Shown here: positions 1 to 64,000 of the stretch, piece after piece | Numbering within the stretch: position 1 is the stretch's first letter | Layout: the number at the start of each line of letters is the position of its first letter | Assembly: GCA_013115135.1 (NCBI GenBank) | Contig: JABANP010000164.1 | Coordinates: forward strand, 38,362-102,361 | Reading direction: 5' to 3' | Source of the DNA: Perkinsus olseni | Lineage: Eukaryota > Perkinsozoa > Perkinsida > Perkinsidae | DNA length: 64,000 nt | Notes under the pieces: model-generated | What the model saw: only the letters and a program-made list of their open reading frames with translations | The model's database searches: none | Told to the model about the DNA's origin: nothing | Translations under genes and position numbers: made by a program

Positions 1-870
1 ATGAGATTTCAAATTCCACTGCCAGTAATAGAAGATACTCCCAGGTCCTCGAGTCAAGCCGCAAGGACGCCAGTGCCTCCTCTGCACCGCGCGCTACAGG
101 TCGACTTCCCAAGGCAACCGCCGCAGCAAGGCAAGTCGAGTTGTCACGTTGGTCAGCCATAACAGTAGCTATAAAGTCCTGCAGGCCCGCGTCCGTGAAG
201 AGCCTCACTCTGAAGCTGGTGGGATCCGCAGGCATGTGTAGGTGACCAAGTGCGGCTAAGGCCACCCTCCGTGCATCGGGTGCCCCTGTGGCGTATTGAA
301 GCACGTCGATTGGCTCATACCGTGGGACCGATGACCGCGGTATGACTGGCTGAGTCGGTCTAGTATGTTGCATCCCGAGCCTTTGATGCAGCATGCGTCT
401 TTTGGCCCGTTCCACAATAGACCGAGGATGTGTGACAGTGCTCTCGTCGGAAGTGCGCCGATCGCCGCGAGGATAGCTCAGGCGTAGAGTGATTGCTCGG
501 TTGAGGACAGATGCGACCCTGGATAAGAGGGAGGAGTCCATCTCCGACGAGGTGAGGACGATCAGGGCACCGATAGCTGCTGCCGCGTCATCACTGAAGT
601 ACGGCAATGATGCTGTCAATAGCGTATGGGCGGATAACCCCCCGGAACCTGCGGCACGACAGTGTGAGCTCTCGAAGCCAGGCCCACCCATACTGCGTGT
701 ATCCTCTGCGAAGGAAGCTTCGAAAAGCGATATGCTGCCGGGCAGGCGTTGCGGAGAAGGTGACCGGTGCTCTTCGCCGCGACCCCAATTAGCCCGTGGT
801 GATGTCGCTGTCGATACCAAATGAGGACTGGGCTGTGAGACCTGAAAGGACCGTTCTCGAGAAGGACGAA
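1..870. other. No supportable gene
   Basis: Only short overlapping open frames on both strands, without motif or recognisable splice structure. The 3' side adjoins a minus-strand coiled-coil gene, so part of this stretch may be its last exon or 3' UTR. Nothing else is seen. Confidence 0.5.
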
Positions 871-871
871 A

Positions 872-1999
872 TTATGAACCCACCTCCTGGTGGCGATGAA
901 GTTCTTCAACAGACGACCGTAGCCTCTGGTTTTCAGTCTCGAGGTTGTCCAAGTGACGAGTCAGCCGCTCCACCTGTTCGGATATGTAGCTCGGCGAGGT
1001 CTCAAGACAGGCTATCGACCTCTGCAAGGCTGTGCTCAGCCGCTCGATGTTCAACTTCTATAATCTCCTCCCGGACCGACTTATTCTCCGCCTCCAGATC
1101 AGCAACTCTCTTCCGCAGCTTCGCTTGAATCGAAGTTGCTTTATCAACATCCTGAGAATGCTCAGCGTTAGCCGCGTGCTGTTCTACAACACAGACACGT
1201 TGCCGTGGCCTTCTTACCTCTCGTGCATCTTCTAGTCGCTTCTTCAGGCGAATGCATTCATCCCTAGCGGCCCCAGCAGCAGTTTTCAGAGTGGATACTC
1301 TCGCCCGAAGAGCCTGGACTTCAACACTCGGCGGTTGGGGCGGGGCTTGAGGTCCCTCTGTGGACTGGTTCCTTGATACCTGACGGGGACGGACACTTGA
1401 CCAGCGTCGCTGGTCAACAAAGTAGGATACTGGTTCAGCAATCTCACGATCAAGCCACGAGAAAAAACGAAACCAGATAGATCGTCGGTACCACAGCGAG
1501 CAGGGAAGCTGGAGCCCGGCTCAAATCGGTAAAACTCACATCGGCATTAGTAGCAGCCGACATATCATTCATCTTCTTCTTCAGTCTGGCGTACTCTTCC
1601 TTTGCAGAGGCGGCTGTCGATTTATAAGATGCAATTCGCGACCTCAGCGACTTCAGCTCCTCCTGCATCGCGGAATTCGCCTTCTCCCTCTCCCTCCTCT
1701 CAGCGGCAGTTTGGCGAGTCTCTTGCAGCATACAAGTGACTCGACTCATCAGCGCTTCCAACTGCCACGACTACATCCCCCAGACGGGCCTGCCAGGTGC
1801 TCACCCTTTTCGTCAGCTTCCCTGCTGTTGAATTCAATGACGACTGAGCGTCAACCAGCAGCCTTGCCGCAAGGTCTTGTATCATTTGCTGTGCCTTCAC
1901 TATCTCCGCCCCCATCGCGCTTTGACGTTGCATCAACGTCCTCTCTCGAGCACTCACATCCGCCGCTTTCTTGACTACAAGGCTATGCAGAGTACTCAA
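872..1999 (-). CDS. Coiled-coil protein, multi-exon, unidentified
   Basis: Reading the minus strand, several open segments encode heptad-rich sequence full of E, K, R, Q, L and A, typical of long coiled coils (for example VEVQALRARVSTLKTA, and EELKSLRSRIASYKS upstream of it). They join through plausible short GT-AG introns: one after LKKRLEDARE begins GTAAGA, ends TCTCAG and is followed by an exon starting DVDKATSIQAKLRKR. Neither the true start nor the first exon is resolved, and the 3' end (SLAEVDSLS then stop, or a further splice to ERLTRHLDNLETENQRLRS) is uncertain. No catalytic domain is visible. It lies just downstream of the decayed CFAP57-like copy on the same strand and could be another piece of it, but I found no matching segment in the CFAP57 copy at 18-27 kb, so I treat it as separate. 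Confidence 0.45.
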
Positions 2000-2003
2000 C
2001 TCT

Positions 2004-4700
2004 TCAGCTGCTATCTAAGAACAGAAATCTGCTCCGATGAAAAGCCCAAAGATAAAGAGGTCTCCCAGGCGACGAGGGAGAACCACCGTCTCCTTGGGGA
2101 AGAGAGGAAGCATAATCCACGCTACGTTGAGGTGAGCATGGTTCCCATGGCCCGCAGATCCTCACCAAGGCGGATGCAGCGTTCCCGCCCGGGAAGCTAG
2201 TGGTCAGTATTGACGAGGAGGCCCTCAGGCTGTCACCACCATCATCATCTCCAATACCGAACACTGTCGTATCATCAACACACGAATGCCTAGCCCCAGT
2301 GGACGGGATACACTGATGCTCATCTGTTGCCACCCGGAAGCCGTCCCCAGGAGTTATTGGAGAGGGCCTGATCACATATGTACGATCGAAGTCGGGCTGA
2401 AAGTGGCAGTGAACTAACCCGAAATCCGAAGCGAATTTATCATCGCTGTCGGGCTGCTCCCTCGAGCCTGTTGCCGCTGGCGTTGAAAACATGCGTGACG
2501 GTGGCATCATGGAGCAGTAGGCTGACCGCTACAGTGTGGTGACCACCCACGCGACCATACATATACCGTCCACGTCACCCCACGACAATGCGATGTTATG
2601 ATTGACTACCAAACACAGAGCTCCTCTGATAGGATAAGAGTCAAGTCGGAGAGATCCTCATCTTTCATGGAATCACGAATTCACTTCTAGTTTGCGCTTC
2701 TCCGTAGACCCGCATGATCTCCCCACTTCGTCCAATACCGGTATCCTTGTAGAATCGGTGAGAAGAGATGTACACACGGTGATTTCAAGGATGTTGGCAT
2801 CGGGTCACTGCTACACGTTGTAACCTACGATGTTTGCCTACAACAGATTTGCCTCTAGCAGAAGGTCCGGGCCTGGATACGCTCATCTTCCTCTCTTGAC
2901 GTTCCATCTTCAGAGCCTGTAGTTCTTTACGAAGCTCGCCAATCTCACTCAGTAAAGCAATATTCTCCTGCAAGTCTCGTACTCTGATCAGCTGCCGGGC
3001 AAAGCTTCGTACTTCTGCAACCCGCAAGTTGCGGGCCGCAATTCTTCAGCTGTTTGTGATTGTGAATGCCAAAAACTCAACGGATCATGAGACCCAGCTA
3101 CAAAGCAACCATCAGCTCGGAGACGAGGAGCCAAAGAGTAGTAACACGCAAACTGATCAGAAATGATTTTCTCTCGATTTCAAGAGACCTATTCAACCCA
3201 CCCTCAGGACAACTACGGTGCCTTCATTCAGCTCACCAGTCGTATAATGTTCTAACTGCCTCGCAGACTCCCACAGGATACCCATACCGGTCGGCTGTCG
3301 GCTGTCGGCTGTCGGCTGGCAACTCCTGGCAACCTTTATCGTCAGAGGTCTAGTATCGCCGTCATCCACTCGTTGTTGCTCCTCCCTCACTCCCTGACCG
3401 CATTACCTGAACCAGCCTTCGGCCGAGACAACGCTCACAGGAGTAACTAGCAAAGACAGCATTCAATGGCCGAGAGAGAGAATCAGCATTGGTAATCGTC
3501 CTACTACTGTCGCGAATCACCACCCTCCTTCTCACGCAGTTTCGAGAGATCCTGCTGCATCGCTTTCACCGCCGCAGATCCTTTTACCACTCATAAACAG
3601 GTCAATCATTGACCTGTCAATGATACCATACGGCCGTCCCTGCGGCCCGCTCGAAGCTTGGTGTATCCTCATACATGTACTTCACAAGAATAGAACCCTC
3701 CTTCTCTCTCAGGGAAGTACTCTAAACGGACTTTTCACAAACCGTCTGTGACGAATGTTTCCTATTCGCTATTCACGAAGATATTCGACTGACTTTGCAA
3801 CCTTTGGAGCCGCCGAGAGGCTACCTTCCGTTCGCACTCTCGAATAAATAAGTTTGTGCATAACGTACTTACCGCTAAACCCACACTTCTTTGACTATCA
3901 TTCTTCTCCTCTCGAAGCATCTCGTCCCTGAAGTAGCTGGCCTGGGGCGTTCGAGCGACAAACCGTTGCGAGATGGTAAGATACCTCTCAGGCACGGTTA
4001 GAGCTACTCTGGATCTTTAACGCGGAACTCTACTGATTCACAAGATATTCGCCGGTGTGTCTCCTATCACTTCGTATGGATTTGATATCCATGGTAACCG
4101 CACCTCTTCTTCTGGTGCTGTAGGCCCCCCCGATCGCACTTCCCTTTCTACTCTGCGATCGCCCCTGCGTGCTTTGAATCTTAGATCCACATAGCCACGC
4201 TTCCCAGTTCCCTACTAAGTCAGCGTCAGAAACGGCCTTCAGCACGGTGTGGCTCATTGATAGCAGGAGAGAAGCAGACCTGCTGGCCTCACGAATGACT
4301 ATCTGGTATGATCCGAATTGAATGAGCTACCACAACGCAACTGACGAAGCTCTTAGAGTAGCAGCACTCATACACATCGTCTACGACTTGCTAAGGTATC
4401 GTTACCTTGAGAAAACGCCAAAAGCGCATGCTGCCACTGGAGCACTGCAACCAAAAAGCCAACCCTCATGGGTTAACCCGGCCGATGGCATACATCACCA
4501 AAATGGCTTGGGAACGCGTATTCTGCTGTCGAGCTTGATCGACTGCTGCTGGGAATTGGCAGCCCGCGCTTCAGCTAGTCGGGAAAGCTGAGCCGACTGA
4601 GACTGCAGCACACGTATGCCTAGTGAAGATAGTCGTCCGCTCATCATCATCAACCCAGTCCCACTTTGAAGAGTCGAACACCAGTGCCGTATCATAGGCC
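2004..4700 (-). pseudogene. Decayed CFAP57-like copy, coiled-coil block
   Basis: Several stretches are diverged duplicates of the C-terminal coiled-coil exons of the CFAP57 gene at 18-27 kb. Positions 2850-3010 match 18610-18770 almost base for base and both encode ENIxLLSEIGELRKELQAL. Positions 2610-2730 match 18085-18210. Positions 3310-3390 resemble 20475-20530. The segment around 3895-3940 encodes FRDEMLREEKND, matching about 21085-21115. Order and strand are the same as in the better copy. Intervening exons are missing or scrambled, in-frame stops are frequent and no continuous model can be built, so decay is more likely than function. The corresponding WD40 block lies at 11.7-13 kb, separated from this one by the kelch locus. 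Confidence 0.55.
3291..3318. repeat. Four tandem copies of TCGGCTG
   Basis: A 7-bp unit, TCGGCTG, is repeated four times without change. It lies in the decayed CFAP57-like copy and is not seen in the homologous stretch near 20.47 kb, so it is a local expansion. Confidence 0.85.
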
Positions 4701-4743
4701 TTCCTCACACGTCCAGCATATATGCTCCGTGAACGGCGGGAAC

Positions 4744-6005
4744 TCAAGTTGGAGTCACGCGGTAATAACGGGAGTGATTGACTAGGACTTTATCAGAGGA
4801 TGAAGGCTCCTCATCCGGGTATGGACTGAAGATCTCAGCAAATCTTCTGAGCTCGACTAGGGATTCCGGCGACTCACAGGCAACCGAGTCGCTGTCATTA
4901 TCTACAGTCATGAAGCCACCAACCAGGATGACACAGCAGCCTACACTGTAGGCCCTACAGTCACCGCTTTACAAGGAGACCTAGCCTGAGGCATCTCGGG
5001 TATAACCCTCGTAGAGGTCAACATGCTCACGCGTCCTGGGGTGGCGGCTTCCTGGAGCGGCACGAAGTACTGACTATCCAATGGCACCACTTCAGTGGTA
5101 GACACTTCTATCAATTCCCTATTGATGACAACATCACCTCCAAAGACACCAAAACAGCTTCTAGACTCATCCAGCCAAGCCACGCCGCATGATGACCGTC
5201 CCGCACTCAGTCGTACCGAAAGAACCGACCAACTGCAAGGAGTTGTCGTAGTGTCGAGAATGTAGATGAGGTCCGAGAGCTGTGGGGGGTATCGCCTCAA
5301 GACACCACCGACGATGAACAGTCGACCATTCTTCTCAAGTACTCTACCACCAGTCAAAGGACATGGCAGATGTATCCTCTCCTTTTCGTGCCTGATCCAT
5401 TTGTTAGTATGCGTATCTAGAATTTCTACCTCGGATACCAATTCGCCCTTGAAAGTGCCTCCAATAGCATACAAGTACCTGTTCTCAACGAGGGCTAGAC
5501 CATGCCCGAACCGAGGGACCTGCATGGTCGAGCGGAGCCATATCCAGTCATTCAGCCATGGGTCGTAGACTTCTGCATGTGCCAGACATCGGTGTGAATG
5601 CTTTTGACAGCCACCAATGACGTATAGACGATCATCGACACACATCGCCGCTGCAACAATCCTTTTGCTGTTCATTCGTGGAGCTCTACACCACCGCTTA
5701 GAGTGATGATCGTACACGCTCACCGAGCTCAAAATGGAATCTTCATCGCCGTCACAGCTCGAAAACCCGCCGCATACAAAAACGCAGTTCCTAACGGGCT
5801 CGTCATAGCAAAGGTGCGGCAAAATGTTTTCGCAAACGACGTCCGGAGGGGTAGATGCGAAAGGGCAGGTTTCTGGGTCGTCGTACTTCGATGCCCGCAG
5901 TACTAGGGTTGCGATCAGATCTCCGTTGCGGTCCACCCAGCGGTGTTTCCGGAGAGCCGCTAGGTCCTTGCGTAGCGATAGAGATGTACGCAGGCGGTAC
6001 TTCAT
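4744..6005 (-). CDS. Kelch-repeat protein (copy 1)
   Basis: The minus strand from ATG at 6005 is open to a TAG near 4941 (354 codons). Repeated glycine-pair motifs (VFVCGG, LYVIGGCQ, LYAIGGT, LFIVGGV, FGVFGG), each followed by conserved W or Y positions, are the blades of a kelch beta-propeller, a protein-interaction fold. A 32-nt GT-AG intron (GTAAAGCGG...ACAGTGTAG, about 4939-4970) would remove the stop and join to CCCVILVGGFMTVDND, which continues the kelch pattern and aligns with the homologous part of the plus-strand copy at 9.3-11 kb (CYAVKVGSRVVVIGG). The frame then ends at a TGA at 4744. The long middle part is nearly identical in DNA to the other copy, in inverted orientation. No F-box or BTB domain is visible at the N-terminus. 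Partners are unknown. Confidence 0.75.
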
Positions 6006-6829
6006 AACAATAAAGTGGTTCCCAACTACGTAGGCGAGAATAACCCCCCTTCCTCAAGCTGGAAGACCCCCCCCGACCTAAGACGCGTAAAGGTCATGCC
6101 TCGGATGCAATCGGCGAATTACCGATCAATCGGTCAATCACGACACGTATGGTCCAGGGAGATCAGCTATGACTGAAGTTCAACAAACGATACAATTGAG
6201 ATCACTGGAAGAACATTTTTCACCTACTTCACTAAGGTGGTAGGAAACGTGCGCACGTGATTAGCACACGTGTTGCTGAACCACTGGTTCAGAACCAGCC
6301 TAGACCTTGCTGCGTTGCAACCTATCCCAGAATGTAGAGATCAGAACGCATCTTCAAAAAAGTCGCGAGCCATCGTCAGACTGGGGATCCTAGTGAAAAT
6401 GCCACTGGTTCCGTTACGAACCTCCCGAACCGCAAGATGCGCTCGATCACGGTGGATCTATCTCGCGCGCCCGAAAATCTCTGCCCGACGTTATCCACAA
6501 GTCGTGGAGCTTTCTGTGAGATGCTGTGATGATCGGTACTGGCGTTGAAGAAGATGCACGGCCGTATAGCACTTACCATTGCTTAATCGTAGGGGTTCTT
6601 TGTTACCCTATGATGAGTACGACATCGTCTGTATCCGAGGCAGCGTTGGGTCAAGTCGGGGGCTCGGCGGATAGGGATTCACAGTTTTCACATGGAATCA
6701 AAAGAATCGTTTGGGATTATCAGGGATAATTTATCACATCACGGAGCGGAGCCAGCGACCGGAACCGTTCCGGCGGAACGTCGACACTACCGGTTCGGGA
6801 GGCCTCCCGAGGAGGCCATAAACTATGGC

Positions 6830-7090
6830 CCATAATCATCGACCGTTCTCCGGCCCACAAGCTCGCATCGGGAAGTGGCCGTTCGGGGACGACATATTGT
6901 AAGAGATACGGATCGCTGCGTTGGCACTTCGAATCTTCGTAGGTGTCACACTGATGGCACTAGTTGTGTAACCTTCCGAGCTATCCCATCAAATATGACA
7001 GATCCTATTGTCAGTAAGCTACTGGGTGTATATCAGCCATTAAGGAGTTGTAGCCCTGCGAGGAATGAGACGACGAAATAAAAAGTTATC
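6830..7090 (+). repeat. Dispersed coding-like repeat, copy A
   Basis: About 260 bp resembling 15140-15430 in the same orientation. The shared reading frame carries LRRCHTDG, CVT and AIPSNMTD in both copies. Differences between copies over this core fall mostly at third codon positions (GGC/GGT, ATC/ATT, CCA/CCG, TCA/TCT, GAT/GAC), which is what selection on a protein leaves behind. I do not recognise the family; a fragment of a mobile-element protein is possible. Neither copy is a full gene here. Confidence 0.55.
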
Positions 7091-7197
7091 TACGTGTGAG
7101 GCTACTCGCTGCCAGCTGGACCTTGCAAGTTCCCAGGAGAGCCTCATGAGGAAGCACTCTCTGCCGAACTCATAGTTCAACTGATATGGCTCGGTTT

Positions 7198-7350
7198 TGT
7201 AATGTTTATATCGCTGATCCTATCTTGCTCCGACAAGAAGCTACGCTGAAGCTAAGCTAAGTAGCGGATGATAAGAAACAACAGATGAAAGATTGGATTC
7301 CAAATGGCAAAACCCGGGTGTTGTGTTCTCAATCAGTCAGTCTCTCCACA
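7198..7350 (+). repeat. 153-bp direct repeat, first copy
   Basis: Starts TGTAATGTTTATATCGCTG and ends CAGTCTCTCCACA. Identical to 7790-7942 except for one base near position 7317 (CCGGGTG here, CCGCGTG there). The copies are 592 bp apart start to start. No terminal inverted repeat or target duplication is evident at the ends. Confidence 0.95.
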
Positions 7351-7789
7351 TGGTGCACCGTCCGGGAAACAAGCGGACCGGGTGTGAGACTGCGCTGATT
7401 GGAGAATAAGCACAGACCGTGGTCAGAGCCGATGGATCCGGATGCCTGCTCGTGAGGAGCACGCTGCCGATTTAGGCGCGGAGCCTTTGACCTTCAGACA
7501 CTGCATGAGAATTGCAGTTAGTCACCTCTAGATGTCGCATGAGACTTGCTGTCGGCCTCGGTGATGGCCTCAGAGTAGCAGGTCGTTCCGACTTGGCGCT
7601 GCCCGCGGACAGCAATGGTGCTCAGTGATTCTGCTTGTGATGAGCAGCCGATTTGTGATGAGACGAGGCCGACCTTGGCAGCTAGTTTGCGGGGACTCCT
7701 GCCCGTTGGGCAGGTTGTGAGTTTAGGTACGAACTAGCCTTCCAGTATCTCTTACAAACAACCGCAACATAGGATCAGCTGGGGAGGCG

Positions 7790-7942
7790 TGTAATGTTTA
7801 TATCGCTGATCCTATCTTGCTCCGACAAGAAGCTACGCTGAAGCTAAGCTAAGTAGCGGATGATAAGAAACAACAGATGAAAGATTGGATTCCAAATGGC
7901 AAAACCCGCGTGTTGTGTTCTCAATCAGTCAGTCTCTCCACA
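7790..7942 (+). repeat. 153-bp direct repeat, second copy
   Basis: Second copy of the 7198-7350 repeat with a single mismatch, implying very recent duplication or gene conversion, or an LTR-like pair around a 439-bp interior. The interior shows no coding signal and no primer-binding or polypurine tract that I can defend. Confidence 0.95.
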
Positions 7943-9139
7943 ATTTGCTACCCGCTGTCTCAATCTCAGGTTTCGAATCTTCTGCTACTGTAAATCACGG
8001 GGAGATCTACAATCTTCAGCTCCTCGGGGTGCGACAGAAGGGGGACGACCCCGGTCTAATAGGCCGGGCCTATGGTTGACTTCTTTATTCTCGCTCAGTC
8101 GCGGTAGCTGCTCAATTTACTTTCGAATAGCTGTTCAACGGGCTTGTGTGAGCAGTCTCCCAAGAGTCCTGGGTGGCGCTATGGGGTGTGACATCACTAG
8201 TGTCGGGTAATGCACGTGGTTCCCGCGGGACCAGAATCAGCGTTCCGGGAACGCCGTTCCCCCCGGCACTGCTAGTTCGAGCTGTCTTATCCTGTCTAGG
8301 CATGCCCGCGTGTTTAGTAAGTGGTATTTCGTTGGCGTGTCGTCGACACGGTGTCGACGTTACAGTTACAGCCTCAGTGGCCGCCCATACTTGCTGAACG
8401 GGATAATTCTCAAAGTATTTCCCGCATCATGTGGCCCTAAATCTCTTGTCTCGATACGCTCCCACCAAGGGAGTCCTTCCACACTTTGGCCCCGCTTCAA
8501 ATGGAGCGGGATCGTCCGGTTGCTACGGATGATGGAGAGTCCAGTAGTGGGTTACTTGATCATGATGTAAAGCTCGAGGTTCTAAGGCACACTCTGATGA
8601 CGCCACACAGAGGACGTTAATAGCATATTGGTAGTATGGTGCCATTTTCTGGGCACAGGCTCTTGGAGGCTCGAACGGGGCTTACTGAGGCGTTGGAAAT
8701 GCGGAGGGGCCTCATTACCACCGATATGGACTTTACAGTGGAGTGTTCTTCGTGAGCCTGGCTAACCGGGTATTGTCTTAGGATTTTGTGCTGATGCAGT
8801 GTCCGTATGGTGGCCTGAATCAGGCCGCCTGATCGGGCCAGCAGGCCAATTCGAGCAATTGATCGGGCTAATTTCGGGCAAGCGTGCTTCAACGCGGCCC
8901 TTCTTGACATCGTAATGAGAGAGACAGGTCCGAATTTCCCGTGGCCATGGTACTGAATATAGCACTCAGCTTCCTCAACGACTCACGGTAGTGTATTGAG
9001 AGCTGGGCGAACAAAATTTCGAGGTGAATATCTACGCTTCATAGAGTCTCTCGCCATTTTTAGTTGCTTCCTCTTCATTCATACTGTTGAACTCTCCGGT
9101 GGCATCATCTAGTCAGGCATTACGCGCGATGGAACACAC

Positions 9140-9190
9140 GGTCAAGACTCGCGACTCGCGAAGGCCCTTCGCGAGTCGCGAGTCTTGACC
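9140..9190. repeat. Perfect 51-bp palindrome
   Basis: Two 25-bp arms (left begins GGTCAAGACTCGCGACTCG, right ends CGAGTCTTGACC) are exact reverse complements around a single central C at 9165. It would form a perfect hairpin with almost no loop. It sits 50 bp before the hAT-type MITE that interrupts the second kelch gene. Confidence 0.97.
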
Positions 9191-9240
9191 TTCGCCGAAG
9201 GGTCCGAGACCTTTCGGTGGACGGTGGAGGTCTTGAAAAG

Positions 9241-9726
9241 CAGAGGTCGGAAAAATCCTGTTCGAGGCATCTCGGTCTCGTCTCGACGTAGAGCTTGCGT
9301 TGTTCATTCTCGATCGTTGTGTCTCGGAGAGTTTGGCGGCGATCTCGATCCCGTTCTCGATTCTCGAAGGCGATGTGCTATCCATGCAACCTAGCTTGCA
9401 TTTCGTTGAGAATTACTCGCCACCGAAGTCCAAAAAGATCATTCTTTATCAAAGAGAACCGTTCACAGACGAAACTCCCGGATTTGGGGCTGTTCATGAG
9501 TTCCAGCGACGAAACTCTATCCCGGATGTTACAGTACCTCGATATCCGTTAATGACATGTCACATTCAACCCACAGTATGCAGGCAGATACGAGATTTTC
9601 GAGAACTCTGCCAAATCTCGTCTCGTTCTCGAGTCCTCAGAAATTTTCTCGATCTCGTCTCGGAACTCTTCGAGATCGAGACGAGAACGAGAATCTCGAG
9701 TTCTCGGGTCTCGATTCCGACCTCTG
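9241..9726. mobile_element. hAT-type MITE, 486 bp, with 8-bp target duplication
   Basis: The element starts CAGAGGTCGGAA and ends TTCCGACCTCTG, an exact 12-bp terminal inverted repeat. It is flanked on both sides by TTGAAAAG (9233-9240 and 9727-9734), an 8-bp target-site duplication. CAGNGGT-type ends with 8-bp duplications are characteristic of hAT transposons. The interior is rich in CTCG/CGAG motifs that fold on themselves (9600-9720) and encodes no transposase, so it is non-autonomous. It landed inside or beside the N-terminal coding part of the kelch gene, and an open frame beginning in the element at 9300 runs out of it in frame into the kelch domain. Confidence 0.9.
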
Positions 9727-11021
9727 TTGAAAAGCTTGCCCTTCTGATTTGGGCATCCGAGCGTTGCGATCCGCATGCCTATCCAATTGGATCGATGCCT
9801 CTGGGTGTAGTTCTCGGTCGTATTTCGTCGTATATAAAGCCTGTTGGAGGCTGTGTTTTCATGTGTGGTGGGCTCTCACGCGGTATGGGTTCACCTATGA
9901 GCACTGTCGAAGTGCGCTATCATCGACCTGAGAGCTGCTTCAAGGCAGCTGATCTGCAGAGACCGAGAGTCGCCGCAGCAATAATGCCTGTTGGGAAGTA
10001 CTTTTACATTGTGGGCGGCTATCGGGTCCATCCAAGCAGGCCTTTGGGGTGTGTTGAGATTTATAGCCCCTGGCTCAATAAGTGGACACGGTTCGATTCA
10101 AGCATGCAGCTCCCTCGGTTCGGGCATGGCCTAGCCCTCGTTGAGAACAGGTACTTGTATGCTATTGGAGGCACTTCTAAAGATGAATTGGTATCCGAGG
10201 TAGAAATTCTAGATACGCATACTAACAAATGGATCAGGCACGAAAAGAAGAGGATACATCTGCCACGTCCTTTGACTGGTGGTAGAGTACTCGAGAACAA
10301 CGGTCGACTGTTCATCGTCGGTGGTGTCTTGAGGCGATACCCCCCACAGCTCTCGGACCTCATCTACATTCTCGACACTACGACAACTCCTTGCAGTTGG
10401 TCGGTTCTTTCGGTACGACTGAGTGCGGGACGATCATCATGCGGCGTGGCTTGGCTGGATGAGTCTAGAAGCTGTTTTGGTGTCTTTGGAGGTAATGCTG
10501 TCATCAATAGGGAATTGATAGAAGTGTCTACCACTGAAGTGGTGTCATTGGATAGTCAGTACTTCGTGCCGCTCCAGGAAGCCGCCACTCCTGGAACCGT
10601 GAGTAGAGCGGCCTTCACGGAGGTTATACCGGATATGCCTACAGCTAGAGCTGGTTGTTACGCAGTAAAGGTTGGCTCTCGGGTCGTCGTAATTGGTGGC
10701 GATCCGCCTTCAGCGGCTTTAAGATTTCACCTTCAGGAAGCTATGAATGCTGGCGAGTTACACAGGCCGGCCGAGAGTGCCCACAGTAATGCGTTCATCC
10801 TCGATATGTGTGAATGGACTTGGGCCAAGGAGGGATCCATGTTTACTGGCCGGAGCACTGCCGCTATCTGCATTGGCTTTGCACCTCCGGTTCCTGCGGT
10901 AGAGGCCGGGCCACCAAACCCGGGCACTCTGAGTAATCCTGAGTCACCGGCTCATCCCGGGTTGGTGTTAGGACTGCTGGATGAGGTTGAGGACTGGCTG
11001 GGAATTGCAGCATCTTCATGA
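9300..11021 (+). CDS. Kelch-repeat protein (copy 2), N-terminus MITE-derived
   Basis: A 573-codon open frame. Roughly residues 1-142 are translated from the hAT-type MITE and have no kelch character. From about residue 143 it aligns with the other kelch copy (LALLIWASERCDPH against LVLRASKYDDPE), followed by kelch blades with CVFMCGG, FYIVGGY, LYAIGGT, LFIVGGV, FGVFGG and VVVIGG. Copy 2 continues past the point where copy 1 diverges, ending in a Pro/Gly-rich tail and an acidic DEVEDWLG segment. Before insertion the frame would have run through the target site; the old N-terminus upstream of 9233 is now cut off by stops in the element. Whether the chimeric ORF is expressed or copy 2 is a dying gene cannot be told from sequence. 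Confidence 0.7.
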   Translation: MFILDRCVSESLAAISIPFSILEGDVLSMQPSLHFVENYSPPKSKKIILYQREPFTDETPGFGAVHEFQRRNSIPDVTVPRYPLMTCHIQPTVCRQIRDFRELCQISSRSRVLRNFLDLVSELFEIETRTRISSSRVSIPTSVEKLALLIWASERCDPHAYPIGSMPLGVVLGRISSYIKPVGGCVFMCGGLSRGMGSPMSTVEVRYHRPESCFKAADLQRPRVAAAIMPVGKYFYIVGGYRVHPSRPLGCVEIYSPWLNKWTRFDSSMQLPRFGHGLALVENRYLYAIGGTSKDELVSEVEILDTHTNKWIRHEKKRIHLPRPLTGGRVLENNGRLFIVGGVLRRYPPQLSDLIYILDTTTTPCSWSVLSVRLSAGRSSCGVAWLDESRSCFGVFGGNAVINRELIEVSTTEVVSLDSQYFVPLQEAATPGTVSRAAFTEVIPDMPTARAGCYAVKVGSRVVVIGGDPPSAALRFHLQEAMNAGELHRPAESAHSNAFILDMCEWTWAKEGSMFTGRSTAAICIGFAPPVPAVEAGPPNPGTLSNPESPAHPGLVLGLLDEVEDWLGIAASS

Positions 11022-11690
11022 TAGACTATCATTGATAGTCAGTGATGTAATTGACGTGTGTCTGAAATCACAGTGTTGTGTTGAAATTCCCATTCGAAGA
11101 GATGAGAGAACGACTATCGCTCAACAATAGTAGCGTATTTCGTCGTGTCCGAATGTGTTGTGATTGCTGATGACAATCTCGCTAATGATGATCCACCGCT
11201 CGATCTCTACTGAGAGTGAACGCAGCATCAGGCGCCAAGAAAGAAGTGGGCACTACGATAGAGCGGATTAAATTTCCCTTCGTTAGGGCCACTCCTTAAT
11301 AAGCAGTTTGTTCGAGGTCAACTCGTTGGGCCGGTTTACTCGGCGATGACGCTCGGCGCACAGGGGGACAGCAGCTTTGTGTGCGAGCTAGTGGGTTGTT
11401 CGGTTGAGAAGAGTTCGGAGCGAGTGAGATGCGTTTGCATCGAGTTTTGTTTGATTTGGTCTTTTAAAGAACCTCCCGCCCACTCTGGCGATGTGGTGCG
11501 GCTGCCTCCCCTGTTGGGAAGGCGGCCCCGTCACATTGGCCGAGGACCCGCTCCTTGCGCAGTCCTCTGGCCCACGCCCCAATGCCGGGGAGGAAGGGAG
11601 CCGGGTAATGACCACCATCACGTTCAACTCCGGCGGTTTGCCCACCCGTGGCGGCGTCTGCAGCCTCATGCTGCGTGAGTCACGCACGCC
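11022..11690. other. Spacer, no supportable gene
   Basis: Region after the second kelch gene. Frames of up to 145 codons on both strands are shadows without motifs. A short inverted pair (ACTATCATTGATAGT) lies near 11023-11040, possibly in the 3' end of the kelch transcript. Confidence 0.5.
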
Positions 11691-11699
11691 TGCGGCGAC

Positions 11700-12970
11700 G
11701 TCGCTAGACGTGAGTCGCATAATGTGACCTATACGTATCGAACTCTTTGAGATTTTTATCAATCGTCTTGGCGATTCGGGCCAAGGCACACACAGTTCTC
11801 GGGATCTGGAGGAAGTCCTCATCACCCTTCAGCTCATCTTTGAGGATCTGCGACGGAAGACAAAGTAAAAACGGCCAAATATCGGAGAGAGGCTTCGGTT
11901 GAACCGAAGCCTTTCGACAAAGCCGACCAGAGCCTGTAGTCCGCTGAGGAGGCCTCATTAAATACTGCTCCAACTCGCGGCGACGCTCTTTGAGTTTGCA
12001 TAATCTGACCTATAGGGGAAGCTCATAAACGGGGCGACATTCAACCCTTCACTGCATGGTTAGCTCCACAAGTAGCCACCATCGGCCTCCGAACACAGAC
12101 GCCCAAGCCCAGTGCCGCAGTGGCAGCGCGCAATCAACTTGACCGTGGTTCACATGAAACTTCGTTGCAGAGCATCCATTTCGCTGGCTGCTTCTCTGAC
12201 CACGGGTGTCAAATCTGTACGAAATAGTGGGAAAAATCCCTGCGGGTAGGTTTTCATATGGGGGTATGCAAGAGACTACGGAGATTCCGAATATATATTA
12301 GTTTCTGTCTGGATCGTTCCGTATAAGGAGAAACGGCGAAATATGAGTAGAAGCGGAGTACTTGTCATGACAAGTACTCCGCTTCTACTCTGCTTCCTTT
12401 GAGAGGTACTTCCCTCAGGCCTAACAGCAGAGACCTCTCCTCGGCTGAGTTGAGCAGGCATCGGAGCCGAAACATGAGAAGGGCGACACCTGACCTGGAT
12501 CATCGGAGTTTTTTCCTGAGCATCCCGACTATACCGTCAGTGACGGTCCGTCACGGAGACGGACTAACCGTGAGAAGGCCCCCCTTCGACCATGGTATCA
12601 TAATGCGTTACGCACCGTTAGAGGGGGTCGACGACCAGAGATTGCCTGACCGACAACACATATCATGAAGATAGCAGCTGATAGTTTTTACAGCTTTTCA
12701 TACAATTTGAGGCACAAATTTTGAGCCTACTCGAGAGCGATCAAAGTTCGACGTCCATAGAACTTCTATGATAGAAGCATCATGGATGTTGCCAGTTCTG
12801 CTTTTCTCTGTTTTGGGCCAGAAGGAGACGCTTGACACGCTCCTACTACGTAAACCCCGTACACGCGACCCAGACTTCATCCTATCGAAATCCGCCCAGC
12901 GCCCTTCGTGGGCTCTGTAGAACCAGCCTCCGTCTTCAGGGAGATACCTCACAGAGGGCACAACTGGCAT
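11700..12970 (-). pseudogene. Decayed CFAP57-like copy, WD40 block
   Basis: This stretch parallels 23340-24700 of the CFAP57 gene on the same strand. Positions 11800-11880 match 23400-23470, 12400-12440 match 23955-23990, and 12490-12660 match 24430-24600; the last encodes the WD blade PWSKGGFLTV in the better copy. Here the blade is broken by a small palindromic insertion (about 12536-12565) and a further block (about 12199-12367) is inserted next to a perfect palindrome. Stops and missing parts make a functional product unlikely. It is the upstream half of the same lost copy whose coiled-coil half lies at 2.6-4.7 kb. Confidence 0.6.
12345..12390. repeat. Perfect 46-bp palindrome
   Basis: Arms of 23 bp (left begins GAGTAGAAGCGGAGTACTTG, right is its exact complement) meet with no spacer at TCATGA. 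The right arm matches homologous sequence in the CFAP57 gene near 23935-23960 (CAAGTACTCCTCTTCTCCTC), whereas the left arm has no counterpart there. The left arm is therefore an inverted copy of its neighbour. Confidence 0.95.
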
Positions 12971-13100
12971 GGCCAGTTTGAGTCAAACTTTGACTGTCAA
13001 AGCCTTCGAATATCGATTGCAGTCTTCGTGAACGGGTTCTGTGCCAAGCCTCTGGCCTACGCACCCACCGAATTTGATTAAGTATCGCGAAGCTCATCAT

Positions 13101-13152
13101 CCTCTTCTAAGAAGAGGAAGGGAGAAGGAAGAAGAGTCTTCTTCCTTCTCCC
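13101..13152. repeat. Two adjacent hairpins
   Basis: CCTCTTC-TAA-GAAGAGG at 13101-13117 is followed by a 14-bp perfect inverted repeat (GGGAGAAGGAAGAA and its complement, 13120-13152). The surrounding 12970-13449 contains no gene, only more short inverted repeats such as AATTGACGGTCAATT near 13156. Confidence 0.85.
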
Positions 13153-13449
13153 GAGAATTGACGGTCAATTATTGACAAAACTCGACGGTCTTGACTCGGA
13201 AAAGCCATCGTGCGATGACATGCGCAAACACGAAAGAGTCATGTTCAGGCTTTAGAGCCGTGAGCCAACACCATCAGCCTTCGCAGCTCTGCTGCATATC
13301 CAGTCGGCCGAGAGATTTTGCGGCAGTAGCGCTACTATATCGATAGATGCAATATATGATTGTATTGACATTGTCAACTTGACAATACAGACTTGATATC
13401 ACGGGTACCAAGGAAGTTATCTCAACGTTGGTACCTCAACGTCGGCACT

Positions 13450-14548
13450 TCAACAATACTCTGCGCCCCATAAGCCTAAAATAGTACTTCGGGACTGGAA
13501 ATCCCCACCTATCAAGCCCATTATTATATCACCACCATCAAAAAGAGTTACTCTTGAAGGTTGAAGGGAAGGCCAGTCGAACGTCAAACGGCGGCTAGTA
13601 TCAAGAATGCTAAGCTGAGAAGTCAGAGCTATCATGCTGAGCTTCCGTGTGAATCTGTCCGCGTTAAGCACGTAAAATGAGCCATCGCAGCTTGACAGCT
13701 CAGGAAACGGAGATAGCGGTATCTCAATGACATGCTCGAACAACAACATTTGTTGAGACCACACTTGAATGCAGTGATCGCCAACGATGTCGAACAGAAT
13801 TGCAATCAACTCCACACCATTCACGTGTTGTACTTCGAAGTGTAGGATATCCCACCCATCGGCGAGCACCACTTCTATCTCGCCGGTCCGGGTGGAGAAT
13901 TTACCGGAAAAACAATCTCGCAACAAGGCTGAGTCGATCGCATAGAGCCGGGCTCCGTGATCGGCGGTGCCTTTAAAGTAGACGTACGATCCTGAATAGA
14001 CCATACTCTCCCCGAGCCCTCTGGCATCGTCGCCCACGCCTAGTTCGAACATACCGTTCAGAGTGGCGATACCGTTCACTCCCACTGTAAACTTGCAGAT
14101 ATAATGGCGACTAAATACAACGAATATCTCGTTGTTCGGGGGATTGGTACACAAACCAATGGGGTCTCCAATCACTCGACAGATAGGCAAACATATCCGG
14201 AATGAGGATATCAGTGCTCGAGGGGCCTCCTCAGGCGGAAATGTGTGCTCTAATAGAAAGTGGGGCCTTGCATTCAGAACGACGTGACAGTCATGTACAC
14301 ACTCAGGGCCCGATGCCTTCACACCAGTACACCAGCGCACTGGTTGACGACCACTTAGCTATGCCGCGGTTACGGGGTTGTAGTCTTCCTAGAGTGTGAG
14401 AGCCGATCTTCCTATAAACATGGGCCCGCGGAACGTAATCCCATGTCAGTCGCACCAGTTCCGATGGAAGTTCTAGTCGAAAAGTCGCAGCCATGTAATA
14501 TATGAGGCGTCGCTTCACCCAACGGGTAAAGCGCGATTGATCCGACAT
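13450..14548 (-). CDS. F-box-like N-terminus plus propeller-like protein
   Basis: Two minus-strand open frames overlap at 14303-14340. A 34-nt GT-AG intron (14340-14373, GTAACCGCGG...CAACCAG) joins them in frame. The first 60 residues include LPSELVRLTWDYVPR, which resembles an F-box helix pair. The remaining roughly 300 residues consist of repeating beta-strand segments (for example SYVYFKGTADHGARLYAID, GSFYVLNADRFTRKL) that look like an irregular propeller. If the F-box is real the protein could recruit substrates to an SCF ubiquitin ligase, but this is inference. A similar-looking protein without the F-box segment lies at 51.2-52.4 kb. The end is the natural stop at 13450. Confidence 0.6.
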
Positions 14549-14871
14549 AAGAAGGCTGGAGAAGGAGATAACGCTGAACAGCTAACCCATCTGGTACAAT
14601 ATAAACGGGAGCTTTTGCCCGCGACCCTCATTAGTATTTCAATTTGAGCATTGAATGCGCCAGTGCGTTTACAAACAGTGAGTGTCATTCACTTCCCTGC
14701 CAGGAAAGGAAATTCCTGAGGGAAGTTCCCTCATCACTTATTCGTACGATACGAACCGTACTCATTCACTTGATCCCACGTAAATCTTGCACAGTGAGTG
14801 TACAAGTGCGGAGAAGTCTTCCGAGAAGACTCTTCCCCGCACTTCCGCCCAACGGTCAGTTAGTAACTGCT

Positions 14872-14936
14872 CAACGAAAATTCTGTTGAGAACACTGCAG
14901 CCTGAGGCTGCAGTGTTCTCAACAGAATTTTCGTTG
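14872..14936. repeat. Near-perfect 65-bp hairpin
   Basis: Arms of 31 bp are exact reverse complements around a TGA loop (14903-14905). It ends a 260-bp cluster of inverted repeats starting near 14690, including an imperfect pair at about 14806-14846 (AAGTGCGG ... CCGCACTT). The cluster lies between divergent repeats, away from any gene. Confidence 0.96.
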
Positions 14937-15139
14937 CCAGCCTCCAAGGCGAAGCGACACGTGTTTCTATCCTGCGCTGATCAACGACATATCGATCACT
15001 GCGGCGGGCGAGAGCATTAATAAAGGCGAGCGCACGTGAGAGGGGTTCCGTCCGCATCATACACGGCGTCAGATCCAACCAATTCAATCGGTTAGGATTT
15101 TCGCATGACGGAGTCGAACCAGCAAGCGAAGCTGCGAAA

Positions 15140-15430
15140 GACGATAATCATTGACCGTTCTCGCGTGCCTCAAGCTGGCAAGCATTCTCCCAACGTGAAG
15201 TGGCTCTTCGGAGACGGCCTTCTGTAGGAAATGCACATCACCGTGTCACCGCTTTGGATCTTCGTAGATGTCACACTGATGGTGCTGGCTGTGTAACGGT
15301 GGATGCTATTCCGTCTAATATGACAGACTCTACTGCGTGTGTACTAGCTATTAGGGCGCTGTATGCCTGCAAGAAACGAGAAGGCGTGCTACGAAGTCAT
15401 CTACGAGTTAGACTACTACCAACCCAGCTG
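15140..15430 (+). repeat. Dispersed coding-like repeat, copy B
   Basis: Same family as 6830-7090, with LRRCHTDG and AIPSNMTD conserved while the DNA differs mainly at synonymous sites. A GCTGGTTCGACTCC sequence (tRNA B-box-like, minus strand) lies just upstream at about 15104-15120. Function unknown. Confidence 0.55.
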
Positions 15431-16085
15431 CAACTCGTAAGTCTCGAGTAAAGTTTCGAGTCGGCCACCTGAAGCGGCCCACTTCCTCAGCCTCAATTTC
15501 AGGTGACGTCCCTAATGAAGGACAGCGATATCGGGTCTCTTCAGCTCTTCAGGGAGCACGAACAGGAGGACTCAAGTATATGGTTAACGTCGGCGAAGCC
15601 GAGTCGCGGTAGTTTGCGTATGACTGACTAATTCCCTGAGGCGACGCCCAACCTCGTAGCTTCATGCTTAGCGTATACTTGAAGATGGGATCACACTCAT
15701 TAGCCAAATCGGCACCGGTCTCTTGAGTTGAGGGAGTTCGACAACGCATGTCAATCTCATCGGTGGTTGAGGCGGGCTCGTGCGCACTGATGCACGCTTC
15801 ATTTTTGCGGCAGGCCTTAAAGAATGAATTCAATTCCGCGAATAAGGCACACAATTTCATGATTAAGGGAGTCAATTTCGCCGATAAGGACATCAATGTC
15901 GGGGATTAACTTCAGGAACCCCCGGAATCTTCCCGCTGCGATTATCAGCTTGCCACCACTGCGCGGCAGGGGACGACAGTATCTCACGGGATCCTGTACA
16001 TGCAATTGAAAGGCTTGAACTTTGAGCCTTTAAATTTGAAAGCTTCTTATTCAAGAGCGCGGGGTCTAGGCTAGACCAGGCCAGA

Positions 16086-16149
16086 AGGTGTTACACATAT
16101 CGTAACCTCGCTGGATGAACTCTCGCGTTACACGATCTGTGTAACACCT
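16086..16149. repeat. Inverted repeat, 12-bp arms, 64 bp
   Basis: AGGTGTTACACA and its exact complement face each other, with a weaker inner pair (ATCGTAAC ... GTTACACGAT). It resembles a miniature inverted-repeat element but no target duplication is clear. It lies immediately before the minisatellite. Confidence 0.8.
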
Positions 16150-16192
16150 GGCAGTGCGTTGAAAAAGAATGACCTCATTAACATAGGATTTC

Positions 16193-16588
16193 CCGCCAAT
16201 TTGCTGATGTCTCAACTCACTAATGTGATGATATCCTCGACCCCCATATAGGCTACGGCAACCCTATCCGCCAATTTGCTGATGTCTCAACTCGCTAATG
16301 TGATGATATCCTCGACCCCCATATAGGCTACGGCAACCCTATCCGCCAATTTGCTGATGTCTCAACTCGCTAATGTGATGATATCATCCTCGACCCCCAT
16401 ATAGGCAACGGCAACCCTATCCGCCAATTTGCTGATGTCTCAACTCACTAATGTGATGATATCATCCTCGACCCCCATATAGGCAACGGCAACCCTATCC
16501 GCCAATTTGCTGATGTCTCAACTCACTAATGTGATGATATCATCCTCGACCCCCATATAGGCTACGGCAACGGCCCTATCCGCCAAAT
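16193..16588 (+). repeat. Minisatellite, 75/78-bp unit, five copies
   Basis: The unit begins CCGCCAATTTGCTGATG at 16193, 16268, 16343, 16421 and 16499, then a partial sixth. Spacing is 75, 75, 78 and 78 bp; the longer units carry an extra ATC in GATATCATCCTCGACC. Copies differ by only a few bases (ACTCAC/ACTCGC, GGCTACGG/GGCAACGG). No spacers are present, so it is not a CRISPR array. Each unit has stops in all frames or nearly so, and coding use is unlikely. Confidence 0.97.
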
Positions 16589-16671
16589 AGGCTTCTGTAT
16601 GGTACAGTTATGCTCGTCTCCCTTCACAACAAACGCGAAGCTTCGTGCACGATATCATCGCCTAAGTTAGG

Positions 16672-16734
16672 ACCATCAGTTCTGCATACAGCAAGATTAG
16701 GCTGCCTAATCTTACCGTATGCAGAACGGATGGT
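16672..16734. repeat. Hairpin with three small mismatches
   Basis: ACCATC-A-GTTCTGCATAC-AGC-AAGATTAGG faces its complement across a CTG loop. The pairing covers 63 bp with three unpaired spots. Confidence 0.9.
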
Positions 16735-17540
16735 CGCACGACAGTCTCTTGGACACGCTTCGAGATATTAATACAGGCGGGTCCATACACAGGGTACTGA
16801 GAGGTCGATCAGTATAACTTATACTGTATAAGTCTTACACTTGAGAATGCTCGGGGATAGGTCCGCCCCGACTTGCTCGAATTCGTCGTTGGCGAATCGT
16901 CAGTGTCAGGGACAGCAACCAGACAGTGGCCTGAGCTTGTTGCCAACTACTAGATCTAACTGCAGCCCGCCGCTCGAGCGGCGGCACCCGCACCGAGGTT
17001 GCCAACGGTCTGCTTGAAAGATGTGTAACGAAGTGCGTTAAACGAACTGATACTACTGGTCAAGGTTACTTTATGCAAGCCGCTTAGAAACGATCCAGAA
17101 CTAGTTAAGCAAGACAGGTTCCCGTACAGGTGCGGCACCTCACTGAGGTGACCTCAGGTACCCACTCTACCAAGTCGAAGCGCCAATAGCCCTTATGCAG
17201 CCCGAAAAGATGAGGATTTAGTCATCATCTGCAGAGGAGTAGAGTCAGTGCACTAGAGTGGGTAGGGAGTTTGCGGCCGGGTGTCGCCTACTCGCCAGTG
17301 GTCTTAGCAATGGCAACGCCAGTAGCATTATGCCACAGCCGGCCCACAGTCCTGGGAGCACAGAGCCATCCGAGCAGATCACCGCAATCGAAGACCCAGC
17401 CGGAGCGCGCCGAGCAATTACAACGTTACAGTCATCCGTGATCATGCGCGCTAGCTCTGATATCCGTAATTTCTGTGGTTTTTGGACCTTTCGATCCGGT
17501 GATCACAAAACTCCTGCCGTGGTGACCATGTCATGGTCCC

Positions 17541-17571
17541 CATTCGCTATCACTGCCAGTGATAGCGAATG
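17541..17571. repeat. 31-bp perfect hairpin
   Basis: CATTCGCTATCACTG and its complement flank one C. A further small palindrome (GACCATG-T-CATGGTC, 17524-17538) is adjacent. Confidence 0.93.
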
Positions 17572-18149
17572 TGATTCACTGACAGTGACAGCAGATTGGC
17601 AACAAACATTGTCGTCACCGACAGTGATCCACTGTCGGGCTGCTCCTTCGGGCCTGTTACTAGTGGCATTGAGGACGTATTTAATGGTGCAGCGGGTGAG
17701 CGCGACACGCGTATGACACGCGGCGTGTCGACAGACGGAGTGGCACATGGTCAGCCTCCACATAAGCCTCAAGTCTCGAGGCCCGTAAGGACTGCAGATC
17801 GAGGAAACTACTCAATCACGTCGTTCGAGCAAAGCATACCACCCTGTCCGGCAGGGCCTGCCGCTGTGGAATGAGAGTCTTATTTTACAGCGGCAGGGTC
17901 TTAGTATAAGACGAGTCGTCTCAGACGACTGGGCCCGATCTAGAGTGAGTACCTTGGACCACCTACAAAACTGCTACCGAGTGCCCGACAGTCCCAGCTT
18001 CAGCGGAGGAAAACGATCTTGAAAACCTGGATGGCGAGGGACAAAAGAAAGGCATTCTCCCACGAAGATGTGTTAACAACCCAATACTGAGCTCCTCGGC
18101 TAGGATAACAATCACGTCGGAGGGATCCTCAATGAGGATGTCTCATCTT

Positions 18150-21100
18150 TCATGGTAGCTTAGATTCACCACTAGTTTGCGCTTCTTCGTAGTTCCGTAT
18201 GATCTCCTCCCTGCCTCTAATTTTCTCACGTAGTTCCGCTATGGTTCTCCTGTTCTGTTCAATCTCTGCAGCACGCCCAGAGGCCTTCTTCGCCACATCG
18301 GGCGGTCTTCTCCCAGCTGAAATAGTAAACCCGAAGATACAAACGGTCACTTTGGCGGGAGTCGGTATCGCGAGCCGCGGTTCGCAGGCAGTTCCCGCCG
18401 GGCTCACCACAACTCCGTCAATAGAATAAAATTTATAGCGTCACGCTATTAGCGTGAACGGATGTCACAACCAGTATGCTACGGCGTAGCAGCTACGCAG
18501 ATCATACATGAAGTCATGAAAGAATATATAAGGCTATTTCCTCCTTCTGAGGGGCGAGATATCGCTCGCACAGGCCCCCGTGCCACGGGGCCCGTGGTAC
18601 CCGCAGCTTTGGCTCTAGCAAAAGGTCCGGGCCTGGATACGCTCATCTTCCTCTCCTGACGTTCCGTCTTCAGAGCCTGTAGTTCCTTACGAAGCTCGCC
18701 AATCTCACTCAGTAGACCAATATTCTCCTGCAAGTGTTGTACTCCGTCCAGCTGCCGGGCAAATGCTCACCCCCATTATCCGAGAGTTATCCTTCCGACG
18801 AGCCTCTGCATCTTTCTGCAGCTTCGTCCGCAGCTTATTCACTTTCGCTTCGAGATACCCCCTCTGCTGCTCATACTCCTGTAGTGAAGAGCAGTCCAGC
18901 ACGCACCAAATTCTTCAAGGGCCTGGGTTCCCCGCTTCGCAGTGCGTTTCTCATGGGCTTTTTCCTGGTTGATACGTTACCAAATTACTACATCGCGGAT
19001 TTCCTCGCCAAGTGCATCAATATCTTTCTTTGTAGGTTCCTGCTCATCCGGTTCTTCTTCTTCATCCTCCTCTTTTTTCTCCGCCGCCTCCTCATCATCA
19101 TCAGGTAGTTCCGCGTATTTCTTCGCCATGGCTACGAAACTCTCTCTGAGCTTCTCGGGGTCCTGAGCGATTCTGTTACTGCTTGCCGATTATTTCTAGT
19201 CGGAACATGTGCGAGTCCAGCGACGAGCGTGTGACGCCCACGAGCTCGCGCTAGCGTGGGGGAGCACGAGGATCCCCTACGCCTAGCACCAGGATCCCCA
19301 CTACCAATATGTGCTGCGTGGTATGATAGAGGTCCGTCTTGAAGGCCCTCGATACACGGCGCAAGTCTGACAGCCGCTGCCTGTTCTTAACCACCTCACG
19401 CTGCAGCTCCTTCTGCTTCCCCCTCATTTGCTTGATATCATCCATTAAATGTTTATTCTGTTTGTGATGTCTGCCACACCGGATGGACGAGGCAGTTCCC
19501 AGCCGCAACCCCCAACTAACTCTTCAAGATCCCGATCCATATCAGAGATCTGTTTCTTCATCTCCGCTATGTCCCCTTCTTTCGGCCCAACTTGCGCCTT
19601 GAGCTCCTTGATCTTGTAGTCCATAATCTGACGCCCACGAGCGTCGGGCAATCGGAAGATCCTTCAAAATACCAAAAATCTTCTTCTTACGTATTTGAAC
19701 TTCTCCAGCTCCTGATTCTGTTTCTTGAGATCGTATATTTTCTGTTCCTTCTCACCGATAACCTTGTCCTGTTCTTTAATGTTCTTCAAGCTCTTCTCCC
19801 GCTCAGCCATCAACTCGTCTATCCTGTCTTGCTTCCTCCTGGCCTCCTCCTGTTGGCCTGCGTCGAAACACTCAACGTATCAGGAACCATAACCGCAACA
19901 CAGTTCGCTCGACGCGAGATACCCCAGGAGGCCCCTTCCAGGGTCACCTCTTATCTCCTCTTCTTTCTTATGCATCTGTTTCCTCAAGTCTTCATGGTGC
20001 TTCTTATGTATACCAGCCTCCCCTCTCAGCTTAACTTTGTCGTCTCTCTCATAAGACAGCAGCTGCTCGTATCTAAAAATGTTCGCAACACGTGATCAGC
20101 ACCGGCTCCAGAGCGACTACACAGCGGATTGTCATCGCAAGGCATGGAGACAGTAAGCTATATAGTAGAATATAGTAGTAAGCACGGCAAAAAGGTCGCT
20201 TTCCTGCATCACGGATGGTAGGCTCGAAAGATCAACCGTTAGTATGTCGCAACTTTGTTCTCGAGACTACGCCATGCGATAGAAGAACAAAGCATCAGCC
20301 TGCCTGGTTTTAAGCACACGAACATTTCTCGGATTCCAAGTTCAAGCTAGCCCAAGCTTTGCACACCTACTGAGCCTTCATATCAGTCAGCTCTCCTACC
20401 GCATCCTGTTCCAATTGCTTCACGGTCTCACTGTGAACCTACAATGTTCCCATCCGGTGAGAGCTGAGAGCTTCCGATAACCTTTATCGCCAAGGCTTTC
20501 TCGTCATCCACCCGTTGCTTATGCAGGCGATCCCTCGCTTCTTGCTCCTGATACCTGAACAATCAACCTCGGCAAGGCAGCTCTTGCTAGAAGAACCACT
20601 ACAGCAAAAGTGCAATAACATCGGATGGCGGAGTGAAATATGGCCTACGACCATCTTACTGCTGTCGCAACTCGGCAACCTTATTCTCGTGCATGTCCAA
20701 GAGGCTCTGATGCATCTGCTTCCATTGCCGCCGATCCTCGTGCCGCTGCTGCGCTAGTTGCTGACACCTACCAGCCGCGCACGACCCTCAGGAATTATCA
20801 AGATCCACACGTCTCGCTGCAAAGTGGCCACTACCGCCTCTCTGAGGGACGGATTTTTCAGTACCGTCCCTTCGATACCAAATAGTTACTCACAACCCGA
20901 AACGTATTCGATATTCCGAATAGTTTACTTCGTAACTTGAGCCACTATCTTCTCTTGGTAGGCAATCTCCTGCTCCTGCAGCTCGCATTTCTGCGTCTCC
21001 AGCAGGTCTCTGATTTTCCGCTCGTACTCTGCAGTGGAGCGGTGCGTCTAGGTAGGACCCAGGTCCAGCCACTCACCTCCTTGAACGTCGTCTTTCTCTT

Positions 21101-24100
21101 CTCGAAGCATCTCGTATCTACAAAGACCGACTGGCTGCTACTGATTCCACACTGAAATTCCGCGATGGCCGCCGGAGACTTGACCGTCACATAAGCTCCA
21201 CTACACCGAGCCGTACTTGTCCCTCTGTTCCTGCAAGGACTTCTCGAACTTCCCCTCCAACGTCGCGATCCTTTCAGCGTGGTACGAGTCCCTACAAAAC
21301 GAGTTTCACGCCTGCATTCGCTTGCCCCCCCGACCTGTGGCGCAGCTGGTAGTCCGTTTGGTTGGCGAGCTCCTCCACTTGGCGTCGAAGATCCTTCCGT
21401 TGATGTTGCTTCTCGTCAAGTGCCGTTTTGGTCATCAGCACCTCTTCCGAGTACCTGCAAAATAACTATCGAATAACTATTGACAAACAATGGAGAATAT
21501 CCACTCGGAGACACCTGTTCGCAACAGTACCAACCGGCCACCGTGAAGGTTGAAATCACATTCCACACAAGGCGATCCCTCGCATACGAAAAGCCGACCA
21601 GGCGAGAGTGTGTCGTCCAGGCAGGGAAGCGGGAGCTTCTCACGGCAATTCCTCGTCGTCTTCAGATCCCTCCGCACCTCCACTCTGCCGAATGGACAGC
21701 AGCCTACTCTTGTTCCTGATCACGTAAGCCTGAGTATATATCACGGATGATGCAATACCCACCGTATCTCAAAGACGTACACACAACCGTCCTCTCCACA
21801 GGTGAAGAGCATCCTGAGAACGCAACCGCAAGTAACTACCAAATCCGATTTGGATGGGCTTTGTGCTGACAAAGCTCGATTTGGCAAATCAGACAGAGGA
21901 AGGGCGGTCGCGCAAACCCAAGAAGATGCAGAGCGAGTAGAATACCACTGGACCCCGGGCGAGTCGCGATGCCTGTCCACGTGCATATCTTGCCTTTCAT
22001 CGGCGGTTATTGCCATCCTTGTGACCTCACCAAAGTGACACAGCTGCTCTGAGAATCTGACAGAGCACTCCATGTTGAGCCGAGAACTTCCAGAACAGCC
22101 TGCGCGCCCGAGTCGAAGGTAACCGATGCATGCTGAGAGGGGGCCGGCGGTATGCCCGCCGGGGGAAAACAAATGATTTTGCTGCCGACTCCACAAAGGA
22201 ATGTTCCAGACACCGACGTACATAGCATCGGGCCTCGAGGTGGGAGCCGATGCCACCTCATCCCCAACAACTCCAGTATCATTATCGGAGCTCTCTTCCG
22301 AGAGGAGACGATAGCATCGGATTGCTCCACCGAGAACTGAGAGGCAACTAAAGTACAGCTGCGCACGATCATCCGCCACCTTCACTGTCCTCCGGTGAAG
22401 AAGTACTCACGAACAGAGTCTTGGTACCTAGCAACCGCACATTGAGTGGAGTCTATCGAGGCTAAGAGCGTGCTACTTTCTCCAAGACATATTTGACCGA
22501 AGTGGACAGGGCCAGTCACATCATCCTCGCAGGACGGTTTTGCATCGATCGAGCCTTGAAGTTGGGAGGAGTAGACCTCGCGGATGCTGCTGTTGTTGCC
22601 AACAGCGTATCTCAGCGTGGCCGAGCGTATGGAGACAACAAACAGTCATCGGAAGCTACACTCGGGTCACCGGCAAGCCGTTCTGCAATAAGCCTTTCTT
22701 GCTCACTGCAGATGTATCAGTCCACACAGCGGCCGAGGATACGAAGGAGCTCTTGTTGACCCAATCCGATAGGCGCTGGCCGCTGCCGACCATGTCATAT
22801 TCGTACCTTAGCGAGATGGCTGTTGAGAAAGACAGGAAGTAACGTAACTTATACGTCAGTTCATAATGTACCTATATTAACATACAATATTTTATTTAAC
22901 ATACTGGTACCATGGATTTGCCTGACCGGAATCGACGGCTAGAATGAAGCGCCCTGCAAACGAGACGAAATCTGACTCATGAGCCGAGTGAAATCGCACT
23001 CGGCGTCGTTTCGTGGACCTAGTTTGTAGGGTATAAGATGAGCGAACGACTGTGGCATGGTCGATGCGCACGCAAATACCCGATCAACGCTAGCGACACT
23101 CACACAGCACCATCCATTCCACCACTGACCAGCCTCGTATCATCCCAGTTCCAGCAGATGGCTCTGACCTAGGAGAGAATATCCTCATCATCACAACCAC
23201 GAGTTGCGCACCTTATTATTATGACCCTTCAGCTGATAGACGCGCTCGCATGTAAATGTCTTGTAGACCTGAGAGCAAGCGTCCTACTGGAAGCACCGGA
23301 GATTTACTCCCAACCTCCACGTTGTTGCCGCTAGCTGCTGCGAATAGGTGGCCGCCATTACTGAAGCGACACTCCCGACAGCTTTTGATTTGCGGGAAGT
23401 CCTTGTAAGTCTTCAACTCATCTTTGAGGACCTACACCGGAAAACAAAGTAAAAATGGCCGAATGTCGCGAACTACTACCGACCAGTAGTCATTATCAGC
23501 TTGGCAGCAAAAACCCAAACATTACAAGTTTACGACCACTCCAGAAAAATCTTTCTAACTACGACCAGTGCACAGTCGGAGTCCCGAAGGCTCACATCCA
23601 TCAATCTAAGCCTGTCGACGAAGCCGACTAGAGCTTGTAGTCCGCTGGGGTGCAGAGCGATGGAGAAGGCCTCTTCCATAAAATACTGCCCCAGCTCGCA
23701 ACGACGTTCCCAGAAGTTCCATAGTCTCACCTGCAGAGAGGAGCTCATTCCCGGGCGGGCATTCGCTCCCTCACCGTATGGTCAGCTCCACAAGTAGCTA
23801 CTATCGGCCTCCGAACACAGACGTCCATGCCCAGCACTGGCCCCGTGTGGAACGAACCTATAGACTGAAGCTCGATCGTAGTTCACGTAGAATTTCGTTA
23901 CACAGCATCCACTTTGCGGGCTGCTTCTCTGGCAAGTACTCCTCTTCTCCTCTGCTCCCTTTAAGAGGTGCTTCCCTCAGGCCTGATGGCAGAGGATGTC
24001 CATCTAATCAGTTGAATATAACTTATTCGTGGCTCACGTTTAGCGGAGCGAAGCGGGATGGTGATTAGCTGGCCACGGTCTGTGATGGCTGCCAAGCAAT

Positions 24101-27100
24101 CCTCCGAGGGCGACAAGGATATCGATAAAAGCTTCGTGCTACGGGCCTAGGGTGATAAATTCTCTTCAGGAAAACGCATAATATCATCCGGTCCGGACCT
24201 TGCTCGTGGTATTTGCTTCTCCGTGGGGCGAAGACAGTCCAGCAGCTGGCAAAAAATCGACTCTCGCAAACCAGCGAAGTTTCATCATTACCCGACAAAC
24301 TTCCGGGTTGGCTTTCACTTCCGGAGGGGTGCTTTCCCGGTGGATCCACCGAGAAGATCCTCGAGAGACGGTAGGGCTGACAGGAAGCAGGCATAAGCAT
24401 CGGAACAAAGGAGGAGCGACACCTGTTCTGGGTCATCGGAGTTCTTCCTGAACGTCCTCACTATACCGTCATCACTAACCGTGAGAAAGCCTCCCTTCGA
24501 CCATGGTGCCATAATGCGGTACGCACCGTTGGTGGCTGTGGGGTCGATGATTAGAGATTGCCTGACCGACAACACATACCATAAAGACAGCTGCTGATCA
24601 TAAGCTGCTGATGGTATCGACAGTATTTGACCCAGTTTGGGCCCACTAGCGAGCCACTGAAGCACGGCATCCATAGGAGCATCGACCGCTGAGTAGAGAC
24701 TCGCCGGCCAAGACTCCGCATTCTACGATTCTGTTCATGTATGGCAAGTCCAAGCTTCAGATTGACGAAGCTAATTATCGGTTACTCCAACACCAAGAGA
24801 CTCGTCATAGACTGCAGGGGACCCACAGTCCAAGACGAGGATTGCAATGAGTGATGACGGTCGTCAGAAGGACAATATTACGGTCTACCGTGGTCTCCGA
24901 TTTTATCCGGCAGTCCTCATATTTCATATCGCAATCCTCAACGGTCCGCACTCTAAGGTAACTTGGACGCGCTACTTAGTGTGCTTACTTAAACCGCGCT
25001 CGGTGCGGACTGAAGTCCGGCGGACTCTCACAGCCCGACACGGAGAAATGCTCGGATAAGTCGTTCATAACACCGCCCGTAATACGAGTCTCTTGGCGTT
25101 GATTGGATTTCGCTCAAATCATACAGTAGCAAACAGTGCGCCATGACATGACGTGGGTGATGCATTTGCCAGGGCGGCGCGCCGCGGCGTGTGAGCAGGT
25201 TGAAGCAACGAAAAGATGCGCCTCACAGCTTACTTGAACACTCCGTACTCGTCGAAAAGCAGAAGCTTCCCATCCGAAGTCCCACATATGACGTCGCCAG
25301 CCTGAAGGTGGTTAGCTCAGGCGTCTCGTGGAGCGAGGGCAGCCCCACTTCAGTCCAAAGATGACTGGTGACTTCGAATCCGGAGGGAGCATCAGATGGA
25401 AAGTCCTGTTCGCCCATCGAGTAATGATGTTCTTCGGGCAAACACTTGAGCTGCTCCTGCACAGGTATCTGTGGAGACACCGTGATGCGACTACAGTCAC
25501 CTCTGGCGCAGAGGCTCTGGGCCATTTCTGCCAACTGTGCGCAGCGTCTGTAATCGCGCATTAGCCCCGACCAATAGAGAATACACGAATTTCGTGGCAC
25601 GAACGAAGCAACACGGGTCCCCGCGAACTCCATTTTTCGTGCTGAGAGTTTAGCACAACGTTGAGCTGCTAGATTCACTCGAATGACACAGGAGCGAGAT
25701 GTGGGACCACAGAAGCCCGACTCTCACCGCCGCAGTGATCTCTCCAGCAGGGGATACGTGATGAACGGCGACGAAATTGACTCCGGTGGTGCATAGTTTT
25801 ATGCCATCCGAGACAGAAAACGAGACACAAGAGGGCTGAAAGAGAGATGCATCATTACGGTGGGAATGATGGGAATCCGAACTCACCACAGCTCTCAGAT
25901 CTGACGGATAACCGTCCAAGAGCCGGACGCTAGCCGTCATTCGCCCTTGGTCCCAGTCCTGCAGATACGATGTGTACCGCAGGGCGACAACACTGCTCAC
26001 CCAGCAGGTCAATCTGTAGTCCGGCCCGGATCCACACTCCGCCATTGGTTGATGATGTCCTTCGGCTGGGCTAAGCTGCGAAGTATCCGGGTGGACTTTC
26101 GACAGAGCTACCAGATACCTACAGACCCGAGAGCGTATGAAATCCAAGACAGAACAGCACTGCCCTTCTTCAGTGAACGCCTTCAATCAATCATGACATC
26201 CGAGGCAAATTGCTCCAATCGATCAATCATAGACGTTCGCTTACTCTCACAGATACACCCTAAAGTCATCGAGAAGTGGTTGGATTTACTGCATATTACT
26301 ACGGGTTGCATCCTTACTTGCTCTCCCCTGCAGAGAATGCCATGCAGTCCACCTCCCTCACTCCACATTCAGTTCTCAGGGTTTTCACTCTCTTAGACGA
26401 GGCCAGATCGAACACGCTGACGATGGCCTGCTCAGAGTGGCGCTCACCCACAGCCAAGTACCTGCGGATATGCCTCCGGTAGCATATCAATTGGAAATGA
26501 CGATGAAGTGCCGAAGTGCCGGAAGGAGCAGCAACCAAAATCTCTAGCCATCGGCTACAGAGTCGCCTCGCCGCAATGAGGATGAGCGGAACGCTTAGCT
26601 ACTCGGGTCGAGTAGCTGTCGAGTAACTCGACCCACTCCCGCTCAGCTGAGATTGTAGTGCAGCTGATCCCTAGGGCTCCCTTCGTAGCAGGCATGAACG
26701 TTTGCGTCCGCTGGTCTACGTGAAGCTGGGCCTGATAAAAATCACTTGTAACCCCGGAGGGAGCGAACCCGGGCGTAGCGAGTGCACGGACTTACGATGT
26801 TATTTCCAGCAGCGTAGGCTACATGTTGATCGTCAACGAAGTGTACCTTCGAAAACGCCAATTTTATACGCCCCATCCGTCATACTTTCGCCAGTCCTTG
26901 AGGTGCTACTTCTCGAGAGAGAATGAAGATTGCATGTAACTCAGCCACGCATCGCTCTGATGTAAATGATTAGAATAACACTGACTGAATACTCGATATG
27001 GATACGGGCTACTGTCTGCCTTGGATACGCCCGATACACACGTGGCCTGAACTTCCCTACCCCATTCTTCACTTCCGACCGGATGCCGAAGGCATACCGA

Positions 27101-27132
27101 GGATGCAGGCTGACTTCTAGGCTCTCATCCAC
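18150..27132 (-). CDS. CFAP57: CFAP57 (WDR65)-like flagellar protein, multi-exon
   Basis: CFAP57 is an axonemal protein with N-terminal WD40 repeats and a long C-terminal coiled coil; in other species it takes part in inner dynein arm assembly and bend control. The minus strand from ATG at 27132 gives MDESLEVSLHPRYAFGIRSE, then an exon with FVDDQHVAYAAGNN, which resembles the conserved HFLDEQTVIYPAGN region. WD blades follow (RYLAVGERHSEQAIVSVFDL near 26440, WSKGGFLTVSDDGIVRTF near 24480, LFTCGEDGCVYVFEIR near 21770). Next come coiled-coil exons with family signatures: YSEEVLMTKTALDEK near 21430 and MDYKIKELKAQVGPKEGDI near 19600. The last exon encodes RRTIAELREKIRGREEIIRN and stops at 18150. 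Many short introns separate the exons and I have not fixed every junction; one near 26.7 kb contains a tRNA T-arm. A second, decayed copy lies upstream in the window. Confidence 0.82.
26732..26795 (-). other. Intron with tRNA T-arm core (CFAP57)
   Basis: The intron starts GTAAGT after GNNI and ends TTTTTATCAG (or six bases later at GCCCAG). Its middle carries CGCCCGGGTTCGCTCCCTCC, a B-box/T-loop with one mismatch to GGTTCGANTCC, followed by a T5 tract. Orientation is the same as the gene. Confidence 0.7.
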
Positions 27133-27243
27133 TTGCTTAGTATTGGCAACCTGACCTCCACAAAGACAGTGGGCCGGCGATTCAAGAAACTGCCTAGTGA
27201 AGCAGGCTATGGGAGGGGGGCAGGCTCTGTCATAGACCGCTAA

Positions 27244-27640
27244 TCAAACGGGACACTCGGTGCCGAACTGAATCCTCATTTCCTTTGCAAAATGAAGTCT
27301 CGCAGCATTCTGAGTGCTGTTCGCTTTCCCAGCGTCGTCCAGTACCAAAGTGCACAAGTACTTCATACACTCTTTCTCATTCGGTACGTAAGTTCGAGCT
27401 AGAAAGTGCAGTGGGAATTGAAGGCTGGTCACTCGCGATTCCCTTCCGGAACGTCTACGACCCAATCATACCTCGGTTCTATCAACTGCTCCAGCGCTCC
27501 TACTCGTGGCCATTCAGAGGTGCGAACAAACAACTGGAAGGCTTTCTCTCCTTCGACCTCTGCTCCTCGCGATGCACGTCCTCGCGACGAGCTACCGTGC
27601 CCTCCGTGCCGTGAGGATCAGCGCTCGATCCCCATAACCT
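27244..27640 (-). CDS. Small protein, two or more exons, unknown
   Basis: The minus-strand exon AFQLFVRTSEWPRVGALEQL ... DVPEGNRE ends at a GTGACC donor. A roughly 34-nt intron ending TTTCTAG leads to ARTYVPNEKECMKYLCTLVL ... FAKEMRIQFGTECPV and a stop at 27244. The upstream start is not resolved: a TGA precedes the first exon in frame, so another intron is likely. It fills the 630-bp gap between the CFAP57 start and the mannosidase stop. I recognise no family. Confidence 0.45.
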
Positions 27641-27762
27641 CGGAGTCTCTAACCCCTTTTCAATTTACAAGTAGCACAGCTCACAGAAGCAAGCGGCTGA
27701 AGCCATGAGATGTCCTGCTAAACCTGTCAATCACAATCTTCCTGCCTCGCCGCCAAAGACAG

Positions 27763-30700
27763 CTACGTAGGTATAGCATACGGATGTCCTTCAGTGTTGA
27801 GAACGTACACGCTGTGATGCAAGAGCGTACCGTCCTGCACGCCAAGACTCTCACCAATGGAGTCCGGGGAGAAGAGGAGGTAGAGGTACTTCAAGGTCTC
27901 TGAAATTGGATCGGATGCTTCATTCCAAGGATACCGCAACAGCGCTCGATTGACCTAGTCTCACAACGCCTATACCCTTCGTCGCAGGCTAGATAGATAC
28001 GCCGGAATCTCCCAACCGCGCGAGATGCAGCAAGACATCCTCAATAGGACGGAGGCAGTCCTCGGGAATCCCAACGACACCAGCTTTCCCCGTGGAATGA
28101 TACCAGAAAAGAAGTAGGTCGGTTGCCATCCTGTATAACTGCCGGACTTCCTGACGTTGCCCAGTGAAGAATAACCATAACGTGTGCGCGCATGACGCTC
28201 GAGTGCTCGAGCCATACGCCAGCCAGCTTCTCTGTAGTACCTCAGTTATCAAATTAGACGTGAGAATGCGAGTGAAAAGTCTCAGAGCGTGAGAATGACA
28301 CCCCATTGATTCAATGCCATGCGACCACTTAGACCAGACGTCGCTTTTCGAGCATCCATACGAACGAACCTTGCGGAACCACCATTGCTCTGGCCCAGCG
28401 GTTCAATTGGAAACCCCATGAGCTCACCAATCTCCGGTGGCTCTCCACATGTACCACAGAGCCTCAATAGCCTCTGGTCTGAGAAGATTGTGCATGGCGC
28501 CAACGTCGTCCACTAGGCCGTGGGCGTCAAAGCGAGTTATCTCCGGGGCCAAACCGGTCTCGGAGATTCTTGAATACCTGAGGAGAACATGTTCACCACG
28601 CTACAGCAGAAGGACAGTAGTGCCTCAGTCCGCAGCAAGATCAAGCAGGCGATTAAAAATTTCATCAATCGGTAGACACATCAGGGTATTGCAACATTGG
28701 TGCTTACATTGATATGGTAATACGAAGCGATTTGAATACAATGGCTATATAAAATTTGGCCTACATGAGCTATGTTACGGTATGTGTTTGCGAGCATGCT
28801 CATGCGATCAACAGAGCCTTCATGCACTGAGAAAGCCCAGCCATACCGCCTCAACTCACATCCCTATACATGCTGAGGTGAGGTTTTTCGCCCAGTCAAG
28901 CTCTTGATCGATACTGAGGGTTCCGCCAGTTGACACTTGCAGATCCTCGAAAGCCGTTGATGTGAGCCAACGCTCCCTCGTTGACGGCGAATACGAATCC
29001 GATCTGAGTCGAGGCACAATGGAGCCATGTAAGCTCAAAGAGACCTTTGAGTGAACGGCCCAGCAATGCCTTGCCGCCCGATTGCCAGCCACGCACTATC
29101 TCACAAATGAAGCTCGAAATGACCCTCCTGTTGGGCTCGAGAAGCGAGCTCACCCGTACTCGTTATGGTCTCTCCGAACGATGTAGTCCAGCGCTAGAGA
29201 TCCTGGTAGAAAACAAGTGAGGTGGTCCATTTTCGGAACCGACCAGTAGAGTTCGAAACTGACATCAGAAAAAATGCCCCGCTAGGCCCAAAGATGCTTG
29301 AGCAGGGACGCGTAGCGACCGTGGGCAATCTCTGGGAGCTAGCACATCGTTAAGGGCGGAGACCCAAGTTATATCATCCTCACTACTCAGCGATGCGGTC
29401 TTGTCCCACACCGTCCACTTCAGCATGCGAATTGAAGTTATGATAGATCTTATACAGGCTGCTGTGCCAGCTTCTCAGTAACGAGGAAACGCTCTTGCCT
29501 CCCAGGATCCACTCCTTTAACAAGTACCTAAGCATGGAGAGCTCTATGATGTACCTGGCCCACTGCTTGAGCTGATAACCCGAGGGACGGCCATGGCCTA
29601 CTCGTAGTGGGAGTCGCCTCGGGCTCCGAGACCTAGTTTATTTCCGGGGATATCTTTGAAGTCATCCATCCCCTGTGGAGCTAGCGGCAGTAGCACCGGG
29701 AGAAGTCCGCCGGCATCAACATTGTAGTGTGTTCGCAATAGCGCACGAACCTGGCACCAGAAAGCCGCGATTGGCAACTCGCGAACAGAGAAGCAGCAAG
29801 CCAGTACTATTCATCTGCAACCCATCGACCCGAAATCAGTCCATCGTTTGCACAACTTGGACTCTCAAGCGGCTGAGGTGTATAAGCGACATAAGACCCC
29901 GACTCTCAATCTAGCGAGGCCTGTGTAGCAGTGGGTTAAGCTTCCGGCACCGCTCGAACAAAGTGCAGGCCCGCTACCGCAGCAACGTGCATTCTTAACG
30001 CCATAGCGCTCCACTTCGAAGCGCGATAGATTCGACACTCGCCAATGAGTTCGTTCTTATACTATCCATACGTTGGCGGCTGCCTCGGCGAAAACAGGCT
30101 TGCCGGTGACCATTGTGGCCGCTCTGAGATCGAGGCCGACGTTTGCCTCCGATAAACTAACGTATCCCCCAAGCAGAGCGCCTTCCCCTGCCAACAGAGC
30201 AAAGCATGAGTCTTCGGCCACAGTATTCTCGCACACACCTGTCGCAAGGTTGATGTCCGAATACGGTAAATGTGGAGTCTTTCTCTCCCGGTTATTGGCG
30301 TGAGGGTAGAACGCCTTCACCAACCTCAGCCCGATATCCTCAGCCATCTCGGCCAGCATGGCTCTCTGGCGAGAATCAGGAACCGCCAGGGTCCATCCGC
30401 CCAGGTACCTGAGCGGAGGTGAGACGCTTCCTAGCAATGCCCCATACGATGCTGCCACGATGATTGAAAATATGGTCGGACTCGCCCAGATTGGAATGTA
30501 TTAACCGAGGAACATCCCTGACAGACTCTCGTGAAGCCTCCTGGGGGAGGAAAGGCCCGAAGCGTTAACTTTCGGCCACCCTTCAGGCTGCTTGCTACCA
30601 CTCCTTTCCCATCTCACCCGCCTAGTATCCGAATCGTAGACTCGAAGGTATTAAGAGAAAGATTCTTGCTATGAGCCTCTCTGTAATGCTGATGGAGCCA

Positions 30701-30960
30701 GTCGACAGCCCGATCAAACTCGGCTCGCATGCCCATCAAAGCCAGCGTGTCGAGAGCGTCGACCATCGTCAAACTGAGGCCGCCCCAGTTGTCGACACCT
30801 GCGGAGCGGAAAGAAGCAGGCAAGAAAGCAGCTATGAAGAATGCCACCTTCCCCAGACAGAGTATTAGTCTCATCAGCGCCAAACGCGACGGCTTCATAC
30901 CGTCCATAGGCGTGCTGCATCATTCCTTCTATCGCCTGTTGCCGACGATAGGAGTTCTCG
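27763..30960 (-). CDS. GH47 alpha-mannosidase, EDEM type
   Basis: EDEM-type glycosyl hydrolase 47 proteins trim mannose from misfolded glycoproteins in the ER and send them to degradation. The minus strand shows the expected order: an N-terminal helix ending QAIEGMMQHAYGRYEAVAFGADE; a 47-nt intron; DNWGGLSLTMVDALDTLALM and NTFESTIRILGG; IGLRLVKAF ... HLPYSDINL near 30.3 kb; then LLEPNRRVISSF near 29.1 kb and GWRMARALE with LWLFFTGQ near 28.2 kb. It ends with ETLKYLYLLFSPDSIGE ... YVLNTEGHPYAIPT and a stop at 27763, matching the family's usual final blade. Several junctions between 28.3 and 30.0 kb are not resolved. The signal peptide exon upstream of 30960 was not found: the first seen exon begins after TTTTAG. 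It may be a pseudogene, but motifs are well kept. Confidence 0.75.
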
Positions 30961-32429
30961 AGGAGCCACTAAAACACCAATAAGACCAATAACAGCTCTA
31001 CTATTGAATGTCATGTTGAACCGCTAGGCGCCCGGATACAGTTTTAAAGGGTTCCGGGCCTAGTCAACTGACAGTATATCCGTAGACGACCTTGCCCTAA
31101 CCCCCTCTAAGCCGAGACCGGGCCGTCGAGAATGGAACGAAGCAACATTTCGAGCCCAACACAATAGAATCTCCCTGAATCCGAGGCGTAAAACTGAGCA
31201 CTCCCACCAGCATCCGGGGAGCGGAGCGCTGTGAGCGCTCAGGTTAGCCCGGGTCGCAAATCGCCACCTGCCCAGTCAGCCGATCGATGTTGGCTCACCT
31301 CTCGGAAGTCCAGACACTCGGATGCCAAGAACGGGCATCTCTTGAGATGGACAATATCGCCATAGGCCCGCTGCGTTGCTCTGGACGCCCAAATAGAAAA
31401 CTTCTTACTGTGCTGAACGGATGGAGATAAAGGAAGACATACCTGAACGATGGAAAACTAACTGTCGGAGCAAGGCCGAGGGAATACTGTATAAATGAGC
31501 GGGAGCGTTATTCCAAAAAGTTCGCCGCATCAGGAGAAGGAGTTACCAACCGGACTGAACCGTTCGCCGCGGACTCACATCAACGGGGCCACTGTCCCAT
31601 AATGAACCTGGTTCTGCAAGTGGGTCGAAGGCTGCTGCCACCCACGCCGAAACAACAACGGCAAACAGATGAAGTAGCATTTGTTGAGACAAAAAATCTG
31701 CTCAGGACATCGGGTTGAGAGCTGGTCTAGAAATGTCCGAATTAGGCGACTGAACTCAACAGCATTCGAGCGACAGAGCACCAAGAACCTGATAACGATT
31801 GATGATTGTGAAACATTGTCTACTTCCAAAAAAGACCTAGGTTTGAATATTATTAAAAGAACCCACTGCTCGAGAGCAGGCTAGTGAGGGACCACCCGGG
31901 GACAACAGTAACGACATCCTTGAAGGAACAAGGGAGTATTCACTGGTATTCCCAACGAGGCGGTGGCACAGACATCATGATGATACTATTATAGTGGTTA
32001 CAGCAGTAGCAGCAGCAGCAATAGGAGGCAAATTACTACTAGGCCAGCAGTACAGAGGAACGTCACGATCATACAGAGCAAATTAATGATGATAGTCGCT
32101 GACGGAAGAACCGAAACGGCGGCCACCAATTTACGGGAGATGAGATTTCGAGGGTTGTTGTGGTAGTTCATGTCAGACTGTCGAGAATGGGCAGAATGAT
32201 ATTTGAAATGATGAAGGTACTACTACAATCATATTAGGCAACTTAATACGAGCAGTCGACGGCGGTACGATGAATCTATCTAGCGGCAATAAGATGGACT
32301 TCATAGTAGTGGGGACAATAGTCTGCCACTGTGAATGAAGAACGAGGAGGAAGAGAGAAATTACTATCAAAACCACACGAGCATTCGCCACAGGCTGATG
32401 CCTCTGAATTCATCATCACTGAACGACCA
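30961..32429. other. Spacer between mannosidase and Mei2-like gene
   Basis: No convincing gene. The first exon of the mannosidase should lie at the left end. The right part (about 31980-32400) is probably 3' UTR of the Mei2-like gene and contains a short CAG run (about 32002-32024). A minus frame at 31575-31829 has no motif. Confidence 0.45.
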
Positions 32430-34303
32430 CTACTGGGTGAGGTAGTCATCCAGAGGGCCCACATTGAACTGGAGGTCAGAGTCATCGTCACCATAACCAC
32501 GGTCTGAGGTATTCTCGGCGAGCTTCACGACCTTACCATCAACCTCGAACGTTCCCGCGATGATAGCGTCCTTCGCTGAACGGGCCACAGCAGAGCTCTC
32601 GAACGTGACCTTGCACTGGTTGTTATCATCAATCAGGCACGAGATCACCGGTCCGAACCGACACGACAGCAGCTCCACCATCTGCCCACGGTAACGTCGT
32701 GAAGGGATGCCGACGATGATGACCTCGCTGGCAACCTTGTCTATAGATGAGCTCAGACCTGGCGGAGTAGCCATGCGGAGATTATCGCCCCTCCTTGAAT
32801 GCCTTCGAGGCGTCGCCGTAGTCAAAGATGCCTTCCTGCTGCTCACACCCGACAGGATACGACTGTCTCTCCTCCCAGTAGTTGAGAGACCGCCCACACG
32901 ACTGGCGAGAGATCCTCCCACAGGGGCCGGCACCGACTGCATCTTAGCCCAGTTGGCACTGCACACCTTACGAGACTTCGAGCTCGGCAAACGGAAGCCT
33001 TCGTAGACTGAGGTGAATCTGACTGCCACCTCATGGTTAATCAAGTCGACGAAAGCGTATCCCAAATTGCAGTTGTTGGTAGCGTCCTTGGGAGTATAAA
33101 CGTAGCGAATGTGAGAGTCGCTAGAGAACCCCGAGGCAGCGAACTGTTCCAACAGCATCACTTCATCGTACTTGTTGGGAATGTTCCTGAGGATGACGGT
33201 ACACCAGTCCTTCGGGTCTACTAAGTGTTGCGGTAACGTGTTGAAGGGGGTGGCAGCATGTGCAGCAGTACTGGGAGGAGCAGGATGCGATGACGACGGT
33301 ACCCCACTCGGCGAACTGGACGGCGCAGAGAGGCTGTTGTTGGAATTAGACGAGGAGCCTGAGAAGCTCTTAGGCCTTCTGAGGGTGGGCTCGAGGGAAG
33401 CCACTTGCGGAGATCCCTCCGGTGTAGGGGGCTCGGCAGTAGTAGCAGTGAGCGGTGCCAAAGCTGAAGCCGTATCGTAATTGAAGCCAGCACCGAAGAA
33501 GTAGGGAGAAGCGTCCTTAGCAGAACCGGTAGCCGCAGTAGTAGCTGTCGAGGATTGATGCTCCAGGGTGACGGCGCCTGCGGCCAGCTCCTTACAATAG
33601 TCCTCCCAGATGACGGCGAACCTCTCCAGCATGCGAGTGAGGGCTCGAGTTGCACGCTCCTGACTGGCCGTCGCCACCGCATCACCAGCGGTCGTTTTGG
33701 CGGCAGTGAGAGCAGCATTAGAGAGTAGCTCGAGGCTGAACCGACTAGGCAGTGGAGCGCCGGCTTCCTCGATACCGATGTCGACTAGGGCCTCGATGAG
33801 GTTGAGGGGCATGGGCATGGACAGGAATGAGGGGGAGTAGACGGAAGGGGTTGAAGCCTGAGGCAAAACCATGCACGTAGAATCAAGAGCGTTAGAATGG
33901 CTCTCACCATATACGCATCGTCTAGCTTGCTGTAGCTGATAAGATCTCCAACATCAGCACCCTCAGACTCTGTCATAGTGGAGGTGCTCAGGAAGGCCGG
34001 GGCGCCAATGGGGTCAGCCTCAACAGAGAAGCCAGCTGAGATGCGAAGGGCGATGAGTGCTCACCGGACGCAGTAGATATCACCGAAGAGCCCATCCGGG
34101 CTAGGCGGGGTGATCGGGCGCTTCGGCTCAGCGCAAGCTTCTCCCTCATCGTCCCCGACTGGGGGTGGAGGAGTGACGGGACGTTTGAAAATGAAAGCGT
34201 CGTTATCCGGCAGCGGCCTCTCAGCGGCAACATCCGCCTCGTCAGCAGAGCTCTTAAGTCTGTCAAATTGAACCATGTTGAGTGTGAGCGGTGGTAAAAA
34301 CAA
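32430..34303 (-). CDS. Mei2-like RNA-binding protein
   Basis: Three exons: 34303-34084, 34035-33908 and 33857-32430, joined by 48-nt and 50-nt GT-AG introns that keep frame (GLFAGFSVEADP, DDAYMASTPSVYS). The first Met could be at 34303 or, more likely, 34276 (MVQFDRLKSS). The key domain near 33220-32940 is the Mei2-type C-terminal RRM: DWCTVILRNIPNKYDEVMLL, then LGYAFVDL. This family binds RNA and in yeast Mei2 controls entry to meiosis. A second weaker RRM (SEVIIVGIPSRRYRGQMVEL) follows at about 32730-32500. The N-terminal half has a TPPPP/TPPSP repeat pair (RPVTPPPPVG, RPITPPSPDG) that could be phosphorylated, and long Ser/Ala-rich linkers. The RRM_2 domain usually lies at the C-terminus; here another RRM comes after it. 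Confidence 0.88.
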
Positions 34304-34560
34304 TCAAAAACGAGACATCGGGCCCGTGCGACATGTGCACGCGTGCGCAAAGATGCGCCAATGAACATGCGAAGATTCCCACCGCACTGCACTGAATTCC
34401 TCCTAGTAACTCATCCAGAGATTGAAGGCCTAGTCCCTATAAAATCAATACTAGCCGAGAGCACTACTAGAACGAGCCTAATGAACGCCGTCATATCCCG
34501 GTGGGTGGAAGAAGGTTTTCATTGTCACCCACTTGGGACTGTTCGGCCATACCGATGTCG

Positions 34561-34590
34561 GGACCAGGAACTGAACCCGGGTGAGTCCAC
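34561..34590 (-). other. T-arm-like sequence between genes
   Basis: On the minus strand CCCGGGTTCAGTTCCTGG forms a 5-bp stem and 7-nt loop like a tRNA T-arm. No matching 5' acceptor strand or D-arm is present within 90 bp, so it is not a whole tRNA. It lies in the gap between the kinase stop and the Mei2-like start. Confidence 0.4.
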
Positions 34591-34734
34591 AGGAACAGAC
34601 AGAAGTACCACTTCTTCAAATCGCGACCCTGGTAGTATCGCCCCCTCATTGAATGACATGCTCAAGCCAAGGCCATTAACACAGGTGTATAATATTACAT
34701 CACTAGACAGTCAAAATGGAAGTCAGAAATGCTA

Positions 34735-36763
34735 TTATCGTTCAACCATCAAAGCATCGTCTTTAAGGGAGACAGTGAGCTCGCAAGGGCCGAGCAGTGT
34801 ATAGGGTTCTCCATCCAGTTGAGCTGGCAGCCGGGCCCCAGAGGACAGCGCTAATGTGATCTGCTTGCCTTGGCAGACAGCGTAGGGCGAGGAAAGGCCA
34901 ACTTGGACTTTGCCCAGGTGGAAGAGGGAACTCACAGCCACTACCTCGATGACACCATCGTCGACTCTCTGTCGCTCATAGCCGTGAGAGCGAGGGCTGG
35001 TGGTACCCCAGAGGTCCACCGCTCCCGCAAAACTAGGTATATTAACGATAATAATATCGGCCAGATCGCCGTTACAAGGCAGCTCGACCGGCACGCCGTC
35101 ACACAACAGAGAGACGTCCCTCAGAGACACAGGCTCCTCGCCCAGGAAATCTGCAAAGCCCAACTCGCCATAGCGGACCTTATTCTCGAACCTCGTAGTG
35201 AAAAGCTCCGGGAAGGTCTCCCGATGATGATGGAACTGCCCCGCTATCCTCGCCGCCGCACCGATGTCGAGGTAGTTGATAATCACCTTCCGCTCAGTCT
35301 CAGGCGAGAGGACCTGCAGTGCTGTATCTAGGCCAGCCGTGTAGTCCTCATCCTCGATGAACTCGCCGTACAGCCTAGGAGCCGACAAGGACCGTCGTAT
35401 CCTGTTGTGAGGGCGGTAGTAGTCGAACTTAATATTCCACCGGTCAAGGCGCTGGAGGTGCCCTTCCGGGTGAGCTGCCATCGCCGTCCGCATGGAGACC
35501 TCGGAAAGATCTATCTCTCGACCGCAGCCCAGGATGGCCGACAGGTCGTTGCCAGTCCCCATGGGCATGATAGACACTGGTACTTTACTGAACTGCTTCG
35601 GACCGTAGGCAGCCTCTATTTCCCCCGAGTATCCACCCAACAGTGCCGTCACCACCACACACCATCACTCGGAGAGAGTCGGCTATCGGGCTGAAGGCCA
35701 GCAGAGCCGACCGTGGCTGGCCCGGCTTGGTAACATCAACGACTTGCCTAGGGTGCAAAGTGCCGTAGAGCAAATCTCGAACTTGGCGTCCCTGCAGCCC
35801 TCCACTCTTAGGGTTGATAAAACACAGTACAGGGCTGGTGGTGCCACAGGCCTGGCAGCCCTCCCGAGAGACAACGAACGATGGAGTGACAACAGGAGGA
35901 GGGTCCTCGACCTTCGGCGGTGCTGTCTTGGGTGATGAAGGTTTCCTGCGGCCCCTAACGGCTTGTACCAGTTTATAAAGTCCCAAACTCAGTTTCGCTA
36001 TAGACCACCTGCTCCTCGTCGGCTCCGCAGTGTCCGCCAGGAGAGGCGTGGAGCACTCAGTAGAGGCCCTCGGGCTCAACACCCCATCAACGTCACTCTG
36101 GGTCCTCGCCTTGGGTGTCGAGGTACCCCTGTCCACAAAGCAGGCCGGCTTGAGACAGGCGAACCCAAGCGGGCCGAGGTCGCACTTGGCGCCGATTTTC
36201 TCCCGACACTTCCCTCCATGGACGTATCGTCGGCACATCACGCAACGATAATCCTGATCGGAACTGCAGGGCTTGTAGCAAACTTGGCAGTTCATCGCTT
36301 CAGCGGGCAAGTTGCCTCTCAGCCAGCGATGCTTGGGAGGGTACTCAGTGAAGTCCCAACGGCACGGTACGCGATGGGCGTGCCTGTGGGCGCAGTAGAA
36401 GTGCGCCACTTGGCCGCAAATGATGCACTCACAGCCCTGCTGCTGGTGCTCTGCCCTCGAAGGGACCAGCACTGCCGCCAAGGCCTTTCGCCGCCAGGTC
36501 TCGCCAGCCACGTAGATGCTCTTGCCGCATATGTCACAGATCTTAGGCGACTCCCAGGAGAAGATAGCTCGCCAGCGATGGTTGCTCGAGGGACGATCTC
36601 TCGACGCCATGGCCTTGAGCCATCCCGCAACGGCTGTCATGCGGTCCCGATTGAGACGCTGTTTATAGGAAGCAAAACGCGCATTGGCAAGTCTGTGGAG
36701 GAGGTAGATGGAGACCAGCCCCACTAGGACCGTGGTCACCACAGACACCCAGTCGATAGTCAT
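34735..36763 (-). CDS. Membrane diacylglycerol kinase (epsilon-like), one frame break
   Basis: DGK phosphorylates diacylglycerol to phosphatidic acid. From ATG at 36763 the protein has an N-terminal membrane helix (VVTTVLVGLVSIYLLHRL), two cysteine/histidine C1-type fingers (ICDICGKSIYVAG ... CECIICGQVAHFYC; CQVCYKPC ... CVMCRRYVHGGKC), a linker, then the catalytic core with VLCFINPKSGG and MVCGGDGTVGW, PMGTGNDLSAILG and the accessory domain. Helix plus two C1 domains plus kinase is the architecture of the epsilon class. The frame breaks once at a run of five G (35630-35634, minus strand): reading through needs one base skipped to pass from GTVGWILG to EIEAAYGPKQFSKVP. Both sides are well conserved. 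A splice at this point would delete conserved residues, so a one-base insertion or recoding is more likely than an intron. Confidence 0.88.
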
Positions 36764-36794
36764 AGAATAAATTCAATTCTGAGACGATATATTG

Positions 36795-37020
36795 AGCGGA
36801 GCGAAGCAGCTTCCATCCTAAACCCGCACCGACCAAACCCTCGTACTGTTCCCTGATACATGTTTGGGTAAAACTACTGCTGCGTCCTTTTCTGGGACAA
36901 AAAAACTTAGCGGAGCGAAGCAGCTCTACCCTGACCACCACAACCAAACCCGTTAACCGCTCCTCATTGATACATGCTTGATAAAAAGCACTGATAAGAA
37001 ACACAGTGTGAATTATACTA
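36795..37020 (-). repeat. Two diverged tandem units carrying AGCGGAGCGAAGC
   Basis: Units starting at 36795 and 36909 share AGCGGAGCGAAGCAGCT, then a looser block with CCAAACCC and TGATACATG about 60 bp on. They lie upstream of the kinase ATG, and the piece next to the ATG ends TCTCAG, so they probably sit in a 5' UTR intron of that gene. Confidence 0.7.
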
Positions 37021-38880
37021 CTACTGGTCCTTCAAACGACCTGCCGCCTCGCCCACTGGCTGCCGTTGCTTCTGGCCGGCATCTTCTCGCAGTACCGCAA
37101 CGATTCTAGCAAGGTACTCGTCCTGAAAGGCGACCACGAAATTAGTCGGAAACAACACCTATCATTCACAGTGTGTAAAACCGAGCGGCAAACCTACCAC
37201 CTTGCTCACCTTTCGCTGCACTAATGCCCGATACCGTGCCACAGTGTCCCGGAGCATATCCGACTCCGCCTCGAGCTCCTCCACCTTCTCAGCATTATGG
37301 AACGCTGTCAGCTCATCACATAGCGAGGCGCCTGAACATGAGACTCCCTACAAGGCTGACAACGGTACGGGAATGTACCGAAGGACCGCCCGGCCGAGGA
37401 GGGGGAGCAGCTGGGCCTGAGGAGCATCGCTGCCACTACCACCCCCTGCACGGTGACCTACCGTGACGTACTGGGGTCACCTCCGAGGACCTTACTAAGA
37501 CGCTCTACCAACTGCTCCTTATCCCGCTCTAGCTCGGCTACTTTGATGGTCAGCGTGTGGACGACACTGAGGAGGCCCTCCCATACCCGTCCACAGCCGC
37601 ACACCTACTCGTCGGTCCTTGTTCGATCCAGACCACCAGCGGCGGTGTCGGGGCTATAAGGCAGTAGCCCGTCCAAGACAATGGCCGGGGTAGTACTGCT
37701 ACACCAGGTAGGGCTGGATGCTTCAGTGAACCCCCCAGGGGAAGCAGGGGGAGGTTGACGAGGAGGGGAAGGCGTTGGCGACAGCGTTACACGCAGGCTC
37801 CCCTCCGCCGAAGATCCTATCAAAAGTGCATCCCCAAATACAAGCGAACTGGAAGCATTTCACCCTCCGGCGACTTCGTCTCCGCCCCAGCGGCCGAGTC
37901 TGGACTCCCGCCGCCCAGTAGGCCTGTGGCAGATTCGGTGGACAGCCTTCGTAAGAGACTTTCCCTGTCTGTCAGAAGATCCGCTGCTTGCCGCTTCAAC
38001 TGTACATTATCAGAATTCGCCTTGTCCAAGTCCGTCCGCATGCGCGACAACTCATCTTGAAGGTTCCGATTCTGAGGCCACTGAGATCGGGAGAATCTCC
38101 AAGGGGATCCACCCACGGTATCTTTCAAGGATTTGACCTCCTGGTCAAGCCGGAGGATCTCGCTCTCCTGATGCTCCATATACCTAGTCACGATTTGAGG
38201 GAAATTTGGTACGACTAAATCTGCGCATTGACTCACGCCTCGCTTTGGTAGCTGAGCATCGAAGTAACACTATTGCGCCTTGACAAATGACTCCGAGCAC
38301 TATTAGGTGCAGTCACGGAACCCTGAGGTCCAGATATTCGTCATACCATCCCTTCCCCAAATCGAGACCGTTTCTGCCCTACTACGTCTTGCTCGGCCGA
38401 CGTCTCCCCGGCCTTGCGCTGTAGCAAGGTCTCCAACCGAATTACCTCCTCCGAGAGACGACGGTTCTCTTCGGCAAGCCGCAAGGACTGCATAAAATGA
38501 AACCCTTCCGTATGCCACTGTAGGTCAGGTTACACTTCTGTCCGCAGAGCTCCGAGCCTCTAGCTGCCTGTAGTACTCCCATACACCTAATGAAAGTGAG
38601 GAAGCACCCAGGTTCGATCCCCGGTACCGGTACTACTCCGAGTAGCAATAACGGTTTCTTCTGCCTTATCCAAGCCAGCCTTGGACAGTAACTCCTCCAC
38701 AGTCCAGCCTCCTCCCGCTCGTACCGTAATTGAAGCAGCTGGTCGGGAGGCGGAGCGAAGCACTTCTATCGGTATGGCATTCGATGACATTACCGGAAAC
38801 TCCTTCGGATGATCGTCACGGAAAAAGTTGGCCAGGACTGCGCAATCTTGCTTTCTTGCAATTTCTCAACGTGACGGAAC
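37021..38880 (-). CDS. Coiled-coil protein, multi-exon
   Basis: Minus-strand exons, in order: an exon with EELLSKAGLDKAEETVIATR; a 50-nt intron (38587-38636) carrying a T-arm in antisense; SVWEYYRQLEARSSADRS; SLRLAEENRRLSEEVIRLET with LLQRKAGETSAEQ; VTRYMEHQESEILRLDQEVK; NRNLQDELSRMRTDLDKAN with a Gly/Ser-rich linker; KVAELERDKEQLVERLSKV; NAEKVEELEAESDMLRDTVA; and DEYLARIVAVLREDAGQK, ending with stop TAG at 37021. Almost every segment is a heptad coiled coil. The start is not fixed. A GGCGGAGCGAAGC motif lies in an intron near 38.75 kb. It could be a cytoskeletal or centrosomal scaffold, but nothing identifies the family. Confidence 0.6.
38587..38645 (-). other. Intron with antisense T-arm, spliceable on either strand
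   Basis: On the minus (host gene) strand the intron is 38587-38636, GTAGTACC ... TTTCATTAG, 50 nt. On the plus strand an equally good 50-nt interval exists (38596-38645, GTGAGGAAG ... CCGAGTAG). The T-arm CCCAGGTTCGATCCCCGG reads on the plus strand, so here it is opposite to the host transcript. Confidence 0.7.
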
Positions 38881-38960
38881 AAATTCATCGCGCACGCCCT
38901 GCTACCTTCGGCCTTCTTCTAGGAACTCTTCGACTTGCCTAGTAGTTTACCCTTTACCTG

Positions 38961-39900
38961 ATGGGTGATGCCGTGGCGAGGGCCCTATCAAAGCAGCAGA
39001 AGACGCTGAAGCGTATGGGCTTCGACCCTGCCCGGCCCGGAGACGGTGTCATCCGGAACAAGCGTACTGGCTTAAGGGACGGCTGGTTGAAGGCAGGTCG
39101 CGTTCCACTTCAGTCGGCATGCCGGTGATGGAGAAGGGCATGCGAGTGGCCTTCCCAGGGATACGGTTATTCAATCCTATTCTTAATACAGTGGCCTTCG
39201 CTCGAGGGGAAAGGGCTGAAGGGCCGCTGGACCTCAGACAAATGCGAAGTGGGAGCAAGATGGTATTGAAGTAGTACTAGGGGACCTTTCCAGGCTAGTG
39301 GGCGTGCAGGGGTGAACTATTCCCCCGAATGAAGTAATTCTGAAAGTCAGAATCGATTCTGGGATTGATTTTTGCGCGTAAAATGCGGTTCCAGAATCGA
39401 TTCTGAGTGTCAGAATTGGTTTGTTGAGCGACCCTTAAAGCAACAATACTCATCCTTCAATAAAGCCTCAGCGGAGCGAAGCACTGTCAGATATTTTTCC
39501 CTGAGGAGATCTCTTAGTAAGGCTACTGAGGACGAGGAGTTGAAGCAGAGGTACTTGGCCTTCATGCGCCACGTCGAGAAGGCCCAGGCGGTCTCCAACC
39601 CAGCCATCTCTGGGTAGCTGTTGGCTGGCTGAATGCTGTCGATCAGAGGGTCGCTATTTTCAGAGGGCGGTATCTGCGGCTATGGTCCAGCTGGATGATA
39701 TCCAACTCGTGTGACGTGACGCGGAAGCTATTCAAGGGCGGTAGAATAGGGAAGGAGGAGGTCGGCCACTTCAGTGGTACACGCTTGCTAGAGGTGTTAA
39801 CGGGTGGTCTCAGCGGCGCGGCAGCGTTGCTCCTGTTTTTGTTCTCTGGGGTCTCGGAGGGTAGCATTCTGCTGAGCATGGCTTATGCCCAGTCTATGAC
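38961..39900 (+). other. Possible small exons upstream of the peptidase-like gene
   Basis: Open segments include MGDAVARALSKQQKTLKRMG (38961) and SLSKATEDEELKQRYLAFMR (39510-39615), the latter after an intron-like block with AGCGGAGCGAAGC and ending TTTCCCTGAG. They could be N-terminal exons of the M3-like gene that follows or of a separate small gene. Evidence is limited to open frame and splice-like ends. Confidence 0.35.
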
Positions 39901-40005
39901 GATCGCGGATCACCGATTGTAAACTGTATTACCAAAAACCACTTCGTCGCTGGACTCTCTCTAGTGGAAAGCCTCATAGTACCATTCGGCTGCCTGGTGT
40001 GACGT

Positions 40006-42540
40006 ATGTCCTCTGCCTGGCAGTTGTTGTTGGACGAGAAGTCCAAAGGCCGGGCGAAGAAGCTACTCAAGGCGATGGGTAAAGGCCATAAGGTGGTTTA
40101 TAAGAAGATGAAGGGGGAACGGAACTACTTCAAGTACCGACGGACTCGGCTATGTGCCTCAGCTCGACAGGCGGTGTGTCCCTCAGGAAGAAGGACCTCA
40201 TTGGCCTTACGGAGGACGCTATGCGGTACTTTCGGGTCTGGTATAGGACCGATAGTTACTGTCTCAGAGTAAGCAACCAGGTTCTAGCGGAGCGAAGCGA
40301 TTTTTTACTTCGCTTTATTAGGCGGATAGGGCTACGTATTATCGAGTAGTCGGCGAGTGTCATAATAGGAAGACCAGAGAGATCATCTTTAATGCATACC
40401 ATCGGCACTTCTACGAAAACGAGGCCCACGACCGAAGCATCCTAGCTGTGCTGCAGTCCCGGAAGCGCGTGGCCGAGTCCCTGGGCTTTGCCAGCTGGGG
40501 TGAGATGGAGAACGCTCAGTTGGGTATCCACAATGACGCCCATTTGATGCGGGTATTGCAACACTGTTGGAACGACAGTTTGCCGCTGCTGGTGCCCTTC
40601 GTGAAGCGGCTGGAGCAGCTGAAACTGGGAGCGATGGCCGGCAAGGTCACACCGGAGCCTAAGGGGCCTCTCACGACCAATGTCGACCTCATCGATGAGC
40701 TCTTCTACGTCACTATGTGCCGGCAAGATCGACTTCAACGCCAACTGGCTGAGTATATGGTATTCGGGCCAGCTTTGAAGCGGTATAGCGAGCTGGCCTC
40801 GAGGCTGTTTAATGTGGACCTCGTAGACGAGAGCGACAACGTCACCTTCAGTCACGAGGGTTGGGACAGGGATGTTAAAGTAGGGCGGGACCCGCTTCGC
40901 TCCGCTGGTCCTAGTTTACCATTTCAGATTATGCATGTAGTGAATGCGGCTACCAACGCTCACATCGGATACTGGTGAGAAGTCGCCGTCGCGCGCCACT
41001 AAATTCGCGGGCTAGCAGGTACGTGCGGGTATTTGCTCGTAGTAAAAAGTATAAGACGGGTCTAGCCAGCACTGTGTCTCTCTGTGACGGTCATGTGTTC
41101 ACAGAGCTCAACTTCGTGAGGCCTCAGGTTAACGTTGTGAGGTGAGTACGTATTGTCCCGTATAGTGTTAGGTGGTTCATGTTTAGGAAGCTTTACTATG
41201 AGGAAGTGCTGTCCTTCGGTCACCAGATGGGCACGGCCATGCACATGCTCTTCGGACAATCGGTGAGATCAGAGAGGCATTTGTAATAACCGCGTCGCGT
41301 CGTAGAGAATTCACGGGCGCGAATTAAGTGTCCAAACGAGCTAGCTTGTTTTGGAGAATAGGGAGGAAACAGAAACCTTACGAGCTCGATCCGGACTGGT
41401 ACGTCACGGCGCGTGACGTCGGCCGCGCTTGAGCGCTGGGTCTCGGAGCTATGATCAGCGCAAGTTCTTTGAGGAAATCATGATACACAAGGATGATGAG
41501 CTACTGTCAATGGTCGATAGTGCACCCCCGGCAAGTAGCTTTCACTGCTCGGTAGAGAACCCAGCTTGCTGTTGTCTCTGTGCTGATCGTCACTGGTCTG
41601 TGTGCGATATACGTATTTCGCCTGATCTCGCCAGCGACCGACGTGTTGTCATCGTCAGAAGACTGCCCATCTTCCACTTGACGCCAAGGCTCTAGCAGGC
41701 TCCCTGGCCGAGCTGGCTGCTTTGGATTCCGATGTAGCCAATGCCACTACTGCGCTTCCACTGTACCACTCCTCCCCCAGGTCATACGCTACATGGCACG
41801 AGATGGGGGCCGAGTGCCTAGCGAGCATGAGATTCGATCGGTACGGCGAGACGTCTACTTCTACGTCTGGTACGAAAAAGACACTTGCCTTTCAAAGGGC
41901 GGGTTGTTGAACTGTTCAATCGTCGCTTAGGGCCCTTCGAGAAATAGCGGTAATATGCGTGCTGCACTCCGGTGAGTTCGACCCGGACACGGCGACCGTG
42001 GAGGACCTCCGCAACAAGGCGAAAGAAGTTGCCAGAGCGTACGGTGTGTGGGAGAAGAAGCTGTTGAATCTTATGGCAGGTTCTCGCCGGTCGAACTAGC
42101 CCCTAGCTACCATCCTCTCTCGGCCGAGGCAGGGATGTGGACTGTGTCCGAGGGCGCCACTGAGAAGTTGGGGTACCTCTTTGCCCACACGCGAGCGAGC
42201 TCGTTACTGAGTGAGAACTCGTTCTTGGCTTCCCTAGCTGAGCGGATATAGCGTGGAAATACCGAAGTTTCGAGCGGTATGCTGATGGCGCTCGCACGGT
42301 CAGGTCGTCTGCGAGCATCCGCCAAAGGCCGTACTAATAGCGTTTACAACACCCCGCCTGTGACGGAGGGCCTCGTGGGGGAGCTACTCCGCAGCGAGCT
42401 GCTCGAGAAGAAGTTCTCGCCTCACAGCCTGGAGTGCCTCATGGCTGCTATTGATGGCGCGGTAGGCGAACACTACACGGGGCTGCCGCTTTGTCGTCCA
42501 TTTTCACGAGTGAATACATCAACTCAGTGGGGGAATCATC
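40006..42540 (+). CDS. M3-family metallopeptidase-like protein (MIP/oligopeptidase type), degenerate active site
   Basis: Exons are visible at 40006-40268, 40322-40879, 40928-40974, 41019-41141 and 41187-41272, with introns of 53, 48, 44 and 45 nt. Together they give VSLRKKDLIGLTEDAMRYF, then ILAVLQSRKRVAESLGFASW (the R...LA..LGF..Y helix of M3 peptidases), AHIGYWYVRVFARSKKYKTG (the GY.Y.D.Y.R..K strand) and SFGHQMGTAMHMLFGQS. The last aligns with FHEMGHA.H.ML, the zinc site, but HExxH is replaced by HQMGT: the catalytic Glu and the second His are gone (41221-41235). Downstream segments with LLNLMAG, LSAEAGMWTVSEGATEKLG and VGEHYTGLP resemble the C-terminal helices but frames shift and the third zinc ligand is not identifiable. 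It may be a pseudoenzyme or a decaying gene. Confidence 0.6.
40269..40321 (+). other. Intron carrying AGCGGAGCGAAGC and a hairpin
   Basis: 53-nt intron, GTAAGC ... TTTATTAG. It holds CAGGTTCT, then AGCGGAGCGAAGC (40286-40298), a T6 run and CTTCGCT, which pairs with AGCGAAG. The next intron (40880-40927) carries the same 13-mer in reverse orientation at 40894-40906. Confidence 0.75.
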
Positions 42541-42862
42541 AGTGGGGGAAATTCTCTTTTGCTATTTTCTGATGGGCGTCATAAATCTCCCTACTTCGTC
42601 GTGTCCTGTGCCGACCTCCTCGTTGCATCTCAGAGCCGACCAGTACACCCTCTCCCGCCGATAACAGTACAGCCCCCCACAGCAGCCCCGAGACTGAATG
42701 AGGCCAACTTTCTGCAAGGAGCCTACAGCGGGTCGATATACAGCACCCTCGAGATGCGCGGCACTAAGCGTGTGGATGCGGCATGAGAGAACGTTTCTGT
42801 GACCTGCTTGCTCTCGCGTTGGCGACCTATAGGGCGAGCGCTCAGAGTACTACTCGTCAGCA

Positions 42863-43939
42863 TGCCGATCCCCGAGCACCAGCAACAGGTGACTGAGAAT
42901 CAGCCACTGATGGCCTCGCGCCCCTACGGCGAAGGGATGCCGGCACCTATGGTACAGCCGTAATCTACATCGCTAGGGATTTCCACTCAGGCTGTGGGCA
43001 ACCAAGCTGGTGCCGCTTTGCAGCAGTTGGAGGTGGCATTCTTCTTCGCTGCTCTAGGTGAGCTGTTTGTGCGGTGATTTATACTACTGCTAGAATTTCC
43101 CGAGTCCAACGTTCCCGAATCAACCGATGAACTCATGGACTTAGGCACAGTAGTGGCGGGGGTATCTTCAACCTTGACGACGGCCTTCACAGAATTCGCC
43201 CCTTTCGACCTCACAGACGACATCTACCTCCTCGCCTTCGGCCTCATCATGCTTGTGGTTGATGCACCGGTGAAGCCCCGAGGGGTCCGAATTGTTCGGG
43301 ATGGCTTCCTGCGATGCCGGTCCTCTCTGTTAGCTACTCTTTTACCAAGCCTTCGTCAGTCGGTATGTGAAGTTCCTCACCAGGCTTACAGGCAAAGGCT
43401 TCTGGTGAGTCTCGGGTTCGAACCCCAGCACGGGTATTTTTCCGAATAGGTACGTCTTTCTAGGCATCCATGTTTTCATAGCTCTCTGGACCAACGATGC
43501 CTGGCCCTTTGCTGGGCTCATCCTGGGTCCCGGTATTTTCCTTGTCGGTTGCGCTGGAGCGTACATAGGAATGGCCAAGACTCGAGCTCTCGATGCTGTG
43601 AGAGGCGACCGGCTCAACACACAGCCACCGACTTGCCGATCAGGTGGCTCGGAAGCTGGCGGTCCAGAGCCCCGAGCAACTATCTCTACTATATAAGAAC
43701 AACGCTCTCTCCCATATGAGCGAGGGCCTCACTCAAGAGGAATTCAACAATATCGCGCGTTAGTTCTGCCCAGGTTCGATCCCGGCATGTGTCATTTATT
43801 CCGCTCAGGTAACAACGCCGCTATAGTCTTCGCTCCCGAGGAGCTGAGCCTCATCTTCAACGCTATCTGTGATGGGCGACGGTTCATCACCCTGCGAGAT
43901 CTGGCGGTCTGGCTGCAGGGCCCAAGAACGTTGGTGTGA
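42863..43939 (+). CDS. COPI-associated / TVP15-like membrane protein
   Basis: This family of small multi-span proteins sits in Golgi and COPI vesicle membranes. The model starts MPIPEHQQQVTENQPLM; one early junction near 42953 is unresolved. Later exons run EVAFFFAAL, a 36-nt intron, then EFPESNVPESTDELMDLGTV, DDIYLLAFGLIMLVVDAPVK, LLFYQAFVSRYVKFLTRLTG with KGFW, YVFLGIHVFIALW and a last hydrophobic span GLILGPGIFLVGCAGAYIGM. The VKFLTRLTGKGFWYVFLG stretch is the family's KF....GRG.FY.F.G signature. The tail EGLTQEEFNNIAR ... LIFNAICDGRRFITLRDLAV ends at TGA 43937-43939. Two introns, 43405-43449 and 43759-43808, each contain a tRNA T-arm core. Confidence 0.75.
43405..43449 (+). other. Intron with tRNA T-arm core (COPI-associated gene, first)
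   Basis: 45 nt, GTGAGT ... CCGAATAG, splicing KGFW to YVFLG in frame. The core TCTCGGGTTCGAACCCCAG matches the GGTTCGANTCC B-box except at one base and is followed by GGGTATTTTT. Confidence 0.88.
43759..43808 (+). other. Intron with tRNA T-arm core (COPI-associated gene, second)
   Basis: 50 nt, GTTAGT ... CCGCTCAG, splicing NIA(R) to NNAAIVFAPEE in frame. The core CCCAGGTTCGATCCCGGC has the T-loop TTCGATC between a G/C stem; CATTTATT follows. Confidence 0.87.
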
Positions 43940-44340
43940 AGAAATTAGAACCCACTCGCCATGAACCTGTGACCAGTTTCTTTTTCATCTCGTGCACTAT
44001 CATTGTGGCTTCTGCGTTCTCTGGGTGACCGGAATCGAGCTCATCTTCAACCGTCCTGATGATTCGTAGCAAACGCATGGCACCGAGAATATCCGACATG
44101 CATTCGGGTTGGACGCACCTAACGCTTCATCTTCATTCTCGTCCTCTGTTTTAACGTCTGCTACGGTGCTCGGCTGGTGAGTCCGGGAAGCTTTTGTAGT
44201 GTTTGGCAGGATAAGCTGCACGACAGTTGTCGCCGTGGCGCTCTCTGCCGCCTCAGATTGTGCGATCGCCCCCTTGGTCAGTTTACTTTGTTCTCTTTCC
44301 TGTTTCACTTTTGTATACCAACACGACTGTACACTAAATG

Positions 44341-45111
44341 TGCTCCAGCCAAAACAACAACACTAATAACGTCGTGTCTGTCCACATGGTCAACCCGGTC
44401 GTTGATGACGAGCCCAAGCCAAAGGCAGCTCTTAACAACTGCTGCCCTTCGACTCCCGCTGAAAAGGAAGCCGTCTTCTCGCCACAGTGGTATCACTGTG
44501 TATATCCTCGCAAGCCCGCTACCAGGTCCGACCCCATCATGATGAAGCTGCTGGATCAGGTGAGCCAAGGTTCTCTCGGCTCATCTATTGGGGTTGAATT
44601 CTGTTTGTCAGGTGAAAGAACTCTCAGAGGCTGAGTTTGAAGGTGAAAACTGCCTGGAAAAGATCTCTGGGAGGTCTCCCTGGAAGTTGTCTATCCTTGC
44701 CAGTGGCGATCAGCTCTGTGCATTCATCGTTTACAAATTCGTTAACGACCGCAGGGCCTTCAGCGTTGGCAAGTTAGCTGTGCCGAAGGCCATGCGTGGA
44801 AGGGTGAGTCAATCGAAGCCTGACCGCGCGCCCGGAAATTATTGCTGTTTGTCAGGGTCTCGGCACCTTTGTGATGAAGTGGGTTAAGGAATCCTGCAAG
44901 GCCAATCCGAATGTCGACATTGTTACACTATCTAGCCTTCCAGCGGCTATTAAACTCTATAAGAAGATTGGCTTCAAGAAAATTTATACCATCACTCAAA
45001 GTAAGCAGGAGCAGTGCGACTGTAGCCGATGATGATCACAACTCAGGCGACCCGGACGAGGAACTGGTCGAGGGCCAGGTGTATATGGAGATGAACGTAA
45101 GCCAGCGGTAG
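44341..45111 (+). CDS. GNAT-family N-acetyltransferase
   Basis: GNAT enzymes transfer acetyl from acetyl-CoA to an amine; the substrate is not identifiable here. Exons from ATG 44341: an Asn-rich, low-complexity start, then WYHCVYPRKPATRSDPIMMK; VKELSEAEFEGENCLEKISG with LCAFIVYKFVNDRRAFSVGK and LAVPKAMRGR; then GLGTFVMKWVKESCKANPNV, with SLPAAIKLYKKIGFKKIYT. R-G-R-G-L-G-T-F is the acetyl-CoA pyrophosphate loop and AIKLYKKIGF the usual C-terminal motif. The first two introns (44560-44611 and 44804-44855) are both exactly 52 nt and both end GCTGTTTGTCAG or TCTGTTTGTCAG. A 25-nt GT-AG interval (45001-45025) joins ITQ to TDDDHNSGD and the final strand QVYMEM; without it the frame stops soon after. 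Confidence 0.85.
45001..45025 (+). other. Candidate 25-nt intron
   Basis: GTAAGCAGGAGC ... GACTGTAG. Removing it keeps the GNAT frame open for 28 more residues, including a last beta-strand-like VYMEM. Retaining it gives a stop after 11 extra residues. Confidence 0.45.
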
Positions 45112-45605
45112 CAAGAGCGTCTCATGGCACTCTCAGTGGCAGGTACGCAAGCCTGGTCAGGCTCGCCATCGAGCCTCGCGCCGCTCTTGACTAGGGCCCT
45201 TGAGAGTGTCGATATGTTGTTTTTCGGTGATGGTTGAGAAGGAAAGAACTGCATCCGTTACGATGCTTTTACTATCTGTTGCATTGCATCACTGTCATAT
45301 CTCTGCCAATATTAACCTTGATAACTGTACCTTAGTGAAAGCTGAACTGATGAGCATTCAGGTTATGTTGATACTACTGTATACGTTATACTGCATTTTC
45401 CGCTCGGTTGCGATACATAAGCAACTGAGACCGATGGCCCCCAACGACGCTAAGTCGCGGCTGGCCAATTCTAGTAGAGGACGCTGTAAAGTGCCTCCGA
45501 AGAGCTTCTGTGATACAGAGAAAAGCCCACAGCATCATAGTCGGTTGCGTTATCAACTTCAGTGGGGGAAGTCTATTGGGCGCCGCAGCATTATCTCGGC
45601 CCACA

Positions 45606-47135
45606 TGGCTACGGCTGTCCTGCCTCAAGAGTGCCCTCGCGAGTCATTGGTACGCTACGACCCCCCACAGGACGTCGGAGAGGCCCCTGAGCCGCCGGTC
45701 AATCCCGAAGAGGATGAGGTGCTCCCATTCTGTTGCCGGGCCAGGTTTGATCTCTGCCTCAGTTGAAATTCCTCGGCATCGAGGCTTCGGATCCGGACAA
45801 AGCGATAGCGGACGCCATAGCCGCACAGCTAACCGAGTCAGCTGAACTTCCTCCCATGGATAGCAAGCCGACCACTGAGGACGTGAGCGCTCTCCAGGGC
45901 ACACTTGTGCCTCTTACGATCTCGTCAGGTGCTGCACATCCTCCTACCGCCCAGAGAGTGGGCCGAGAATGGCAGACATATCCTACAGGTATATCGATTC
46001 GTAATTAACCGTTAATGTCCTTCTTCGTTTGATGTGCAGCACGTTAACAACCAGCCTTCCACCAGACTGGATGTTATACAGTTGCAGGAGGCCTTGGATG
46101 AGAAACTCATGGAGAGACAGGCTCGAGAGACCGGCATATGTCCGGTTCGAGAGGAACTCTATGGCCAGTGCTTTGGTGAGCTCATTCTATGCTGTGGAAT
46201 ACCAGTGCGCGATGGCTTTGTGCGCGTTGACATCCTCAATTCACGGCCACTGTTGGAAGTGGGCACGTGCTATCTATCTCTCTGCCTTGACCTCTGGTCA
46301 TGTCGATGTGCGCTTGTTACATACTCTATTCGAACTGAGAATATTGTCCCTCGCTAAGTTGGGGTCCCGCAGATGAGCTTATCCGGCAAGTGACGTTGGA
46401 CTGCCCCGAGAGAGGCCTACTCCTACTGCGAATTCGCAATGAGATAAGGATGACGATTGCCGCCTATCAAACACTGTAAGGTCTACAACACCGCCGCCGC
46501 CACCATCATCAAGATACAACAGATACCATTCCTCCGTCGTATTTGGCACTCGCAAACAGATCCAATCGGAGGAGGGCAAGGACGAGGCTGAGCAAAAGGT
46601 GAGATCTCGCTACTCTCATTGTCACTATCGAGTACACGAGCCGTGATGTAACAGTACAATTTGAACCACGATGGAGCAGCATCTATTCCGGATTTTCTGT
46701 CAACAGTGGGTGGGTCTCGCGCATCTTGCACACTCGCAATTCCTCCACGATTGGTATGGGTGAGTGAGCTTATAGTCCACCGCCGATTCCGGCTTAGTTG
46801 GACTCTTGCCGATATGCTCATTTGGAGACTCTCTGTAGCGTTGGCATGAATCCACGATCAGTAGGCCAGTGGTGGTTGACACGTCAGTCATGCTTTGTCA
46901 GCTGCAAGAGCTCAGAGAGAAGAGGCGAACGTTGGCCACGAAATTGGCTGAGTTGGAGCGAAGATGCGAGGCTATCGAGAGGAGGGAGTCAGAGAGAAAC
47001 AACATCGACGAGAGGAAACGGAAGGAGGAGGTGAGGTGCTCGCTCTCGCTTTGAATAGTGTGAAGTTCTCAGATCGACTTTCTGAAGCATCAAGGGCAGC
47101 ATCTGCAGACCTTCCTGGAAGGGTTGGAGAAGTGA
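45606..47135 (+). CDS. DNALI1: Axonemal dynein light intermediate chain p28
   Basis: p28 is a light chain of single-headed inner-arm dyneins of cilia and flagella. Eight exons: 45606-45718, 45763-45882, 45929-45988, 46040-46175, 46373-46475, 46523-46598, 46902-47030 and 47073-47135. They encode MATAVLPQECPRESLVRYD; LKFLGIEASDPDK; VLHILLPPREWAENGRHILQ; STRLDVIQLQEALDEKL with RQARETGICPVREELYGQCF; DELIRQVTLDCPERGLLLLR with IRMTIAAYQTL; YHSSVVFGTRKQIQSEE; LQELREKRRTLATKLAELER; and IDFLKHQGQHLQTFLEGLEK then stop. ILPPREW, RQARETGICP and IRMTIAAYQTLY are strict family signatures, and length (about 266 residues) is as expected. Five of the seven introns are 42-51 nt (the others 197 and 303 nt). The first intron contains a weak B-box (CCAGGTTTGATC). 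It implies a motile flagellated stage. Confidence 0.95.
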
Positions 47136-47504
47136 CGCCGAGAAGCTCTCCACACGGTGTCCCATGCTGTTGCGTGATTACGGTTATTTACAATGCTTTG
47201 AGTTGCTCTTGTGGACAGCGGAAGGGTTCTCGCTTCGAAGTGTTAGAGTGAGGTCGTCAATACCAAATTTCGAACACATCTATCTTGCACGAAGGAGTCA
47301 CGGCCTAAAGTCGGGTCCAACTCATCTGACTTTTATCCTGTTCGCTGGATAAGACAGATTATGACAATTCGTTGTTGGGCACGGCTGGGTTTATCATGTT
47401 TTTGTGACAACTGAATTTCAGAAAAAATTCACCGGGCTGGGAGCTGCTCTGGCAGCGACTTTTTGCGATCATTTTTATGGTATGTCCGCTCAGCCAGCCG
47501 AACT

Positions 47505-48888
47505 ATGCACTCCCTCCTATGCCTCCCGAGAGATGCTCCCGCTCTGCGCCAACTGGCGGAGGCCTGCGTCCTGATGGATGACGGTGGGCCCGTCCTTCGA
47601 GACCTCGACGTTGTCGCCCTCGCCAAGGTGGCTAGGGGTGGTACCCCTCCTCAAACCGCCTTGCCCGAGCCCTTACCATCGTGGGTCGACCCGGACCTCG
47701 TACGGCGTGGTCAAGCTGTCTTCGCCGAGAGAGGCCGGCCTCTGTTCTCCGCTATGATGGTGTCGCTCATGCTGGGTTCGAGAATCTCAAGATTCGCCGA
47801 CGTCCTTTTGAACAGTCCCGGCAGCTACTGCCGAGCGCCACTACAGACCTTCCGTCGGTTCCGTGATACTGGTGCTCATGTCCTGTGCTGGCTCACACCC
47901 GAGAGCGACTTATTCGATCCACAGTCTCCGGCCCGTAGGAGCCTCCTTCAAGTGCGAGCGATGCATCTAGCTGCCAGAAGGCGGGTGGAGTCCCTCGGCA
48001 GGTGCGACGTCGGAGTCCCTGTGTCTCAATATGACCTTGCTATTGTTTTGCTGGCCTTCTCGGTCATGGCAGTGGACTATGTTAAGAACGATTTCGGCTT
48101 CGATGAGATGTCTCAGAGTGATATTGATGCCTACATCCACCTCTGGCGGTACATGGGCTGGCTCCTCGGCATCGCGGATCGCTATAACCCCTGTGGCTCT
48201 GTCGGTCGGTGCTCAGAGCTGCTGGCCGACCTCTATCTTGCCTCGAATCTCGATGCCAACAGACGCAAGGCCAATGACTCCGGCGATACTCTATACCACA
48301 CCATTCTCAACTCGTTCGGGGTGTTTGGTATAGGTATGGGTCCGACGGTGACTAGAGCTATTCCCATATGTAGGGCTCTCCAAGGCCGGCTTTGCTCACC
48401 CCAGTATGCTGCCGGCTGGCGTGCGCTACTTGGAAGTGTACCTTCTTATCGGGCTCCTCAGCAGAAAAACTCGCACAAAGGCCACCGCCCTCCGGGCTCT
48501 GAGCCGCAAGCTCGGCTTGAGCTCAGCTACCGAGCCCACTTGGTCCGTGACACTGCTGGATGCTTTCCTGCTGGCTAAAGGTTTGGTCGTGGAGTACCTG
48601 ACGTTCCCTCTGTTGACTCTACTCCTCGGCCGAGGCCCCCTCATGCTACTAGATGGTGACGAGGAGAGGCGACTGCAAGCCTATGACAGATGGCGCGAGA
48701 AGTTCAATAATCTCGTACTTGAGGACGGAGAGAGTTTCACTCCCTTTGTATCATTCCATCGCTCAAAGACTGTCTTGAAGTTTTTCCTGATGCTCGACGC
48801 CTCAGTGTGGATATTTCTCATCGCGCCTCCTTTATTGCTGTTGATGTATGCCCTACTACGAATCTGTCTGAGCTTACTGCGACTATGA
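47505..48888 (+). CDS. mpaB/Lcp-type oxygenase-like protein (copy 1), one frame break
   Basis: The domain resembles the DUF2236/mpaB-Lcp catalytic family, heme oxygenases that include latex-clearing protein and the fungal ER enzyme MpaB. From ATG 47505: WVDPDLVRRGQAVF; SLMLGSRISRFADVLLNS; RRSLLQVRAMH (a conserved R...R..H helix expected near the heme); VGVPVSQYDLAIVLLAFSVM; DIDAYIHLWRYMGWLLGI; and YNPCGSV. A conserved block MGPTVTRAIPI follows, then the frame must skip one base near 48371 (within TGTAGGG) to continue GLSKAGFAHPSMLPAGVRYL, which aligns with the neighbouring paralog. The protein ends in a hydrophobic tail (VWIFLIAPPLLLLMYALLRI), so it is probably membrane-anchored. Natural substrate unknown. 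Confidence 0.7.
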
Positions 48889-49103
48889 TGCGAGGATGAG
48901 TGCAACGAGTCATTTTCAACGGCTCGAGCGTCGCGTTGAATGATGGGGAGGAAGACACAGGAGGAGTGGCAGCTCTGTGTGGCAGCTCTTGGCGGCCTCC
49001 CGCATCGGACGTCGCGTTGTTCACCACGTTACTGTCCCCTAGTGGACGGTGTGTTTTTAGTTTGTTGTATTCCACCTTGCTCTGCCGTAAACCAGGGCAT
49101 TGC

Positions 49104-50492
49104 ATGGCCATTTCTGATTGTTCCGATTACGCTCTGCCTCGCCTCCCAGAGGGCAAGTGCCGAGCTTTAAGACGCATTATGGAGGGCCACACCATTCCTG
49201 ATCGCTTCGTTCAACATGATGGCCATGGCCGCTGTCCCTTCAAGATAGCTATTTCGAGCCAGGTGGAGACTCTACCAGAATGGGTGAACAGGGACAGGGT
49301 CATTCGAGGCCAAGAAGTCTTTGGAGAACGCCCGCCGGCCTTCTGCTACGGGATGCTTATCAATCTTGTCCTTGGCTCCCGTATTTCACGCTTCGCCGAC
49401 GTCCTCGTCCACAGTCCTGGTGGTTATGCTTCTGACCTGCTTCAAACCTGTCGCCGGTACAAGTACACGGTCGGCCATGTAGCTCTGTGGATGACCCCCG
49501 GCTCAGATCTCTTTGACCCAACCTCGACTGCTCGACGGAGTCTCTCCCGCGTCCGAGCTATGCACTCCCTAGCAAGGGACCACATCAACAGCCTCGGTCG
49601 CTGTGACGTAGGCGTGCCGGTCTCCCAGTTTGATATGGCTCTCGCGCTGCTGGCCTTCTCCGGCATGGCAGTGGATGTCGTCAAGAACGACCTCGGTTGT
49701 GAAGGTCTGTCGTCTGATGACATCGATGCGTACATCCACCTCTGTCGGCTGGTGGGCTACTTACTGGGCCTGGATGACACTTACAACCCCTGCAGCTCGG
49801 TGGAGGTGTGCTCAGAGCTCGTTGCCGACCTCCACCTCATGCTGACTTTAGACTCCTACAACTACAGCAAAGGGCCATCGTCGGGATCCGGCTATGAGCT
49901 CTTCCAGGTTCTCCTGCATTCCTTCGGTTACCACCTCATGGGTTTGGGGCCAATTCTGACGCAGGCGCTGCTTGCCGTTCCCGAGACTAAAGCTGCCTTT
50001 AGACACCCTCTCACAGCGCCTATCGAGGTTTACAGATTTGAAATGATGATTATGAAAGGTTTCGGCCAGACTGTGATCAACCATGGCGGTCCTCGGTACA
50101 TCGAGCGGGCCCGCAACTTCGGCACTAACAACGTGAAGAGTCCCAGCGCTACCAGCCAGATAGTCGATCGCCTCTTCGCCATGAGGGCAGCCCTGGTCGA
50201 GAACCTCCTCATGCCCACTTTCGCCGTGTTCTTCAGAAGCATGGGCAGAATCACCACCGAGCCGGACGAGGAAAAGAGGATTTTAGCTCATGAGAGATGG
50301 CGCGGGAATTTCAAAAGCTTAGTTCTGTGCCATCATGATGATTCCGTTGAGCCGCATGTCAGGCTCTCCGCGAAGACGGTATTCCTCATCTTCTTTTTCT
50401 CCGATATTATTATGTGCGTCATCGCGCTCATTGCCGTCCTCGCGTTCGCGCTGTACCTTCCAGTATTTGCTGCTCGTTTTGTTGCCTACTGA
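49104..50492 (+). CDS. mpaB/Lcp-type oxygenase-like protein (copy 2)
   Basis: Tandem paralog of the preceding gene, in one open frame. The frame is open from 48900, but the ATG at 49104 (MAISDCSDYALP) gives a protein matching copy 1 from its own start. Shared blocks: LPEWVNRDRVIRGQEVFGER, LVLGSRISRFADVLVHS, RRSLSRVRAMH, VGVPVSQFDMALALLAFSGM, DIDAYIHLCRLVGYLLGL, YNPCSSVE, GLGPILTQALLAVPETKAAF and a C-terminal hydrophobic anchor (IIMCVIALIAVLAFALYLPV). Because it is unbroken, it serves as reference for the frame break in copy 1. No intron is needed. The family assignment is from the R...R..H and Asp-rich YIHL helices and is moderately sure. Confidence 0.75.
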   Translation: MAISDCSDYALPRLPEGKCRALRRIMEGHTIPDRFVQHDGHGRCPFKIAISSQVETLPEWVNRDRVIRGQEVFGERPPAFCYGMLINLVLGSRISRFADVLVHSPGGYASDLLQTCRRYKYTVGHVALWMTPGSDLFDPTSTARRSLSRVRAMHSLARDHINSLGRCDVGVPVSQFDMALALLAFSGMAVDVVKNDLGCEGLSSDDIDAYIHLCRLVGYLLGLDDTYNPCSSVEVCSELVADLHLMLTLDSYNYSKGPSSGSGYELFQVLLHSFGYHLMGLGPILTQALLAVPETKAAFRHPLTAPIEVYRFEMMIMKGFGQTVINHGGPRYIERARNFGTNNVKSPSATSQIVDRLFAMRAALVENLLMPTFAVFFRSMGRITTEPDEEKRILAHERWRGNFKSLVLCHHDDSVEPHVRLSAKTVFLIFFFSDIIMCVIALIAVLAFALYLPVFAARFVAY

Positions 50493-51242
50493 GCAGCAGG
50501 CTGCTATTGGTGCTGCGACGAAGTATATGTTAGTTCAATTTCGAAACTACTATCTTTGCCGTCTACGATCTTGAAGCGATATCATGAAGCGTTGCACCAT
50601 TACCACTCTCATCGCTCGCACGAGTTGGAGCAAGTTCTGAGTGGATAGATTTGTTCATATGCTGTTTTGGTGTTGCGTTCGAGTATCGCCTAGTGGATAG
50701 ACTGAAATTCGAACACCTTCAGCTTGGGCGCTGGAGACCACAAGGCCGGCTTCGATTAATGTAAAGTTCTTCATCGACATCCGCAGTGAGGTGCTGCCAG
50801 CAACGCCGTGCCGTGCTATGTTCAATTAGGCGTGACATCACGAGTCCATCCACCAGCGCTCACAACAGCTGATGCATCCACGCCTTTCAGCACTGGTGTG
50901 GAGATGGGCACCAACCCACACCGTTGTTGCGGCTGCACTGGTTCAGTTTCGTGACTGCTGCTGCTCGCCCGCGGGCCGCGGCCGATTGCCCCATTTCAGA
51001 TATAGGTTCCTCACTGGGAGCAGTGCACCAGGACTTCCTCAACCAGTCAGAGTCGATGCGGGTTTTTCAGAATCAGTACTAGATCTAGATTTAGACGAAG
51101 TTCATCACCCACTCAGTGTTCGTGAGGCCAACTCTGCTGAGAAACCTCGAAACTAAATAACTCAACGCATGTCACCAAAATCAAACATGCGGTATGAGAT
51201 CTCAACGATAGCATCTTTTACCCATGCTGTAACCCAACGGAG
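50493..51242. other. Spacer, no clear gene
   Basis: Convergent spacer between a plus-strand oxygenase and a minus-strand propeller-like gene, probably both 3' UTRs. A plus frame at 50872-51156 ending DLDLDEVHHPLSVREANSAE could be an exon but has no partner. Confidence 0.5.
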
Positions 51243-52361
51243 TCACTGAGGCGTTAAAAGCCCTTCAGCTGAGGTCCTTGAGCGTTGAACGCTGAATGAA
51301 ATAGGGGTGATAGCGTTCAATAGCGGGGACTCGAGGAATCCTGTGACCGGGTCGGGAGTACAAAAGAAGTGTCGAATACAGCAGAAGGCCCACCGGTCAA
51401 ATAACATGGGGGAATCTGTCAGTAGGGCATCGTCACTCCTCTCGAAGGTGGCCACTTCCCCGAGACTACTAGGATGGCGTAACACGTGGCGGTCTCCCTC
51501 TCTCATCAACAAGAGTCCCAAGCCTGGCGAGTTTTTCACGAGATCGCCCGTTATTCGCTGAGATTTGATAACTTCGTCCTCTTCTCTTCTACACACCTTA
51601 GGGCCGCCGAGAGGCATGTCCCAAAAGCTCAGGTTGTCGATCCTGAATGAATGCCATATTGAATGGCATTTGAAGATGATATTGGCGCTCCGAGGCGTAT
51701 CAGGGACCGCGAAGATGCCGGCGACAGACATGTCGTCGGCATCGCCGCTTCCAACTGAGCGGACAAGCTTAAATCCCTCTCTCTTCACGGACAACGGCAC
51801 AGATAGAACGTCAAATCCAATGACGCGGGCTGACTCCGCGGCCTCCACCACCATGAAGAGCAGTTCATCAATAACAGTAATGAAGAACCTACTCAATCTG
51901 GGTGGAGGCCGCGACCCAACACTAATTGGCCCTTCAGTCTTATTTCTCGCCATGTCATACTCCACTAAGCGACAACGATGCTCATACGCCAAATAAAGCT
52001 TGCGAGTGTCTTCGTCGTAGCAACAGGCCCAAGCAAGCCCGGGAGTAGCATCAGCACAGAGAGTCGACACCCAGTTACAACGCCCACCAGGGGTACAAAT
52101 GCGAGCCAGAATGATGGATGCACCTTCCCGGAAAACCTCGTAGATGAGACCACAGTCCATGAAGGTGAAGTTGTCCGATTCAGGCGCGCCGCGGGTCAAT
52201 GCCTTCTCATTAGGACTGCCCAAAGGCAACTCTGGCGCCTTGCAAAAACTCATGATATCACCTAGAAGATCGCACATCGGCTCTCTCCCTTGCGGACCAT
52301 CCCACAGTGATTCGACGACCCTACAACGAAGGGCCTCGAAGTGATGGGGGAGTTGGAACAT
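51243..52361 (-). CDS. Propeller-like protein, unknown
   Basis: A single open frame of 372 codons with ATG at 52361 (MFQLPHHFEALRCRVVESLW). Repeating segments such as LAWACCYDEDTRKLYLAYEH, FFITVIDELLFMVVEA and VAGIFAVPDTPRSANIIFKC, alternating beta-strand and polar turn, suggest an irregular beta-propeller. It is similar in style to the F-box-like protein at 13.5-14.5 kb, but no statistically convincing alignment can be claimed by eye. No signal peptide, no known catalytic motif, no intron needed. Confidence 0.65.
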   Translation of the reverse strand: MFQLPHHFEALRCRVVESLWDGPQGREPMCDLLGDIMSFCKAPELPLGSPNEKALTRGAPESDNFTFMDCGLIYEVFREGASIILARICTPGGRCNWVSTLCADATPGLAWACCYDEDTRKLYLAYEHRCRLVEYDMARNKTEGPISVGSRPPPRLSRFFITVIDELLFMVVEAAESARVIGFDVLSVPLSVKREGFKLVRSVGSGDADDMSVAGIFAVPDTPRSANIIFKCHSIWHSFRIDNLSFWDMPLGGPKVCRREEDEVIKSQRITGDLVKNSPGLGLLLMREGDRHVLRHPSSLGEVATFERSDDALLTDSPMLFDRWAFCCIRHFFCTPDPVTGFLESPLLNAITPISFSVQRSRTSAEGLLTPQ

Positions 52362-52524
52362 TGAGAGATTATCTCAGAAAGAGACTTCCAAACAGCATGC
52401 ATACACGGCAGTAGATTGTGAGGAACCGGCAACCCCAGTCGGACGGCTCAACGAGGGCTAGCCGCTCAACTTCTAGCCAAACATTGACTCGTCCCGATCT
52501 CCCTAACGCAACAACCCAGGCCCA

Positions 52525-54197
52525 TCAACCAGCGCTTAAAAGCTCGTAACATGGATTAAAGCAATGTTTCTCATCTGCGGCAGTACTGCGTGTCCGGGCC
52601 GTCTCCGGTGTTGACTCGTTCAGGCGCTTCCTGTGAGCAAGTGAGGTGACCGTTTTCACCGAGTTCGACACTCTACACGTCTTCAAATCATCCTCATCCG
52701 AAGTTATGTCCTTCTTCAAAAGCTCCACAGGATCTTTAGGAGCCGCTCGTTCGTTCAATCGCGACAAAATTCGTTCCGCTGCGTTGCGTACTGAAAACAC
52801 CGCAGGCGAGTCCGAGTCACCGGCCGAGGACACCGAGCTGGTCTCCAACTCCTCAACCGTGATTCCTTCCTTCAGCAGCTCCACGTCAGCTCTCAACGCC
52901 TTTCTGAAGTCCTCGTCTGTGCCCGAACAAAGTCGCCTTAAGTGCTTGACGTATGCTTGTAGACGCGCAACGTTTACTTCCTCCCTCTCATCGGGTGGTT
53001 CGAGCTTTGTGGAAACATACTCCTCAATCGCCCCCTCCTCAGCTCCAGCCTGACTGATGTCATTCTCGCAAACCACAACCCGTGCACGCAGCCTCCGGCC
53101 CGACACGCTGAGCGAGTTTACCGAAAGCAAGGGTCCCACGCGTTTCTTCCAAGTCCCTCGGTCGGTCGGTAATGCACAGACACACCGCCACAGGCTGGTC
53201 ACCGACAATCGCGCCGTGGAGTAATCTCGTAAGAGCTGACTCGCGTACTGGCGGCTTCTGCCCGTCCGAAACCGCCTTGAAGCAGTGTGACAGCCAGCTG
53301 AGGCTGAGGTTGATCGTTTTGGTTTCTGTGATGCGATGAGCCGCTTGAGAACTGCCGTGCTTGGCGAGGCGCTCGCTGCCTGCCAAGTCCACTATAGTCA
53401 AAGTCCGGGCCCCAACCTTGATGTAGAAGAAGCAATGACTTCTGCTGCTCAGGCTGTTCCCTGTCGTCGCTGACGTCATCCGATGGGAGGCGCACCTCCG
53501 GACTGAATCACAAAACCCTGTCGTGTTGGTTATCCGCAGCCAGCCAATGTCAACTAGACTATGAGACCCTGCTCGGTTGCCTAGAAGGCGAGGTTTTCGT
53601 TCAGGGAAAAGGAGATCTCTAATTTGGCCCTGGTAAAGCTCCGCGCAGCTGATGAAGATCTCAGGGCTCCTACAGGAATCTTCAGCCAGTATCCTGAACA
53701 TAACCCCGACCGATCTGGGAAGAATCCCGGCGGAAGCGGCATCGTCGGTTTTCGCGCTATCGATACGGCCTCGCCAGAAGCCGGGGTCCCCAAAAACTGT
53801 CCTTGTTTTTCCAGCACCGGTCTGACCGTAGACCAGAACACAGGCGTCGGATAGGCCTGCAAATGAACAGAGAAAAATGCATCATGTCGGGTTCGAACCT
53901 GGGTCAGAAGATCTACGCCTACCAGTGGCCACTGAGTGTACAGCCCTCGAAGCGACTCTGTGATACACCTCCCTCTGGTCCGAGTTCGGCCCCTCCCCGT
54001 CAATAACCGCCGCAAAGCCACTATAGTCGGTGGCCGGCGAGGCGCCTCGAATTCCGTCACGATCTGCTGATACCTGATCGAGGCGAATCAGCTGTACTTG
54101 CCAAGGGCTGGCCACTCACCAAAACTGATGACGAGCTTTTCTTCACCGCTACGGGCGGGGCTTCGTCACAGCGTCGCAGCCTCACTATGACATTCAT
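52525..54197 (-). CDS. Kinesin motor protein, small
   Basis: Kinesins walk on microtubules using ATP. The start MNVIVRLRRCDEAPPVAVKK at 54197 is the usual first motor strand. Exons continue EVYHRVASRAVHSVATG, a 76-nt intron (53857-53932) and LSDACVLVYGQTGAGKT (P-loop). Next come FISCAELYQGQIRDLLFP, NSLSSRSHCFFYI (switch I region), IVDLAGSERL (switch II, 53371-53396), INLSLSWLSHCFKAVSDGQ, and SALTRLLHGAIVGDQPVAV with RGTLAFGKLAQRV. The motor is compact: several surface loops are short, and some sequence around 53.5-53.75 kb is spliced. The C-terminal frame (52525-53100), acidic and coiled-coil-like (ARLQAYVKHLRRLCSGTDED), is joined by a one-base shift near 53100, so either the protein ends sooner or a small indel is present. 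The intron next to the P-loop carries a T-arm. Confidence 0.85.
53857..53932 (-). other. Intron with tRNA T-arm core (kinesin)
   Basis: 76 nt on the minus strand, GTAGGCG ... CATTTGCAG, joining SVATG to LSDACVLVYG in frame. The core GACCCAGGTTCGAACCCGAC (53885-53905 region) is a T-arm with loop TTCGAAC; a T5 tract follows. Confidence 0.87.
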
Positions 54198-54632
54198 ACT
54201 GACTAACCGCTGCCACACTGTCGACGGTGTAGGCCCGGAACAGTCCAAGGCTCACCAGAACGATTAACAAACCAAAGCAAGGGTGCGTGATAGTGTAAAT
54301 GTCGTTACGGCGAGTGGGGGAGATCACTCTCATGAAACGGTATACGCTGTTACTTAATGCCAGATAGGACTGTAAGTTGGATAATCCTCGGATACTGTGA
54401 TATCGTCTTGCGAAGGGCTTATCTCGATCATCATCCGTATAATCTCGAAAAAACTATGTTATAGTACACAACGGGATATCTCATAAAACAAGCGAGAATC
54501 CCGAAAGCTTCCGGCAAGCGCAGACTAATGACGGTCAGTACTTTAAGGAAGCAAACGAAGCTGCAGACTTCAGTGGATCCCTCTGAAGCGAACAACCAGA
54601 TTTTTCGCGGTTAAAAATAAGACTAAGTGAAA

Positions 54633-55049
54633 CTATGTCACAGGCGATTCGGTCGAGATCTCGACCGAGGCTTGGGTGCTGGCGATGCTGTCCGTCGTGA
54701 CGGACTTCGCGAAGCGGACATGCTTGGTCGTGGTGGAGGGGGACTTCCGCTGGTGAACTGCTGCAATAGAGCTCGAAGGAGTTTCACCTGCCACACAGCG
54801 TAATGATGCCGCATAGAGACGAGGACTACCTTCGTTTACGCCCTGAGAATCGTTCACTAGACCAGTCGCCCGCCGCGTGTCGCCCAACCTCTTCAGAGTA
54901 CCAAAGGTGGATGCCCTATCAATAACAGAAGGGGATGGAGATACTCTGATGAATACAGGCAACGAGGCCATCGTTGGCCGAGTGACAGAAGAACGGAAGG
55001 GAGGTCTGGCCTTCTTCTGGAAGCTTGAACAACAGCCGGACGGCGCCAT
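54633..55049 (-). CDS. Ser/Thr-rich hypothetical protein
   Basis: Minus frame of 138 codons just downstream of alpha-SNAP, rich in S, T, R and P (SSSIAAVHQRKSPSTTTKHV, RFAKSVTTDSIASTQASVEI). It has no domain. It could be a real small gene or part of a longer spliced one; a mate exon was not found. 54198-54632 upstream of the kinesin start holds nothing recognisable. Confidence 0.35.
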   Translation of the reverse strand: MAPSGCCSSFQKKARPPFRSSVTRPTMASLPVFIRVSPSPSVIDRASTFGTLKRLGDTRRATGLVNDSQGVNEGSPRLYAASLRCVAGETPSSSIAAVHQRKSPSTTTKHVRFAKSVTTDSIASTQASVEISTESPVT

Positions 55050-55207
55050 GCAAGCGATAACACTACATTACGTTCAACATACTACCATCCATCAACGCAA
55101 CAAGATAGACAGCTGTCGGACCATATAGAAGAGACGCGTCTTGAAATGATAGTTGCCTTCGGACTGGCCGTCCAGACTACACAAAATCCGCCAGCGTGAA
55201 GGGTATC

Positions 55208-56665
55208 TTAGGTGAGGTCGACATCATTAACCTGATTCTCGGCACTGGGGGCCATGATCTCCTTGACCTGACGAGAATACGCTCGAGGTACCCTTGGACG
55301 ATTCTACAGTAGGCCACCTTGCAGAGCATCTCTGTCTTCCAAGCATCCAGTCTGGTCACAGAATCGTATCTGTTCACGTGAGCACATATCCATACCATCT
55401 CTTCCCAAACTCATCCTACTTGTGTAGTGCATCGACGAAGGCATCAACATCATTGTTCGAGAAAGCCTGAGTGATATCCTGCAGCAGCTCCCCTTCGCGC
55501 GAGGTTGCCAGTCGGGGATCTTCCGATATATACCTACTCCCCACCAAATCACCAACGGCCCTTCGCCCGGACCTCTCACCTTTCCACTGCTATACTGGCA
55601 GTGACGGGATCGCCAGCGCACATCCACATGATGCCCGCCTTCAAGAAGTGCTCCCGAGCGCCAAACTGGAGCATCGAATTATGCAAAGCCTTTTCCCCTA
55701 TCAAAATCCGTCCAATCAGAGGCGGTCACGAGGACGGCAACGGACCTTCCTTTTCGAATATCTTGGCGGCGTCTTCGTACTTCCCAACCTCAGCGGACAG
55801 CTCAGCCACCTTGAGCATGCACTGGGAATGAGGCGCCTTGCTGTACCTAACTCGAGGGGGATGCCGCACGGCCAGTGGGGCCTGATCTCTTACTCGTCCA
55901 TCTCAAACATGTCGGCCGCTTTCTTGTAGTAGGCCAGGGCCTCCTCAGACTTCACATCGATATCCTCCTCGGACATCTCGGCAACTGCACGCATGCACAT
56001 CACAGAACGCCTGGAACGCTGCCCCCCCACACTACTGGTTCGTAGTATCTTCCCTCCCGCTTGGAATCGACCAGCCGAACTGTATATCTTCACAGCGTGT
56101 TCGTACCTTACCGTGGAGTCCCCGAATCGCCAACTTTATCCATCCCTCACTAGTCCTGCAACCACTACTAATACTTGAGCACTTATATCCAGCAAGGGAC
56201 ATGCGCGCCTCAAATTATGGCGAATGTAAGCCAGTGCGCTCTATCCTTGCGAGCGCGCTACTACTACCACTACTACCATGTTATAGCATCCTTAATTCTC
56301 TCAGCCCGCCTGAAGGCGTTGCCGGCCTCCTCGTAGTAGTGTGCCTCGTCAGAAGCCGAGCCGTACTTACCCATCATCTCCCCGGCCAGGACCTGACACA
56401 ACTGTCACAAACAGCGAGGGAGAAGGGCGAGGGCTCACCAGAGTCTCGGCAGCCCTGTTCCAGTCCTTGGCGAGTTTAAACTGGTTGGCGGCGTTCTTGT
56501 ATAAATCGGCAGCCTCATCATAACTCGGCCCTCCACCGAGGAAAGAGAAGAGACCCTTCGACTAAAAAAGCGGCATTTTTCCAGTGGGAAGAGAATGACA
56601 GCCATTACGCCTTGGGCCTTCTTCTCGGCTTCCTTTATCATATCTTCAGCCTGTTGGACACTCAT
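55208..56665 (-). CDS. Alpha-SNAP, NSF attachment protein
   Basis: Alpha-SNAP recruits NSF to SNARE complexes for disassembly after membrane fusion. Start at 56665: MSVQQAEDMIKEAEKKAQG, the usual N-terminal helix. Then FLGGGPSYDEAADLYKNAAN with QFKLAKDWNRAAET, the strongly conserved first TPR-like repeat; AHYYEEAGNAFRRAERIKDA near 56.3 kb; further helices at 55.5-56.0 kb (SEEALAYYKKAADMFEMDE; ALHNSMLQFGAREHFLKAGI); ELLQDITQAFSNNDVDAFVD; and the final exons YDSVTRLDAWKTEMLCK and VKEIMAPSAENQVNDVDLT with stop TAA at 55208. The YDS..RLD.WKT..L motif is diagnostic. Introns are short GT-AG; the two last are 49 and 51 nt. Several middle junctions are approximate. Confidence 0.9.
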
Positions 56666-56819
56666 ATCACGTAAAAAATACACTGACCAGCGGCAGCGGT
56701 CTCCCCGAGAATTGAACCAAACAAAAACAGAGAACCGAGAAGGAAAGGTTATAAAAATTTGATAACATACGGAGCCTACTGCAACGACGACTGGCCTGGG
56801 ATGCCGAGTCGACCTTCTG

Positions 56820-57480
56820 ATGAGTCACAAGACTACTACTAGAAATCGGTGTTACGTCGAGGAATGCGACAAGTTCGACCAGTGGGGCCCGCCCAAGATT
56901 CATGTCTCATGAAGAATGGATGGTTGCCAAAGTCGACGGACATGATAGAAGCATCGGGGTCCGTGGTGGCGTTCCTGACTGCCGACGTGAGTGTCTGTTT
57001 ATTAACATGTACATGGGGCCTCCCAAGCCCTAGGCGTTGACACAGCAACTCGGTATGTGTACGGATACGCCTGGGGTCAGCCGAGGCCAACAACGATAAG
57101 AACTGAAAGGGAGATGCGTTCAAGCCGGTGACCGGTGGTATCACTTACCCTTTCCTCATCCTCGGCGAGGAGGTTGTTAGGAGTAGCATCGCCGTGGATG
57201 GTGCCCCTACAGATCTGATCAAGCAAGGCGCTTCTGAGGAGCTCGCTGCTGATGGCCTTGTCGCTGTCGGGCTTCTCCGTAGTGGCGATCACTCTCAACT
57301 CCTCGCTGGCCGACACGATCTTCTCGGCCGTCGGGAGCTCTTCAAACTCGTCGGAGAATTCATCGGTCTCTTCGACCGGAGCTCTCGGGAGGGTTACTCT
57401 CCTTCTCGAATGCAGTCTGAGTTGCCATTAGACGCTGGGCTCACGAGAACTGCACGCGGGAACAAGACCGATCATGCCGA
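56820..57480 (-). CDS. Unknown protein, multi-exon
   Basis: The minus strand near 57.37-57.15 kb encodes EETDEFSDEFEELPTAEKIV, followed by SEELRVIATTEKPDSDKAIS, SSELLRSALLDQICRGTIHG and AEDEER, ended by a GTAAGT donor. A second exon near 57.0-56.87 kb gives SAVRNATTDPDASIMSVDFG with NHPFFMRHESWAGPTGRT. The first exon upstream of 57.38 kb is unclear. Acidic N-terminus, no recognised domain. Confidence 0.4.
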
Positions 57481-57669
57481 TGCGGACATAGTAACCTGAC
57501 GCCATCACTGCGTGTATGCTACCCTATGTTACATTTAAAGATGTTCAGCAGGCGGCTTTCGAGGTTCGGGGCTGCCAACACCAAAAGCATCGTTATCGCG
57601 CTTTAACTTATCCTACTATACTGAGTTCCAAAAAAGATGTCCTCGAAGATCGGAAAATAAGATCGCGAG

Positions 57670-57760
57670 GCGAAGGCGCGACGCGTTCAAGCAAAGCACC
57701 CGGGTTCGATTCCCAATGAGCGTATTTTGATTTTCTTTCTTATTCTATTTTTCGCGAAGT
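57670..57760 (+). other. tRNA 3'-half-like sequence
   Basis: CACCCGGGTTCGATTCCCAA (about 57697-57716) fits a T-loop/B-box exactly and is followed by GCGTATTTTG and more T-runs like a Pol III terminator. I searched the preceding 100 bp for a D-arm, anticodon arm and 5' acceptor strand and found none, so it is a fragment of the same family as the T-arm introns, or an intron of an unresolved gene. Confidence 0.45.
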
Positions 57761-57888
57761 TGCGCTTTAAAGTGTTTCAACGTTACAAAACGGAAGCAAA
57801 CACTGTCAAATACCTTTGAGACCACTCCTGACGCTACTCGTGACGCGGTAGCTTGCACGTCAGTGACACGAGGTCACGTCCCGGTAAA

Positions 57889-58095
57889 ATGGGCGATGAT
57901 GACGTCGGCTGCGGCTGTCCACAGACAAGATATGAGACTGCGGCGTTGTTGGTTGTATACATTCTGTTAGAGCTTATTGTTAATTTGAATATCTTTCTGT
58001 ACCCTCTCATGACGCTCCGTGACCATCTCGGACCAGAGCAGCCTCGAGACAACGAGCTGCGCTTCTTTTTACCAACTGATGATGCATCAGTATGA
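57889..58095 (+). CDS. Small single-span membrane protein, putative
   Basis: Open frame MGDDDVGCGCPQTRYETAAL followed by a strongly hydrophobic segment (LVVYILLELIVNLNIFLYPL) and a charged tail ending DDASV then stop at 58095. The ATG at 57853 is an alternative start. It may be a first exon of a larger gene; no homology is claimed. Confidence 0.35.
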   Translation: MGDDDVGCGCPQTRYETAALLVVYILLELIVNLNIFLYPLMTLRDHLGPEQPRDNELRFFLPTDDASV

Positions 58096-58107
58096 AGCGA
58101 TCAACTA

Positions 58108-59483
58108 TTGCCGCTAACGAATGGTGTAACTCAGGCCCTCGACGTGCTTAACACGAGAAAGGTGGACAGCGGAAGCTCAGATGCTTCAACGGCGACTGAA
58201 TCGGTCCACAGTAGCAGGCATGGTAAGGCAGCCTGCTCAAAGAGCCTCGGTAGACCCGGTCAGGTCCCCACTATGCTATCGACGCCATCGTGCTGTGTAA
58301 CGAGGATGAGAAGTCCTCACTGGCCCTGGACGCTGCCAAGGAGATGCTGCAGGACTGGTCGCCGCGTGACGCCGATCGACCTCGCGGGAACTACCGTGGG
58401 AAGCCCATTCATCAGCTTTCGGCGGACTTGCTCTTCCTCCCAGAAGTTCGCATCATCCACTTGTGTACCATGTCCGCGGTCGTGTCCGATTCGGCAAGGC
58501 TGGGCTTCGCCGATTGTATCACATCGTGTGGATGCACTGCCAAGTTCACTAACATCATCTCATCGTGGAAGATTCCCGTCGACGTGCGGGTCCAGGTAGG
58601 CTCGAAGTGGTACTCGTTCGAGCTACCTTGATGCCTTCTCGCCAGTCCGTCGTCCCAACTTTCTCTACTCTCCAAGAAGTGCTTCATTCACCAAGAAGGG
58701 TGAGTTTCGGCAACTACCAGCAATAAATCCACTTTGCATCGCCTCGAGGTTGTCGTCTCCCCGCTTGCTGTTTACCACGGCCCAAGCTCCTCCAAGCAGC
58801 TGCATCACTCTAAGCTCCTCGACTCGATCATTCGACAGACGCTTACGCTGGCTGAGGGTCTTCAACCGCCACCGCAGCAGTCTGCGGATTCTGGTGAGGC
58901 CTCGCAGCCTCTCTCTGGTTAATTCATGAACTTGTGTGATATCCTCAGAATCTCCCTGGGCCGTTCCTGAGGAAGAAAACTCGCCGCCTCGAGAGGAGCG
59001 CTACAGAGCGGTGAGGGTCTCGGGTTCAATCCCAAGCATTGTCACTTCTCTGCGTGAAATTCAGGTACTGCTTCTTGCAAGCGAAAAGTGGGAGCCCGTA
59101 GTCGACTGGGGCGTCCGTCTGGCGAAGCTCGGCGAGTCCATCAGAGTCGTCCACTTCATCCGAGGGCCCGACGTCCCATCTCAGTCGGCTGAGATGCAAC
59201 TAATGGCTCGGCGACGGGTGAGCTGGTCTGATCAATCATCAGCCCCTCAGGAGCATCTCAGGCACGCATCATAGACCCGTCAGTTCCCTTCGACATTCAC
59301 GTCGTTCGTATTGATCCGGGAGAGTTTCTGACCAAAGTCGTGGAGCTCTCGAAGAAGACGGAATTTTTAGTCGTTGGCGACTCGGGAAGGGTCCAGACGC
59401 GGCATAGAGACATCGTGAGGAGGCCTCGGTCGCGGCATCAGTCCAGCACTCAGGCCTCGTCAGATTCTGCAAGCCCAGTGTGA
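58108..59483 (+). CDS. Universal-stress-protein-like (HUP fold) repeats, multi-exon
   Basis: Three successive segments share an alpha/beta layout like USP domains. The first: YAIDAIVLCNEDEKSSLALD, VRIIHLCTMSAVVSDSARL and KFTNIISSWKIPVDVRVQVG (58274-58610). The second: VVVSPLAVYHGPSSSKQLHH (from about 58740). The third: VLLLASEKWEPVVDWGVRLA with SIRVVHFIRG, ARIIDPSVPFDIHVVRIDPG and KKTEFLVVGDSG (59065-59370). Two introns in the last part are clear: 59011-59064 (with a T-arm) and 59218-59261 (44 nt). The stop is TGA at 59481-59483. USPs bind ATP or act in stress responses; the G-2x-G-9x-G nucleotide motif is not evident. The assignment is by fold-like pattern only. Junctions between segments one and two are uncertain. 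Confidence 0.45.
59011..59064 (+). other. Intron with tRNA T-arm core (USP-like gene)
   Basis: 54 nt, GTGAGG ... GAAATTCAG, splicing EERYRA to VLLLASEKW in frame. The core GTCTCGGGTTCAATCCCAAG has a T-loop TTCAATC in the same position as in the COPI-associated gene's first intron (GTCTCGGGTTCGAACCCC). Confidence 0.87.
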
Positions 59484-59630
59484 CGTCATCCTTGCACGAA
59501 GTGTGATACCGCCAGCAGCGAGGGCCATCACCGATATGGTGGTAGGCGTCGGGGCTAGAGACGCAGAGGTGAACGCCCTTTGACGCTATCTGTGCGTTGA
59601 TGGAATCTGCTTGTACCGTTTCAGGGAGCC

Positions 59631-60409
59631 ATGAACGCCCTTGGACTGGCGTATCGTATCGCTGAAATCTCGGAGTGTGCTGCTGCTGTTAACGTGGCAG
59701 GAGTTTTTGTAAGACATGGAGAGGAGAATCTTCTGTGTTGCGTACACTCGGTTAAGGTTCCCGTTGTTATGCACGCTGACAGCATGTTGAAGGGCCAGTG
59801 GCAGATGGATCGCCGCGCCGTGCTAGTCAACGGAACCACCAGTAGGTCGTCCTGCCATTCAGATCGCCGTATGAGTCTGTATTAGGTACTGCCATCTTGC
59901 ATCGTGTTGAACAGTTTGTTGCCTGCCACCGGACTGATACTGTTTCCTTCCATCTTGAGATGGGCGGCTACAGTGATAGTCTCCAAGTGGCGCACCGTCT
60001 TCTTCTCCGGGCTGCAACGGGTAAGCTCCTCGCGTTCGAGTGGCAGCTCCTACCAAAACCCGAACTTTTATTTCCCCATTCCCCATTCACACCTTCCGCT
60101 ATAGTGTCTGTCTCTTCAGCCGACTCGCAAGAGAGTCATACTCCTCCGTTGCTGTTCGTGGGCACCGGTAGCGCTGCCACTGCCGGCCAGCTCGGAAGTG
60201 TAGTCGAGTACCTCACGAGGCCCGATAAAGGTAACTTCAAGGTGGCTTCACCAGAAGCACATCTGCTGTTCTCAGGGGACCGTAGTGTACACTCCACCAC
60301 AGTTGCCATTGCCAAATGCAAGCGCTGTGACGTTGCCTGCGTCGAGCCCAAAGTTGAAGATTTTATGAAGAAAGTGACTTGGAACACTTCCACCGAAACT
60401 TACGTATAA
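59631..60409 (+). CDS. Unknown conserved-looking protein, 2-3 exons
   Basis: Starts MNALGLAYRIAEISECAAAV, with VFVRHGEENLLCCVHSVKVP and VLVNGTTS. A 44-nt intron (about 59848-59891) leads to TAILHRVEQFVACHRTDTVS with HLEMGGYSDSLQVAHRLLLR. A possible intron, GTAAGC ... CCGCTATAG (about 60019-60104), precedes VSVSSADSQESHTPPLLFVG with TGSAATAGQLGSVVEYLTRP. The end CKRCDVACVEPKVEDFMKKV ... ETYV has a stop at 60409. Mixed alpha/beta composition, no signal peptide. I do not recognise a family. Confidence 0.5.
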
Positions 60410-60831
60410 GTTACCATTTTAGTCATTTTGTCGTTTCTGCCGCACCTGTCGGCACAACTCACTCAGCGAGGTTTGGCCAGCCCAAATGTCATCTCGGCCG
60501 ATTCCCAAGTTTTTCATAGAACGTACAGGAAATGCCTTTAAGAGGATGTTCGACTGCATTTGGTTGATCGTTGTTGAACTCGCGGTTTTAGATGGATGTA
60601 AATGCAGCGAGTACGTTTCTATATTGTCTGTGTGTCGTGCTAGTAGTGAGAGAGTGGATCTGAGTTGGAGGCACGCTCGAAAGTAGAAGGTCAGAGATTG
60701 CTAGTGCCAGGTTCGGGGCCCCGCACGGAACAGGCAAGCGAAGACTTAGCAGGGCCTCGAACTACTGGGGCGAGCGCGGCGGTGCCGCGCAAAAGTAAAC
60801 TTCCGATCATAGCCGGCACTCTAACTCCGCC

Positions 60832-61920
60832 ATGAAGCGTTCTATGATGATACTCTTCGCTATCGCGAGCTCCCTACTGTCGGTTACTGATGGTGCGGCA
60901 GGTGAACAGCATGAGGAGTTGAAACGCCAGACGAAGACAAGTCAGTTACACCGTGTTGAAGAGTCTGATCTGCCGTCGGGTCTTTACGAGGCAGTGGAGA
61001 ATGAGACCAGCAGGGTCATCTGCGATACTCTCCGTAGCCTCACTGGCTTCGACATGGTCGTCGGAAACTCTCCCGATGGGCAGACTATTCAACTTGCTGC
61101 TCGTGGTGATGGATGGAACGAGACAATGCCGGAAGCAGTTCTGCCTTTGAAGTTCAAGGGGCGGGACCTTATTCACATCGGAGGAGAGGGTTATGCCCGA
61201 TGCTCATATTTCGAGAGATTAGAACCCGGCTCTAGTCATCTCTGGGCCTTCATATGGAGGATCAATCAAAAGCTGGGCCTAGTGTCCACGAACCCCTACA
61301 AATCTCTCATATTCTGCAAGAAACCCGAGAGGGAGGACGTGATGGCTTGTTTGGACCCGATTCGGATACCGAAACCGCGTGGATGCGGACATTTCTTCAC
61401 TCAAACGAAGACTAATAGGCCGGTCGCTGCAGCTCAGAAAGGGAAGCTCGCCTCCAGAAAAAGAACTGCCGAGAAGGCGCCAATTCTCAAGCCTGCCAAG
61501 AAACGGCAGGTGATCGGCGAAGGCTCAGTATCTTCTGGGGCTGCCGGATCGTTGATCAAGATAGAGGATGGGCGTTACCTTTCGAACGAGGCATCTTTCC
61601 TCGCTAAGGTTACCATCTCAACCGACACCGAGAGCAAGCGTAGGTCCGGCACCTTCGAAATCATGGACGACGACAGGCCGGTCGTCCTGCCCAATTTCGA
61701 CTGGGTGGTGGATGCCGGCTTCAGGTGTCTCCGCCCTGAGTTGACGGACCCAGAAGCGCCACACTTCCTCATCAAGAGAACCTTCGGTGCCGCGACTTTT
61801 CCGATTTCACCGGACTCGATTTATATCTGTGAACTCGGCGTAGATAGGATATGGCTGGTGATCTCGAGTGGGGCCCACGGTCCTCAGCATCTTTTAGTTC
61901 TGACTAAGGACAGGCAATGA
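60832..61920 (+). CDS. Secreted protein with basic linker, unknown
   Basis: Single-exon frame of 362 codons. The first residues, MKRSMMILFAIASSLLSVTD, are a classical signal peptide with likely cleavage after DGAAG. The mature part has two globular-looking halves: ICDTLRSLTGFDMVVGNSPD ... WAFIWRINQKLGLVSTNPYK, and FDWVVDAGFRCLRPELTDPE ... LGVDRIWLVISSG. They are joined by a strongly basic stretch (about residues 195-235: QKGKLASRKRTAEKAPILKP, AKKRQV) that looks like a bipartite nuclear localisation signal or a proteolytic hinge. Cysteines are few. No transmembrane segment follows. The promoter side (60687-60831) has no obvious signal. Possible roles include a secreted effector or a surface protein; neither can be shown from sequence. 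Confidence 0.75.
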   Translation: MKRSMMILFAIASSLLSVTDGAAGEQHEELKRQTKTSQLHRVEESDLPSGLYEAVENETSRVICDTLRSLTGFDMVVGNSPDGQTIQLAARGDGWNETMPEAVLPLKFKGRDLIHIGGEGYARCSYFERLEPGSSHLWAFIWRINQKLGLVSTNPYKSLIFCKKPEREDVMACLDPIRIPKPRGCGHFFTQTKTNRPVAAAQKGKLASRKRTAEKAPILKPAKKRQVIGEGSVSSGAAGSLIKIEDGRYLSNEASFLAKVTISTDTESKRRSGTFEIMDDDRPVVLPNFDWVVDAGFRCLRPELTDPEAPHFLIKRTFGAATFPISPDSIYICELGVDRIWLVISSGAHGPQHLLVLTKDRQ

Positions 61921-62959
61921 CTCCCTTCAACCTTCACTCGAGTTGGGTAACTAAACAGTTACAACAATGCTGCTGTATCGAGTACATCTTTCACATGCGC
62001 ATGTGAATATTGGTAGCAATTCATGGGTGCTGCTGTGACGTTTTGCTGTGTGTTTATTGTCCCCTCGTTGTGTTAAGAGTCGCATATATTCAACAGGATA
62101 GCCGCTTCGAACCACGGCGTGAAGTTAGGGAACCTAGAACCAGGCAGATAGAGTCTTTCTGTTACCGTCACACTCGCAGACATCACACTCACGTGTAATG
62201 AGGGTTGTGTGATACACCCCTCATGATACAACCTGTATCAGACTCACGTGAGGTACAACCCTCAGTATGCGTTGTAACGGCGGTTGTCGTGTCTGAGACA
62301 GCGGTTCTGTTTTGTGATGGCAACACAGTTTTGGAATTGACATATCACGCAGTTCCCTAAGGTTGTTAAGTTATAAATCCAATCTTTAGCTGAATTCATG
62401 GCAATCCGCGGATTGGCTACTTCGTAGTCCGACTTATCTCATGAGAGATAAAGATAGGCCCGGAGGCTTCCGAACCTTCACCAACGTCTCTTGGTTCCAC
62501 TCGGTAGGCGCTATCGATATGTTTGTGCCCTTCTCACTTCGTATCACATCTGTCATCCAACGATCATATCACAATACTTACGACTGACAGCTTGGTTCAT
62601 ACCGAATGCGATTAGAGCCTAGCAATTCCCTTTTGAGGCCTCTGGGAGCCATGGGGTGTTGCCGAAGGCGAACAACTTTCGCTATTTCAGCGATGACTGC
62701 TGACCACTCCAGGGGCGCCCTTAGCGTCTTCTGCACCAGTACAGCCATGGTTCAGCCATGATGGCGGGCTCAGTCACACGAATGTTTTACTTTCAACGCG
62801 AGATGAACTAACGGCAGGAATGCAACATGCGTGAGACGATCGATGGTGATCGCTGATTTCTAAAGGAGCTCATCGTGATCATCAACACCGTCTTGTCTCG
62901 CCGGAACACCTTCACTCCCGCCAACCACATCGGCCTGATGTTCAACATATTTCCACCAA
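61921..62959. other. Intergenic, one inverted repeat
   Basis: No gene seen. An inverted repeat, TGAGGGTTGT ... ACAACCCTCA (about 62199-62264), contains further small palindromes (GTGATACACCCC, TGATACAACCTGTATCA). The right end may be 3' UTR of the minus-strand gene starting at 62960. Confidence 0.5.
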
Positions 62960-63720
62960 TCAACCATTCAGTTGGGGTCCTACTTCCGTATCAGCTATTC
63001 CTCCTTCGGATATCCTTAATGCCGTGTTAGTGAAGTTGCTCGCTAGCTCGCCTGCAGCGAGGCCGCCAATGAGGCCTCCAGCGATGGCGCCCACTATCTG
63101 TTCACCAGAACTCCGTTCATTCGATAGAGCACTCGAATCGCCTACTGGGATAGGTATGGCGGCCTGTCCTATACCACACCCTGCCAAACTCCCAAGTGCT
63201 CGGCTCGATGCTGATATACCAGCTTTGGAGATGTTCGTGACATGCGTGTGCTCGGAGATCTCTCCACTTAGCCGACGACCCGCGGACTCTTTGAACCTGC
63301 TTCTGTGATGGGAGAACGAAGGCTGGCTTGCTTACTCTCTTGCAAAGACGGTCGCCTCCACTCCGAATGTTGCGAGAGCTCCAGCGTGTCGGGCAGCACC
63401 TCCTCGTACCGCTCCAGCCAGTACTGCTGCAGCCTCGCGTGTTATTGCAGCGGAGGTTCGTGAAGCAGACGTCGCGGTTTCGCCGCTTTTCTGAAGGCAC
63501 TCAAGGAGCGATAGCGTTACATCCTTCCCTCACCGATGCACGACTCTCGGAAGCCGCAGCTGAGGACGCTGCCCGGTGTGGAGGTTCAGTGCAGGGCCTT
63601 GCAAGCCGAGCTGACTACAGGCTGTGTCTCTTCACGGACACCCTTACGCCGGTGTTGGAACCACCTCAAGTATTTGACTTTCGACGCCCCTGTCGAGTAT
63701 TCCGCGCCAGCTGAGATTCC
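62960..63720 (-). CDS. Ala/Gly-rich protein with glycine-zipper segment, multi-exon
   Basis: Minus-strand exons: SARLARPCTEPPHRAASSAA with ASESRAS; a 43-nt intron (GTGAGGG ... CCTTCAG); KSGETATSASRTSAAITREA with AVRGGAARHAGALATFGVEA; an intron starting GTAAGC; then SRFKESAGRRLSGEISEHTH, SRALGSLAGCGIGQAAIPIP, and IVGAIAGGLIGGLAAGELAS before stop at 62960. G...G...G spacing in the last segment is glycine-zipper-like and could insert in a membrane. More exons probably lie upstream beyond 63.7 kb. No family recognised. Confidence 0.5.
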
Positions 63721-63749
63721 CAGTGAGAATCCACAAGGCGAATAATTCC

Positions 63750-64000
63750 GAGTGTGACATCCAGCCGCCCGTCCATGCTTCGGCAGGCACTGACATCACA
63801 GAAGCAGCTCGGAAAGTTGAGTAGAGATCAGAGAGCTCTCACGTCCCGAGTCGGCTAGGCCCTCCCAGTATCCCAGTAAAGCGGCTTCGGATAGCCCTCT
63901 GACAGCGTTCACTCGCGAGATCGTTGCTGCATGGGAGCACTTCTCCCCGGCGAACTCGGCGTTATGGATACCCTCTGGAGAATGCTGCGCGGAGCTGCTC
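63750..64000. other. Window edge, unresolved
   Basis: Open segments on both strands but no start, motif or confident splice. Probably part of the gene on the minus strand or of one continuing beyond the window. Confidence 0.4.

Follow-up and report, generated by a model that had tools for sequence, protein, structure and literature searches.

Why do short introns in unrelated genes of Perkinsus olseni carry the letters of a tRNA T-arm? The question arises from a 64,000-nt stretch of contig JABANP010000164.1, referred to here as the window, in which a sequence-only reading had noted six such introns and attributed them to a tRNA-like mobile element that is removed by splicing. How new introns arise has long been asked, and the introner families known so far mostly carry hallmarks of DNA transposons. 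We favor, with moderate confidence, the explanation that the sequences belong to a family of short elements dispersed throughout the genome. Its members are likely descendants of tRNA gene 3' halves, reaching from the anticodon to the Pol III terminator, and an element lodged in an exon in either orientation is predicted to be removed as an intron of 40-80 nt. If this reading is true, Pol III gene fragments with usable splice signals on both strands would represent a further route of intron origin, open to any eukaryote with tRNA genes.

Element copies in the window

The exact motif GGTTCRANYCC occurs eight times in the window, compared with a mean of 0.54 and a maximum of three in 100 dinucleotide shuffles; with one mismatch allowed, there is no significant excess (19 occurrences, a number equaled in 15 of the 100 shuffles). 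A weight matrix trained on 46 element copies, all from outside the window, scores at least 20 bits at six sites within it (38611+, 43415+, 43773+, 53899-, 57703+ and 59023+), where 0.0 are expected. Genes were predicted with a home-made gene finder, which is blind to the motif and crude, as illustrated below by its sense calls L072, L078 and L104. It recovers four of the six noted introns (43405-43449, 43759-43808, 53857-53922 on the minus strand and 59011-59064). The sites are as follows:

26732-26795, minus strand: intron of a CFAP57-like gene with a weak sense element, GGTTCGCTCCC (matrix only 7.8 bits)
34556-34627, minus strand: weak, possibly full-length tRNA-like relic (ARAGORN call with an odd anticodon; 34567-34577, matrix 14.8 bits)
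38587-38636, minus strand: predicted antisense-type intron of a coiled-coil gene (sense strand of the element +, B-box 38611-38621, matrix 31.7 bits)
43405-43449, plus strand: intron 1 of a COPI-associated gene, sense element, 45 nt (gene finder)
43759-43808, plus strand: intron 2 of the COPI-associated gene, sense element, 50 nt (gene finder; matrix 27.5 bits)
53857-53922, minus strand: intron of a kinesin gene, sense element, 66 nt (gene finder; matrix 25.6 bits)
57694-57735, plus strand: element copy outside any predicted gene (matrix 26.9 bits; the gene finder places no gene there)
59011-59064, plus strand: intron of a USP-like gene, sense element, 54 nt (gene finder; matrix 24.3 bits)

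Five of the six introns thus contain a clear element, the exception being the CFAP57-like gene with its weak loop. The junction of the latter (YAAGNNI-AQLHVDQRTQ) aligns without a gap to WD-repeat and CFAP57 chains (E 1.3e-4 and 0.0015), which supports 26732-26795 as a predicted intron, while its membership in the family is doubtful. The two COPI junctions (GKGFW-YVFLG and NIA-RNNA) are likewise ungapped in comparison with one and the same Perkinsus marinus protein, and the spliced kinesin matches the Pfam family Kinesin (PF00225, E 8.1e-40). The claim that the junctions restore conserved protein thus holds for the CFAP57 and COPI introns, whereas the spliced USP-like protein has no match in Pfam and the coiled-coil intron, which the gene finder missed, has no protein match in its support. 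Read on the minus strand, the coiled-coil intron has the sequence GTAGTACC...CATTAG, and the frame ...EETVIATRS-VWEYYRQLEARSS is open on both sides; it is best delimited as 38587-38636, instead of ending at 38645, just as the kinesin intron ends at 53922 and not at 53932. A T-rich tract close to the 3' splice site had been ascribed to all six introns, but the coiled-coil site, with its antisense element, departs from this pattern. Among the two fragments noted outside clear genes, the one at 57703 is a strong copy and the one at 34567-34577 a weak one.

A tRNA-like core shared across the genome

The enrichment extends well beyond the window, and the family is larger than first noted. In the 61.5-Mb genome, the B-box 11-mer GGTTCGATCCC occurs 1189 times, compared with 27 times for a reversed control, and the 14-mer GTAAYCGAAAGGTC is present in 39 + 35 copies, compared with 0. 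With more than 1000 exact copies, the family is of a size that would permit tests of insertion preference, splicing and selection. The conserved block corresponds to tRNA positions ~35-73 plus a T-run, with a core of ~30-40 nt. Its sharp 5' boundary is partly an artifact, as a 15-mer was used as the query and introns begin at GT, and a search for shared words 5' of the copies that would mark a longer head yielded only the GGTAATCG subtype. The T-run, which resembles a Pol III terminator, often lies directly 3' of the discriminator position; no TTT is present within 19 nt of the B-box in 33 of 75 copies. The acceptor 7-mers are highly diverse (73 distinct ones among 75 copies), even within a single type of anticodon arm, contrary to what simple copying of one tRNA predicts for the 3' strand of the acceptor.

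Despite these letters, the copies do not form the cloverleaf of a full-length tRNA gene or pseudogene, with one odd ARAGORN call (34556-34627). A full anticodon stem is missing in 113 of 118 copies, and the remaining five are real tRNA genes, three of them fetched as such; anticodon-stem pairing in the 118 copies does not exceed that of slid versions, with all five pairs present only in these five genes. ARAGORN detected no tRNA at the 71 of 74 GTAAYCGAAAGGTC copies fetched and scanned, no genuine tRNA gene containing GTAAYCGAAAGGTC was found, and the window has no Rfam tRNA match, even at a permissive threshold. Nor is there a clear A-box: three patterns searched in 51 copies, among them three real tRNA genes, gave 4 hits compared with 0-1 in other windows, 3 compared with 0-4 and 6 compared with 1-5.

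Three further ideas were rejected. Conservation of the T-arm as a structure conflicts with the pairing of the outer T-stem (0.477, compared with 0.345-0.444 in slid versions) and with a folding test of four sequences, whose z-scores were near zero (0.10, 0.37, -0.89 and -0.20). A mature tRNA as the source was rejected, since position 73 is followed by the T-run and not by CCA. Finally, the base before GTAAYCG could have been an inosine read as G, but it is G in 39, A in 18, C in 15 and T in two copies, and 0 of the 71 fetched GTAAYCGAAAGGTC copies is a tRNA gene. The Pol III, tRNA-like origin proposed initially is supported by the tRNA letters and by the T-run behind the discriminator, whereas the notion of T-arms held by their structure is not, as the T-stem pairs show no covariation. 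The elements start near the anticodon and lack the 5' half.

Predicted introns in both orientations and their gain

Related element introns are predicted in many unrelated genes, including those for kinesin, SNF2, a phosphatase, a thiamine enzyme, dynein and the COPI-associated protein. Taken across the kinesin, SNF2, phosphatase and dynein genes, the element occurs in sense as well as in antisense orientation, which the sequence-only reading had missed. These predicted introns have GT-AG ends and restore the reading frame in conserved protein: the SNF2 antisense (LLT-GTPIQNN) and kinesin sense (GQT-GSGKT) junctions are both ungapped relative to solved proteins, and Pfam matches cross the junctions of the thiamine enzyme, dynein and phosphatase introns (one sense, one antisense). 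In the sense orientation, the GT at the anticodon (GTAAYCG) or, alternatively, the GT just 5' of the variable loop (GTGAGGTC, GTAGGTC) would act as the 5' splice site and the T-run as the polypyrimidine tract. In the antisense orientation, the complement of the end of the T-run would provide the donor (GTRAG/AAAATG), and that of the variable loop and anticodon stem (GACCTTTCGGTT) a pyrimidine tract, followed by a target-derived AG. With usable splice signals at both ends, genes would tolerate an insertion in either direction, and it would turn into an intron.

The arrangement GTGAG-element-CAG occurs 35 times in sense, compared with 0 in the reversed control, and 78 times in antisense, compared with 2, counts that include overlapping matches and tandem gene copies. 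Antisense matches had been considered as a null control, an idea that was rejected because they outnumber the sense ones. Donor-like sites were counted in the 38 nt 5' of the B-box for 84 exact copies that are independent of one another, giving 26 in sense (4 and 9 in shifted windows) and 27 in antisense (11 and 12), an excess that may in part stem from the element's own letters; in a narrower donor test, GTRAG alone is not clearly enriched (12 of 51, compared with 4-10 in other windows). The donor lies at exactly tRNA positions 41-45 in eight of 28 distinct GTGAG introns and is thus supplied by the element. When 48 copies were placed by the gene finder, 21 fell into introns (11 sense, 10 antisense) and three into exons, with 24 left without assignment, although introns cover 14% and exons 31% of the bases (binomial p 7e-7 and 3e-5); three of the 11 sense calls (L072, L078 and L104) begin within the B-box, and its intron calls also include two real tRNA genes. 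Taken together, these predictions support the conclusion that a short family with T-arm letters occupies short predicted introns far above chance, and we infer that the element introns are spliced.

Convergence on a splicing signal, with the B-box-like letters acting as a branch site or enhancer, could also concentrate the motif in introns, and the core is indeed found in 39 of 347 predicted introns, compared with 8.1 in shuffles, many of the loci having been chosen for the motif. We consider this very improbable, given that the gene finder did not assign 27 of the 48 copies to introns, that the motif works in both orientations and that the 25 top 6-mers of non-element introns include no such motif.

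Another unlikely alternative is that the elements are worn pieces of larger tRNA-headed interspersed repeats that landed in existing introns or intergenic DNA, creating no introns. The 312-bp repeat R1 provides an example: it has at least 41 copies, mostly near full length and, except at the query's own place, 87-97% identical; its ends are sharp, the B-box/T-run module recurs close to its 5' end, and positions 43408-43447 of COPI intron 1 are 87.5% identical to it across 40 nt. However, this is the only element intron to match R1 among those of the window and the loci then compared. Moreover, element introns differ little in length from the rest (34, 42, 49, 49, 49, 54, 102 and 114 nt for eight sense introns, compared with a median of 53.5 nt for 98 other introns), so that the element fills most of a typical intron. 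Most of the kinesin and dynein paralogs examined also lack an intron at the tested sites. The junction leaves no space for an intron in 11 of 13 kinesin paralogs, the other two containing an additional 48-54 nt at some place, and 12 of 13 more distant dynein paralogs are continuous at the junction, one having a different 246-nt intron at the same place. These comparisons suggest intron gain in the predicted gene structures.

Of the traces that movement might leave, no target-site duplication was found above shuffles (p 0.11), with no direct repeat beyond the splice consensus; no terminal inverted repeats were seen by eye in the aligned copies; and no empty allele was detected for 17 introns, seven of which have close second copies that all retain the intron. 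The proposal of a mobile element inserting into genes is thus not borne out as far as movement is concerned. Judging from its letters and distribution, the family probably goes back to tRNA fragments that are mobile and give rise to new introns, such mobility being what we infer.

Like the introners and introner-like elements described in other organisms, including Amoebophrya (PMC9860276, PMC7789003), the present family is spread over unrelated genes of an aquatic protist in the form of numerous short introns that resemble one another. Introners surveyed previously have median lengths of 30-654 nt, with the element supplying splice sites; they were found via similarity of both intron ends, some being identical end to end, by a method that allowed for insertion in the opposite orientation (PMC9860276). 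Our family, in contrast, shares only the ~30-40-nt tRNA-like core, not similarity from splice site to splice site, and shows neither target-site duplications nor terminal inverted repeats; one or both are present in 59.2% of the 130 surveyed families, although families without either exist (PMC9860276). The terms 'SINE', 'Pol III' and 'Perkins' are absent from the main text of that survey, and a search of titles and beginnings of abstracts, mostly outside subscription journals and preprints, returned no publication on tRNA-derived spliceosomal introns. With tRNA-derived SINEs, the elements have in common dispersed copies and a B-box with tRNA letters, but instead of a head with A-box and B-box, they have neither the 5' strand of the anticodon stem nor a clear A-box, the T-run follows directly behind the tRNA part, and the intron copies have no body or tail. 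Dispersed truncated tRNA copies with break points in single-stranded regions, a trait in common with the present elements, are also known as tailless retropseudogenes; these were described in therian mammals, together with LINE1 and target-site duplications (PMC5322556), whereas here we find 3' halves with a pre-tRNA-like T-run, no target-site duplication and predicted intron formation.

Conservation of the B-box

Positions 52, 53, 55, 56, 58 and 61 of the B-box show 0 of 72 changes in 12 gene-copy pairs from nine clusters, compared with 3 of 96 at the other positions between 49 and 62 and 18 of 134 at the acceptor-side positions 63-73 (Fisher p 1e-4 for 3/168 versus 18/134, with some of the 12 pairs sharing members). 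The same six positions are unchanged in six pairs chosen by their flanks and are kept in 30 of 30 independent copies that were selected without regard to the B-box. That the B-box remains fixed while the acceptor side changes hints at selection on its letters.

These data are what one would expect if the core were a TFIIIC-binding B-box, an 'extra TFIIIC' site selected as a DNA site, in introns that are otherwise ordinary and in the DNA between genes, with exons unable to hold the motif. Consistent with this idea, which we nevertheless regard as rather unlikely, the T-stem structure is not kept and the elements occur in both orientations. Base-specific contacts of human TFIIIC with the B-box include positions 53, 55, 56, 57, 61 and 62 (PMC11811891), and according to our own mapping of positions, 53, 55, 56 and 61 coincide with invariant letters. 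By contrast, the contacted positions 57 and 62 vary (kept in 25 and 26 of 30 copies), positions 52 and 58 are invariant although outside the contact list, and neither GTAAYCGAAAGGTC nor the T-run right behind position 73 is explained. It is conceivable, as a tentative extension of the tRNA 3'-half reading, that the family is a class of introner with splice signals on both strands that lands either way round and keeps a working B-box. Introns and gaps by the thousand would then serve as TFIIIC sites as well, and tRNA genes would be a constant supply of new introns of the spliceosomal kind. The conserved B-box within introns would make such a link between introns and TFIIIC testable. At the sequence level, the elements resemble extra TFIIIC (ETC) sites in having a solo B-box without an A-box, whose letters are conserved in place; unlike ETC sites, they also share the variable loop, the 14-mer and the T-run, and many copies occupy predicted introns, bordered by splice sites.

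Anatomy and abundance of the B-box element

The genome searched comprises 61.48 Mb in 968 contigs, with the window corresponding to C73:38362-102361. The recurrent tRNA B-box picked out by the sequence-only reading is real: the exact 11-mer pattern matches eight times in the window, against 0.54 expected, and a weight matrix trained on 46 copies from outside it gives six strong window matches, with 0.0 expected. Genome-wide, GGTTCGATCCC occurs 1189 times (reversed control, 27) and GGTTCGAACCC, whose matches on opposite strands overlap one another, 725 times (control, 29), both counts taking in genuine tRNA genes.

When aligned on the B-box, 52 copies, including three genuine tRNA genes, share a conserved block resembling the 3' portion of a tRNA, running from the variable loop (AAGGTC) through the T-stem and loop, the acceptor 3' strand (carrying [GT]G[CT]) and a discriminator A to TTTT directly after. 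A TTT is present within 19 nt in 42 of 75 copies and absent in 33, and the T-run starts directly behind position 73 in 28 of those 42. The acceptor 7-mers are highly diverse, with 73 distinct versions among 75 copies. A subtype defined by GTAAYCGAAAGGTC (tRNA positions 35-48) has 74 copies, against 0 in controls; 30 independent copies of it display no clear conservation upstream, and its 5' edge is partly a matter of choice, since the 15-mer served as the search key.

Across 118 copies, pairing in the anticodon stem (0.376) shows no gain over slid versions (0.31-0.395). All five stem positions pair in register only in L040, L046, L144, L146 and L147, which are genuine tRNA genes, the last three sampled as such. 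ARAGORN reports 0 tRNAs at the 71 copies examined of the 74 in the GTAAYCGAAAGGTC subtype. Covariation is absent from the T-stem pairs. Together, these results indicate that the element resembles a tRNA 3' half with a terminator rather than a constrained, folded T-arm.

Clusters of high-scoring tRNA matches lie at C778:264811-310471, where one member reads as tRNA-Ile (anticodon TAT), and at C823:79646-81382. Window positions 16193-16586 hold a tandem repeat (78 bp unit, 5.1 copies, 96% matches).

Predicted introns and the junctions they leave

Elements framed as GTGAG-element-CAG number 35 in the sense orientation, with none for the reversed control, and 78 in antisense, where the control gives 2. 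The antisense total includes tandem gene copies on C41, C270 and C871 as well as matches that overlap. These three contigs carry tandem arrays, spaced ~3.3-3.5 kb, in which a single antisense element intron recurs from unit to unit. A home-made, motif-blind gene finder that had open reading frames as its training set recovered four of the six window introns listed initially and missed the other two. Of 48 copies from the genome-wide GGTTCGATCCC list (contigs C1, C7, C8 and C10-C17, in list order with some skipped), it assigned 21 to introns (11 sense, 10 antisense), 3 to exons and 24 to neither, with introns covering 14% and exons 31% of bases. Three of its sense-intron calls are apparently wrong (L072, L078, L104), and it also labelled two genuine tRNA genes (L018, L040) as introns.

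Among 84 independent copies, donor-like sites precede the element in 26 cases in sense, versus 4 and 9 in shifted windows, and in 27 in antisense, versus 11 and 12, an excess perhaps partly due to the AGG in the element's own letters; a stricter earlier donor test gave a weak result. A GTGAG donor falls at tRNA positions 41-45 in 8 of 28 distinct sense introns (p 2e-6), so that the variable loop itself contributes letters to the donor. Perkinsus marinus introns are mostly <100 bp according to an earlier survey (PMC3101222). Among predicted element-free introns from the window and the loci, GTATCT is in excess with 18 occurrences (3.7 expected), as is CGTATC with 12 (2.4), perhaps a second repeated intron motif.

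Genes with predicted element introns
Kinesin, L002, sense: GQT|GSGKTYTMG joined, ungapped to KIF7
SNF2, L097, antisense: VLLT|GTPIQNNLQELW joined, ungapped to DDM1
Thiamine enzyme, L014, sense: Pfam match spans junction
Dynein AAA_6, L103, sense: Pfam match spans junction
Calcineurin-like phosphatase, L007: two sense and one antisense element introns (finder)
CK2-like kinase, L192: intron read by eye alone

In the phosphatase, the Pfam match spans the antisense junction and one sense junction, the third lying at the edge of the tested piece; the finder's antisense joint contains a stop, so that the exact intron edges are uncertain. Pfam matches do not span the junctions in SNF2 L094 and WD40 L033. 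Both COPI junctions in the window restore protein as proposed, aligning ungapped to a P. marinus protein (PF08507; 79% identical to the window's COPI-associated protein and the sole match of the search), which points to a likely source in another Perkinsus species. The listed CFAP57 intron fared less evenly: its loop scores 7.8 bits and is absent from the six strong matrix matches, but its junction matches axonemal chains without gaps (E 1.3e-4), as it does CFAP57 itself (E 0.0015).

The most economical account of these observations is an introner-like family derived from tRNA 3' halves and spliceable on either strand. The sequences themselves show the shared letters, their counts, the missing 5' half, predicted introns in both orientations and the fixed B-box letters; splicing, copying from tRNAs and mobility are inferred, as is binding by TFIIIC.

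Conservation of the B-box in place

The chief unexplained fact is the diversity of the acceptor strands. Neither copying from a single tRNA nor random decay would yield an invariant B-box beside random acceptors, a combination that would follow if the B-box were selected once the element had inserted. In 12 gene-copy pairs (9 clusters, found via the 5' 14-mer and partly non-independent), substitutions number 0/72 at B-box positions 52, 53, 55, 56, 58 and 61, 3/96 at the remaining positions of 49-62, 18/134 at 63-73, 11/144 at 74-85, 19/481 further downstream and 19/720 in the upstream flank. Six flank-chosen pairs, compared by eye, show no change at the same six B-box positions; one of them, the USP pair, differs at position 62. 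Human TFIIIC contacts bases 53, 55, 56, 57, 61 and 62, as we map the positions from a published account (PMC11811891). The fit is partial, as 57 and 62 vary and 52 and 58 are invariant in the 30-copy set.

A larger relative and the age of element introns

The B-box/T-run module also occurs, as GAAGTCTCGGGTTCGAACCCCAGCCCGGGC plus a T-run, near the 5' end of a 312-bp interspersed repeat, R1.

Occurrence of R1
L030:1453-1766, plus at least 40 further places, including C204, C134 and C390

Its copies, at least 41 and mostly near full length, are 87-97% identical (the query's own place excluded) and have sharp ends. COPI intron 1 matches R1 at 87.5% identity over 40 nt. The repeat may carry the module or be related to it. 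Rfam reports no tRNA in R1, and no terminal inverted repeats were seen by eye.

The kinesin P-loop junction is covered by 13 other loci, 11 of which leave no room for an intron (<=24 nt extra); at some point along the match, C889 is longer by 48 nt and C690 by 54 nt, and four of the 13 (C889, C878, C30, C690) contain internal stops. Since these paralogous loci mostly lack room for it, the kinesin element intron was likely gained. The dynein case is less clear: twelve loci, two with internal stops (C501, C72), are continuous across the L103 junction (<=12 nt extra), but at C59 an intron of 246 nt, lacking a clear B-box, occupies that place. A search with the joined flanks of 17 introns found no empty allele, and the seven introns with close second copies (on C107, C28, C512, C13 and C790) all keep the intron; dynein places on C292 and C46, 85-87% identical, lack it.

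Target-site duplications, suggested earlier as a mark of insertion, do not appear beyond the splice consensus. The exon after element introns begins with GT more often than that after other introns. Part of the window recurs at C107 ~70300-86200, with exon flanks 90-100% identical; this second copy represents either a haplotype that has diverged or a segmental duplication, and all four element introns tested are present in it.
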